Source: Deuterostichococcus epilithicus
Lineage: Eukaryota > Chlorophyta > Trebouxiophyceae > Prasiolales > Stichococcaceae
NCBI GenBank assembly: GCA_033439295.1
Contig: JAVTLE010000016.1
Coordinates: forward strand, 2,418,001-2,482,000
Length of the DNA stretch: 64,000 bases
Reading direction: 5' to 3'
Position 1 is the stretch's first letter, and each line of letters starts with the position of its first letter. Under the pieces are notes generated by a model. It searched no databases and had not been told where the DNA came from. It saw only the letters and a list, made by a program, of their open reading frames with translations. A program made the position numbers and the translations under genes. Positions 1 through 64,000 of this stretch are shown here, piece by piece.

Positions 1-140
1 GCCACCTCCCCTCGCCTGGTCTCCGCCAACAGCAGCCAGGCGCAGCGCTGGCACCCCCCGCCCCTTGCATGCTGCGTGACGGCCCAGATGGCCCGCACCC
101 ATAAGACTTGCGCCTCGAAATATTTCAGCAATGAAGATCA

Positions 141-399
141 TTAGATGCCTTGAAAGCCAAACCCGGCGACCTTGCCGCCCCGCGCCTCCCGCCGCCTGCC
201 GCGCCGCATGGCCTGCGCCGGCGGCGGCACCGCAAGCAGCGGCGGCCCTGCCGCCGACAGCACCTGCAGCTCCTCTGCGCGGGCCGCCCGCCGCGCCGCC
301 CAGCCGTCGGCGCTCGTGAACGCATCCGGCGCCACGTCCATTATGGATAGGCCGGCGCCGTCGGCGCCCCGCACCGCCATCTCCAGCAGCTCCTATCCC
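141..399 (-). CDS. Terminal exon of an unrecognised gene
   Basis: An open frame on the minus strand ends in TAA at 141-143 and has very high G/C at third codon positions, the signature of real exons in this window. It reads into a likely acceptor near 399 (a TAG just before GAGCTGCTGGAG), so it is probably the last exon of a longer gene; an ATG at 380 would be the alternative start. The peptide is Ala/Arg-rich, begins ELLEMAVRGADGAG and ends AGFGFQGI. I recognise no domain. Upstream exons between 400 and 1284 could not be resolved. Confidence 0.45.
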
Positions 400-1284
400 G
401 AGGAGTGAGGAGAATTGAAAAATAAGGGGAATTGTACAGGGATCTGGCCTTTGAGAGTCCGATCGACGCTGAACTGTAAGCCGAGTAGGCAGAGTGGTGT
501 CTACAGGGGCACATCGCGGTTCAAGCCTGCAGATGTTGGCGGCGCGCCGCTGCAGCGCGTGAGGACTGCTGCATGCAGCTGTTCAGCAGCGCAGCATGGG
601 CATCACAGCCAGACCGGGTGTGTGGCACCTGGCGGGCGGCTGCAGCGGCGCAGCAAAAGTGGATGCAGCAGTCGTCGGCGCCCTCCAGCAGCGGCCCTGG
701 GCATGAGCGCGGCAGCTGGTACTTCTGCCGGATCGCGCCCCTGCAGTCCGCGAGAAAATACCAATGCAGCCTCTTGCCAGACACTGTGCATGAAGACGGA
801 ATTCAAGCATCCTGATGCACCCGCTGACCGCCGTGCGAGCAGCGGCAGCAGCAGGCGCGGCACCGCGGCAAAAGGCGGCTCCATCATACGTCCTGACCCT
901 TTGGGGCTTGAGCGCGAGCACCGGTGCTTGCAAGCATCGCAAGCTGCACTGCCTGGAAGAGACAACATGGGACGATGTCACTGTCGGCACTGGCATCAGG
1001 ACGCAATCAGCCTCACCGCAGCTGTGCAGCCCAGCAGGCGGCGGGGTTCAGTCCGCATAGGCCAGCTGCCCCGAGCAGCGAGCACCCACAGCTAAGGACG
1101 CCCGCCACGCAGGTGCGCTTCCTGTCTGCAGGAAAAGCATGACCAGGTGAGCGAGCGTCGCAGCGAAACGACCGTGTGCCGAACATGGTGCCGCTGCTGG
1201 CGAAGTGTGTGATATGCGCACTCGTGGGTACGTGTGCGGGGGGGAGGGGTCGCTGGAGTTTGGTTTTGGTGGTCGTGGGGAGGG
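400..1284. other. Unresolved stretch
   Basis: No frame here combines strong third-position G/C bias with recognisable protein similarity. It may hold introns or small upstream exons of the minus-strand exon at 141-399, together with the region just 3' of the U2 RNA gene. Confidence 0.3.
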
Positions 1285-1487
1285 CTGCTCGTTCGCGGCT
1301 GTAGTGCAGTGCCAACGCGTCCAAGCGAGCAGGCCCGGCCGGATAAGTCCGACATGGTGGAGCCTACCGCCCAGGAAAAATCATTTGGTCTACGCGTTCA
1401 ATGAACGTAACGGTTCAATGAACCGATTACCGGCGATCAAACTAAAAGGAACAGATACTACACTTGATCTTAGGCCGACAAAGGTAT
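1285..1487 (-). ncRNA. U2 spliceosomal snRNA
   Basis: Read on the minus strand, the 5' end ATACC matches plant U2. It is followed within 20 nt by the almost invariant core CTAAGATCAAGTG then TAGTATCTGTTC, including the branch-point-pairing GTGTAGTA. Two small palindromic hairpins (around 1399-1427, GGTTCATTGAACC type) fall where stem-loop II lies. A U-rich Sm-like site (GATTTTTCC) sits near 1375. A 3' hairpin whose stem closes near 1287 and 1330 fits stem-loop IV, giving about 200 nt. U2 base-pairs with the intron branch point in the spliceosome. Stem-loop I is unusual: several bases of the standard GGCCUUUUGGC are missing. The 5' end is well fixed, the 3' end only roughly. Confidence 0.88.
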
Positions 1488-2164
1488 GCCTGACGCCTGA
1501 CTGTGCTGGCTCGGGGGCAGACTCCCCGGTAGATCTCGAATCATGGGTGAGGTATAGCTCCCCATCAGGCTGGCGCAGCTGAGCAGACGCCTTGCTATCC
1601 TTCGATGAGAGTTTATGGTACGCTCGCAGCGCTTATGGTACGCTCGACCATCTGGATCGAGGGCTGAAGCAATCGGGTCGGCGGTGGCCTGCTGGGCCCA
1701 GCGCTGCAGGCGTCGGCGGCGGCGCCGCCCGCCAAAGGTACAACGGTCAAGTTCGCCTGACGCATTGCGGATCGCCGCTAACCCTGCTGCGAGCCTGGAG
1801 GGATGGTCTAATAGTCTGAGATCATCCGTCAGAGACGCACGCAGACTGGCGATGTCGTGCGACCAGTCGCCATCCCCGGCGACGGACAGGGGACCAACGC
1901 CATTCGCCATGCCAGCCGCCGCCACCCCGCGCGCCCAGAGTGCCTCCGCAGACCCTGCAGCCGCCCACTCACGGTGCGTCCTGCACCAAGGGTCCTGCAT
2001 TTGAAAGGCGAGATGACCGGCAGAGACGATCCTGCCGCCAGGCCGGTGGGCGCAGGGTCTGCCCGCCGCGCCGCGCGGTGATGTGTCGTGCGGCGATTTC
2101 GCTGCTGGGTACTCGCGATTCCATGAGGTGCAGACATTCTGCCGACACCTCGATGGGTCTGCAA
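1488..2164. other. Upstream region of the U2 gene
   Basis: This lies 5' of the minus-strand U2 gene and should carry its promoter. No clear plant-type upstream element or TATA box at the usual spacing was found; a TATA-like CTATACC occurs near 1553. A minus-strand frame stays open from about 2291 to 1470 but runs into U2, and its third-position bias fades after about 2165. I therefore do not call it coding here. Confidence 0.35.
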
Positions 2165-5100
2165 CTTTAAGGACGCACGAGGCGCACCCGCCGCAGCAAG
2201 CAATGCCATCGAGCGGCAGCACCGCGGCGGCGGCCACCGCCATCTTCGATCCTTCCTTCTCCCTCAGGCCGAAGGTCCAGGCACCATCCACGACGAAGGG
2301 CCTGCACTACGCGCATGTGGCCCTGACGAGGCTGCGAAAGTGTGGGAATATAGCGCTGAGGTGGCCTGCGGTATGCAGGAGCAGTAGAGAGCTCCAGCAA
2401 GCCTGTGTGCACAGGGTCCGCCGCGCAGTCCTGAGTTGGGAGTCGCACACATTCCTGCTGCGTTGCAGCGAGTGCCACAGGGGCTGCGCAGATACATCCG
2501 ACCTGGCTGTCGACCATGCATGTGGAGAGGGTCCATAGAGTGCGCGCTTGTAGACGGCGGCGGCCTCGGCGATGGTGGGCGGCAGAAGGTCGTGCGGATC
2601 CGTGCCGGCGGGCGGCGGCTGCACCGGCGCACTAGACGGCCATTTCTTCGCCGCAAGCCATGCCTCCCTCGGGTCCTGCCCCCCCTGCAGCGGTCACCAT
2701 ACCAGCCGGTTGTGCGTCAGCAGGGCAAAGTGCGTCGGTGAGCATCAGTAGACAGCAGCAGGACAGCTGCGCTTATATGCCGCCGGCTGCAACTGCCGCA
2801 ACTTCGGCTGTTCCTCAGACCAATGATAAACCACCACCATCAAGCGAGTAGACAGCCAGGGCTGCGCAGCCTGGTCCGCAGTGGCTGGGTTGATGCAAGC
2901 TGCCATGACCATTCGTGGAGCCCGCTGCGGCAACCATCAGTGTGCTGCAACCAGCGCCAGTACCTGCTTCATTGCGGCCTGCTTGCAGCTCGCCCATGCC
3001 CGCGCCGCCTGCAGCCGCGTCGTGGGGAGGACGACTGTCGTGCTGCCCGACTCCCTGCTGAGTGCCGCCTCGAAGTCTGCTACGGTGAGACGCCGCCCGG
3101 GCGGCCCTGCCGCCCCTGATGCAGCCGCCCTGCCGCGGCGGCCGGCCGGCGGCGGCAGTGAAGGGTCCCAGCCACGGCCGTGCTCTGAGCGGCCGACGAC
3201 GCTGCGTGCCGGCAGCGAGCCGCCGCCCACGCTGCCGCTCTTGAGGCTGTGGCCTTGCGTCGCATTCGGCAAACGACAGCGCTTATTGAGATGTCCTTCC
3301 TTGTGAGTCTCTATCCAGCAGCGATGCATGGCATCGAGATGTCGAATATGAGCCACAGCAGAGGACCCTCAACAATCCATACAGCACTCTGAATTGCGTT
3401 GATGCATGCCGCCAATGCACACAAACACTCCTGCCACCAACTGCTGATGCTGTCATGCACTGGGGGAAGGTTTGCAGCAGTCTCGCCCTGGGAGCTGTAG
3501 CTCTGCAGGCTGAAGGTCTGGGCGCCACAGTGGCTTGGCAGGGAATGGATCTGCACGCTGCCACCGCCCAGCGACTGGCGGCTTGCGCCCGAGGCGCTGC
3601 AGATGGAGCTGGCCTCACCGCGAAACCTACCACCCGGCTGCGCATGGGCACTACATGTCTTGCTGGTTCAACGATGGATCGCAGGCCGTGCCTAGAAGAT
3701 GCATTATGCTGAGACTAGCAGGGCATCAGCTCTCGCTGCATGCCTCGCGGAAGTTCAGGATCCCTAAAGCATTCGTTTCATCACATGGGTTTGGTTGACG
3801 ACTGGTTCGCTCATGCAAACTTTATCAACCAAGATAGCCCGCCGCCACCTGTCGACCTGTCTCGCAAACCTACTCGCACCAAGCGTCGGCTCTCCAGCGA
3901 GAAGCGGCTGGCAATGGTCCCAGGGCTGTCGCCGCTTGCGAGCGAGCGCAGCTCGCCATCAGAGTCGCCACCAAAGGAGCTGCCACACGGCGAGGCCGGC
4001 CAGTCGTTCGTACCCTTGGAATGCGCCGCCACCGGCCACTGCACATGCTGGCAGATCGACTGGGGTTTAGCTGACATGCCGCTGCAAATCATGATCGTTG
4101 CATTCAGTTTCTTCATCCGTCTAGGCTTCCTGGCAATCTGGGTGTTGCAGGCTGACGGATCCGTAATCAGCCAAGGCCTGTGCACTCACTCCACTACTGT
4201 AGGTCAGGTTTCTGCTGTCGAGAGCATTGTGCATGCCCATCATGCATGCGCACGCATGCCACCTCGACCTCGACCTCGAGGCCGCTCTGTCTGTCGGATT
4301 GTGCTTCGCAGGGGTGCTGAAGCGGAGATAGAGCAGGCGGCACCTGGTGCTCATCAGACGGCGGCGGCGGGGCCGCGCGCCGCGGCGGCGGTGATGGTGC
4401 GGCGGTGGAGGCTGCCAGGCTGCTGTTGTCCCAGATGCTGGGCCCCAGACGGCTCTTGGCACTGTGCGACATATGCACTCGCAGTTGAACGTCCAATTCC
4501 ACTGTGCAATCATCCGGGATCGCAAGAGACATGTGAGTGTCCCTGCATGCTGCCGGCTTCTGGGTCACCGATGCTCTGCGGCAGCAGAGAGATGAGGGAG
4601 GCCCAGTCGCAGCTCAGCCTTGGATGGTGGTGGTGGCAGCAACATCACAGTTGCTGCTGTGCGGCATTGCTGCTGTCGGCGCGCCGTACCTCCTGTTGCG
4701 CAGCAGTGGCAGCTCGCTTGGCAGAAACGCTTCCTCAGACGCGATGCGACGGTGGCGGCGGTGGCGGCGAGGGTGGCCGGCGTGCGGCACCACGTCTTCC
4801 CCGGCACCGCCATTGCCGTGCGGCATGCCTTGCTTGAGTGCTGCCACCTACACAGCCCGCACATGTGCACAAATTGACCGGTCATGCAGAGTGACTGAGA
4901 GCCGCCAGTTGCCATTAAGCAATGGGGAGCATGCGGGCAGCATGTGTTAAACCAAGTTTCTATGTGCTGCCAGCAGGCAGAAAAAGCAGCAGACGACTGC
5001 TTCCAAATTTCACGGTCAATTCCCAGCAGACCCTACTCGTGGTGACAACAGGGTTTGCACATCGCTGCAGCAAACTGCCTACATGTCCCGCACCTGTGCC

Positions 5101-8021
5101 AGCAGCTTACGGTCCAGGGTCTCCAGCCAGGCGATGCCGCTCGAAGCCGCTGGGCGGCGCCCACTGCCGCCGTTGCCACCGCCGCCGAGGCTGCCGCCGC
5201 TGGGGCTGCGCGCATTGCCGTTCAGGCTTGCAATGGGGGGCCTGGCCGCCGCTGCACCCTCAGCCTGGACCGCCGCTGCGCCTGTGCAGCCGGCTCCGCG
5301 GCCGCCGGAGCCGCTGGCTAGCGCTGCGGCTGCGCCCCTGCCCCCTGGCACGGTGCCTGCCGCAGGGGCCGCAGTCCGTCGCCCCCATAATGCCGACGGC
5401 GCCGCCGGCACAGGCGCCGCCTGATGCCTGTGCGTGCGAATGCGGCGCAGCCCATGGCCTGGTTCCAGCATCTGCCTGGCTTCCTCCTCCGAGATGGCCA
5501 GCCGCCGGCGCTGACCCGCCTCCGCCGACGCTGCAGGCTGGGCGCTGGTGCGGCCGCCACCGGCGGCTGCAACGACGCCGCTTCCGAATGCGATGGCAGG
5601 CCGGCTCACAGGGGGCGCCAGGGCCCTTGATCCAAGCTTCTGCAAGCCCGGCAGCGCCAGTGTGATCTGTCCGGCGGCAGGCTGCCTGCTGCCGCCCATG
5701 CCGCTGCTGGTCGGAGCCCGGCCGGGTGTGTCGCTGGCCCCAGCAGGCGACTTGCTGGCTGGCACCGGCCCGCCCTGCAGCGCCTGCAGCAGCGGCGGCG
5801 CAGTGGGCGTGTCCGCATCCCGATCCGACGAGTCATCGCTGTCAGAGGGTGCGCCAATGCCGTCCCCCACACTGACCAGGTGCGAGGCCGGATGCGCCGT
5901 CGCCGGCGCCACCTGCACAGCCACAAATTGGTTCCCTAGCACACGAGAGCCACGAGATCCGGCAGCATACCTCCACGCTCCAAGCCGAGCAGGGATGGCA
6001 TGTGTAGTCACTGTCACCACCTCATCTGGGAACTGCAGGAATCGTTTGGCCAGCGGGCATGAAGAATTGAAGAGGTCAAGTGAGGAAGCTGCCCACACAA
6101 GGACCAAGTCGGCACCTCCTGCACTGCTGTCAGCAGACTGGATGCTGAGTGGCTGCGCCGAAGCGTGAGCAGCCCCCCTGCCTGCGGCTGCGTCTGCGCC
6201 TGCCTCACTGCCGCAGCAGAGCAGGTGGCAGGGCTGGCAGCAACCCCAACTGTTGCCCGCAAGTGACGGCCAGTGCTCCCATTATGTGACAGCCTCCCAG
6301 CACCGGCTGCGGGCCAAGGCTGCGATGGGGCCCTCTGTGCCTGGGCTGCGCCTGCCACTGCCTGGCGGCGCAGCGAGATGGACTGGTGACGGTGAGCAGT
6401 GCTCCCGTCAAGGTCCGCCGGGGCGGAATGCAGCACCTCCTTGCTGTACCTGTGGATTCAATGCGGTTTCAGGAGTAGAGCACTGACTCGTCAGCATCGT
6501 GGGAGGGCTGGCTTGTTGCAGACCTGCATGCTGCCAATAGCCCAATGGCATGCCGTGCACGCTGCAGATGCGCAGCCACGCCACTAACAGTCAACCTCAT
6601 GTCAACTCCCATCTGTCAGCCGCATGTGGGGCCTGCAGACTGCTAGATTTGAAGCATTGCTGCAGATCGTCAATACTCTGCAAAGAGAAAACAATGCAGA
6701 TAGTCCGTGTCTACTGTAGTGGGGGACTCGGGACGCATGCGACCCACCGTCGGTCGTCGAAGTCGTCAGCATAGCGGCGCGGCAGCAGCCGCCCCGCTGG
6801 CTGCTGCAGCTGCAGCCGCTTTGCTGTGTGCGGCAGCGGCGGCAGCGATGAGCCACGCCTGGCACTGCTGCCAAGGGTGCCGCTTGCAGCCCTGAGCAGC
6901 ACACGGGAGACATGCTAATTTTGCAACTGATATCTCAGTCGAATACGAGAGGTATTTCATAATGGAGTTCCAAAGTACGGAATTTGAAATGGAATATATG
7001 AGCATGCATCTGTCAGCATCCACTATGGTCACCTGTGCACCAGTTTGCCGCTGCCGGTGCCGCCGATGCTGGCGTTGCGGCTGTGTCCGCCCGCCCTGAA
7101 CGAAAATTCGCTGTCGCACTCGCTGCCGGTGCTGGCTTTGCGTCGAGGCTGGCTCGCTCCGCCCTGTGGGGTCTGTGGTTAACAGTGCTGGATGGCGCGG
7201 ACTGCTCAGCGAAAGCCTCCAAACTTGTGTTTCTCTGACTGCCATGCCGCGTGGCTGTGTGTTGAGCGTTTGCACTCGGAGGTAGCCCAAGAGCAGGCGG
7301 CGCTGGTCCGAAAAGTATAGTAGTATGGCAAGAAAGCAGTGGTAAGACTCGCTGCTCACTGAAGCACAAGTCAGTGAGCAGGTCTGTGAAGGCTTTCCAG
7401 GATGCGCACCCTGTTTTTTGAGTGTGATGGCTCGAGGATGCCCGGGGCCATGAAGCCAAGCTTCCTGCTGTCCTTGGCGATATGGTTAGTGCTGTCAGCC
7501 CACATGGTCCTGTAGTCCCGCTGTGCTGGCGGCATAGCGGCCTGGATGATAGATGGGTGATTGAGCGGAAACCTTGTCATCCCTGGTGCACATGACATTG
7601 GGCTGCGGTTTGGATTGAACCAGAGGTCCGCAGTGCTGTGCAGCAGGTGGCCCGCTGCACGAGGCATGCCGCAACCGACCGGCCATGACCATAATCGCTG
7701 GAGGATGCATGCAGGTGGGCTGACTGGCAAGAACAGGCAGTTGTGAAACTGAGCTCACCCTCTGGGCCTGAGTGTGCAGCAGTGCCTGCTGCGCTGTTGT
7801 CCCGCCTGCTGTATCGACGCCGCCCGCAGCGCTGATGAAGTCTCTCAGCGTGATGTCCATGCCACTGTCTCGGCTGTTGCCATTGCAGGGCTTGCTGCCG
7901 TGTGCAAAGCTGCCCTCTTCCGCAGATGGCGCCAGCTGTGGAGCTGGGTTGGTGGCCTGCGGCGCTGGCGGCGGTTCAGGCGCCTCCTTGGGCGGGTCTC
8001 TTGACACCATTATTGCCGCCA
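2165..8021 (-). CDS. Uncharacterised large multi-exon protein
   Basis: A chain of minus-strand segments has strong G/C third-position bias and plausible splice borders. They lie at about 8021-7750 (starting MAAIMVSRDPPKEAPE), 7175-7023, 6895-6752, 6420-6110, 6108-5079, 4850-4670, 4560-4310, 4055-3860, 3640-3450, 3260-3030, 2700-2535 and 2316-2165. The product is mostly low complexity, rich in Ser, Ala, Gly and Pro. More ordered patches include SSLDLFNSSCPLAKRFL (near 6080), SGIAWLETLDRKLLAQV (near 5110), IPDDCTVELDVQLRVHMS (near 4510) and AKKWPSSAPVQPPP (near 2640). I do not recognise the family, cannot exclude that it is two genes, and the joins near 6110 are unclear. The C-terminus is also uncertain, because the open frame continues towards the U2 gene. 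Confidence 0.45.
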
Positions 8022-9157
8022 TCGCCGCTGCCGCTGCTGCCGTGGGACCCACTCGCAAGCCTGCGGGGTACAGACATGCACCGTCGCGTCCGAAGGCGCT
8101 GGCTTGACGCTGATGGTCACTCGTTGCTGCATGCCACCCAATGTGAGAGTGGCCGGCAGGTGCCTCAGCGAGCCCAGGGTCCGGTGAGGCGACTGGCGAA
8201 CCTAGTCGGCATGCTTCAGGCGACATCCATGCTGAGAAAATAACCGACCGGTGTGGGTGTGTGTAGGTGCTCACAAAGGCATGTGGAAGTACGTATCGCA
8301 ACGACGCAGGAAACTGTACACGTTTCCTCATGTTGGCAAACAAGGCTGCGAAGTGAGGGTGCCTTGCGCGTCATTGAAAGGACAGCGGACAGTCCAACGT
8401 TTGTCTGAATTGCCAGCCATGGATTGCATGGGCAGTCACGTCCCCTCGCGGTGCTAGTCACTTCAATCGGATCGGCAAAGCGATCACCCGCCGTGCAATA
8501 TGCCGGCGGCTGGCGCGTTCTTCTGCGCTCGCTTGGCAGCGACCCAAGTTCCAGGCCGTTGATGTTTCTCTGCCGATCCAAGTCAGAGTCTTTGCAATCC
8601 CAAGGCGTGCTCTAGTTGACTTGCACCTGTTAACAGCTCTAACACGATAGGGCACGATGGGTACGCTTGTTTCACGCTTCTGGCAGCGCGTTGAATCTGA
8701 GGCAAATACAAAGACGGTTCGCTTCTCCATGTAGATATAGCATTGCAGCGTAGACCATTGATGCAGCTCTAAGCAGGGTGACCCCTCATGGGATGGTATA
8801 GCCAGTCGTTAGTCATAAACAGGCTCGTTCAAGAAGATTGACTACTGCAAAGGCTCGTGTTGGCATACTCGTAGGCTGCGCACTTCCGTATCCCTGTGAG
8901 CAGTCAGCACTGGACTTCAGCACCCAGGCTATTGGCGCCGCCCTGGCGCCTGCCATGTGCTGCCCTTGGGGCCGCGCAGTGCGTGGCACAGTCCTTTCCT
9001 GTGCTGCGCTTTGGCTCCTCAACGATCTGCAACCGCTGCTCCAAGGCCAGAGCGCAGACGCCACACCACTTGGACACTTCGGCATAACCGACGTTGCGGC
9101 AGCGCCCGCCTACTGCTGGGCTGCTGCAAGGCGTGGCTACTGCGCTGCTGCAGCCGC
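8022..9157. other. Intergenic, tandem minus-strand genes
   Basis: This lies between the stop of the CRM-domain gene and the proposed start of the uncharacterised gene, both on the minus strand. It should hold the 3' UTR of the former and the promoter of the latter. No conserved coding segment was seen. Confidence 0.4.
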
Positions 9158-10956
9158 CTACTGCTGCGCCGCTGCGAGCGGGCGCGTCGTACTGCCGCTG
9201 AGGCGGCGGCACTGCGACGTCAGCCACGCCGACTTGTTGCGGACGTCGCGCAGCCGCGCCTTGGTGCAGCCCTGTAGCACCCCGAGCGCCGCCTTGTCCG
9301 ACAGCGCCGACAGCGCTCTGCAGACAGGGACAATTGGAGAAACAATCAGTAACCCAGGTTGAGGTATACACGGTCGTGAACTGTTTCGTTGCGCTGCGGT
9401 CCCCCAAACTATGCGATGGCGGAATGGCAAAACCCCCCAGTACTACAGCTTAAAATGTGTGCCTCTGAATCCCTTATGTCATGTTATCATCCCTAAGCGC
9501 CGCCTCTTCTGTCTCTACGCCAGAGACCAAGTGGATGTATGAACCCACCTGAGGCTGTGCGAATCGAAGTCGGTAGGGCCGACCACATTGCCGCTGGTGA
9601 GCGAGCGCAGCTTTGCTGTCACTGCTGGCGACAGCACCGCGTTGGCCCGCTGCTCCCGCGCAGCCGCCTGCACGTGCAGTTTAAGGTGTATGAGCACTAG
9701 AGCTTGACTGGAGGCCAGCACTTGCAGGTGCGTGCTCGGACGCTGTGCAGCAGATGTCCGTGTTTATGGCGGCCCGGCGGGCATCCGCCATGAACAGGTG
9801 CAGCACTGGCGACGCCGCTTGCTGCCTTGCGTGTTCAGAGGCACAGCCGAACGTTGACCACATTCTAGTGTCTCCCTCCAAGATGCAGGCTTGATTGACC
9901 ATCGCACAAGAGTGCATACCTTGCGCTCCGTCGCCTCTGCTGATCTCTGCATCGTGCCATCAGCCACCGCCATGAGCTGCTCTGCATCGTGTTGCGGCGC
10001 CCCCAACAGCAGTGTGCGCCCCTTTGCCTGCACCAGTGTTCCGCCTGCAGCAACGATGATGACTCGCATGGTTGTGCAAGCTGGCGCCCTCAGCAGCAGG
10101 ACGGCACCAAATGCATGGCATGCAGCCTGTGCACGATGTCCCACTTCATGGCTGAATGTCAGCTCACTGTGGCGTGCAGTGCTGCGGATCACCCGACGTG
10201 CACATCCTTGCACGCACGTAGCATGCACGATTCGGCATATACAACATGCGGGGCAAGAAGAGGTCTCACCAGTGCCCTCTGCCAGCTGTTGTGCCACGGC
10301 GTTGACGTCCGAGTTGACGGCGTTCAGCTGCACCTTGACTAGCCGGTGAGCCGCCAGCAGCTCCGAAAGCGATGTCAGGTGGCTGCCCTGCACCCCGGAC
10401 TTGCCGACGCGCAGCAGCGGCTTGTCAACGGAATCCCACAGGCGCCTCGCGACATGTGGCGGCACTTGTGCGGCGGCAGCGCTTTGCCAGACTCCGGCCG
10501 GCTGCGGCTCCGCTGCGCCGTTGCTGCTCGCGTGATGCTGGTCCAGCTCTGCCGGTGCTTGGGCGCTGTCGAGCTGAGCCTCAACGGCTGCGGCACAGGG
10601 CGGCGCCGTGTGAAAGGTCGGGAGTGTATTGTATCGTGAAGCAGTCGCACGCAGCACGGCTCATGGACGAGCAAACGGCAGTCAAAGCGACGAGCAAGTT
10701 GACACATGCGGTCCCATTGCAGAAGGCGATCGAGCGTGTGGAGGTTTGCACCTGACGAACTGGCCCAGAGGGTTGGCGACCGCCTGCAGGCTGATCTTGT
10801 GCTGCGGGAGGGACCTGATGGCCTTACAAAAGCTGTCCTCGTGCTGACTTGGTGCGCTGCCGTGAGGCCGCTGAACGCCCAGCCGTGGCCGCCAGCCCTT
10901 CCGAGACCGAGGGCGTGCGACCTGCCGGAGCAACTGCACCCCCCGGACGTCTGCAT
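9158..10956 (-). CDS. CRM/YhbY-type RNA-binding protein with an hnRNP Q/R-like acidic domain
   Basis: Five exons (10956-10828, 10573-10270, 10044-9920, 9667-9549, 9317-9158) join in phase to 837 nt, i.e. 278 residues. Exon 1 starts MQTSGGCSCSGRSH, Ser/Gly/Arg-rich and consistent with an organelle transit peptide. Exons 2-3 encode a CRM/YhbY module: LLRVGKSGV, a helix with LAAHRLVKVQLNA, and VQAKGRTLLLG, matching the GKxG...LIKVK...GKTLVLY pattern of bacterial YhbY. The last two exons match the N-terminal acidic (NURR-type) domain of animal hnRNP Q/R: TDFDSHSLRALSALSDKAA then DVRNKSAWLT, against NKSAFL in the animal proteins. CRM proteins of plants mostly act in plastid intron splicing and ribosome assembly, and that role is inferred here. 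It is divergent from the uL18 gene. Confidence 0.75.
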
Positions 10957-11312
10957 GGTGGCCAAGTACTTGTTTTGTGTTGTAAAGCTTGGTGAGACGA
11001 AAACTTGCAACTGCAATCCGCAAGTGCAGGCCAAGAATGGAGCGCGTGCACGTGCAGCGAGCTTGATGTCGACAACTCAGCAGGGCAGTGAAACATTACT
11101 TCGAGCCAGCCGGCTGCGTCCGCCCCTCAAACCCATGACAATCGCCACAGCTTGCGTCAGACGTGATCCAGAAGCTCTGGAAGTTCAGAAGTTCCAGTGA
11201 CTCGCCCCCGGTGCCGACAGCACACGAGGCGACTCGCTGCCAGTGCCGACTTGTCTGCCTCAAGCCTCTGAGCACTTTGTCGTCAGGGTCGTGCGTCCTC
11301 GACATCCTGTAG
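10957..11312. promoter_or_regulatory. Bidirectional promoter region
   Basis: 356 bp separate the divergent starts of the CRM-domain gene (-) and the uL18 gene (+), so both promoters must sit here or overlap the first exons. No TATA box is obvious. Joint control of an RNA-binding protein and a ribosomal protein would be sensible if both serve an organelle, but that is inference. Confidence 0.5.
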
Positions 11313-11857
11313 ATGGCGGCAGCTGCCCTCAAGCCGCACCACCTCAAGCTCTTCTTCTCGAATCAGTACTGCAGGGCGCAGATTGTGCGCAGCGCAGACG
11401 GCCACATCATAGCCGATGCCTGCTCCTGGGAGAAGCCTTTGAAGGAGGCGTTGCAGTCGACTTCAGACACGGTGAAGACCTGCATCAGAGTCTCCTTGTC
11501 AGGACAGGATGACTTGACTTCCCATGTGGCACTGACGGACACCTTGCTAGTTCTTGGATATGTAGCACGACTGCACGGGTGCAAGCATTGGCACATCACC
11601 CACGTAATCCTGCTGTCCCAAGAAGGCGTGGCATCCTCGCTCACGACCCTTACACTCGGCTTGCTTCTTGTGGTGAGACACAACCTTTGCTCGCGGCTCA
11701 GGCTGCGGCCGCGAAGGTTGGCGAGGTGCTTGCAGCTCGCGCGGGGGAGAAGGCGGTGCCCGCGGTGCACTGGGCACGCAAACGCGGGCAGCGCTACCAC
11801 GGCAAGATCGCGGCGCTGCTGCAGTCCATGCAAGCGGGCGGCCTGCCGCTGCACTGA
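11313..11857 (+). CDS. uL18-family (L18p/L5e) ribosomal protein, probably organellar
   Basis: Two exons (11313-11471 and 11702-11857) join in phase 0 to a 104-residue protein. The N-terminal half reads LKLFFSNQYCRAQIVRSADG and then a SWEKPLKEAL stretch, as in the uL18 beta-sheet. The C-terminal half has AAAKVGEVLAARAGEKAV and RGQRYHGKIAALLQSM, the helix and YHGRVKALA-like motif of the family. uL18 binds 5S rRNA in the large subunit. The length fits the short plant L18p/L5e-like proteins thought to be mitochondrial. No long presequence is present, so targeting is unproven. The stop lies 11 bp before the makorin start codon. Confidence 0.85.
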
Positions 11858-11868
11858 GCGCCGAAGCC

Positions 11869-14800
11869 ATGTCACGGCGTGATGGCCCGCCGGTGCGGCC
11901 CCATGGCGCACCTCCTGCCTTGCAAGGACTTCCTGCAACGCATGCGGTAGTCTAGTGAAGAGGTGTTGTCCGTCCTGCGCCATGCGACCTGCCGCACCTT
12001 GCAGTGCAGTGCACACTCTGGGTCGACAGTTCGCCAATCACATGCACACTATAGGTGTGCAAGTTCTGGCTGCAAGACCGCTGCCTGGCCGGCGACCGCT
12101 GCCGCTATGCGCATCCGGGCAAGGGGCCCTCGCGGGTGGAGCAGCACCAGGCGTCGCTGCTGCAAGGCCAGCGCGGCGGCGGCCTGCCAGGCAGCAGCGT
12201 CCACGCCGAGGCCTGGGCGCCCGGCCCCGGGTGGCCGGTAGGTGGCGGCGGGTATTCTGCCGGCAGGGGCGGCCCAGCAGTCCGTTTCGTCCAGCTGGGC
12301 GAGGGGTCGGCAGGTCTGGCGGCAGCGGGCTCAGACGCTCCGCCAGCCGCCGCATGGGGCACCGGCGGCCTGCCGGCCGGCGTTACGGCCCCTGATGCGG
12401 CCTGGACGGCGGAAGCAGAAGACGAAACCGGCTCCGCGAGCGAGTGGTACGTGCCGGACGAGCAGGAGGCGGAGTTCGAGGCGGACGCCGAGGCATGGCT
12501 GCAGGAAGTAGAGGAAGTAGAGGAAGGCGGCGACTGGCCGCAGGGCGACCAGGCCGCGCGGGGTGGCGGCTGGGATGGGGCCGCCGGCGGCGGGCAGCAC
12601 GGCAGCTGGGCGGAGGCAGAGCAGCAGGCCTACTGTGGCGACCAGGGCTACCAGCCAGGAGGCTACCATCAAGGCAGCTACCAGCAGGGCGGCTATGCGT
12701 CCGGCGGCTACTCTGAGGCGGCGAGTTACAGCGGTTCGGAGCAGCAGCGGGGGTATGGCGGCGGCGGCGGCGGCGGCGAGGTGTCGGGCCTGGAGGAGCA
12801 CTTTGACGGCCTGTCGGTGCAGCACAGTGGCAGTTACGGCGACGGCCCTGGGTCTGCGCACCAGCGCGGCCCTGTGCTGGACCTGTGCCAGGTGTGCCTC
12901 GCAGGGCTCCATTTGTGCAGCTGTCGTGTGTGCACACATCGTCCTGCGTCATTTTGTCCTGCATCGGCCCGGCGACTGAGGCGTGTGGGCAATGTCACAT
13001 CCTGGAGTTTGCAAGCCCACACGCTGGGCATGCGGCTGGGCGAAGGCAGCGGACCCGGCCGGTGCCCCAATGCCCACGGACGAAGCAAGCCCTCCATAGG
13101 TGACAGGGCGTGCTGCTGATGTTCCATGCTCATCGAGGCGTCTGTTGCAAGGCTTCTGTTGCACCCTGCGCAGGTCTGCGGGCGGCACGTGCTGGACCCC
13201 AACGATGGCGCGCAGCAGGCACAGCATCTCGAGCAGTGCGTCGCCCGCCACGAGCGGCTGCAGGCCCGCCACGCCAGCGCCGACGTGGAGGTGCGCACGT
13301 GCAGACATGCATATGTCTGTTCTCTGATATACCATGCCGCCAGCTTGCTGGCAGCGGAAGCGCGCCACAAGCGGCTGCCAGCGCGCCACGCTTGCGCTTC
13401 AACAATGAGGCGCGTGTCACGAAATGCGGTTGCAGCATGCCCGCACAGGGCCAGTCGGCTGCTCGCAGCAGCACCTCGCGACGGCCCTGACCTTTTTCCA
13501 TGACAAACACACCCTGCTCCCACCCTGCAGCGCGGCACCTGCCGCGAGTGGGTGCCAGACAAGCAACCTCGAAGGAGGACAATGTGGCAAAAGCACGCGT
13601 GCACATCTCTTGCTGCCAAATCCTCACGGGAATTTGTCGTCTTGGCTCTAGAGTCCACTGTCGTGCCGGTCCTGACTCGCCATCCTTATTCAACCCTGCA
13701 GTGCGGCATCCGCCCGGAGCGCTGAGCTCCTTTCCGCAATGCCTCCCAACGTCCTGTTCCTCCGGTCCCGACCTGCCGTCATATATACCTAGAACCTATA
13801 TGTTCAATATACATCTCCTTAGGTATGTTGATAGATAGAACTTGAACACGCGGTTTGAACGCGGTGTTTCGGTGTCCCACCGCCTTGCAGTGCGGCATCT
13901 GCCTGGAGCGGGTGCTGGAGAAGCAGCCGGCGGCCGGCCGCAAGTTCGGCCTGCTGGCCTGCGAGCACGCTTTTTGCCTGGCCTGCATCCGCGGCTGGCG
14001 GGGCACCTCCGACGCCGGCGCCCCCGCCACTGACATGGTGCGGTTTTCAGGGTTCAGGGTTCAGGGTGCGGTCCCCATGTCTTGCTGCTTCAGCTGTGCA
14101 GTCCAGGCCGACCGCCAATTCCGACCCCTGTGACGCCTGCGCCGTCCCTGAACAGCCCTGCACCCGCTTCGTGGTGAATGCTCGCGGGCTGACCGGGGTT
14201 GCCCTGTGCCCCCGACATTCTGCGAGACACCCTGCGACGTCGGGCCGGCTCACATGCCCCCGCCTGCAGTGCAGCCGGGATGACACGCCATCCGTTGACC
14301 CGTGGTCTGTGGTCCCCTCTCAGGCGCGCACCTGCCCGCTGTGCCGCTCCAGCAGCCACTTCGTGACGCCATCCACGGTGTGGCCAACGTCCCAGGAGCA
14401 GAAGGATTCTATTGTGGCGGGCTACAAGGCGCGTCTGGCCTCCATCGACTGCCGCCACTTCGCCTTTGGTGCGCCCATCGTTCCTCCCACTGTTCACCCC
14501 CTTGGTTCCCTTTTGCCTCGTACTGCCTGGCTACAATGCGCAGTTGGCCCCCGTCGGCTGTCGCCACTTCGCCTTCTCTGCAGCTGCGCAACTCTGCACA
14601 TGCCGGCATTCGTTGTGTCCTTGCCTCTGTGATGGCCACGGCCGAGGCGGCCTGGTCGCTGTGCACAGCGGCTGCGGCGCCATGCGAGGCATGATGAAAA
14701 TGAGGGGCCCTTCCGCCCTCTTACCGGCCACATCTGTTTCGACCCTGCGCTCGGGCATGGCTCAAAATCCAAGTTCCTGTTCCGCCTGCCGCAGGCGAGG

Positions 14801-15162
14801 GCTCTTGCCAGTTTGGGTCTTCCTGCTTCTACCGCCATGCCTACCCGGACGGTACTCTGTGGACGCCCAGCCTGCGCAAGGTGGCACCGCAAGCCAAGCT
14901 CTTTCCGTTTGTCTCGCAATGGAGTCGTGTGATGCAGGCGCAATGCCTACATAGTCTGCTGATCGCAGAAAGCTTGCATGCTCAGACAATGTTGCGGCCG
15001 TGCCAGGTCGCTGGGCAATCCTTCAGACAGCGACGGCAGTACCTTGAAGCAGCGTTGTGGACTTTGTGCCAGGTGGGCACGGCGGAGGGCGATGTCAAGA
15101 TCGTGTCAGAAGTTCGCCTGTCGCAGTTCCTCGATGACGCGCCCGCCTTCCGCGGGCGGTGA
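11869..15162 (+). CDS. MKRN: Makorin-type RING E3 ubiquitin ligase
   Basis: Exons at 11869-11946, 12055-12891, 13174-13290, 13891-14037, 14324-14468 and 14794-15162 join in phase. Order of parts: a short Pro-rich start ([13 protein letters not shown]); a C3H1 zinc finger ([20 protein letters not shown]); a long acidic then Gly/Tyr/Gln-rich linker; the makorin Cys-His motif (LDLCQVCGRH ... [10 protein letters not shown]); a RING finger (CGICLERVL ... [13 protein letters not shown] ... TCPLCR); and a second C3H1 finger ([20 protein letters not shown]). The C-terminus [10 protein letters not shown] resembles plant makorins. Makorins are RNA-binding ubiquitin ligases. The low-complexity linker (about residues 110-270) is larger than usual. 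The last exon may hide a small intron. Introns carry decayed copies of neighbouring exon edges. The gene may share a transcript with uL18. Confidence 0.9.
13362..13393 (+). repeat. Decayed copy of makorin exon 3 end
   Basis: A segment containing GCCACAAGCGGCTGCCAGCG, inside the intron, mirrors the exon-3 segment around 13245-13276 (GCCACGAGCGGCTGCAGGCC). The shared core GCGGCTG is displaced by 117 bp. The exon encodes [10 protein letters not shown] and the copy could read [10 protein letters not shown]. It is too degraded at its flanks to serve as an alternative exon with confidence. Confidence 0.6.
13520..13735 (+). repeat. Two decayed copies of the makorin RING-exon acceptor
   Basis: The true acceptor ends at 13890 (CCTTGCAG then TGCGGCATCTGCC). 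Near-copies occur with the AG ending at 13701 (CCCTGCAG then TGCGGCATCCGCC) and at 13530 (CCCTGCAG then CGCGGCACCTGCC). Spacings are 189 and 171 bp, longer than the single-copy duplications elsewhere. Each copy retains pyrimidines plus CAG. The copy at 13701 soon reaches a stop, so its use would truncate the RING. Confidence 0.6.
14046..14068 (+). repeat. Short telomere-like repeat
   Basis: Three tandem TTCAGGG-type heptamers lie just after the donor of the RING exon. Plant-type telomeres are TTTAGGG, so this is one base off and very short. It is most likely an interstitial scrap or chance, not a chromosome end. Confidence 0.45.
14529..14578 (+). repeat. Decayed copy of makorin exon 5 end
   Basis: The exon end at 14420-14468 (GGCTACAAGGCGCGTCTGG ... 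CGCCACTTCGCCTTTG, then GT) is echoed 109 bp downstream (GGCTACAATGCGCAGTTGG ... CGCCACTTCGCCTTCT). Where the exon has its GT donor, the copy has CTGCAG. Confidence 0.8.
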
Positions 15163-15633
15163 CGGCAGGATCTGGCGACGTATGGTTTGTGGCCGGCTCA
15201 AGGGATTTGCTGCTGCTGCCTTGTCGGACGACAAAGCAATATCCTGATCCTAGAGCGCCGACGCTCCATGGCAAGCCGAGGCATAGTGGCTTCAGAGGTT
15301 CCATGCTAGAACGTGCTTCAAGGTTGCCGCCGTTTCAGCACTGCAAGCGTGCTGAACCAGCGTGCCACCCGTTCACATGGCCGCACGTGAAAATGGTTGC
15401 TGCAAACGATTGTCGAGTAGCGTTTACCAGCCTTCCTCTAGAGGGACCCTGGTTACAGAGCGTTTTGAAGATGCCTGCCAAGAGTCGCCGCCCTGTCTGT
15501 ACCATGCTATCGGCAGTCTCTTCGCCAGTCTTTCGCAAACCACTGGTGTCCCCAAAGACGCTTCCTGTCGGATACCACACAGAGACGGCCGCAGCACAGT
15601 CCCAAGGCGGGGCTGCTGCACCGCCACCGCCGC
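15163..15633. other. Convergent 3' region of makorin and GARS
   Basis: This holds the 3' ends of the two convergent genes. The only feature I can point to is a minus-strand TGTAA at 15453-15457. Confidence 0.5.
15453..15457 (-). terminator. Candidate TGTAA polyadenylation signal for GARS
   Basis: Green algae commonly use TGTAA as the poly(A) signal. This copy lies about 180 nt past the GARS stop, a plausible 3' UTR length. A pentamer occurs often by chance, so this is only a candidate. Confidence 0.4.
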
Positions 15634-19976
<4,343 letters not shown>

Positions 19977-20957
19977 CCTGCGGTGCCATGATCATAGCCC
20001 CATTCGAATGCCGCAGTAAAAGATTTCTGGCATGTGAGAGAGCGCCACAGTCGACTCACCTCGTCGCGGCCGCTGCCAGACTGAAGTCTGAACTGCTCGC
20101 GTCGGCCGATGCCCAGATAGGCAGAGAGGGGTCAAGCAGCGCGCGCAATGCTACATTCCTTTTGTAGTAAGAGCGATTGAGATTGTGCAGAGCCAGTCCA
20201 GGCGCTCACAGCGAGCTTCCGGAAGTCCCCGCCGACACAGATTGCCAGTGTTTGTAACGGCAGAGGCCGCGGCAGGAACACGCGGATTGAACAAGTCGAG
20301 GCTGTTGCACTCTCCAACACAAACAACATTCACCCTTAAAATGCGTAAGTTGCCTCCGCATTGTCCACAAACGCTGATTGGGATTAGCCATGAGTTAACT
20401 CTGATTACCCGAAATTTCACACAGCAGGTGCAGTGCACGCTTTCATAATAATGAACGCTGCACGGTAGCGAAACTGCTCTACAGCGCATTTCAGGCCGCT
20501 GAGAAGCACCCCCCTCCCGCCGCTTCGCTGCGCCTGGCAGGTTGCTGAAACCCTGATCTGAGCCTGCGATCTGCCGCTCCGCAACCTGTGCAGATTACCA
20601 GGGCTGCGGTCTGTACCAAGGACAATACGGTTGCGGGGGAAGTTTGACGCTCCGCCTGTGCTTTGTCCAGCTGGGCCTCGCCTGAACTTGTAAGGGACTT
20701 CCCAGCAGGGCGACGCATCTACGCACGAGCAGCACGGGTGCAGTGGGGCAAGGGGTCTTTTAGGGTTTCAGAACACTTTTCAGAAGGCCTGCACGCAAGG
20801 TAACCCAGACGGACCCCTTGGCAGGGGCTCGTCCCTGCAGACGCAGACGCACGTGCGCTGTGATTACCTGGCTTGCCCGAGCCAGTAAGGGTTCTCAGAC
20901 GGTGGCGGCATGACCACACGAGGCTGACGGCAAGCAGTCTGCTTTGCAGGCAGCAGA
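19977..20957. promoter_or_regulatory. Divergent intergenic region, GARS / SnoaL-like gene
   Basis: About 980 bp lie between two divergent starts and should contain both promoters. I see no conserved coding segment and no convincing TATA element. Confidence 0.4.
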
Positions 20958-21814
20958 TGACGTCTTCGAACACCAACCTCGCCGCGGTGGACATAGAGCC
21001 AGACGACGGACAGTCTGAGCCTGCACTGACGGAGGCGCATGTCCGAGATGTGTTCAGCCACTGGGAAGCGGGTGTGCATGTTGCATTGCACGGCATTTGC
21101 ATTATACTGCGTAGCCTGCAGATCTCGGTCAAAATTTTGCCTCCCAGAAATCGCGACCAAATGTTTCAACCTCTCAGAGACTCTGATTTCCCACATATTA
21201 ACGCAGGCCGGCCAGCGCTCTTTGCGCAGAACGTCGCAGAAGATGTCGAGTGGACGCAGGTATTGCCGCATGATGACCCTCCACCGATATATCTGTGAAG
21301 CGCTTGACAAAGATTGTTTGATGACAGTCCAGTCACTTTGCTCATATCGGTCCGGAATGCAGATGGGCAACCACCCACTGGCAAAGTGCTACTTCTCAAA
21401 GCACGACTATTTCGAGGTGCGCATCAAGCTGCGATGACTCTGCCTTCATTGCTCACCTATGACCTACGAAGCCAAGGGACGTGCGACGATGGCCATGCGG
21501 CAGAGTAAACCTTCAGCAAGCCATCCATGCTCATGCTCACAGCCTTTTCCGCTGAACAGGCAGAGGACGGCCCGATCTCGCGCATTAAAAGGGCCATCCG
21601 CGGCTCGCTGCGGCTGCACGTGCAATCGGTCCTCATCTCTGGCACCTGGGCGACTGTCGAGCTGCATGCGGAGGCGACGGCCAAGGGCGGCTGGGTGTTC
21701 GACAACATGTATTGCTGGCTGCTGGAGTTCCAGCATGGACTGATCGTCACGGCGCGGTCATACATCGCTGATGCGGCTCAAGTCACGAGGCTCATCGAGG
21801 AGAGCGAAGCGTGA
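20958..21814 (+). CDS. SnoaL-like (NTF2-fold) protein
   Basis: ATG at 20958 opens an exon ending LTEAHVRDVFSHWEAG (to about 21072). Further short exons encode RPALFAQNVAEDVEWT (near 21210-21256) and MGNHPLAKCYFSKHDYFE (near 21360-21416). A last exon from about 21560 encodes ISRIKRAIRGSLRLHV, a Trp/Tyr-rich strand (GGWVFDNMYCWLLEF), and ends TRLIEESEA with a stop at 21814. The pattern DVEWT...GNHPLAG...FDNxYCW is typical of SnoaL/ketosteroid-isomerase-like cone-shaped proteins. These are small enzymes or ligand-binding proteins of very varied role, so no reaction is assigned. It sits between GARS and a double amidohydrolase on the same strand as the latter. Confidence 0.75.
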
Positions 21815-22501
21815 ACCACGTCACGATGGCGTGTACAGCAGCATGTATTCAAGATCAGGCTTGGACATGTGTTGGTACATTGTGCGTTTCTGCACCGCCG
21901 TCCGCGTGCGGTTGGTTGCAGCGTTTGGGGTTTGCTATTGTCCGTTCAAGTCACACGTGACATTGCGTTTCAACTGCACATCCAAAGTCGGCTTCGTCGT
22001 GTTGGGCGGAAGAAACCTGACATCCTTCTAATTCGATCAGCAGGTTGCAGATTTGCCTGCAAGCAATCATTCTCCAGAACGGGGGAGGCCAGTTGCCCTG
22101 AGGAGTACGGGCAAGGACACAGCTGCTACGCAGATATTTGGCAGGACAGCAGCTCTCGCACACGATTTTCGCCGTTACGCCCCACGGCTAGAACGAAACA
22201 GAGCTTCAGAGAGTTCTGTGCCCGTCGATCGATCCCACAAAGGCCGTTGCAAAACGAGACGGCCGATCGTCACGACACAGGCACGCCAAAAGGGCCTGTA
22301 CATAGTCTCGGGCTGCCTGACACGCCCCCAGGGACAAATCCAATGGGCTGATGTCTATGCATTTGCGTGTCGGATCCATCGCGGATGCAGCCAGGACAGC
22401 TGCACCTTCACACAGTCTGGCATACCCAACACAGAACTTGACCGTTGCTAGTTACATTGGTGCTCACTAGTCTCTTGTGTGGTCTGAGCACAGCCTCTGC
22501 C
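21815..22501. other. Intergenic, tandem plus-strand genes
   Basis: About 690 bp, holding the 3' UTR of the SnoaL-like gene and the promoter of the amidohydrolase gene. No coding segment was recognised. Confidence 0.4.
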
Positions 22502-25500
22502 ATGACGGTCCTGCCGTCCGTCACCGGGGAACCATACACCTGGCCTTATGATGGGCAGTGGGCGCCTGAGGACACTGCATTCATCATCATCGACATGCAG
22601 GTGAGCACCATTGTGGCGAAGTTCCACCGTGCATGAGTGACTGATCTGGTCCGCCAGCCTCGCCTGCACCTGCTCTCTCCACCATGTGGCCAATGGGCGC
22701 GCAATGATGGTGACCGCCAATGCATGCTCTGCTTCTTGCAGATCGACTTCTGCGGCGAAGGCGGCTACGTGGACCAGATGGGCTACGATCTGTCGCTCGT
22801 GAGGGCGCCCATCGAGCCCATCAAGTGCGCCTCATCTCGTGCCGCGCTGGCGGCGCCGCTACCCTAGCCGCGCCTCTCTACCCAGCGGCACTAGTGACAA
22901 TGCAAGGCTGCACAAGGATCCCACCTGCCCAAGCCATTCCTGCTATCCAGCGGCCAGGACAAGGTCCACTCCTGCTTACAGCGGACTCGACCAGTGCTAC
23001 CTATGCGTTGTGCAGGCGGGTGCTGGCGGCGGCGCGGAAGGTGGGTATGACCGTCATTCACACGCGGGAGGGCCACCGCCCCGACCTCCTGGACCTGCCG
23101 CCGAACAAGAAGTGGCGCTCCAAGCAGATCGGTGGGCGCCTAAACCTGTGCATGCCGCCGCCGCAATAGACTCAATGACACATTGAAGTTTGCATTGGTG
23201 TGCCGTGGTGTGCCGCGGCAGCAGCCAGTCATTGTTGATCTGCATCATTCTTGAGCAGGTGCGTGCATCGGGGACAGGGGACCCTGTGGCAGGGTGCTGA
23301 CGCGCGGCGAGCCTGGGTGGGACATCATCCCGGAGCTGGCACCGCAGCCGGGGGAGGCAATCATCGACAAGCCCGGCAAGGGGTGCTTCTATGCCACAGG
23401 TTTGTCGCTGTGCCTCAGCCCTGTGTCCGGAAGCCAAGCCTGCCAGGAGCTGACCGGCGCGGGAGGCTGTCAGGCAGCGGCAGTCCAGAGCACGCGCGTG
23501 GCATGACCTGAGGCGATTGTTAATCGACAGCGCCGGCTCAAACAGCTGCAGCACAATCCAGCAAGGAACCCAAATGGCCACGGCTGGTGCTGGCCTTGCT
23601 GTGGCACTCCATCTCCAACTGCACGCTCCTGCCTGCTGCAGACCTGCAGCTGCTGCTGGCGAACGCTGGCGTGCGCAACATCATCTTCTCCGGCATCACG
23701 ACCGACGTGTGCGTGCACACCACCATGCGCGACGCCAATGACCGCGGGTGCGCGGGCACGCAGTCCTTGCCCGATGACAGGCAGTGTAATCTTGCTGCGA
23801 GTGGTGTCGGCTCCGAGCACTGCTTGTCATCAGTGCGGCCCCGGCCGGGCCTCGGCCGGGCTGAAGAGGAGTTGCTCAGAGGCCGGACAGGTTGCAGCTG
23901 TCTGCGCATCTCGTCCGCCTGATTGGGTGTGTCTGGGCATGGATCAGTCCAAAGCAGCTACTTGCGCTCGGCAGGTACGAGTGCCTGCTGTTGTCCGACT
24001 GCACCGCGGCCACGGACCCCGGCAACCATGCAGCCGCCCTCAAGATGGTCAAGATGCAGGTGCGAGGTCGGGGTTGATGCAGCTACTGCAATGAGATGGC
24101 ATCGAGCGCCTTATTTGCAGCAGCAATCGGCCAACCATGCTGCTCGCTGACTTGATAGGATGAGGCATGCTGGTGGGCCATGTGAAAGCTGATGTCCTGG
24201 AACGCTTCAGCGACCCTGCGCATCGCGGCACAGGGCGGCGTGTTTGGCTCAGTGGCGGACTCGTCCGCGCTGCTGGCGGCGCTAGACCCTGAGGGTGCGC
24301 CACCAGCGGCGACGGCAGCGGCGGCAAACGGCACCAAGGCGCCGGCGGTTGCCGCAATCAATGGTCATGCTACTGCGACTCCTGCCAGCGGCAACGTCCG
24401 CACCGTCAGCATCCCCTCAGCTGCGCCATACCCATACGAGCTGCCGGTAGGCGTATTGCTCGCCTCCAGCACGCACGGCATAGACGAGCCACAACGACTT
24501 TCAATCCAATACTGTATACTTTCAAAAAGGCATAAGATGCTGAAGAACTAGTAATATGATTGCGGTATTCCCTTGGCATAGGTGGAACACACTGCGCTCA
24601 TCATGATCGACTTCCAGCGAGACTTCTTCCTTCCGGGCGGCTTTGGTGACGCCCTCGGCAACGACATCGAGCTGCTCAAGGTCGGGCTTTGCGTTCTGAT
24701 CCTTGCATGCTTGTGCCCGCTTCAAAAGTCACTTTGACAGGCCCGTCCGCACATTTAATTTCGAGTCGAACGGCCCTGTGCCAGGGTACCGCGTCCGCAG
24801 CGATGAGCATTCGGCTGACCCTGGGCCTGATGCTGCAGCTTGTAGCTTTAATTCTTCCTAAAACCACCCATAAAAGCTGCTGTGCGCTGCTGGACATGAC
24901 AGCGCTGCGTCTGCTGACCCGGCTTGCACTGCCCAGGAGTGCGTGCCGGGGGCGCAGACGCTGCTGGAGGCCTGCCGCAGCGCTGGCATCACCGTAGTGC
25001 ACACCCTCGAGGCACACAAGGTACATTCTCGTAGCTCAGACCCTGTGCTCTATTCCAATTACGGGTACCTCGCATGCACATGCTCGACACACCTCGCTTG
25101 TTCCACACAGCTTTAAGTGTGACGGCCCTGTGCAAGACTGGTGGCAGGCGGTGACTGAAACTGAACCTCCTCCACTGCATTCCGGGACGACTCCACGCTG
25201 CTTCACCGCTGCGGCGGCACGTTCGACGGCAAGTCGGAGGCTGCAGCAGGCACCAAGGCATCACGGCGAGTCCAGCAGGGCGGCGCCGCCTGCAGGCGGG
25301 AACCAGTGTCCGCCTACACCTCCCGTCTTACTTCCCACCACCCTAATTCCCGAATCACTCACCCCTTTTCCGTATCTTCCACTGACACATCAAGCCTTCC
25401 TTTGCACCAGGAGGACCTGTCGGACCTGCACCCGGCCAAGCTGACGCGTGGGCACCCGCCGCCGGGGAGCCGCATTGGCGACGCCTCCGCCATGGGCCGC

Positions 25501-26691
25501 ATTCTGGTGCGCGGCGAGCCGGGCAATGGGATCATCGACGACCTGGCGCCAGTGGAGGTACATCACCGTTGATTGGCGCCTGCAGAATGGGAAAATCCAC
25601 TTTGTTTGATGCCCGCCTGCTGCACGGCGAGTCTGGCAATGGCGTCGTTGACGACCTGGCAGCTGCAGCGGTGTTTCACTTGTGCAAATGTTTTTGAGCA
25701 ACAGTTTACATCTGCTGCCCTGGACTATCATGCTACCTTTTCAGCTTTCCAGTCTGCTTGGGAGGAGCCCAGTGGCGCCATCATTGTTGACGCCAAACTG
25801 CAGGCCCCGCAGCCTGCGCAGCCTTGGGCCGGCTCAGGATTGCCCATGGACGACCAAATGGCATTCCTGAATTGTGAGAACGTCGCTACAACTCAAGCTT
25901 GCCACTGCTGGATGCAGGGGGAGCGGCTGCTGTACAAGCGGGCCAAGGGGGCCTTCTACGACACCGACCTTGATGACTGGCTGCTGGCGCGCGGCATCAC
26001 GCACCTGCTGGTTGCGGGCGTCACCACGGAGGTGTGATAGTGCAAACCTTGAACCCTAAAAAACCGCTCCGGAGGCCCTCGTGAGCGCTGGATCGTTGTG
26101 TGCGTCGCTGTGCGTGACGGCCGGCGGGCTGCTGAACGGCGGCCGGCAGAGCCAGAAACGTGCAGCGACTCCGGAGTGCAGCTCTGCTGCTTTGTCCAGC
26201 TGTATAGACTCGGGACTGCATAATAGCAAGCGCACGCCCGCCATGTGGGTGCATCAAACAGCGCAGCTGAACTCGCATCCACATCAGAAGCCCCCCGCCT
26301 GTGCTTCACAACGCACCTTGTGGCACACACAGGTGTGCGTGCAGACCACGATGCGAGAGGCCAACGATCGCGGCTTCGAGTGCCTGCTGGTGGCGGACGC
26401 CACGGCGTCTTACACGCCGGCTTTCAAGGCCGCCACTCTGGAGATGGTCACCTCCCAGGCAAGTGCTCCAAGCTCGAGCTGGTGGCGCAAGCACTGCCAT
26501 CCAAACGCAGCATGGCCTCTTCAGACGAGGCTGGGTCTGGGGTGCTGCAGATATCTTTCCTATCCAAGAAATTTTTCGCCCAAACGCGGTGACACCAAAA
26601 GGATGAAGTCCACGGTGGTGTGATGTCCCAGGGCGGCATTGTGGGATGGACCGCTGACGCCAATGCAGTGGCGGCTGCCCTCAGCGCCTGA
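22502..26691 (+). CDS. Two-domain isochorismatase-like cysteine amidohydrolase
   Basis: Start ATG 22502 ([20 protein letters not shown]); no in-frame ATG lies upstream. Domain 1 has the catalytic Asp in [16 protein letters not shown], the Lys in [14 protein letters not shown] and the Cys in [19 protein letters not shown]. It ends [17 protein letters not shown] (about 24240-24290). An Ala/Thr-rich linker then runs without stop into the next domain start, [10 protein letters not shown], spliced to [20 protein letters not shown] (from 24582). Domain 2 repeats the triad: Asp in [11 protein letters not shown], Lys in [14 protein letters not shown] (near 25935), Cys in [19 protein letters not shown]. 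It ends [13 protein letters not shown] with the stop at 26691. The product is roughly 470 residues, about twice a normal family member. Relatives include ureidoacrylate (RutB) and biuret amidohydrolases, but I cannot fix the substrate. Both domains resemble one bacterial subfamily, suggesting internal duplication. Confidence 0.88.
25598..25672 (+). repeat. Decayed copy of an amidohydrolase exon end
   Basis: The exon end at about 25486-25558 encodes [21 protein letters not shown] copy 113 bp downstream, within the intron, reads [19 protein letters not shown]. At the position of the exon's GT donor the copy has GCTGCAGCGGTG, containing an AG. Confidence 0.85.
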
Positions 26692-27502
26692 TCAAACGGG
26701 AAAGTGGAACAGAGATCATGCCGACAAGCAACACACCTTGCAAATGTACTTTTTCAGCAACGGGACGGCGTAACGCGCAAAGGGTCAAGAGTAAAGCCTT
26801 GAAATGGTAGAAGCTGTTCCTTTGCAATGCTAAACTTGGCAGCCAGAAGGCAACAGACATCATGTGTCATTGTGTTTGTATCTGTTTTAGTAACATGTCA
26901 CATCGTAGTCAAATTTATATGTTTGGAATCGAATCGCAGTTGCGGGGTTGTTTACCTACGTGCTTCATGCAATTTTCTTTCCAGTGATCTCGAAATTCAT
27001 CGGTTTTCGGCGGCCGCTCGTAAGTCTTACCCTTGATGCTAACTCTCAATGCAATAATGTCAACGATTGCTACCAGTGTGTGCGCTGCATGGCAGAAAGC
27101 CGATTGCAGTGCCCGTGGCATCTGGGCGCAAGCCATGCAATAGGGCCAACATGCCCAACAAACAAAACCAATTGACTAGTATGACAACGATTATCTCAGG
27201 TCCGCCAGCACAAACATGGCGCGGCGCGGCGGCGGCCAGGATCTGAAAAAGCATGCTACATTCACGGCTTACAATGGACCCCAACCTGGCAGGCCGCTCA
27301 TGACAAGCCCTTGCCGTGTCCTTCCCGGCATGACCCAGTTTAGTTTTGACCCCGCAGGCTCTATTGATGTCTGCAGCGGTGGGTGCCACCACCACAACCG
27401 CTGAGCCGGCAGCCACAGGCGTTGCGTCCTGCACCCTTGCAACGCCGGCAGCTGCACGATGCACGACACCGGCCGATGCGGGCGCCAGGGAGGGCATCAC
27501 GT
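26692..27502. other. Convergent 3' region, relatively AT-rich
   Basis: This lies between the amidohydrolase stop and the AZG (-) stop. The part at 26700-27060 is clearly more AT-rich than the surroundings. No gene was recognised. Confidence 0.5.
27269..27273 (-). terminator. Candidate TGTAA polyadenylation signal for the minus-strand AZG gene
   Basis: A minus-strand TGTAA lies about 230 nt beyond the stop at 27503. It fits the usual green-algal signal, but a pentamer alone is weak evidence. Confidence 0.4.
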
Positions 27503-30500
27503 TCAGACCTTGTGGTGGTGGGCGCCGCCGTGCGCGGTGTCATCAGCCGATGAGGTGCTAACGGACTCCTCGTCCTTGGCCTGCACGCAGGGTGTAATGT
27601 TCAAGATCTGGTGTTTGGCGCGCTGCCAGCCCTGTTGAGCATCAAGTAACACCTACAGGGCGAAGAGGGCTCGAGAGGAGCTGCAAAACAACATCGGCCT
27701 GTGTGGCTGACATGCAGCTTGGAAAGCCGCTGCCGCAGCAGGCGGCCGTGAGCCGCATCAGATCCGAAACAGGGTGGCAAGCACAAGCACGGTAGGGGCG
27801 CACAATCTCCTGCATCTTCTCCTGTGCGCGGTGGCCGCCAACGCTGGCGTCATGTGCATAGTCGTTCTTGATCGACGCCTTCTCCTGCACAGTCGTGTGG
27901 ACAGCAAGCCATCAGCACCCGGAAGGCTGCAACGGCTTAAACACGCGGCTGGATGCTCTGCCCAGGGCATCAACAGCGCAAAAAGCTTGTGTGTCCGTGC
28001 ATTCGTGTAACGCCAGAGAGTCATGATTGCAGTCATCAGTTTCGGAGTGAGGCCGGCCGCTGAAATTGCCGCACCTCCTTATCCAACATGATCTCTGACG
28101 GGCCCAGCCAGGGGGCGCCGTGCGCGCACAGCCAGTCGAGGGCGAAGCCTGCCGTGTTGATCTGTGGCAGCAAGCGCAAGCGCAAGGGTCAGAGGCTATC
28201 ACATGTCAGTTAGCAGTCGCTATGCCGGTGCAGTGGCAGCACTGATCTGGGAGCGCAACCGTCCGTGTCAGGGTGCACATACGCCATGAGATCAGTCAGG
28301 CACGACACATCATGCACAAGCCTGAAAGTCCTTGATCGGCTCAGCGGGGGCAGCAACGCACCAGGACGTAGCTGACAGCGCCGGCAATGAAGCCTGTGGG
28401 GGCATAGGGCACGAGGTGCGATTCAGCACCAGGCGCTATGTCCATGATGTCGATGCAGGGCGGCGAGTGGCAGCAGGAAAGCGGCAGGACCGTGGCCCAA
28501 GCGTGTGTACTTTCATACTGCAGATGTCAGGTCTAGATGATCGTCAGCATGAGGGACACCGCTTGCCGCACCGTAGGCAATGGAGTAGGTCAGCGGCATG
28601 ACAGCGACAGTCAGGAAGGCGGGGACGCCCTCAGACACCAGGTCCCAGCGGATCTGCAGTGAAAAGCATATTGTGAGCATCCTAAACATCAGGATGCACG
28701 CTCGCTGGTGGCTCTGAAAGGCTGTGCACGATCAGCGCCCCTGGGCGGTGCATGTCTGTGTGCAACTGCCAGGGCAGACGAGGGGCAGGGGCGCCGCGCC
28801 AGGGAAGCAGTCGAGAACACGCAAACTGATGACGGACCTTGACAATGTTGCCAACCATCATGCTGCCTACGATGATGAGCGCTGGGCCGACGGCATATGG
28901 CGGGATGGAGGCTGCAGCGAACCGGCATCACCTCAGCATTGCGCATGGTGCAGCTTACATTCTGGACTCTTAGGTTGGTGAAGTCACGGGCAAGTACTGC
29001 CAATGCTGGACCCGTGGACCTTTAGCTATCAAGTCCAGCACCGCACGACTGCGCCCAGCGGTTGCAGCACGCCAACTAACAGCAGATGCAAAGCGGCGTG
29101 GAGCCAATGCGGCAGCAAAGCAATGGAGGCGCGCACCGAAGATGGGGTTGAAAAACAAGGTGATGAAGAAGAGGGAGCATAGGGTGAGGCCCGTGACGCC
29201 TGTGCGCCCGCCCTCGCGAATACCTGCATCGCGTCATGGAGACTTTTCAGTGCGCTGTCCTGCAACCGGTCATTGCAGCGAAGGGCTGTATGTGTGCCGC
29301 TCTGCTGCAGCAGCGCTGTTGAGGTCGCTTGGCATGAGTCGACATGTATGCCGCATGATAGTGCCGCCCTGCCTCCGCCACATCATCAGCACAAACCAGG
29401 ACCTGCTATCGCCGGAACAGCAAGGAGAGACGGCCGTTGTCGACTGCAAATGGTAAGCTCACCGGATGCGGACTCGATGTAGGCGGTCGCCGAGGAGGAG
29501 CCAAAGATGCCTGCAAGGGAACAAGCGGCGAACGTCACAAACGACCGCCAGGCCTGGTGATGGATGTGCTATCGTGGAGGTCACATGCGCTTGCTGTCTG
29601 ATCTCCGCATGGCAAGGCGCAGCTCGCAGCTGGAAACCTGCATCAGCCAGGCAAGGCACTCCCAACAGAACCAAAGACCGCTGTGCACGGTGCCGGCGCG
29701 CACCCGAGACAACGATGGCAAAGCCGTCAGAGATGAAGGCGAAGATGTTGCGGTCCCACGACTTGTCCTCCTTGACGAAGCCTGCAGCAGGCAACTTCCA
29801 AGCTGAGTGACCTTGAATCCCTATTGTGTGTTGCAGTGGAGCGACGTGGAGGACTGGAAGCCAGCAGCAACCACGTGTTGTGGCTGCAGCGCACACAGTA
29901 CCTGAGACCAGTGGCAAACACTTGGCTGGCGACATACCAACGGGCAAATCCCTTCGACAGGTTGCACTTTGAAAATCACCAGATATTTTAAAAAGCGGAT
30001 TCCTCTCCAAACTCATTACAGAAGGAGCGCACCCGGCTGGAAAAGGTCGATGAAACTCGCCATGGAGAACAGCGTGCCTGCGGCGGAGGCGCATCGGAGT
30101 TGGCAGCTGACAAGGTTTGGCGGCCAGGGACGGTCTGCACTTTCTCGTGCATGAATTTATGCTAGGGAAAGCAAGAGGCTCGCAGTGCACTGGCATGGGA
30201 CATAACAGATGATCAGCTGATACTCTGTAAGATATCTTGCCCCGCCGGCGGGTGCGATGAGCATGGGACTATCACCTGTTGCGTCCAGGAAGTCTACGTA
30301 CAGGAAGGTGATCAGTGCCAGCCAGGCTTGACCGTGCTTCATGCCCGCAAAGTTGAACTTGCCAGTCGACGCCGAGGCGTCCGGCTTGGTGACTACCTCC
30401 TTGAAAAAGTCCAGGCGGTCCTGGCCGCCTGCGCTCAATCACCCAATATGGTTTCAGTCAAGCCAGTCTCAGGATGCTGAGCTGTGTTGCACTGTGATGT

Positions 30501-33487
30501 GGTTGCTTCACCAGATATCTATGTGAATTTCATTCTTCGGGACTGCTATTGTCTCAGTGGGCGCACACGCATCCGAGTTGAACCGTAAGCTGGCCTGCAG
30601 TTTACGGTTACAGATGCACATATGGGTGCAAATTACATGGTGCCATCTTTCATAGCAGAGCTTGGGCAGATACCTGGGATGGAAGCATCTTCGCCAAAGT
30701 AGGATGCAGCATGGCCGGGGATCCAGCTGATGAAGGTGGCCTGCGTGTATGCTGCCTTTGTTTAGTGTCGCCAGGGAGACGTTGCGCAGAGCTTGCAGGG
30801 CTGTCTACAGTGTGCGAGGTGCATTCAACTCGACAGCCACTTGAGCGCGACGACGGGCAACTGCTATCAGACATGCCGCTTGCGGCTGAGCATCGATGTT
30901 GCGCGCCAAGATGTGGGTCTTGCATCAGAGACGGTCGCCAGTTGCCTCACGATGCCAGGCTTTCCCACAAAATGCGACGCACCCACAGGATGCCGACAAG
31001 GAAGGCGCCCCGCACGCGCTGGCGCATGCACATCACGATGACCAGGAAGCCGGAGATGCCAAGCCACACCGTGGCAGACTCCATGCGGTTACGCACTGCA
31101 AGCGCAGATTGGCATGGCATGCATTTAGAAGGATTTGGATGAAGGCATCGCCTGCAATCTGCTCTGTGTCACGAGCACCTACTGCGGCAGTCAGGCAGTG
31201 CCTGGCAGTTTCATGCACCACCCACGACATGCTGCAGACAGTAATGCGAAAGGAGTTTCGGCCCAAGCTCGGCTGCGGACAAATGCTGAGGGCTCGGCAG
31301 GCCCAGTTCACAACAGTGGTGAGGGTGCACTCACGGCACTGTGTGTTGGAGGAGGGGCTGCCGAGGTTTGGGACCACCGTCCCGGCGGCAGCGGCAGCTG
31401 TGGCATTGCACACCTGCGGTCAACAGGCGCGGTCAGACGGAGCAGGTTTGCAATTTGCAGGGAAAGCATGGCAGCTCAGTGCACCCGCCGCGCCCATGCA
31501 CGTGCATTGCGATGCGCGCCATCACAGTCAGCAGGTTGTCAGATCACTTTGCCAGGGTCGGCAGCACCACTCCCCTTCCCCAAGCGGCAACATGGCCAAG
31601 AAACCAGGGCCACCTGGGAGGCGGCGTCAGCGGTGAGGGTGTACAGTGGGGCACGGTCGCTGATCGGGCAGCCGCCCAGAGTGACGAGCGTCGCGGTCTC
31701 GAAGGTCACAATGCCCAGGCCGTTGCTGGTCTGCACAGTCACAGACATTGCTTGGTGAAAGATGGCCCAGCAAGGGCACAGGATGCAGAGCTAGAGGCCT
31801 GCTGACGGGTCCAGAGTAAAGCATGTTTAAAAGGTTCGGCAGGAAGCCCAGATAGGTCTGTTGCCTCAGCGAGTGACCTGCAGCCCGATGAACGCCAGGA
31901 ACAACCCGATGCCGGCAGACGTCGAGAGCATGAGCGACCTGTAGCCACAAAGAGAACATGCGTGTCTTAAGAGCTGTCCTGACGTGGAAAGCATGGAAAG
32001 TTGTTGCAAGTGTTTGCCTCCTGACATAAGCATTGACGAGACGCACTTGGGCGCCAGCTGAATGAGCTTGCCACGCACGCCGGTGATGGCCTGTGCGCAA
32101 TGCACAAATGCTTTTAAAATTTAACTGGACTCTCTGAGGAGTCCACTGAGCACTTCTCGCTGAGACGTTGTACGGCAACATTTTTCACGCGTGCGGCTCA
32201 TTCAGCTTGAAATCGCACCAGGATGATGAAAATCCAGCCTGAGTAACGCAGGCAGGAACCCGCAGTAAGAAATCAGCCAGAAGGACGATGCACTTGTGGG
32301 GTACGAGGTCGCGCCTGTGGTATACTATGGCAAAGCACTGTGCGCAGTGCAAGCTGGACAACAGGCCATGTTGCAGCAGCGTCGTGTGCTCACCCTCGAT
32401 GAAGATGCAAGTAACAGCAGTCTTGTAGGTTACGTTGCCGCTGCCGTGGAACCCGACAACGTTGTAAGTAAAGTAGGCATTGAGGCCTGCGCACATGAAA
32501 GGAGCCACGACGTCAAGCTGCATACGAGCTATGACTGCCAGTGTCTTTCCTGCAACTGTTGAGGCAATGTACGAATGGCTGTAATCTGAGCGTTGCTGCA
32601 CGTCCACCGATTGCGCATTCAAGCTTCATGCAGCGCAGCAATCAGAGGCGCACCCAGGCCTGGCGCCACGACGATGGGCAGATTTGCGGTCGTGCCCATG
32701 ACGAATGTCGAGATGATGATGATGACGGCCGTTGATGTGATCATGGACTTCTTGAAGTTGAACAGGCAGTCGGTGTAGCCCTGCGTCAGCAAGGGCTACC
32801 GTGATTGGTCCTGAAAGCTAGCTTGCACTTGTAAGCGAGGCCTCGAGGAGAAGATTGCTACTGGTGAGCTGCTTGATAAGCTCAGCAGCGCTCCGCTGCT
32901 AATGCATGTGCAGCGGCCGGCACATGCCTTACAGTACCCAGCCAAAAGCATGCGCAAACCCTCAGCAAGAGGCACTCCATCCACACTGCCTATTTGCACC
33001 TGGTCGGTCGGGTCGAATGGACACCCCGGGTTGGGGTTTGTGCAGTCGTCGATCGTGCAGGTGCCGCCAGAGTCAGAGATGATGGACGCGTTGACAATCA
33101 GGATGTACGCCTGCATCGTGATGCAGCAATTACTGTTGGAAGAAGGAAAAGAACAGGCTGCTAGGCCTCGGCATAGGAAGGCTGTCAGCGGTGGGGTTAC
33201 TGTAGCAAGTTTGCACAGTCAGCACCGGCAACATCCGAGCGCACCATGGTCAGGAAGGTGACGAGGCCCGCGCGAAGCTCGGTCGTAAGGCATGTTCTCC
33301 TGCAGTCGCAATCCAGAGCAGCCGTAGTTGGACAGAAGCGGCATTTGTTGGCGGCGGCATTTGCGCATGCGCAAAACACAGGGGCTGACTTGCACGCTTT
33401 GTAGGTTTTCGCTTCCCCTCACCTCTCCTTCATTTGGAAGAAGCGCCCAAACTGCAATGCAGAAGGAACCACGAGGTTATGGTTCAT
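27503..33487 (-). CDS. AZG-type purine permease (NCS2), minus-strand copy
   Basis: AZG/AzgA proteins are multi-span membrane carriers importing adenine, guanine or hypoxanthine. Start MNHNLVVPSALQFGRFFQM at 33487, then [15 protein letters not shown] (near 33270) and AYILIVNASIISDSGGTC (near 33100). Further segments are [17 protein letters not shown] (near 32470), AITGVRGKLIQLAPK (32085), [14 protein letters not shown] (31890), [17 protein letters not shown] (31690), [17 protein letters not shown] (31080), and [18 protein letters not shown] (30310). GTLFSMASFI (30080), the signature split as YIESAS plus GIREGGRTG (29470 and 29230), IPPYAVGPALIIVG (28900), [20 protein letters not shown] (28640) and a tail ending GGAHHHKV follow. 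About 20 exons. No lesion was seen in the family motifs, so it looks functional. Some intron positions differ from the plus-strand copy. Confidence 0.9.
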
Positions 33488-35659
33488 TCGTCTTGCAGGG
33501 ACTGTGGCGCTTCTCATTCTTTCGTGCGGCGGCGCCGCACGCGACATCTGATCGTGCTGCACCCTTCATGTTCACAAGGCTGTAGTACCAGACACGTTTG
33601 CTTGTTGCTTGGCCGAGCCTCTCGACAACAAATGTTCAGAACAGCGCTGCTGGCACATTCAAGGCAGATGAAGCGTGGCAGCGGTCGCAGTGCACGGCAC
33701 CTCAAGGCCGCGGTAGCGACCGCGAGAGAAAGGAACAAGGAACGAGGAGGGATTCGGCCAGCGACCTCTGTTACTGTGTTACTGTTGTGGTGTACGTACA
33801 GTAGTAGCGGTGGTACATGGCACCGGATGCAGCCCACCAAGCGGGAGGCAATTCAAAGGACCTGAGAAAGATGCGCACCGCGCTGTCGTTTACTTTCGCG
33901 TTTACCCTCTCGATCATCGCCATGGTGTCGGGCCTGTTGACACACCCTCGCTCGGTCCGCCGGTCTGCTGCCCAACGAGGCCGGCTCGCGGCGCTCGCCT
34001 GTACGTCAGACAATTCATGTCCATTCTAAACTCAACAAATTGTCATGTTTGGGTCGATCGCGCTGAGACCTGGCCTGCGCGCCGCAGACCCTGCCCGTTC
34101 GTAATACCTTGCCTCTGGGCGGAGGTTGTGGATCAAACCTCCACCGCGACATGCTTTCGTGTGAGTCTCATCTCTTTCCAGGTTGACGCTGTTATGTGAG
34201 TGCGTTTCAAGGCTCAAAGGGGAGCTCAGGCATGGTGCCGCAGTGACCAGCCTGGATATTTATCAACTTGTCGTCGTGTGGCCTTGCATGCCCACACGCC
34301 GCAGAGACATAAAGCGATCCCGCAAAAGCTTGTTCACAGTCACATGAATGCAAGCGATCGAGTAGATCGAGTACCCGCGCCCTGCACGATACACGACACG
34401 ACGCGTTTGCTGCGGTTAAGGATTCGACCACTCCTAACCCCAGACCAGCCGCACCTGTCAAGGCCGGGAGGTGCTTCCACTCCGCTGCCAGCCCTTGAGT
34501 AGCGTAGAGCAGCAGATGTGGCCCGTTCGGCAGTTCTGCATTCCACGGTCTGGTTTGCCCTTGAAGCAGCGGAGATCCACGTGGGAGAAGCCCTTAGCGT
34601 CCCCTTGCGCTAAGGGGGATGAAAATGAAAAGTGTGATGTTGCATGGGAGCTGCATTGAATTGCAGTCCAACACTCGATACTTCCCTTTGAAAGCCCCGT
34701 CAAAGAATCACTTCCCTGGCCCTTGATCGTGCCTCATTACACATGAGTCACACTTTCACGTGGAACATATGAAACACGCGTGCATGACAACTTGGACTTG
34801 CGTTCCTCCTGCAATTTGCAAAGTATCGCCAGGAACTGGGGGTTACCTATTCTGTCCTGTACTTTCGCCTCCCTCCATTGCTGCAATTTTCCGCGCGTGA
34901 CAGGTAGGAGGTTTGCCGTCAGCTACATCATGTGTCACCAGCTTCGCGTGGAACAACCTTCTTGTTCTCAACTTGTAGCCGCAAGCCGTGGCTTGCAGCT
35001 GCAATCAATGTGTCTGATGTGCCCATCGAGCCGCATGCGTCGCGTCGATCGCCCTTCCGCTGCGGCAATCTTGTCTGTGGTCTGCTGCAGTGAAGGCAGG
35101 TTTGCTGCCGCCGGCGGGCGTGCCGTGACGCTGGAATCGCGCCATCATGGCTGCTGCGCTTGCGAGGACGAATATGTGGGTCAACGAGTCCAAGGCGCGT
35201 GTTGCTGTCAGATTTCATACCCTGCACCTCCTCTGACGTCGCATTGTCCAGCTCGGACCAGCCCCGTCTGGAGTGCGCGGAAGATGACACTGTCCATCTG
35301 GGAGAGGCGTGAGTTCGACGTTCCACCCAGCGATGTTTCTACGCCTGGCATCGTGTTGGCGGGTCATGTCGGCGTGCAGATGTGGCAGCAATATCGACAT
35401 TGTTTGGTGAACTCTGAATCGCATGATACAGACGCTAGACGGAACAGTGATCTTCAGTCGCGTCTCAACTCAGCACGAGCTTTCGCGCTGCCTCTACCCG
35501 TCATGCCAGGGTTGGAAGGTTGCGCACATTGCGGCACGGTTGAAAAGCGATGCTCCAACAGGGCAATCCGAGTTGTTGGGGGCAGGTGCAGCATTTTGAC
35601 CAGAAGGGACGGGGCCGCGNGACCAGGCCGGCGCTGCAGCCTGATGTTCATCCACGCAC
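33488..35659. promoter_or_regulatory. Divergent intergenic region between two AZG permease genes
   Basis: About 2.2 kb between the two head-to-head permease starts. A plus-strand frame is open across 34780-35736, but it has no similarity I recognise and overlaps the plus copy's first exon in another frame, so it is not called. The region should hold both promoters, which could allow shared nitrogen- or purine-responsive control. Confidence 0.45.
35620..35620. other. Single undetermined base (N)
   Basis: One ambiguous base, 40 bp upstream of the plus-strand AZG start. It does not affect the gene model. Confidence 0.99.
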
Positions 35660-38600
35660 ATGCTTGCCTGTCTCCAGTCAAGACTCTCAACCACGCTTGT
35701 GCAGATCGGAAAGTTTTTTGCGATGTCGGAACGTAATACGACGCTGACAACGGAGCTGCGCGCCGGCCTGGTCACGTGAGTGCTGCTCTTCAGTGACAAT
35801 GCTTTTGTCGACTCCGGCTGTCCCTTCCTTTGTCAACTCTGGCTTGCTGCGCCTGCGCCGCTGATATGCTGGTGTCTGCAGGTTCCTTACAATGGCCTAC
35901 ATTCTGGCGGTTAACGCTCAGATCCTCACAGACTCCGGCGGCCCATGCACGCCCGACGACTGCTCGGTAGGGCGATACCTCTCCCAGCATGTACCGTGTG
36001 ATGGCGACCTTGGCCGTGAGCCCCAACAAAAGGCACTCTGATTTTTTTATGACGCAAACCTCACTGGCCCCCGCAGCCCAACAAGGGTGACCCCTCCTGC
36101 CCGTTCGACCCCACAAATGCGGGCTACAGTCAGTGCCTCATGGAAACCAAGAACTCGCTCATCACTGCCACAGGTAGTGCGGGTTGTAGACATGAAGGCC
36201 CAGCCTGCGCCTCTGCATGAAGCCTGTCACAGCGCAGTCTGCTCACCGATCTGCTGCTGACAAACCAGCTATGTTGCCTGCCGCAGCTGCGGCGTCCTGC
36301 ATCGGCACCTTCCTCATGGGCATCGGTGGCAACTTGCCACTCGGTATGCCCCTTTCTGCATGTGTTGCTCATTCGGAACCAGTGGCCGACAGTGCCGATC
36401 CACCAGACGCAGTCGTGCTACTCACAGCTGGTTGTCGTGCTGCCACAGGTATCGCTCCAGGCATGGGCTTGAACGCCTACTTCGCGGTGGGGCTCTGCCT
36501 GGTTGTATACCCTTCGCTGAAACTCTGTCAATATCCCTTGACTAGCCCGCCATCCAGTGGGCCCTGTGTTCTGGCCTGCACATGCTGCGCAGAATTGCCT
36601 GACGCTACCAGCTTAACCCTGCTGCCGCAGTACAACGTGGTCGGCTTCCACGGCTCTGGCAGCGTGCCCTACAAGACAGCGCTGGCGGCCATCTTCCTCG
36701 AAGGCCTGGTGCGCCACAGACTCAAGGCTGCTTTTGCGGTGTTGCTGTTCGTGAATCCATGTCAGCTGCAAGCTTCTGGGCGCACGTCGGCATTGCGGCT
36801 TTGGCAACGGCGGCCAGACACCGTGTCTCTCACACCAAGCGGAGACTCGGCTCGCTTGCAATGCAGATCTTCATCCTTCTGGCTGTGACTGGCGCCCGCG
36901 GCAAGCTCATCCAGATGGTTCCCAGGTGCTTTGCCAGCCTTTCTGCTGCCGCTGTAGCGCTGCAAAGTCCCTGTGCGTGCATCTGCAACGAAGCGCTGGG
37001 GCAGACACAGCCGCTGTTGACCCGGGCCATCCTGCAACTGCTCAGATCTATCATGCTGGCGACGTCGGCGGGCATTGGCCTTTTCCTGGCGCACATCGGG
37101 CTGCAGTCTTCTGAGGGTCTCGGACTGGTGAGACGAACTTCCGTTATTGGCGGTCCTGGACTCGACAGCCTTTCTACCTGGCCACCTTGCATGCAGCACG
37201 TTAGGGTCTGCCTGTGCAGCTCAAATGACTGCGCTGCAAGCACCATCTCAAACCTCATCATGCAGACTGCCTTGTCCGAGTGCGCTGATGCATTTGCATT
37301 GTACCGCAGGTCACCTTCGAGTCGGCCACGCTCGTCACCCTGGGCGGCTGTCCTGTCAAAGACCGCGCCAACATGTACACCCTCACTGCAGACGCCGCCA
37401 CTCAGGTGCCATTGCCGACCTATTTCCTTCGAGCCTCAAGCTCAGACCCCGGATAAAATACAGATGCCATTACCGCAGTGCGCTTCAAGGCGCCGTGCCT
37501 GCCTCAGCCCAAAATGGCATCGTTGAGAATGCCAGGCTGCCGCCCGGTGCTCTGCAGGTGTGCAATGCGACAGCGGCCGCGGCGTCCGGCGGTGTCGTCC
37601 CCAACCTGGGCACCGCTTCCTCCGCCGCCACCTGCCGTGCGCCTGCTTCCCTCCACGCCCTGCCTGCGCAGCTCGTTCTGCTGGGTGTCACATCACCAGC
37701 AGCCTCGTGACATCGCATCAGCCACTGTGCAATATCCCCCCTCACACATGCCAGTCAGGGTGGCATGGGCACCTGCGTCGTCATCATGCGCTGAGGCGAT
37801 ACTGAGGCTGGGGCTGGTCCGTCTCTTCGCAGTGCGCAACCGCATGGAGTCTGCCACCATGTGGCTCGGCCTCAGCGGCTTCCTGCTCATCGCGCTGTGC
37901 ATGCGCCAGCGCGTGCGGGGCGCCATGCTCGTCGGCATCCTGTGGGTGCGTCTCAGATCTGATGCACTGGTCTTACTTGCTGTCTGCTGCTGCAGCATTC
38001 TTTGCAGCACAACGCCCTCTGGTGAGTGCCTGCTGTCGATGTCGATCGGAACAGGTGACCTTCATCAGCTGGATCCCCGGCAGCGCGGTGTCCTACCTGG
38101 GTGACGGAGCCTCCATCCCCGGTGGCGGCGACCGCATGAGCTATTTCAAGAACGTTGTCGCGGCGCCCGATGCCTCCAAGACCGCTGGCCAGTTGGACTT
38201 CGGTGGCATGAAGCACGGCCAGGTGGTTCTCGGCACCGGCCGGCCTGGAACGTTCGTGATGACAGGGGGTGTTTCCGAGCCTTCGCTAACAGCAAGAGCG
38301 GGTTTTTAAAGTTGCGCCGCATGCCGTGGGCAGCTCGGCGCACCCCCATAGCAGAACGGGCCGCGCAACTGCAGTACAACACTGCCTGCTGAAGGCCTCA
38401 TCGTCTCTGTACGCAGGCGTGGCTCGCACTGATTACGTTCCTGTACGTAGACTTCCTGGACGCAACAGGTGATTGTCCCAGCCTCCACCGCCGGCGGGGT
38501 CAGGAGGTTCAGGAGAAATCATGTAGAAAAACATCTTTGGATCATTTATTTTATGTGCTCAGTGCACCTCCTGCATGAACTTGTTGCGGGCCTCTTGCCT

Positions 38601-40785
38601 CCATGGAAACTTCGCTGCACACAACACAACTGACAGGCCATGATTGCCCGCCATGCTCGCGACCGCCTCCAGCCACCCCTGTGCAGGCACCCTCTTCTCC
38701 ATGGCGAACTTCATCTCCCTGTACGTCCCCAACTTCATCAAAGAGGACAAGTCGTGGGACCGATCTATGTTCGCCTTCAGCTCCGACGGCGCCGCCATCG
38801 TGGTGTCCTCCGTGCTCGGCTCCTCGCCCTGCACTGTGTTTGTGGAGTCGGCATCGGGCATCCGGGAGGGCGGCCGCACCGGCATCACCGCCCTCATGAC
38901 CTCCTTCCTGTGCGTTTCCCCCTCCGTTCAGATGGCCTTGTTGCTTCGTGCTTTTACATATTGGTCGTGACAGTGGCGCCGCTGCTGCAGCCGGCTGCCG
39001 GGCGGTTGCGACGCGTAGTTCAGGGCGATTACAATGCGTGCCTGCACTTCTGTCAGAGCTTTGACCTCAATGCTGTGGCATCACGAGCAAGCGAGGCTCT
39101 GCAGGCTGAGCAAATCCTGATGCGCCACAGGTTCTTCATTGCGCTGTTCTTCACACCCATCCTCGGTGCGGAGGCACCCTGCATCTGGCACCACACCATC
39201 CTCGCCTTCGCACCTGTCGTCATTATACACCTGCTCAACCTCAGTGCCTGCACGGCTTCCGTTGGTGAACGCATCAAACTGACATGCCTGTTGCTGCAAT
39301 GCGCGCAGCCTCCATCCCGCCGTACGCCATTGGGCCGGCACTCATCACCGTCGGCGCCATGATGGTCGGCAACATCGTCAAGGTCTGTTGGTCGCACATG
39401 CTCTTGAGCGCGCGCCCCTGCACCTGTGACACACATCCGCTTTCATGTGTTGCGCTTAGCTCGGCATGCCCTCAATCATTTGACAAGCCTGGCAGCGGCG
39501 TGCGGCCGCGGAGGCGGCTCTGCGGCTTTGCAAGTATCCTCTGTGCCAGCGTCCCGCAAGCCAGCATCTCATTTACCTGCAGATTCGCTGGGACCTCGTG
39601 TCTGAGGCCGTGCCCGCCTTTGTCACCATCGCCGTGATGCCGCTCACGTAAGGCCCTGATGCCTTCCTGTATGAAGCCATGGCCTCACGCTTAATCTGCT
39701 GCGGCCTGCAAGCCAGCCCACAGGTCTGAGCTCTGAACGTGCCTGCTGCAGGTACTCCATCGCTTATGGTGAGTGGGCTGCGCATTTGCATTGCAGCGCC
39801 AGTGCCATGTCCTGACTCCTGAGCATTTGCATGCAAGTACCAGCTTCATGTCCGAGGAAGCAGCATCCCCGGTGTCCATCACTGCGCTGTGGCAAGGTTT
39901 TTAGTACGGTAACCTCAGCCTGACGCCTCCTGCTGCTGCTCGCAGGCTTCATTGGGGGGATAGTTACATACATACTACTGAATGGAGCCGGCTATGTCCT
40001 GGACCTGCTCACGCAGAAGGGCGTGCCCTTCATCGGCCCCTCCGAGATCCTGCTGGACCGGGAGGTGTGACCGCACCCCGAGCCAAGTGCTTCATTATTG
40101 CAGAGCGACTGGCACACATTCCTAGCTGTTGCGCGCGCCAAGGAGTCTTGCCAGACTTTGGCAGCGCAACGCAAGCGAAGCGCTACGCCCGCCACCACCA
40201 TATGCTGCCTGTAGTGCGCTCCAACTTCCGAAAGCGCAATGGCCCAGAATGAGAGGAACCTCATGTTCACAGCATGATTTGGGACTCCTGTCCCTGCTGC
40301 TGCAGGACAAGCTTGGGAGCAACGTCTACGCCAAGAACGCCTCCGTCGGCGGCCACCTGGCACAGGGCGTCTCTGACCCGGTCGTCATGCCGCATGGCAA
40401 GGACATGGAGGGCGGCTCCACTTCCTCCGACGCCGACGTCATGCCCGCCGCGTACGTCCTCTCTCCCTTTCCCTGCAGCGTCCTGTGTGCCTTTCCCTTT
40501 CGCTCCTCCCAATGCTGACAGAATGAACCTGGATGCGGGAATTTGAGGGGGCGGCTCCGTCGCCTTTGGCATCGATGCCACATCGGCTGCCATGCGCTGT
40601 CTGAAGACCTGCCGAATGCACCACGAGCCTGAGCGTCTGGCAGGACAGGAGGCATGCTGCGCCAGGGAGTTTGTCGTCTTAGCAGCAGACTTAAATAAAA
40701 TGCGGCTCTGACGTCGTCTTATGCGCATCGCAGGGACGGCGACGAATCTCTGCGCCGCCGCAGCAACCCCAAGGTCGCCTATTGA
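35660..40785 (+). CDS. AZG-type purine permease (NCS2), plus-strand copy
   Basis: ATG at 35660 gives [20 protein letters not shown], then [18 protein letters not shown], and [20 protein letters not shown] from 35882. Next come [16 protein letters not shown] (36300), [13 protein letters not shown] (36450), [10 protein letters not shown] (36633), [11 protein letters not shown] (36895), [14 protein letters not shown] (37065), [15 protein letters not shown] (37315), [17 protein letters not shown] (37830) and [18 protein letters not shown] (38418). One uninterrupted exon (38688-38910) carries [20 protein letters not shown] and the family signature [15 protein letters not shown]. It is followed by [17 protein letters not shown] (39315) and [20 protein letters not shown] (39585). 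The last exon encodes [16 protein letters not shown] with its stop at 40785. All transporter motifs are present. Purine substrate is inferred from family. It is a diverged paralogue of the neighbouring minus-strand gene, pointing to an inverted duplication. Confidence 0.92.
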
Positions 40786-41582
40786 GCTGGGTGCTGCAGC
40801 ATAACATTGAGTCGTGCAGCGATTGTCGACGGCGGGCGCCCAGGGTGGTCTCAATTTCGCCTGTGATCATCACGCCTTGCAGCACCGTATATAATACACG
40901 GGAAAGACAAGCATGATATGATTATGCCTCTACCCCAACTGTGCAATGTGAACATCACACAGTTGCGCTCCAGGGTCCTTATCATTTGTAGGTGTGTGTC
41001 AGGGGTATCTGAATTTCAGCTGTTTTCGTGTTGTTGAGGCGACGGGGCTGGCCAGCGGCTGATTCCCCCGCGGCTGGTCTGCCGCCTCAGCACAGCAACC
41101 CTTGCATTGGCGCCGTATCTTTTTTGTCCGCAGTTGTAAAAGATATAGTATCAGTCTCACCGTGCTTCGATGTACACATCTACCTGGCGCCAGCTCGTGC
41201 ACAATAGGCCTTCAGTTCTCAAGAGTGTGGCCGCTTCCTTGCCTGGGTGTAGTTGCACTGCACGTTCTGCCAGCCTGTGCATGATACTTCCACCACTCTC
41301 ATCTCTGGCTTCGAGAAACCATGCGACTCATCCACAGATCCCTCGTTCCATAAGTACCTACCCCTTCTTCCACATCCACTTCCGCATTGCCCGTTTGCGA
41401 CCGTGTCAGCCACAGATTTCCAAAGCCGACATCATACGTCTCTCCTCCCTCTCAGCGGACGGCGTTGCTCCACAGCGTGCCTGCCTCGTTGGTGCCCCGC
41501 CTGGTTCCACCACAGACATCACCGCCGCTCTTCCTCCTGATCCGATGGCACAGCATAGCTTTCCGGCTGCTGGCTGCTGTCA
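40786..41582. other. Convergent 3' region, AZG / SKA3
   Basis: Between two convergent stops. A plus-strand TGTAA at 41135-41139, about 350 nt past the AZG stop, is a weak poly(A) candidate. No coding segment was seen. Confidence 0.45.
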
Positions 41583-44500
41583 TCATCTGAGGTGATACAC
41601 CATGCACCCGTTCGCCACCTCGCAGCGAGCCCGCCCGAGCTTCATCAGGCAGTTTGCCGCCGCGCGGGCGGCCCTGGCGCCGCCGGCGGCCAGTTCCAGC
41701 GCCTCCGCCGAGAAGCCGCCGCCACGAGCCTTGGCAGCCTCCGCCGCGTGGAGCGCCGCACACAGCGCCGTGTGCCCAACTTGCGAGCGGATGTATGCCG
41801 GCAGCCCGCCATACTCCTGCATGTGACGCCAGCGGTTTTGGCGGCTGCTCCCTCACCAAAGAGAACGGCTCGCTGTGCCTTGAGATGCCATGCTGTGGCA
41901 AAGCGGTGGCTGGCAGCCTTGCCTTGCTCCCTGTGCGCTGACTGCCGGCATGGCGGATGCAATGTTGATCCACCTCGCAGGCTGCAGTGATTGCCAAGTT
42001 GTCGCAAGGCCCTACACACGGCATCATACAGCCATTGCACTGTGCGCTGGGGTTACCAGGTGCCATTCAGAACCATGTCAATGCACCTCGGAACTGATGC
42101 CGGCGCCGCCTCCCTGGGCTGTGGCCGCCTCCGCAGACGCCTGCATGCAGCGACACTGTCTGGTCGATACCAGGGGGTCAAGAGGTGCGGCATTCGCATG
42201 CCCGCCAGCAGAATATCAGCACGGATGACAGGGGCCGAAGCTGGTGCGGTGGAAAACACTTGAGCCTTGCTGCACATCATGTAGGAAAAAGACGGCCACG
42301 AGAAGACAAGCGACCTGCTCCCTCTGCGCCGTGAAGTTGGCCATGGCGGCAGCCGCCCGGGGATTGACTGCTGGCGGCGGCGGCCGGCTTGGATGCTGCG
42401 CATCCGCCGCCGGCGTCGATGCTGCGGTGCCTGACACTGCAGACGGCGTTGCCGGCTGCAATCCGAAGTCCAGGCTGCGCTGCAGCGGCGCTGGTGCGAT
42501 GGCAGGCCGCGCCACCGGGGGCTTTGGCACAGCTGCCGCGGTGGCGGCAGCAGAGACGGAGTTGGCGGGCGGCACCGCCAGGGCAGTATCCATGCCGTCC
42601 GCCCCGCCGGCCCTGCAGAATGCCGCGCTCGCGGCGGGCACAGCGGCCGGAAGTCGTCCCGTCGCGGCGGCTGCCGACGCCGCGGCCCCACCCACAGCCT
42701 GCGCGGCGGCGGTGTCTGCAGTGCCCGCTGTGGCCGGCGGCGGCCGTCGCGCCGCGGGATCAGCTGCCGCTGGCTGCGTTGTCGCCTGCCGGCTACCGGT
42801 GCCAGGCCGCGGGGCCTTGGACACGGACGTCGGCTCATAGGCGCGCGACAGCAGGGACGCTGTGTCAGGGGATATGGCGGCGGGCGCATTTCTGGTGATG
42901 GGCGTGTAGCAGAAGGCGCCGCCGCCGGGCCGGGCCTCGGGCTCCGGCGTCGCTGCAGCGCGGTCTGGCGAGTGCCTGCGGCGTCGGCGGCGCTCGGTGA
43001 CGAAGTAGCTCAGAGGGGAGGCTGCTCAGTGGGTGCGCTGCTCGATGGGCGGCGGCTGCCCATGTCTGCTGTGCGCAGGCAGCTGCAGCTTACCATTGCA
43101 AGTTTGAGCCTCCACACGGTCGCGGCATGCAGACCCTGCCCAAATGACGTGCGCATGGCATCTGCGTGGAGTGGCAGCCCCAGGCACCCAGCATTCCCCA
43201 CATACAGCTACTTCAGAGCCTCAAACACCGGTCGCAGGTCTTGACCCTGATTGAGCCGCGAAGGCGCTTGCAGACGCGTCACTTGTCGCGAGACCGGAGG
43301 AAACCCCACCTGCAGCGGATGAGCTGCGAGTACAGCTCCATGGTGGACTCCTCCTCGGGGTGCGGCTGGGTGGCCACAGTGGATTGCTTTGCCGTCGACG
43401 CCACCATGCCGAGTGCGCTGTTGTTGCCCGCCACGCCGCCCGCTATGCTGCCGCCCAGACCCCTGCTGCTGCTGCCGCCAGCCAGAGCGCCGCTGGGCTC
43501 GCCGCCGGCATCCGCGCAGCCTGCCCCGGATCTGCCCCCGTCAGCCGCAGCCGCCTTGGGGGCGGCACCAGTCTCGGCGCCAGCCGCCCAGCCCGGTCTG
43601 CCCGGGACGGCCGACGCCGCCGCGGCGCGGCGCGCTGACCGCAGCTCCGTCGACGTGGCCCACGTCGCCGGCTGCCCAGAGGCTTCGCCAGTCGTCGCGT
43701 ACATCGACGCCCTTCTTTCGCTGGCACCCTGCTGCTGCAGGATGGCTGGTAGGCCGCCGTCCCAGGCGCCAGAAACTCCGGAGACGGCGGCGTATCCGAA
43801 CACTGAGGCGCGCCGGCCCCCCTCGTGCAGCGGGCCAGCCTCCTGCGGGCTGTCATCGTGCACGCCAGCGAAGCGGACTGTGTGCGCCGGGCGCCGCAGG
43901 GAGGAGGGTGGCGGCGCCGCCAGCACCGGCGCCGGAGCCTGTGCCGTACCCATGCGCCGCTCGCCCGGCGCTGCGCCGGCATGGGCCGCGGCTTGCGGCC
44001 GCCTGTGGCCGCCTTGCGCCTGCTGCAGCGGCCCGGCGAGGCTGCCGGCCGGTGTGGTAGCCTGGGGACGGAGCCGCAGCGGCGGCAGCGGCGGCGTAAC
44101 CGCCTCGGGCAGGCTGCCAGCGGCGGCGCGGGGCGCATACTTCCGCTGCAGCTCCCTGCGATGTTTGACGTTTGGCATTCGGACCAGACCTGCAGCCCCA
44201 GCTGTTTCAAGTCTCTGCAACTAGGCGCAGTTTATTTAGTGGTGGATGCACCTTGAGTAACCCCCCAGGGCATCCGCCTGTGTGGGCAACTTCTGCTGCA
44301 GAACGTCGACATGGCGTCGCATGATTGCAGCCAGGGACACTCTCGACGCTTGAGTCTCGAGACCTGCCCACCTGAGGGAGGGGCTGAATGTGTCGGGCGA
44401 GCTTGACTCGCCTGACGGCGGCGCCGCAGGCAGCTTGCAAGCCGACGCTGCTATAGGGACCTGCAGCAGGTTTGTCAGAGGCGCAAGCGGTGTGCTGCCA

Positions 44501-45437
44501 ATGCGTCTGGGCATTGCGGACGCTGCTGCGGCATCCTTAGCCGCAATCGGGGCGGTCTCCGAGGCCGCAGCAGCCGGACGACTTGGCGGCACGGCAATGT
44601 CTGCCGGCGGGGACGCCGCCACCGCCAGTAGGTGTGCAGGGTCTGCCGCGCCGGCCGCCTCCGCCTGGATGGGAGCAGCCTCTGACGGCACTGAGTCTGT
44701 GTTGCAGACTTCCGGGGCGGCGCCACAGTGCTGAGCGGCAGGGTCGTCAGCCACTCGCCGGGGTGCCTCAGCGCCGCCTGGCTGCGGTGAGCACGGCCGC
44801 TGCCGCGCCGCTGGTAGGGGGTCAGCAGGTGCTGGTCGCGGGCACACGGTGGTGTAGCCGTAGGCCCGCAGGTGCGCCTCTAGCGCCCTGATCGCCAACT
44901 GCTGCTGCTGATAGACGCCCACGAATCTTTCCAGCAGCTCCTGTGCGTCAGAGTTGTTCTTGGGTGCCAGCACATGCCAGCACATCAGGTGCCTCGTTGG
45001 CACTGTGTGGACAGGATGACACCGCTGCAGGTGCATTGGAATGCTGGAGGTACTTTAAAAAACGACACCAGCTGCAGCACCGAGTTTGACTGTCCCGACA
45101 CAGGCACAGATGTCATACCTGTAGCGGAGCAGTTTCTGTCGCAGAGCGCGCCAGCGCCTGTGCCTCCTCCGCCGCTGCGGCCGCCTGCTTGCGCAGCGCC
45201 GTAAGGGCGGCAGCTACCTCGATCGCTGCGTGGCATGCGCGGGAAACAATGGAGGGTGCTCTTCAGTGTGTGTTTGGACCGCAACACAGTCATGCAGCAA
45301 GGATGCGATGCAAACTCACGGCCAAGGTGGGCTGGAGAGGCCAGCTGGCGCTGCAGCTGCTTGACGTCGTCGGGGATTGCGTCCAGCCTGCCCACATCCG
45401 CTGCGAAGTTGCTGATGGCCCGCTTGAGCTCCTTCAT
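41583..45437 (-). CDS. SKA3: SKA3-like spindle and kinetochore protein
   Basis: The SKA complex (SKA1-3) couples kinetochores to spindle microtubules. Exon 1 (ATG 45437) opens MKELKRAISNFAADVGRL, a coiled-coil. It continues with AIEVAAALTALRKQAAAAAE (near 45200) and DAQELLERFVGVYQQQQLA followed by IRALEAHLRAYGYTT (near 44900). This IRxxxxYGY segment matches the end of the human SKA3 coiled-coil domain (IREYFQKYGYSP). A long Ala/Pro/Ser/Arg-rich disordered middle follows (about 44860-42240). The last exon (41817-41583) reads EYGGLPAYIRSQVG ... LALLA-like helix, ending NGCMVYHLR. The Y-x-x-LP-x-Y-x-x-x pattern is the short C-terminal motif shared by SKA3/SKA1 proteins. The middle is poorly constrained and some introns there are unresolved. 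Confidence 0.72.
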
Positions 45438-46124
45438 GACGGGCTGCTATGCCGGCCCAGAGTCAACGCTGCATCGGTCCTGGAACTCTTACACAGTCTG
45501 GAAAATCTCAGAGCTCGCTAGCGGGTTTCGCCACAGGGTCCGAGGCTGTGTTCATACGGCCTGCACACGTCTGCTAAGTTCAGGTGCGCGACACCCCAGA
45601 TGCAGCCAAACCCCCGTATTGCACAGCTTGCACGCTAAGAACTGTGAATATAGGCTTAGAGAAGCACGCAGCACACATGCAAGTGCTAACGATCGCGGCA
45701 GGTGCTTGCAAAGCACGGCTGCAGCTGCTGTCCGGCAATCTGTCGGGCACAGCTTTGAAGATGTCCCATCCGATTATCGACCCCCGTTCTCGGAAGCAAG
45801 CGGAACCCTGCACGCGGCCGCAGTTGTTTCGTCCTGCAGTCACAAAACGCTTTTACTGGTACTCTCAGTCCGGCCACCGCGATCTGGCAGTGGCGTGCCA
45901 ATCTGGACGGGCAGGCCGGCCTTCGACGCGTTAGCGATCTGCCTTGCCCAAGCCGCGCGTTGCTGACGAAGCCTTCTGCTGCTGCCAAAAGCAGGATCTC
46001 AGCTTGGCACACCCATCGGCACTTGGCCCGGAGTGCAGCCAAACCCTCGAAGGCCGGTTTTCCCTGCACAGGGCTCAGATCATTCCACCTGCACCACCGC
46101 AGCAGGGCACCAGCCGCCTGCGCG
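45438..46124. promoter_or_regulatory. Divergent intergenic region, SKA3 / lipase
   Basis: About 690 bp between divergent starts. No clear motif. A first non-coding or short exon of SKA3 upstream of 45437 cannot be excluded, because an acceptor-like CATAG lies just 5' of the ATG. Confidence 0.4.
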
Positions 46125-49100
46125 ATGGTGCCCGTTGATGCGTCAGGCGTGACGGAGGGCGAGCGCACCAACACGCGCGGGCAGAAGCTTTTCACTATCA
46201 CCTACCGTGCACAGGGTGCTCAGCGGGCGGTGTACATTCATGCGCACGGCTACGGAGAACATGTCGGCCGCATGCGGCACTGCGAGTCCCCTTTCACCCC
46301 CTTCAAATGAACAGAAGCCGATCTTGCATCGTGCACTGGTTGACATCCTGAATTCCCAGTGCTGCTGCACATGCTTGTGTCTTGCGGCGGCCGCATGACA
46401 TGCCATACCTGCTGCCACACCACGCAGCACGTACGCAGTGCTGCCGGATCCGCTGCAGACACCAACTGGTCAGGCCAGGTCGATCGGCGGCCTTGAGATA
46501 TTGACGTGTCATGGTGCCACACGCACAGACTTCAGCACGCTGGCGGCAGGCGGCATCACGGTGTACTCCTTTGACGCACACGGCCATGGCAGGTCGGAGC
46601 CGGCTGGCAAAAAGGACCGCGCCCTCGTGAAGAAGTTCAGCGACCTGGTGAGCCTGGGATAGCTTGCAAGGGGGACTCCTGGGAGGGCACCAATGCTGGC
46701 AGTGAGGCAATAATGCCGCAGCGCATCTGCAACAGCAGCACCGCACGGGCTTGCCGCCCCTCCAGGTGCCTGAGGCGGTCACCCTTGCCTAAGGCAACAA
46801 CCAGACGTGGTTGGCTGCGACCGCCGCGGCTCACATCCCGGCTCTACTTCACGGGGTGTTGCCGCAGCCGCTTTACAGGGCTGTGGTTTCACTCAGCGTC
46901 GTGACCGACACTCTCCGCAGGTGGACGACATGGACGCCTTTGTGCGGGAGGTGGCTGCGTCGGAACCGGTCGACACACCCTTCTTCATGGGCGGCCAGTC
47001 TATGGGCGGCCTCATCGCTCTGCACGAGGTATCCTGTCCAATTGCCCTTTGATTCCGCAGAAAACCATCGGCTATGTGCGCAATTGTGTGCAAGCAGCCA
47101 GCCAGCCCACAAGGCAGCTTGTGCTGCGCCGCCTGGCGGGTCCTTTGGCAGCCCCTCTGCGGCGGCACGGCAGCGCTGATTCCAGCGGCTGCCGTGGCAC
47201 TTGACCTGCGAGTACTGCCTGGCTGCAATCATGGCCCACAGCACCGTGTCCTTCCATGTCTTCCATATCTTCGCAAGCAGGGAGACAAGGCTGATGTACA
47301 GACGACACGAATCAAGCATGCTCAGCGGTGGTGCATGGAGAGGGACAAGGCTGGTGCACAGACAACACGAGTCAAACATGCTCAGCGGTGGTGCATGGGG
47401 CATGAAACACTTCTTGCCGTGCAGGTGCTGCGCGCCAGCATCCCCTGGCGGGGCCTCGTGCTGACGTCAGCGTTGGTCGATGTGGAGTGGACCCCCGTCC
47501 TCAAGTAGGGCATTTCACGAAAACATAGGCACCAGCCTCCAGGGAGGCAAGCCTCCAATACTCAATGCGCTGCAGCATTCCATCGCAGCCTAGAACCGGC
47601 CAGGGAGTCAACCGCTTCATGGCCCTGGCCTACGGTCGAATGTGAAAAATTTCAGTCGTTCATGCGCGGGCTGTCACTGCTTGCCGCCAGCGCCCACACA
47701 GACTGCCTCAAGCGCATGGCATCAAATCCCCTTCTTTGCCAGACTGTACCTGCGGGATGCAGCCGAATATGGGTGACTGCTGGCTGCGCTCGGCGGTGGT
47801 GCACTGCAGGCTGCATTTGATCACATTTTGTTTTCAACAAATTCGAAGCGGAAGAATGGGCAACCTGCTGGCGGCGCGCGGCAGTGTCCCTGTGCAGGCC
47901 GTATCTGATAGGAACCTGCTCTTGTCACGGTCCTCACTGGATGCATGTCGCAGGATGGGCAGTTGAAGGTGAGCAACCTGCTGGCGGGTCTCGGCGGTGC
48001 CTCATCCCAGGCTGCATTTGATGACATTCCCTGTTCGTCACACTCCTCGTGATGTATGTCGCAGGATGCAGTCGAAGGTGGGCAACCTGCTAGCGGCGCT
48101 GGTGCCGCGGGCGCGCATCGTTCCTGGCGTCGACCCCAAGGACATGAGCCAGGACCCTGCGGTGGTGAGTGGGCCGCTCTGCTAACCATGTTGCCATCAT
48201 TATAAGCATCCATTCCAACAGCATAATAACCCTTGCTTTTTCTTGAATGTGTCCTCTGGTCTCGCAGCAGATGATGCCACCTTTTGCCTGCTCAATCACC
48301 TTTCATCGGCTACACTGTTGTGCACTCCCCTACTTTGGGCCGGCTCGCACGCTATGGCGCCCTGCTTCAGCATGCACCCCGTCAGTGCTGGCTTTGCTCC
48401 ATGTATACATCTAACATATGTATATGCTCAAGACAATGCCATCGGATTCTTGTCTGATGCTGACAAATGGTTCTTTTCCACATGCCCGCACCTGAGGCGT
48501 TAAGTCGAGGACCAGCTGCACTACCGGACAAGCGAGGGTTCCAAGCATCTTTGACAAACAGACACTCACCGTTCTCAGTTGATTCTAACAGGTGAAGGAG
48601 TATGTCGAGGACCCGCTGAACATTATCGGCAAGCTGCGCGCCCGCACCTCCAACGAGCTGCTCAAGGTGCAGGACCCTGCATCGTCCGGCAGGCGAAGTC
48701 CTCGAAAGGAAGACTGCCCTTACAACCATGGCCTTACGACTGAATGTTCACCCAAAGGCTGAAACGCAGAAAACGTGTCAACGGTTGCAGGTTGCGCACG
48801 CACTCTCTTGAGCGACGCACGATCCTGGTGTTTGGAGAATCGTCGACTCGGACGACTAGCCTGTCACGTTGTCGATATTCATTCTGAGTCCTCCACTTGT
48901 GCGGGCAGGCGTTCCGGGAGCTGGGGCAGCGGCAGCAAGAGCTCAAGCTGCCCATCTTCGCGGCGCACGGCACTGTCGACCACACCACCAGCCTGCAGGC
49001 GCGTGGCCGGTCAGTGCAGCTGCTGTGCACCGGCGTGCTACACCCCGGAGCCTGACAGGCCGCGCAGCTGGCAGACGCAATGAGCTTAAATAGCACATCT

Positions 49101-49648
49101 CTTCCAACGCATCGTCGCTTCATTCTTCATCAGCGGCCTGTCTGTGGCATGATTTTGATGTGCTGAGTCTAGCAAACGCGGTGAACAGTTCCGCTTGTAG
49201 CTCCCTTCGACCCGACGCGTGTGGCCTGTGTGGCAACATGAATCTGTACAGGTTGCCAGACAGCAGTGTGAACCCAATGCTGCAGGCGGTGAAGAATTTG
49301 TTGGCCAAGTGCCCCAGCGCCGACACCACCCTCAAGGAGGTCGAAGGTGAGAGGCGCCGCGGCCCGGCGGTTGAAAGTGTTGCTTCAAAGTGCCGCACTG
49401 CACTCCCCAGCCCATGCTCTGTCGACACAGGGACTGCAACAGCTCGAGTCCAGAGCGAACCTCATCTCACAAACCTGCGCGTTGCTGTCAACCAATGACG
49501 CGGAGTCTGCAGCCTGGCCCAAGCGCCCTTACCATGTGACGCAGGCGGCTACCACGAGCTGCTGCTTGGGCCAGAGAGGGACGAGGTCATCGGCGCCGTG
49601 CGCGATTGGGTCCTGGCGCACGCGACCACAGCGTCTGCCAAGCTGTAG
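46125..49648 (+). CDS. Monoacylglycerol-lipase-type alpha/beta hydrolase
   Basis: ATG 46125 (MVPVDASGVTEGERTNTRGQ) leads to the oxyanion-hole motif AVYIHAHGYGEH. Exon 46529-46647 encodes LAAGGITVYSFDAHGHGRSE. Exon 46921-47028 carries the nucleophile elbow FFMGGQSMGGLIALHE (Ser in GQSMG). Exon 47425-47505 encodes WRGLVLTSALVDVEW, 48065-48164 VGNLLAALVPRARIVPGVD, and 48594-48675 VKEYVEDPLNIIGKLRART. Exon 48911-49006 holds the catalytic Asp in PIFAAHGTVDHTTSLQ. The last exon has the catalytic His in GGYHELLLGPERDEV and ends HATTASAKL at 49648. The triad Ser-Asp-His is complete. Plant relatives hydrolyse monoacylglycerol, lysophospholipids or caffeoyl-shikimate; MAG or lysolipid is likelier in an alga. 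The exon between the first two is unresolved. Introns contain two repeat arrays and one probable GC donor. Confidence 0.88.
47277..47400 (+). repeat. Two-copy 60-bp tandem repeat in a lipase intron
   Basis: Two nearly identical units start at about 47277 and 47337, each containing GGGACAAGGCTG-like sequence and sharing CATGCTCAGCGGTGGTGCAT. The unit is 60 bp, unlike the roughly 110-bp exon-edge copies elsewhere, and contains no exon similarity. Confidence 0.9.
47753..48110 (+). repeat. Array of decayed copies of a lipase exon start
   Basis: The real exon begins at 48065 after GTCGCAG and contains GGGCAACCTGCTAGCGGCGC. Upstream copies of the same acceptor-plus-exon block have their CAACCTG core at 47974 and 47861, and a more decayed one lies at about 47771. 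Core spacings are 109 and 113 bp, then about 87. The copy at 47974 still has TCGCAGGATGGGCAG, an intact-looking acceptor. Confidence 0.85.
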
Positions 49649-51221
49649 CAGGCGCCCGCGCTTGTGGCGCAGCGGCAGCGGCAGCGGCAGCAGCGGCGGC
49701 GGCGGCGACGGCGGCGGCAGCCTTAGGCGCTGGAAGGGGTTGGGGTGGAGCCAGGGGCGTAGTCGGCTGTGCGCCCCGCCTGCCGGTGTGATCACAGCTT
49801 ATGTGTGTGTGCCATGGAGCGGCCGACCGAGCTGGGCGTCTGCCTCCAGGCGGGTTGGGTCGGAACCCGGTACGGGCTTGCAGTACAGCATGAACACAGC
49901 ATAGGAGCAGCTGCTGGACTGCATTGGCTGTGCGCAGCAGGGTTCAGTTTTTGGGTTCAGGGGGCGCTCAGGCCATATCAGATGCGGCTCTCAAATTCCA
50001 GCATCAGTTCTCTGAACGAAAGCTTGAAATTCGTCATCGTCAAGGAGTGCAGCAAGCGGTTGAGCTGCTGGTTGCGCATTAGCTCTGTCGGATTGTCATG
50101 CACGGTACCTTAATAGCGCAACATCAGACATCAGGTTAGGACTGCAATGAGGGGGTGGAATGGTGAATTTTCCACACCGGATCATGCGATGCTTTGGAGC
50201 AGTGTTTGGCTGCATTGTCAAACCTTCATCTTAAAGCTGATGGATTGAACGGGCTGTGTGAAAGTTGCAGTTGCTGTACAGCGGCGATGGCAGGATCCGG
50301 GATTTGGAACCCTACCTACCTTGCACCTGAACGTAGTCTTGGCACATGACTTTTGCGTGGTGTAAATCCATGGTCATGTAAATCCATCGGCATCACATCC
50401 CATGGCTCAACATTCAGCAAGCAAGAGCACGGAATGTGTTCATCAGCATCAGTGCTGTGGTGGCATGATGCCGCCGGCATCTGGCCAGAGCTGTGCAGCG
50501 GCATGATAAATCTATGGTCCGCGCATACATCTTGGTCTGCGCATCCGTATCAACGAACTGTCAACAAACAACAAACAACAATCGGGACGCCTACAGGGGC
50601 GCGAATGCCGTGGGATCCGCCGTCGCATGGTAGAATAAAGAGAGAAGTTGTAGAGACACTCGAACGAGGGCACAACTTGCATGATACATGACACATAATG
50701 TTTACATGGTAAATGCTTCATCGCAGCATTCACTGGGATACACGATGGCGGCGTAATATACTCGACGAGCGAACGCGCTGTCTGGATCGGACGACCACGC
50801 ACGATCGTACACAGTGGCATTGGCAGCGATGCTGTGCTCAAGCCGTCTGATGATGTCTCGAATGTCGAGAGAACAATTTAAATGTGATTGAAGTGATTGT
50901 CCCGCGTTCGAGGTCGCATTCATGGTGTTGACGGCTTCTGCAGGAACTGTGCAAGTGGCACAGTCACTCTACCATCAGGCGTGATACCTGATCGAGACAA
51001 ACCCAAATTTCATTGGATTCGCTGCATACGTGCTCGCCATGGGCATTTGCGGCTCGAAATCGGGAGCGAAAAGTCAGCCAACAACAGACAGTCGCCGCCG
51101 AGTGGTGCGTGCCAGAGACCTGCAATCTCTCATTTTTGCATGCTCACTGTCTCGTCTATAAGATCTGCAGCGAGCTCACCGCTCATATAAAACCTGATGT
51201 CAGCGTGTCATCAGTTGATCG
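49649..51221. other. Intergenic region
   Basis: It starts with a GC-rich hexamer tract (49664-49725, GCGGCA/GCGGCG units) in the lipase 3' UTR. The rest is plainer, with two TGTAA copies near 50372-50390, and shows no recognisable gene. Confidence 0.45.
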
Positions 51222-53117
51222 CAGGCGAGCGCCGCCATCGTCACTGCAGGCGCCGCCACCGGCGCAGCCAACAAGTCCGTGTCGAAGAATACCACAGCAA
51301 TCAAACCTGGCACCGAGTTCGGCAAGAAACACACCGAAATGCGGACAAGCAGCACCATCGCCACGCATGATGCCTACGAGACGCAAGCGGATGTGAAAGG
51401 TCAAGATTCGTCATCGGGGCCCCGGCTGGGCGGTACTAGCCTCAATGGCGGTCCCGAAGCAGACGCCGGCAACTCAGACTTGGCGACGCAGGCGACAGGC
51501 CGTATGATCCTCGATGATGGCATCGACGATTCTTGTGCCAACAATGCCACTGGCACTGGTGCCATCCCTGGGCAGCCAAGCTCAGGCGAAACCGCCCGCC
51601 CTGCTGGCAGCCTTGCAGCGGCACCTTCCTGCACGGGGGAAGCGAAGATGAGCGCTGGTGCTGCTGCGTTGCAACATGGCAGCAGCAGCGGTGACGCGCA
51701 CAGCGAGCAGGTCGAAGCAGGCTCTGATGCCGGCGGCGGCACCGGTGCCGCCGCCGGCGGCACGGGCAGCACCGGCCAATATGACCCAACACCCAGCAGC
51801 GGGACAGCAGCGCCGTCTGATCATGGCTCTGGCGATGCCTCAAATATTTCTCCAGGCCTCGAGGATGCCATTCGTGGTGCTGGTGTGGGGGCCACCTCCA
51901 GTGGCATGCCCAGCAACGGCAGCCCCACCATTGCCACCAGCGTCAGCATGATGTGCACTGCAAATGTGGAGGTTGCGGGTGGGGACATCAGGGACTTCCC
52001 GGTTGATGCGACCCCAACCTCCGACCACTCAGGTATGGCAACCGTGCGTGTCAACACACCTCTGAAGCAGCGAGACGCAGCCATGCACTGTCCATGTCAG
52101 AATGTTGGAAACGGAAATTCCAGCAGACAGCAGGACTCGCGCGCATAATATGCCACCGACCCATCAGTGCTGCATGTCTGGCATCAGCTGCTTCTGTCCA
52201 ACCTCCTCTCGAAGCAGCACGCCGCCGTGCCAAAGTGGAAAGTCAAGCAGCTTGCAGTCAAATAAAAATATGTTGGCTCTGAATGTTTGTCGTGCCGCAG
52301 GCAGCTCCAAAAATGATGGCGGCCGGAAGGCAAATTTGCTGAGCACCTTTCAAGGAGGCGGCATCACCTACGAAAGCCGTATTGAGGTGAGCAATGCAGT
52401 CGGCGCATGTGCTGCCACCACAGGTTCAACCACAGGTTCTGCTCGTACCCACATAGCGGTCGCTGTGGCCTGGTAGTAGTGCGCCTCCCTTTTGGTGTCA
52501 CGATATTACGAGGATCACCACCGATGCAGAGCGCATGCACACCACAGCGCGGGTAGCAGAGGCAACTGCGTAACGGCAGGCTGTTACAGGAAGAGTCATA
52601 GCACCCAGATTTCTACTTGCGAGAGATGAGGTTGCGACGCCCTGAGACAGCCAATGTGACCGTGCGGCACTGCACAGGCCATCAACGACCTGGCCGCCGA
52701 GGTGTTCACCAGCAGCAGCCACCCGGAGGATGAGATGTGCGTACATACATCCGCATCATCCAGTCAATTCTCGGCCTCCTGCCAAAACCATCGTGGTCAC
52801 CGCACATGCGCCATGCCGTCAGGGGCCGCAATTTCTTCCACAGCCTGTATGTGACGTCCAGCTGAAGCGGGCATGCATGCCTCGTCGTCAATGCTCAGCG
52901 CTTTGAAAGGCAGGCCGCAGCTGCCAAATAGTGACAGCCTGTAGATGATGCAAAATTATATTTTGGCATCGCAGGTACCTAGCGGCCTTCAGGCGCAGCA
53001 CCGGCAGCTTCACCGCAAAGGAACTTGACCTAAAATTCAGCCAGATGAAGCGGCTGCTCGCCAGCAGCGGCGATGACTGGGTGCGCAACATTTGCATCAG
53101 ACTACCTGACGTGTGAG
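51222..53117 (+). CDS. Uncharacterised protein
   Basis: Exons with good splice borders lie at about 51222-52030 (QASAAIVTAGAATGAANK ... then a long Gly/Ser/Ala/Thr-rich disordered stretch), 52302-52385 (KANLLSTFQGGGITYESRIE), 52677-52736 (AINDLAAEVFTSSSHPEDEM) and 52975-53117 (YLAAFRRSTGSFTAKELDLK then FSQMKRLLASSGDDW, stop near 53115). Phases agree between the last three. The conserved-looking part is a helical C-terminal region. I do not recognise the family, and an earlier first exon is likely. An alternative is that the gene continues past 53117 after another intron. Confidence 0.5.
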
Positions 53118-54184
53118 AAGGAGCCGTTGCCGTTCATCACCCTCGCCCAGGAGGCACGGATCCATCAGCAGCTGCCATGCCTTCGGCCTCCGCGGCCGCA
53201 GGCTAGAAACTGTCAAAGCGAGCTCGTCATCGCCGGCATATTTTGCTGCGCTGAACCGTACTGTAATAATGAACGATGTCCTTCTGTCCTGCTCGTGCAG
53301 AAGCACGTCTTGCGGACATACCTACTGCCGTGAAGCAGCCAGCGGATTGGGGAATGGCGCTTGTGAGTGGATTGTGCAATTTATGGGTAGGATCACTTGG
53401 TGGTTGATGTGATCGCTTTTGCTAGAGAGGACGCAGCAATGCACAGCACTGGTAGGGGTTGTGTTGCAGGAGGGATGGAGCTCATTTGTGACAGCAATTA
53501 TGTGACGGCAGCAGTACAGGGTCTGCTGGTTTGTGAAAAATATTTCTGTAACAAGTTCCAGGAAGAAAGACAATCCTACGCTATGCTGCAAAATTATGGC
53601 AGCGGTGATCCATGTCCAATCGTCTATGCATCTTTCAGCTACGTACTAGTACCTGAATCAAAAGAATGCTATCAAATCGCGGCTCGTTGCTGCGGCGTGT
53701 TATGCCAATTGGCTGTTCTTTTGGGGGGTTCACGAATAGAAAGCATCAACTGCCGGTTGCTGCCGCTCGCATGCGTGGCGTGGGCGCACGGCCGGTCCAG
53801 GGACAAAATCGCGGGTTGCTGTCGGCCAAACGCGTGCTTGGGAGGGGCAGGTGCCCGACTGTGCTAAGCAAAGGCACAACGAAGAAGACCGGGGATTGGC
53901 GCTGAGAGCGCCGTCAAAATAGGTAAGTGCGCAGGCGTGGACTTGCGTCACGAAGGCTCGCGGGCGGCACCATATAGCAGCGTCCGCCGTTCGGACACCG
54001 CAGTAGGATGTGAGGCCGTTCAAAGGCCCCTGGCCGCGCCTGCGGTGGCACATCAAGTGGCACAGGTCAGCAGATGTAACCCACAGTCACAGCTGAACAA
54101 GCCCTGCTCCTGTCTTTGAAGCGGTGGGCAGGCTGGCAAGGGCAGATGCAACCGAGGCGGGGCGTCAGAGCAGTAACCAGCCGC
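53118..54184. other. Convergent 3' region
   Basis: Between the unknown plus-strand gene and the GH9 gene on the minus strand. The open stretch at 53397-53867 is less GC-rich and has no recognisable similarity, so it is not called coding. Confidence 0.4.
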
Positions 54185-57100
54185 TCAAGTACACAAACGG
54201 TACACAGAGAGCTCCAGATCTCCAGATGGCAGACCAGAAGGCCAGAATGCAGCCTCGCGACGGCGATGGCAGGGGCTGGCAGGCCAACCATGAGCTGACC
54301 CTGCGGAAATCAGCATTCGGCAAGGGGCAGAGGCAGAAGCAGAGGCAAAGGCAGAGGCAAAGAGAAAAGGCAGGGGCAGTGCGAAGGGTGAAATGCAGGG
54401 GCACTCGGGGGGCGCACAGATGCGGGTGTTGTTGATGGAGCGTGAGTGCAGCTTGGCGGAGGGGGCAGTCCAGCCCAGGTCCAGGCCGCAGTCGTTCTGC
54501 GCGACCTGCTTGCTGCCAAAGTACTCAGCCAGAGCGGCGAAGGCGCCCGTCACGGCGGCGTTGCCGTCTGCAGAGGGTACAGGCGCCATCATCAGCACGT
54601 TAGCAGGGAGTGTTCCACTGTCTCCCAGGCAACCGGCGGCGGGCGCCACTGGGCTGCGAATGCATCGGCTGCCAGGCATGCATAGTAAGTAGCCTCTGGT
54701 TGAATCAAGGCTGCTCCCCCATCGATGCTGGCCGGCGGCGTGTATGTGCGCACGGAGCCGCTGGAAGGGCCGCACCGGTGGTCGGCTCGGCATAGCTGAA
54801 GTCCTTGCGGCCGACGACGATGCTGTCGTCGCCCAGCGGCGCGCCATACAGCGCGCCGTACGGCGTGAAGCGCTGCGGCCGGAAGGAGCCTGCGGCGCGG
54901 AGTGGGCAGGGGCATCAGCGCCCTGTCCCAGTTTCTGGTGCAGACCGGGGGGAGACATGCAAATTCTGACATTGTGATAGATTTCAACCAGGCGCGTCCG
55001 CGCAGGCGCCCCCGCGTCCGCTGCCGGCCCGCATATCCGAGCTGCCTGTGGCGCCCCTGCGCCTGACTCTTAATCCATGCAGCCCAGAGAAAAGCAAAGT
55101 TGCGCCTGTGGCCCAAGCAAGCTGCCCATACGTTTCCCATGTCCCGACTGCCCACGATGTCTCAGCGGTGGCAGTGAAATCACAAGTGGGTCGTCAAGTA
55201 CAGACATATGGGAGACTTCACGGATGGGGAGAGAATACAGAAACACTTCACGCACCCTCCATGTCGAACTTGGCCGCCTCTACGAACAGCCGGTTCTGGT
55301 ACTTGCCGTTGGTCTTCTCCGACCGGATGTTGGCATACACCTTGAGACCCTTGAGTGGCTCGGTGATGTACGAGTTGTAGCTCTGCAGCCGGGCGCCAAC
55401 GACGGTGTGAGCAGAGCATGGGGATTTGTTCTTCGATCTCCCGCATTTACAGTTCTAGGGTAATGCAACTTTCAGGTGGATGCAGCTTCATGTGGCGCCT
55501 GGGGGCCAGTCCCGCTCGTGCACTGCTTGCGCGGCGCGAGATGCGGTGGCGGTGCAGTAACCATGTGGTGCGCAGTATGACATGGACGTTGGGGACTGCA
55601 AACAGTCAGACTACAGGCGGTCACCAATGGCCCCACCTGCTTGTGCCACCAGTACTTGGGGGAGGTGCTGCTGTAGCCGCCCAGCCACGAGCGGCCGCCG
55701 TCGCCCAGCACCTGCAGAACAGTTTCTATTGTTGTTAATTCAATGATCAAGAAGGTCAATGCCGGTCAGTGCTGCTGCAGCACGTTCACTCGGTGTTGGG
55801 TCTGATCTAGTACACACGCTGGGAGGCTCGGCAATGCAACCGGGCCTGCTTTGGCACGCAACTGACAGACATGGGTTTAGATGGCACGCTGGCAGGCCCA
55901 TGGCTAACAGGACAGCGGGCTGCGAACAGTGGTGGACTGTGGCAACAACTGATCCGAATCATAGGACATGCACGAGGGGGCTGAATGTCGCACATAGTTG
56001 ATCTGGAACGCCGCGTAATTGAACCTGTTACATGATATTTTATTTGAAAGTTAGCATACAGACGTATAGGCTTTGTTTGTGCTTCTTTTTTCTGAACAAC
56101 ATTGACTTGATAGTCTGCCATTGTCTGCAAGTTCGAGAGCAATGCGGCTTGCAGTCTGCAAATCTTACAGCTGCGCGGCGTAGCCCAGGTTCTTGCCGCG
56201 GCTGCGCAGGTTCTTGGACTGCTTCAGCGCCAGGAACGCCATCTGCAGGACGACACAGGGACGTGCAGCGCAGACAGTCAGTCATGGCTGGAGAGCCCGC
56301 GACATTTGTTGCACACATTTGCAACACCATTATTGCTCGCCGATGCAGTAGGCCGTTGAGAACACAGCAGGAATCGGTGCCGTCAGGATGAGTCCCATCA
56401 AGGTGGCTGATGCCTTTTGCACTTCAACTGTCACCGCGTCACGACCATCAGTCGCTGCTCTTAAGCCTGCTGGCGACAGTTCCTATGTCGTTTTGATTCC
56501 TTTCCATATTTCCATGTTTTGGAGGAGTTTCAGGGCTCACCTGGGTCGTGGGGCGCAGAGCACCAAAATGGTAGGGATATGCGAGGCCGGCGGGTGTGTG
56601 CTGGATGATCTGCTGCAGGTAGGGGCGGAAGAAGCCTTGCGCGTGGCCGAAGTATTTCCCGCTGTTGGCGGGGTCGACCTGCGGCACAGCAAAGGTTCTC
56701 ACCTTCCCGGCTGCGCGCGATCTTGAGAGCCTTCCCAGGAGTTTCAGCAGTGCGACGGGCTGGCTTTGGGCACTGCTGACCATCGAGGTCGACAGGACGG
56801 AACGTGTGCAAGGCGGAATGCAAGCACATCTGTTGCAGCTGCATGAATGCACGGTGACCTGGGGTGACCGCACCGTCTGCATCATCACGGTGAGCGCGGG
56901 GACCTTGTTGCCGGTCTCAAAGGCGTACGGCGGCTGCGGCAGCTGCAGGCAGAACAGTGCTGCCACTTCGGCAGGCGGCCAGGTCGACACACTCGCAGCC
57001 CGCACGGGACGGCGACAAACAGCAGGGTTTCAAGGATAAATGCACCAAACATGCGCAAGCAGTGGGCGCCGGGATGCGTGAGGATGGGGCTGGCGATGAA

Positions 57101-60100
57101 ACGGAGACCACAGCAAGCCGCAGCATGGGGCACAGGCAACATAACATGACACTGCCAGCTGCAGGTGTGTGCAAGCTGCATCCTGTCTTGCTGGGGGTCA
57201 ATCCAGACTGCCCTTACCTGGTTGTAATACTTCTTTGCATCGCTGCGGAAGCGGGCCTCGCCGGTCGCACGGAACAGCCACGCGGCGGCCCACGCCAGCT
57301 CGTCCTTGTAGCCGTTCGAGGAGGCGTACAGGCGCTGCAGGGTGGGGCAACAGCAGGGTCGGTGCATCGGTGCATCAGCGACAACATCACGGTGAGAGTC
57401 CGAAGAGGACAGGGCAGGAAGACAGGGCAGAAGCAGAGGAATCTCACTTGCTGCCGCAAAGCAAGGTGGCCACTGTGTATCACATGCTGTTGTGTAAATT
57501 CGAAGCTCTGTACTGGTGGCCCGACTGGCCAGAGACCGCGCAGGGCGCATGCAATGGCAGGACAGACGTCCAGCAATGGTGCAACTCACCATCAGACCCC
57601 CCTTGCGCCGATCAATGCCGCTCCTTGAAGGGTTTCAGGCAGGAGGTGTTGCTGGCTGAAGGATGCGTGGGAGCCGGAGATACTGGGGTTGGGGATTGGG
57701 TATTCAGATATCAGACATTTCTCATTGCACAGACTCGCCTTGTGGATGCCCAGGCAGGAGGTGTCGCTTGCGGAGGCGTAGGAGCCGGGGTACTTGGTGG
57801 CCAGGCTGTACAGCTGCTTGGCGTGCACGATCATGGCCTTGGTGTCGCGCTTGACGCCGTTGGCCTTGTAAACCATGGAGGCAGCGGCGAGCGCTGCCGC
57901 CGCCTCGCCCGCAATCTCGGAGCCTGCAGGGGTTTAGGATTTGTGAACTAGTCAGAACCATTGAGGAACTGCTGCCTGCAGGAGGTTTCTGAGCGCAGGA
58001 CCCTCCGCCCAACAGGCGACGCCGCCGTGCCGGCGATTGCACAGGCCAGCTGTGCCAGCAAGCGTTGGAATGTCCGGGCATGCCGGCTGCTCGCATGCAG
58101 CGCAGCCTGCGGAGGGTCTGCCAAATATGTGCCAAAGATGTGCCTTGTGTGACCATGGGTTGTCGAGAGTGTCTGCCGGCACAAGTGTTCAGAACAACGG
58201 CTGGAAAGCGCACCCCGGTGCTTAGAGTCGATGTAGCAGGTGGTGCGCTTCTTCACGTATGTGTCATACCGCTCGACGGAGCCGTAGCTGCAGCCAGAAC
58301 GCTCCAACATCATAAGTCCGAGCTTACGGAAGCACGATTGCGCATTTGGATCCGGACAGCGACTGCCAGTGGCAGTCGACTCCTGCTCCCACACACGGAG
58401 CGGCTGCGACGGCAGCAGCGAACTTCGGCTGTCATCATGAAGAAGAACTGTCATCATGAAGAAGGAACCTCACTGTTCTGCAACCGCCATGTGGCAACAC
58501 GTTGGTGGGAAGCATAAATGTGGTCAAGGCACGCACTAGTCGAAGTCCAGGGTGTCGTTGCCGAGGACTGCAACGAAGCGGTCGGGCTTGGAGTGCGCGG
58601 CCATGAGGTAGTCGGCGCCCCACTCGATGGCATCGATGGCTGCGTCGCGGCAGCAACGATGACCCAGTCAGTACAACGCTCGGGACAGTTCAAATCAGAT
58701 GGCTTTGGCACCTCACAGCGGTATACTGAGCAGCCAGCTGTGACGCTCTGCACGTGCATGCTGCGGGTGCGACAGGCAGCCCAAGGGTGGATTTCCTCGT
58801 GCACCGAACTTGGGGTTGTTGGCATTAGGTAGGCTTCCCTGCAGCACCCACCGTTTTGCAGGTCGCCAGACTTCTTGAAGCCGGCAGGGAACTGGAGCAC
58901 GCCGTCCGCCAGCACCGTCACCTGCGCAGGGCGGGCGAGAGAGGCGTCATGACGATGTCCGCATGAATGCCGGGCGGTTGACTGTGACCGAGGCGCAGGT
59001 CCCTTTTGTTCGGTCGAAGCTGCTGTGATGGACGGTCTCCGCGACAGCGTTGCAGGCGGCAGCGGCAAACTGCTCGTTATGCTGGAAGGCGTCTCCATGT
59101 CTGGCGCTCTGGCACCAGCTGGCCCCTGTGCTGGCCAGGTGCCCGAGACCCTGGAGCAGCAGGGTGTGCGCTGAATGCCGGCAGCCCTTTCAACCCCGGG
59201 GATTTTGGGGAGAGGAACACCTTGTGTTTGACAACTTATCGGAATATCCTGAACCCTGCACCCAAGGCGCACCAGGAAGGCCTCCACCAGCCCCAGCTTG
59301 AGGAAGGAGCCGCCGGCCTCGTAGTAGCCCTTGCTCAGGTTCTCGCCGCTGGGGCCGCGGCACTTCAGGCAGCTGTCCGAACGCCTGAGGGTGGGAATCG
59401 CACATCAGCAGTGAGTCCGGGTGTCGGAGTGGTTGCAGTCTGTGAGGGCGGACGCCCTGTCAAAGCTCCCGATTGTAGGTGATGTGCGTATATACTGGTG
59501 CCGGCCCTGCCAAACCTGGCAAGGCGCCGTCCGATGCAGGCATGTTAAAGGACACAGCTGCAGACGTAGCCAGCCACTGCTTAGGGGTCTGAGGAGGGGA
59601 CGCACCATGCGAGCCGCTGGCGATTGAGCTTGCCTGCAGATACAACAGGATTTGTGGGTGCACGCTCCGAGGCTTTCCAAACCTTGCAAGTGGGGTCAAC
59701 CTGCCGCGATCAGCAGCCAGACAGCTGAGCGGGCTGCGCAGGGTTTTCAATGGAGCTATGTCTGCAAAAGACTGCACGGCTGTCGCCAGTGTGGATTGAA
59801 GAATGCCAGAAGCACGGCAGAACAGGCCCGCACCAGAGCGCATGGACTCGAAGAAGATGAGCGACAGGTGGATCGCCTTGGTGTAGCTGTAGCGCGCCGC
59901 GCTGGTGCTCGGCATGTTCTGGTTGTTGGCCGCTCCGGCCACGTCTGCAGTTTGCAATTGCATTGCACGGCGGTTGGGCGTTAGGTGTAGGTGTGCAGCT
60001 TCTCGATGCTTCTGGACCGAACCGGCCTCAGTAATCATGCAGCGTACGGCACGGCAGGGCATTGGCATTGCGAAAGCAGGGCGAGATGACGAACTAGCGG

Positions 60101-61247
60101 CAGGACGACGCACTGGTGTTCTTGGCCGCGGGCGACTTCGTGTGGGATCCGTTGGGGTTGTACCTGGAACACACGAGTTTGTCAGTGTTTCCGTGGCGAC
60201 GATAGCACCTATGGTAGCGGCTGGACATGCGCGGGCGTGTTAACCACCATGACTTACAAGGCACAAATGTGGGTTGTACCAGTAGTTGGCCCTGTCAACG
60301 TTGTCACATACAAAGGGTTGTGAGCGCTCTGAGGTGGGCACTGTCGATTGCATGTGGGCAGCGCACACACCGGCAGACGCCCGGGTCCATGGGGCAGGTG
60401 TAACCGCCGCACGCGGCGTCGCAAGGTGTGCTGAACGTCAGCCCGAGGCTGCACACTGGGTTGTAGCCCTTGCCGCAGTTGCAATCGCCCACCTTGATCT
60501 TGCAGTAGGCGCACCTGTAGGAGGCAACAACACAAGGCCTTGCAAGAGTTTCAGTCGCCAGGAGCGAAACCAGCAACAAAGCAACAAGCGGCCCAGCCTC
60601 AGACCCTGAGTCAAGGCAAGCAACCCTGACAGAGAGACAGACACCAGCAATCATATGTGTAGGAGTAGAAGCAACATGCAAAGCGCACACTCGCGAAACC
60701 AGAATGTGAGTGTTATGGGCCAGCCGTGCCAGCTGAATGGGCACTGCTCTTTTAGTCTCTGCAATTGAGAAAACTTGAGTCGAGGATGCTCACGGGCCGC
60801 TGGAGCGGACGAGGACGTTGGCGCACTTGGCGGCGCACTCATTTCCATAGGTGTTGTAGTCAGCGCCGCACACCTGTAGCCGCACATCACTTGAGTCGGC
60901 AATGCAATGGTGCAGCCTGAGACAGGGCTGGCAATGCACTGGTGCCAGGCACGATATTCCACAGGACCCACCGGCTTGAATACGTTAGGAATGCCACCCT
61001 TGGTACGGCATGAGCACTCTGCGGCGCCAAGCCAATTCGTCAAGAAGCCGCCAGACTTGTTGATGATGTGACAGCACCTGGTTGCAGTGTTTGAGCCAAT
61101 GCAAGTGAGGGAGAGGTTGAGCAGCAACGCTGAGAGGCAGAGACACTCACTGCCAGTCGGCTTTGCCAGCCGCAGCGCAGCGTCAGCTGGCGCCGCAGCA
61201 ACTAACAGTAGCGCTGCCGCCACGGCGGCTGCGACCGCGGCCTTCAT
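54185..61247 (-). CDS. Secreted GH9 glycosidase-like protein with two Kazal-type modules
   Basis: Start 61247: signal peptide MKAAVAAAVAAALLLVAAAP. Two Kazal-like Cys modules follow: one from 61018-60794 (KCSCRTKGG ... VCGADYNTYGNECAAKC), one at 60514-60371 (DCNCGKGYNPVCSLGLTF ... CDAACGGYTC). After a Ser/Thr/Asn linker the GH9 barrel runs YSYTKAIHLSLIFFESMRSG (59900), KLNRQRLAW (28-nt exon 59633-59606), GYYEAGGSFLKLGL (59310) and IEWGADYLMAAH (58620). It continues GSEIAGEAAAALAAASMVY (57910), GYKDELAWAAAWLFRATG (57310), AFETGNKVPALTVM (56930), FQINYVLGDGGRSWLGGY (56000/55700) and DFSYAEPTTDGNAAVTGAF (54800/54560). GH9 enzymes cut beta-1,4-glucans. The catalytic acid Glu (AEPTT) is kept, but the usual DAGD motif is EAGG, so the catalytic base is missing. 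About 680 residues. The last exon is uncertain. Confidence 0.9.
57630..57690 (-). repeat. Decayed copy of a GH9 exon end
   Basis: The exon ending near 57742 encodes YPGSYASASDTSCLGIHK. An intronic copy 115 bp further along the gene shares GGCTCCcACGCaTCC and ACACCTCCTGCCTG and ends CTTCAAG where the exon ends CCACAAG. Confidence 0.8.
60155..60290 (-). repeat. Intron flanked by a 116-bp direct duplication in GH9
   Basis: GGTACAACCC occurs ending at 60280 and again at 60164-60165 (minus strand). Splicing from the GT inside the first copy to the AG just before the second gives the in-frame junction ANYW plus YNPNGSHTK. The intron therefore equals one duplication unit. Confidence 0.65.
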
Positions 61248-63090
61248 GCTGTGATATCGAAGCCTCCCGCGGCTTCCAATATCCAGGCGCTCGAGCAGCA
61301 GCACGCCTTGTTACCTGTTTCCAAAGTCCAAAACTGACTCAGTCACTACCCGGTACCTCAGCAGGGAGTATACGCGCTCGCTTGCGGACCGTCCATGGGC
61401 GTCTGGCTGCGACGAGCCTGCGAGGTGTAGCCTGTGTGATAAAGTCATAGTGAAGCATCATCAGAAGGGTTTGCAGGGAAATACAGGCAGCTGCAGAAGG
61501 GCCACCTCCGCCACCATGCCACCATGCTAGCCAGACAATCGCAGTCGAGCTGCGCCTACGTGTACAAGTATGATCAAACGCGTTCAATCAGCCATGATCA
61601 ATGCACACGCGCACGCTGTCAGTCGGCCAGCTGTGGGTGCTGGGCAGTGCAATCCAGGGGAGCAGGGATCTGGCCAGTCGACTGCTTCCGCGGTGTCCCA
61701 CAGGCCCATAGTGACACCGAGACACCGAATATCATCCACCAGAACGGCATTCAGCAGCATGACAAAGTTTCCGAATTGATGGACCTCCAGAGCGAAGCTG
61801 GCATAAGCCGACTGCGGGTGCACCCCACGGTTTAACACCACCCTGGCGGCGTGGCGATTGTGCGGCGATCGCAAACGAATGTGCGTTATCCACAGAGTCG
61901 TGTCATCGCGCACACGAGGTTGCTGTTCACCCGAGAGCGATAAAACGACTCCAACCGGCGCGTCGTCGGGCGGGCTTAGCATGCCAAGGATCAACATGGC
62001 TGCGCTTCACCCGGAGCATTGAACAGCACCAATGCTACCAGATGATGTGCACAGGCTGCTGCTTGCACGCGGCCAGCACCCTGACGGTCATGCGTGCAGA
62101 CGGAACGGTGGTCCCCACCGACTTCGTCGGTTGCAGTCGACCCGCAGAAGCAGACGCAGCTGGTTGGCGGCAGCAGATCCCACGCCACGATCTACAGTGT
62201 CCACGCTCACCAAGGCGGGGCTTGACTGCCGCCACCTGTAGAGGGCGCTGCATGTCACCAGTCCCTGAACCCTTCGCTGGTCACGCCCATCACGTGCGGA
62301 TCTCATGATGGGGTTCTAGGGAAAACATAGTCCAAGCAGTTAGACTGGGTATCCCCTCGGATCTGAGGTGGAGCACAGTTGGAGTTCAGTCAGCGTGGGC
62401 AGGTAAACTCTCTGGCCATGCACTGTACGAGCCTGAAATGGTTTGCCGGTTTGCTCAAGGCCGCCGAGCTGCTTGTCCCTTTGTGACAGGGCAACGTGCT
62501 AATGTAAGCGAGGGCGCGCCGCCTATTCCTTCGGTGTCATATCACATGGCGCCCGTGGCTTGCAAGGGTCCGGCATGCCAACAGGCTTCCAAAAAGTTGG
62601 ATGTTTCGAGGAGAAGCTGCAAATCATCACGGCAAACCCCTCTACGTACTTGTGTAAAATGTCATGTGGTTAGGCTGCGCATCCGTGCTGCGCTTCACTG
62701 TAATCCCAGTGAGGCATGTCACCGCTGGCGGCAGCCTCTATGCTGCGGGTCTGCGGCAGTTTTCGCACTCGTCGAGCTTGCAGATACTACTGCAGCCCCG
62801 CAGCATATAGATATACTAGCAATCGCGATCAGCGTGCAGCTTCGCGCATCAAGATACAAGGGCAGAACAGCCCTATGCTGTCTCCCAGGTTACGGGCATT
62901 GCGGATCGTCACAGCATCGCAAGCCTCAACCCTCCTGCGCATGTCCAAAGCAACAATGAGAGAGAGAAGCGTGAATACAAGCTCTTCCATCGACCGAAGT
63001 TGACAAGCTGCGCAAGTAGCACCACTGACAGCACAACTCAAAGCGCAGCCAGCGACGGCGCCGCGGAACAATGGAAGGGTATCTTTACCT
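61248..63090. other. Unresolved region right of the GH9 start
   Basis: This contains the GH9 promoter. It may also contain downstream exons or the 3' UTR of the right-edge minus-strand gene. One weak candidate segment (VAAVKPRLG, near 62240-62215, minus) has plausible splice borders. Nothing is called. Confidence 0.35.
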
Positions 63091-64000
63091 GTGAGCCGGC
63101 CACCGGCGCGGCGAGCTTGGCGGTCGACGGCACAAAGGCCGGGCTGTTGGGGCGCAGACTGGAGGTGCCGGCGGACGTGGGCGAGCGAGTGAACGGGCTG
63201 CCGGCGCCCGCGCCCACGGCGCTGGGCGACAGCAGCGGGCGGGANGCGATGGGGGCTGCGGCGCGGCGCCGAGCGGCGAGGCGGGGCCGGCCCCGGCCCT
63301 GGAGCCCCACAGGTTGTACTGCGTCGCAGCGGCGGCGGCGGCGGCGGCGGCGGGGGTGAGGCTGCGCGGCGAGCCGGGGGCGGGCGACGCCGCGCAGCCC
63401 GGCAGCGTCAGCTGCGGCAAGGAAGGGCGCCGCCGCCCCGCCGGAGGCCAGCGGGCTCGGGCGCGGCTGCGTGCCGGCGCCGGCGGCGTGGAAGCCGAGC
63501 CGGGCGCGCATGCCGGGCGCGTCGGCGTGCGCCGGCGGCCACGGCTCCTGCAGCAGCGGCCCGGACCCTGCCGCGCGCCCCAGGGNGGGCCCGCGGGGAG
63601 ACAGCGGAGGAGGCGGCCGCGGCGCCGTGGCGGGGCTGCCGCCGCCGCTGGCGGGGCAGCTGTCGGAGGCGGCGGGGGCCAGCAGGTCGTCCGACAGGTG
63701 CGCTGGCAGCAGCGACTCCAGCGGCAGGCCCTCGGCGGCCGGCTGCGGCGAGGCGGAGCGGCGCAGGCCGTCGGTGGAGGATGCGGAGGCGGCGCCCAGG
63801 CTCGGCGGCGGCGCTGGCGACGCCGACGCCGACCGGCGGCCGTCCCAGTCGTGCACCGAGCCCGCCGGCGAGGCGCCGGTGAAGAAGCCGTACAGCTCGG
63901 CATTGAAGCTGCCGCGCGCCAAAAGGTGGCGGCCGCCGCCGGCGTCGGCTGCCGGCGGGAGCTGCGGCGGCGGCGGAAGGTGCGGCGGCGCCGAGGCGGC
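63091..64000 (-). CDS. Partial gene running off the right edge, low-complexity product
   Basis: A minus-strand frame is open from the window edge to a likely donor (Q then GTAAAG) near 63091, with very high third-position G/C. The peptide contains ARGSFNAELYGFFTGASPAG (near 63910) and SVHDWDGRRSASASPAPPPS, then long Pro/Ala/Ser/Arg-rich sequence ending TAKLAAPVAGSQ. No start is within the window. I do not recognise a domain. Two undetermined bases (63245 and 63586) lie within it. Confidence 0.6.
63245..63245. other. Single undetermined base (N)
   Basis: An ambiguous base within the right-edge exon; one codon is therefore unknown. Confidence 0.99.
63586..63586. other. Single undetermined base (N)
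   Basis: An ambiguous base within the right-edge exon, in a G-run where a length error would also be possible. Confidence 0.99.

Follow-up and report, generated by a model that had tools for sequence, protein, structure and literature searches.

Duplicated exon edges in the window

We examined a 64,000-nt stretch of the Deuterostichococcus epilithicus genome (GCA_033439295.1, contig JAVTLE010000016.1, positions 2,418,001–2,482,000 of the forward strand; hereafter the window), in which predicted introns of five genes hold decayed copies of neighboring exon edges (Table 1). The identity of the makorin gene was confirmed by Pfam (RING and CCCH exons), and that of the GARS (PurD) gene by homologues. 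The names 'double amidohydrolase' and 'lipase' are taken from the original prediction, an earlier reading of the sequence only.

Table 1. Exon edges and their copies in the window (window coordinates; d, offset in bp).
Feature	Position	Strand	Remarks
Makorin donor-side exon edge	13243–13280	+	exon end 13290, read by hand
Decayed copy of the 13243–13280 edge	13360–13397	+	d = 117; 82% over 38, ungapped
Outer copy, acceptor edge of makorin RING exon	13520–13568	+	d = 360; retains CCCTGCAG
Inner copy, acceptor edge of makorin RING exon	13694–13721	+	d = 189
Makorin RING exon, as predicted	13891–14042	+	Pfam
Makorin exon 5 donor edge	14415–14466	+	exon end read as 14468; predictor 14479
Decayed copy of makorin exon 5 edge	14524–14575	+	d = 109; 81% over 52, ungapped
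Decayed copy of GARS edge	18346–18419	-	d = 111; 73% over 74, ungapped; GT kept
GARS donor edge and first intron bases	18457–18530	-	exon end read as 18469
Amidohydrolase donor edge	25504–25557	+	ungapped match spans 25504–25566
Decayed copy of amidohydrolase edge	25617–25679	+	d = 113 ungapped (73% over 63), 116 gapped
Decayed multi-copy array upstream of lipase exon	47777–48045	+	spacings 88, 113
Lipase array pair	47857–47909 / 47970–48022	+	d = 113; 74% over 53, ungapped
Lipase exon acceptor edge, last unit of array	48068–48106	+	d = 109 from 47959
Copy of acceptor edge of next predicted exon (48601–48621), after lipase acceptor exon	48501–48521	+	d = 100–101
Decayed copy of GH9 donor edge (57751–57797)	57636–57687	-	d = 115
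GH9 exon, as predicted	57735–57923	-	Pfam PF00759

The original prediction of offset duplications in these five genes holds for seven pairs, at offsets of 117, 109, 111, 113, 113, 109 and 115 bp. Ungapped identity reaches 90% over 29 bases in the lipase gene (47959–47987 and 48068–48096, 109 bp apart) and 88% over 24 bases in the GH9 gene (57636–57659 and 57751–57774, 115 bp apart). A further GH9 offset of 116 bp was not recovered: its best ungapped match within 58901–60700 is 10 bases at 60155, and the score of 10 is at background (mean best score 8.6 and 95th percentile 12.9 for 17 other offsets in 1.8-kb stretches, ungapped matches only). The two copies of the makorin RING acceptor edge are spaced by 171 and 189 bp, beyond the 120-bp mode described below. 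The makorin exon ending at 13290 was missed by the exon predictor, which called a false minus-strand exon there instead.

Copies lie within longer predicted introns

The intron following makorin exon 5 (14469–14794, read by hand) is 326 bp, 3.0 times the offset of its copy, and the GARS intron (18468–17976, from hand reading and homologues) is 493 bp, 4.4 times the offset. The amidohydrolase copy likewise sits in a 360-bp intron (25558–25917). The GARS homologues examined run contiguously over the junction, and one of them (P0001) has no insertion at the position of the copy.

Introns might instead have been created when an exonic AGGT segment was duplicated in tandem, the known route cited in the original prediction. 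That prediction also placed an AG in the GARS and makorin exon 5 copies exactly where the exon has its GT donor, which is true only in a loose sense. In GARS the copy has the sequence GCAG|GTGGG, with AG|GT at the homologous place and the GT still present, and in the makorin copy GCAG lies a few bases out of register; neither AG is the acceptor of its intron. Creation by this route would leave an intron end that copies the upstream exon end at an offset equal to the intron length. We found this signature in one of 182 predicted introns at score 8, where 1.4 are expected, and in none at score 10 or above, and the GARS and makorin introns far exceed their offsets of 111 and 109 bp. Creation of new introns in this way is thus very improbable, and the result points to stepwise growth of existing introns.

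Edge copies recur in the genome with a preferred offset

The test sample comprised the window and 22 ten-kb loci (220 kb) elsewhere in the same 46.8-Mb genome, in total 284 kb or 0.6% of the genome; one locus, L018, contributes many of the pairs. Exons were called from the sequence alone with a codon-usage predictor seeded on one gene, which made at least one known false call. Of 10 translations of predicted exons, 8 were assigned to Pfam families at E<0.01; two of the eight assignments (SNF2 and Helicase_C) lie under the curated cut-off. A plasmid search returned no match. Mismatched flanks, inverted copies, shuffles and simulated detection served as controls. Early scans used a fixed 3-mer-ratio low-complexity filter (0.55 or 0.6) that discarded long matches, GARS included, so their counts are low for real and control sequence alike. 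The edge scan under this filter (21 real, 0.4 control, 0 inverted) was replaced by one with a length-aware filter. The latter yielded exon parts reaching 107–113 bases, and we dropped an early generalization that matches always end precisely at the splice site and cover no more than 80 bases of exon.

Comparison of each exon edge with its own flank gave 46 direct copies in adjoining non-coding sequence, on 38 of 586 predicted edges; mismatched flanks gave 9.0 per round and inverted copies 6. The offsets concentrate at 80–160 bp, where 22 were observed and 1.5 expected; a second, weaker grouping lies at 200–300 bp. At a looser cut the same scan gave 68 copies against 22.7 mismatched and 28 inverted, so that the chance share is large. 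An ungapped scan of 635 edges at score 16, made with the fixed filter, gave 37 against 1.1. Over the window and the 22 loci we collected 91 non-redundant direct pairs with offsets of 30–419 bp, compared with 6, 0 and 3 in three shuffles; both members lie in predicted exons in 14 of the 91.

The excess extends to loci sampled outside the window, which supports the originally noted recurrence in unrelated genes. There, 23 of the 29 exon-edge pairs with offsets of 50–199 bp fall at 90–145 bp (p=3e-6 against a flat distribution). Of the 23 stretches, 12 contain exon-edge or wholly non-coding pairs at 90–145 bp and 11 contain no such pair. Sharing of 9-mers between exon and flank is raised 4.4–4.6-fold at 100–140 bp (4.55 at 120–140 bp) and is 1.02 at 140–160 bp; outside exons it rises 2.4–2.8-fold at 100–140 bp. 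A preferred step is supported, with a value of about 120 bp (s.d. 16–19) and not exactly the 110 bp first proposed.

Simulated detection was nearly flat (0.34–0.52) for offsets of 50–250 bp under heavier decay and the fixed filter, and the mode near 120 bp is therefore not produced by the method. When an intron share of at least 45 bp was required, detection dropped below 100 bp (0.19–0.30 at 70–90 bp), so a filter may account for part of the mode's lower flank.

The total length of the duplicated unit varies less (c.v. 0.13–0.16) than its exon part (0.23–0.35) or its intron part (0.33–0.43), and a longer exon part tends to go with a shorter intron part (correlation -0.66 on the acceptor side, -0.54 on the donor side). 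This is expected of a fixed-length unit sliding over the junction, although errors in placing the inner end push in the same direction.

It is most improbable that these pairs arise artefactually from low complexity, errors in the assembly, dispersed elements or repeats within proteins. Where both members are coding, some pairs do resemble protein repeats, among them a 102-bp array at one locus (L011), but the non-coding and exon-edge pairs spread over all three register classes modulo 3 (17/14/6). The GARS stretch and the lipase stretch at 47760–48110 each match the genome once, in a search that ignores very common words; introner-like dispersal, with near-identical copies at many loci, was thus absent for both of the stretches tested. 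The 10–30% divergence of most copies is not expected from assembly errors, and matches are far fewer with mismatched flanks.

Copies decay and accompany longer introns

Mismatches between copy and exon are spread nearly evenly over codon positions 1, 2 and 3 (0.21/0.18/0.25; 58 pairs at all offsets, without GARS, fixed filter), which argues that the copies are not maintained as coding sequence. No decay directed toward AT was seen: GC in the exon became AT in the copy at 116 of 946 positions, and AT became GC at 103 of 465. The intronic part of the unit has usually decayed beyond alignment; under the fixed filter, matches extend outward by 3.6 compared with 1.4 in controls, short of the 5.6–12.3 expected from simulations with that filter, which counts against the lengthening model proposed below.

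The copies are probably intronic in the mRNA; for GARS, homologous proteins lack an insert. The alternative that they are functional alternative or poison exons retained for regulation would fit the GARS copy, which is open and in frame, and the acceptor AG, which 8 of the 17 acceptor copies that could be tested keep exactly (fixed filter). Special retention of the AG was set aside as a feature, since in these copies dinucleotides in general are retained at 0.67, a rate that 8 of 17 does not exceed. With no strong codon-position bias, all register classes represented and GARS homologues that read straight over the junction, a regulatory role is very improbable.

A duplicated junction is present in 16 of the 182 predicted introns, or about 9%, although about one of the 16 may be chance. 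These introns are longer, as expected if the copies lengthen them (median 468 bp, n=16, compared with 288.5 bp, n=166; p=3e-4), and the difference persists among introns of at least 170 bp (468 and 314.5 bp; p=0.0014).

Young arrays

The young examples are tandem duplications of a segment across a splice junction, sometimes in 3–6 copies. In L003 the step is 120 bp, the exon part matching at 91% identity across 57 bases, and a further copy there carries an identical GGCGCCC|AGAAC junction. In L018 the introns of a methyltransferase gene are built of copies about 96–159 bp apart, as read by hand. Units with both an intron tail and an exon head are present in the L003 and L018 arrays and in L004; older loci align well in the exon part only. 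Minisatellite-like arrays of at least three head-to-tail units with a shared junction occur in L003 and L018. Tandem Repeats Finder (TRF) does not pick up these decayed units.

Proposed stepwise lengthening of introns

We propose, with a probability of roughly 0.65, that existing introns in this green alga have been lengthened repeatedly by head-to-tail duplication of a junction-spanning unit of about 120 bp, the protein remaining unchanged and the copies decaying. Once such a unit is duplicated, the junction nearest the exon body would go on splicing, leaving the protein unaltered, and the outer unit, now wholly intronic, would decay neutrally. The copy of the exon edge would stay recognizable because the exon itself is conserved, and recurrence of the step at some loci would give arrays of 3–6 units.

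A competing explanation, which we consider unlikely, is that duplications of all sizes arise but are tolerated only if long enough to include a complete splice signal and to hold the decoy site beyond reach, those above about 140 bp being simply rarer. Pairs below 80 bp are mostly off exon edges (7 non-exonic, 3 at edges), whereas 27 of the 34 non-coding pairs at 90–145 bp lie at edges and 7 are wholly non-exonic (Fisher p=0.006); TRF output consists mostly of short repeats (among 128 rows whose period is at least 25 bp, 113 are below 60 bp), and the reduced detection below 100 bp under the 45-bp requirement also suits a filter. Donor-side duplications, however, need few intron bases and yet have the same length (mean 123 bp, n=11), and the upper fall in 9-mer enrichment between 120–140 and 140–160 bp is sharp. 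A filter also leaves unexplained the scarcity of 120-bp pairs wholly outside exons, where nothing forbids them.

This scarcity is the basis of a stronger form of stepwise lengthening, which we put forward only tentatively: that introns in the lineage grow to a large extent by a duplication process aimed at junctions, its step being set at about 120 bp, as a main route. Simulated uniform placement gives two wholly non-exonic pairs per exon-edge pair (an edge share of about one third), compared with the observed 7:27, or 1:19 without the window and L018. Against the proposed lengthening by a 120-bp unit, wholly non-exonic pairs taken alone do not show the mode (6 of 11 at offsets of 50–199 bp outside the window; 1 of 4 without L018), although 9-mer sharing outside exons is raised at 100–140 bp, as given above. 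In the junction-aimed form, paired nicks or breaks would lie on either side of the junction at a constant distance, set for example by a positioned nucleosome, an R-loop or a co-transcriptional splicing complex, and be followed by fill-in. More generally, we infer that breaks with long staggered ends are filled in and rejoined by end-joining to give the duplications, which are then filtered by splicing tolerance. No signature of nicks or breaks was seen in the sequence, breakpoint microhomology having been inspected by eye in L003 only.

Relation to known systems

We found one published precedent for a boundary-crossing duplication. As described in the relevant parts of PMC4974935, a tandem duplication in the potato RdRp gene included the 3' end of an intron, with branch site, tract and AG, and the 5' part of the next exon. 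The duplicated unit crosses the intron-exon boundary there as in the alga. The potato case is described as a single event, in which a new intron arose and the duplicated stretch of exon was retained. In the alga the duplications affect many loci and both splice sides, have a preferred unit length, form arrays, and leave copies that probably lie inside an existing intron made longer. The AGGT gain of Rogers, ATP2A1 and the 24-bp arrays of fission yeast, as summarized in PMC4974935, are tandem duplications that leave the spliced protein unchanged, as is probable in the alga, but their unit is exonic and as long as the resulting intron, a relation not seen in the alga. For Drosophila, the portions of PMC2891723 on novel introns propose exon tandem duplication as an intron-altering force, inferred from proto-splice sites. 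In Lipomyces stwintrons the donor element is duplicated and the authors invoke staggered-break fill-in; this is duplication at the level of the element, and the sections of PMC7138796 consulted describe no 120-bp unit or arrays. The inverted-repeat stwintrons of PMC8469720, from the part seen, were set aside as a comparison. End-joining of breaks with protruding ends offers a repair route to tandem duplications, including repeated rounds; the breaks were induced in mouse cells, and the text consulted describes no link to splice junctions (PMC5730883). A genome-scale report of such a junction-duplication step was not found in the literature searched, in which subscription journals were thinly covered.

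Implications

The lengthening of introns is usually ascribed to transposons and slow drift. Since duplicated junctions sharing one step remain recognizable in about 9% of predicted introns here, events of this kind are open to dating, counting and testing. A mutational step would implicate DNA repair or chromatin at splice junctions as the center of the event; if the step is selective, it measures the spacing of duplicate splice sites needed before the spliceosome ignores one of them. Both answers are measurable.

Exon models of the sample

The genome comprises 46.8 Mb in 21 contigs; our sample of 284 kb consisted of the window (G000:C14:2418001-2482000) and 22 ten-kb stretches from elsewhere in the genome. 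Exons were predicted from sequence alone with a codon-usage Viterbi model seeded with ten GARS exon pieces placed by tblastn with homologues. Green algae formed the majority among the named matches listed for the GARS query, and the best match among those listed was the homologue P0001 (79% identity), a transcript from MMETSP1473. We take MMETSP1473 to be a Stichococcus. The model yielded 333 non-overlapping exons with a median length of 150 bp; the 182 GT-AG introns had a median of 306 bp. At least one predicted exon, lying over a makorin exon, is false. Translations of predicted exons matched a Pfam family at E<0.01 in eight of ten cases tested (Fcf2, SNF2, glucosamine-isomerase/6-phosphogluconolactonase, C-5 methylase, SSRP1, GH9, RING/CCCH and Helicase_C, with SNF2 and Helicase_C under the curated Pfam cut-off); Pfam gave no family for the other two.

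Features located in the window and in sampled ten-kb loci
Locus	Coordinates	Strand	Feature
Window	13165-13308	minus	False predicted exon
Window	14046-14066		Three tandem TTCAGGG units, 3 bp from predicted exon edge
L016	1794-1814		Three tandem TTCAGGG units, 5 bp from predicted exon edge
Window	47273-47398		Young 60-bp tandem duplication, non-coding, lipase region; about 85-90% identity
L003	2814-2993 (oriented)	minus	Predicted exon; edge array upstream
L011	6413-6860		102-bp (34-residue) tandem array within long predicted exon
L018	241-7730		C-5 cytosine methyltransferase gene; tandem exon-edge arrays form several introns; densest of sampled loci

Exon edges recur in their own flanks at a preferred step

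The original prediction called for a genome-wide self-alignment of introns with their flanking exons, and the test made here covers 0.6% of the genome. Every exon edge was compared by alignment with three targets: its adjoining flank (up to 450 bp), the flanks belonging to other edges, and its adjoining flank in inverted orientation. At score 19, 38 of 586 edges held 46 copies, against 9.0 per round in mismatched flanks (six rounds) and 6 in inverted flanks. The excess was diluted at score 17 (68 against 22.7 mismatched and 28 inverted). An ungapped test with a harsher filter on 635 edges gave 51 versus 3.8, 37 versus 1.1 and 21 versus 0.0 at scores 14, 16 and 18. At score 19, 22 copies lay at 80-160 bp (1.5 in mismatched flanks), and a weaker cluster at 200-300 bp (15 versus 3.5) consists in part of second copies. 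The offsets originally read in five genes of the window were recovered by direct-repeat search and ungapped scoring, except the second GH9 offset, which scored at background level.

First-copy offsets (60-170 bp, score 17) were 118.2 ± 19.4 bp for the 20 acceptor-side copies and 123.2 ± 15.8 bp for the 11 donor-side copies, with maybe four or five of these 31 due to chance, judging from control counts. The 220 kb outside the window contain 29 exon-edge pairs spaced 50-199 bp apart, of which 23 fall at 90-145 bp (19 of 22 without L018), and the median of those at 85-150 bp is 120 bp (119 bp without L018). Simulated detection under realistic decay was almost flat over 50-250 bp; with a required intron share of at least 45 bp, it fell at offsets below 100 bp. 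The makorin RING intron departs from the step, with acceptor-copy spacings of 171 and 189 bp.

Sharing of 9-mers between exons and flanks was 4.4-4.6-fold at 100-140 bp and 1.0 at 140-160 bp, and reached 2.4-2.8-fold at 100-140 bp outside exons. Between exons it was 5.1-fold at 100-120 bp, where coding repeats add to the signal. The offsets of exon-edge and non-coding pairs occupy all three register classes (17/14/6), so these pairs are not protein repeats. The L011 array, in contrast to the intron copies, is apparently a true protein repeat.

Anatomy of the arrays

At L003, the end of the intron and the 57 exon bases that follow it recur 120 bp upstream (91% identity over those 57), with a second, weaker copy 242 bp upstream. 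Both copies read GGCGCCC then AGAAC, and the exon itself diverges at that point; L003 is a tandem array with the true junction in its last unit. In the L018 gene, introns are composed of exon-edge units, with AG spacings, by eye, of about 111/97/144, 106/118, 118/134/132/102/136 and 147/159/133 bp, the AG being lost in one unit of the third series. Self-BLAST was concordant (matches of 356, 191, 467 and 360 columns, 62-70% identity). L004 has two near-complete units with 10 bp between them. Unit length is the least variable measure, and the junction can lie almost anywhere within the unit; exon and intron shares trade off, which is supportive rather than decisive because misplaced inner ends also yield a negative correlation.

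Placement at exon edges

If 120-bp duplications were random and equally tolerated, simulation predicted 2.0-2.2 wholly non-exonic pairs per edge pair (three runs of a model free of large deletions, which would favour edges). Observed pairs at 90-145 bp numbered 7 outside exons and 27 at edges (1 and 19 without the window and L018). Missed exons bias against this excess because they inflate the outside count. Among pairs below 80 bp, 7 fell outside exons and 3 at an edge, a distribution that differs from that of the 90-145 bp pairs (Fisher p=0.006). Against an edge share of 0.61, a rough hand estimate of that expected if only genic introns were available, the excess gave p=0.018 (all pairs) and p=7e-4 (without the window and L018).

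The two genes bearing TTCAGGG units near exon edges are unrelated; four genome occurrences of the 21-mer were found, none at contig ends.

Fate and origin of the copies

Exon-copy mismatches at codon positions 1, 2 and 3 (123/581, 107/589 and 143/575) are spread across positions, and the copies are therefore not kept as coding. Over all exon-edge copies, the difference at third positions was barely above the others (0.25 versus 0.21 and 0.18). The comparison suggests that exon synonymous sites evolve more slowly than intron sequence. Median length was 468 bp for the 16 introns that hold a first copy and 288.5 bp for the 166 that do not (p=3e-4); among introns of at least 170 bp, the medians were 468 and 314.5 bp (p=0.0014; p=0.007 without L018). 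The median excess corresponds to between 1 and 1.5 units. The signature expected of intron creation, an intron end that copies the upstream exon end at an offset equal to intron length, did not occur above chance among the 182 predicted introns.

The closest case identified in the literature is a single duplication in potato (PMC4974935). A genome-scale counterpart was not found in the open-access literature searched, although this argues only weakly that none exists. We favour recurrent tandem duplication across the splice junction, after which the outer copy would decay neutrally. The duplications could arise by end-joining of breaks with protruding ends, of which tandem duplications are a known outcome (PMC5730883), or by fill-in of a staggered break, the mechanism put forward for donor duplication in Lipomyces (PMC7138796). 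The origin of the step may be mutational, selective or targeted.
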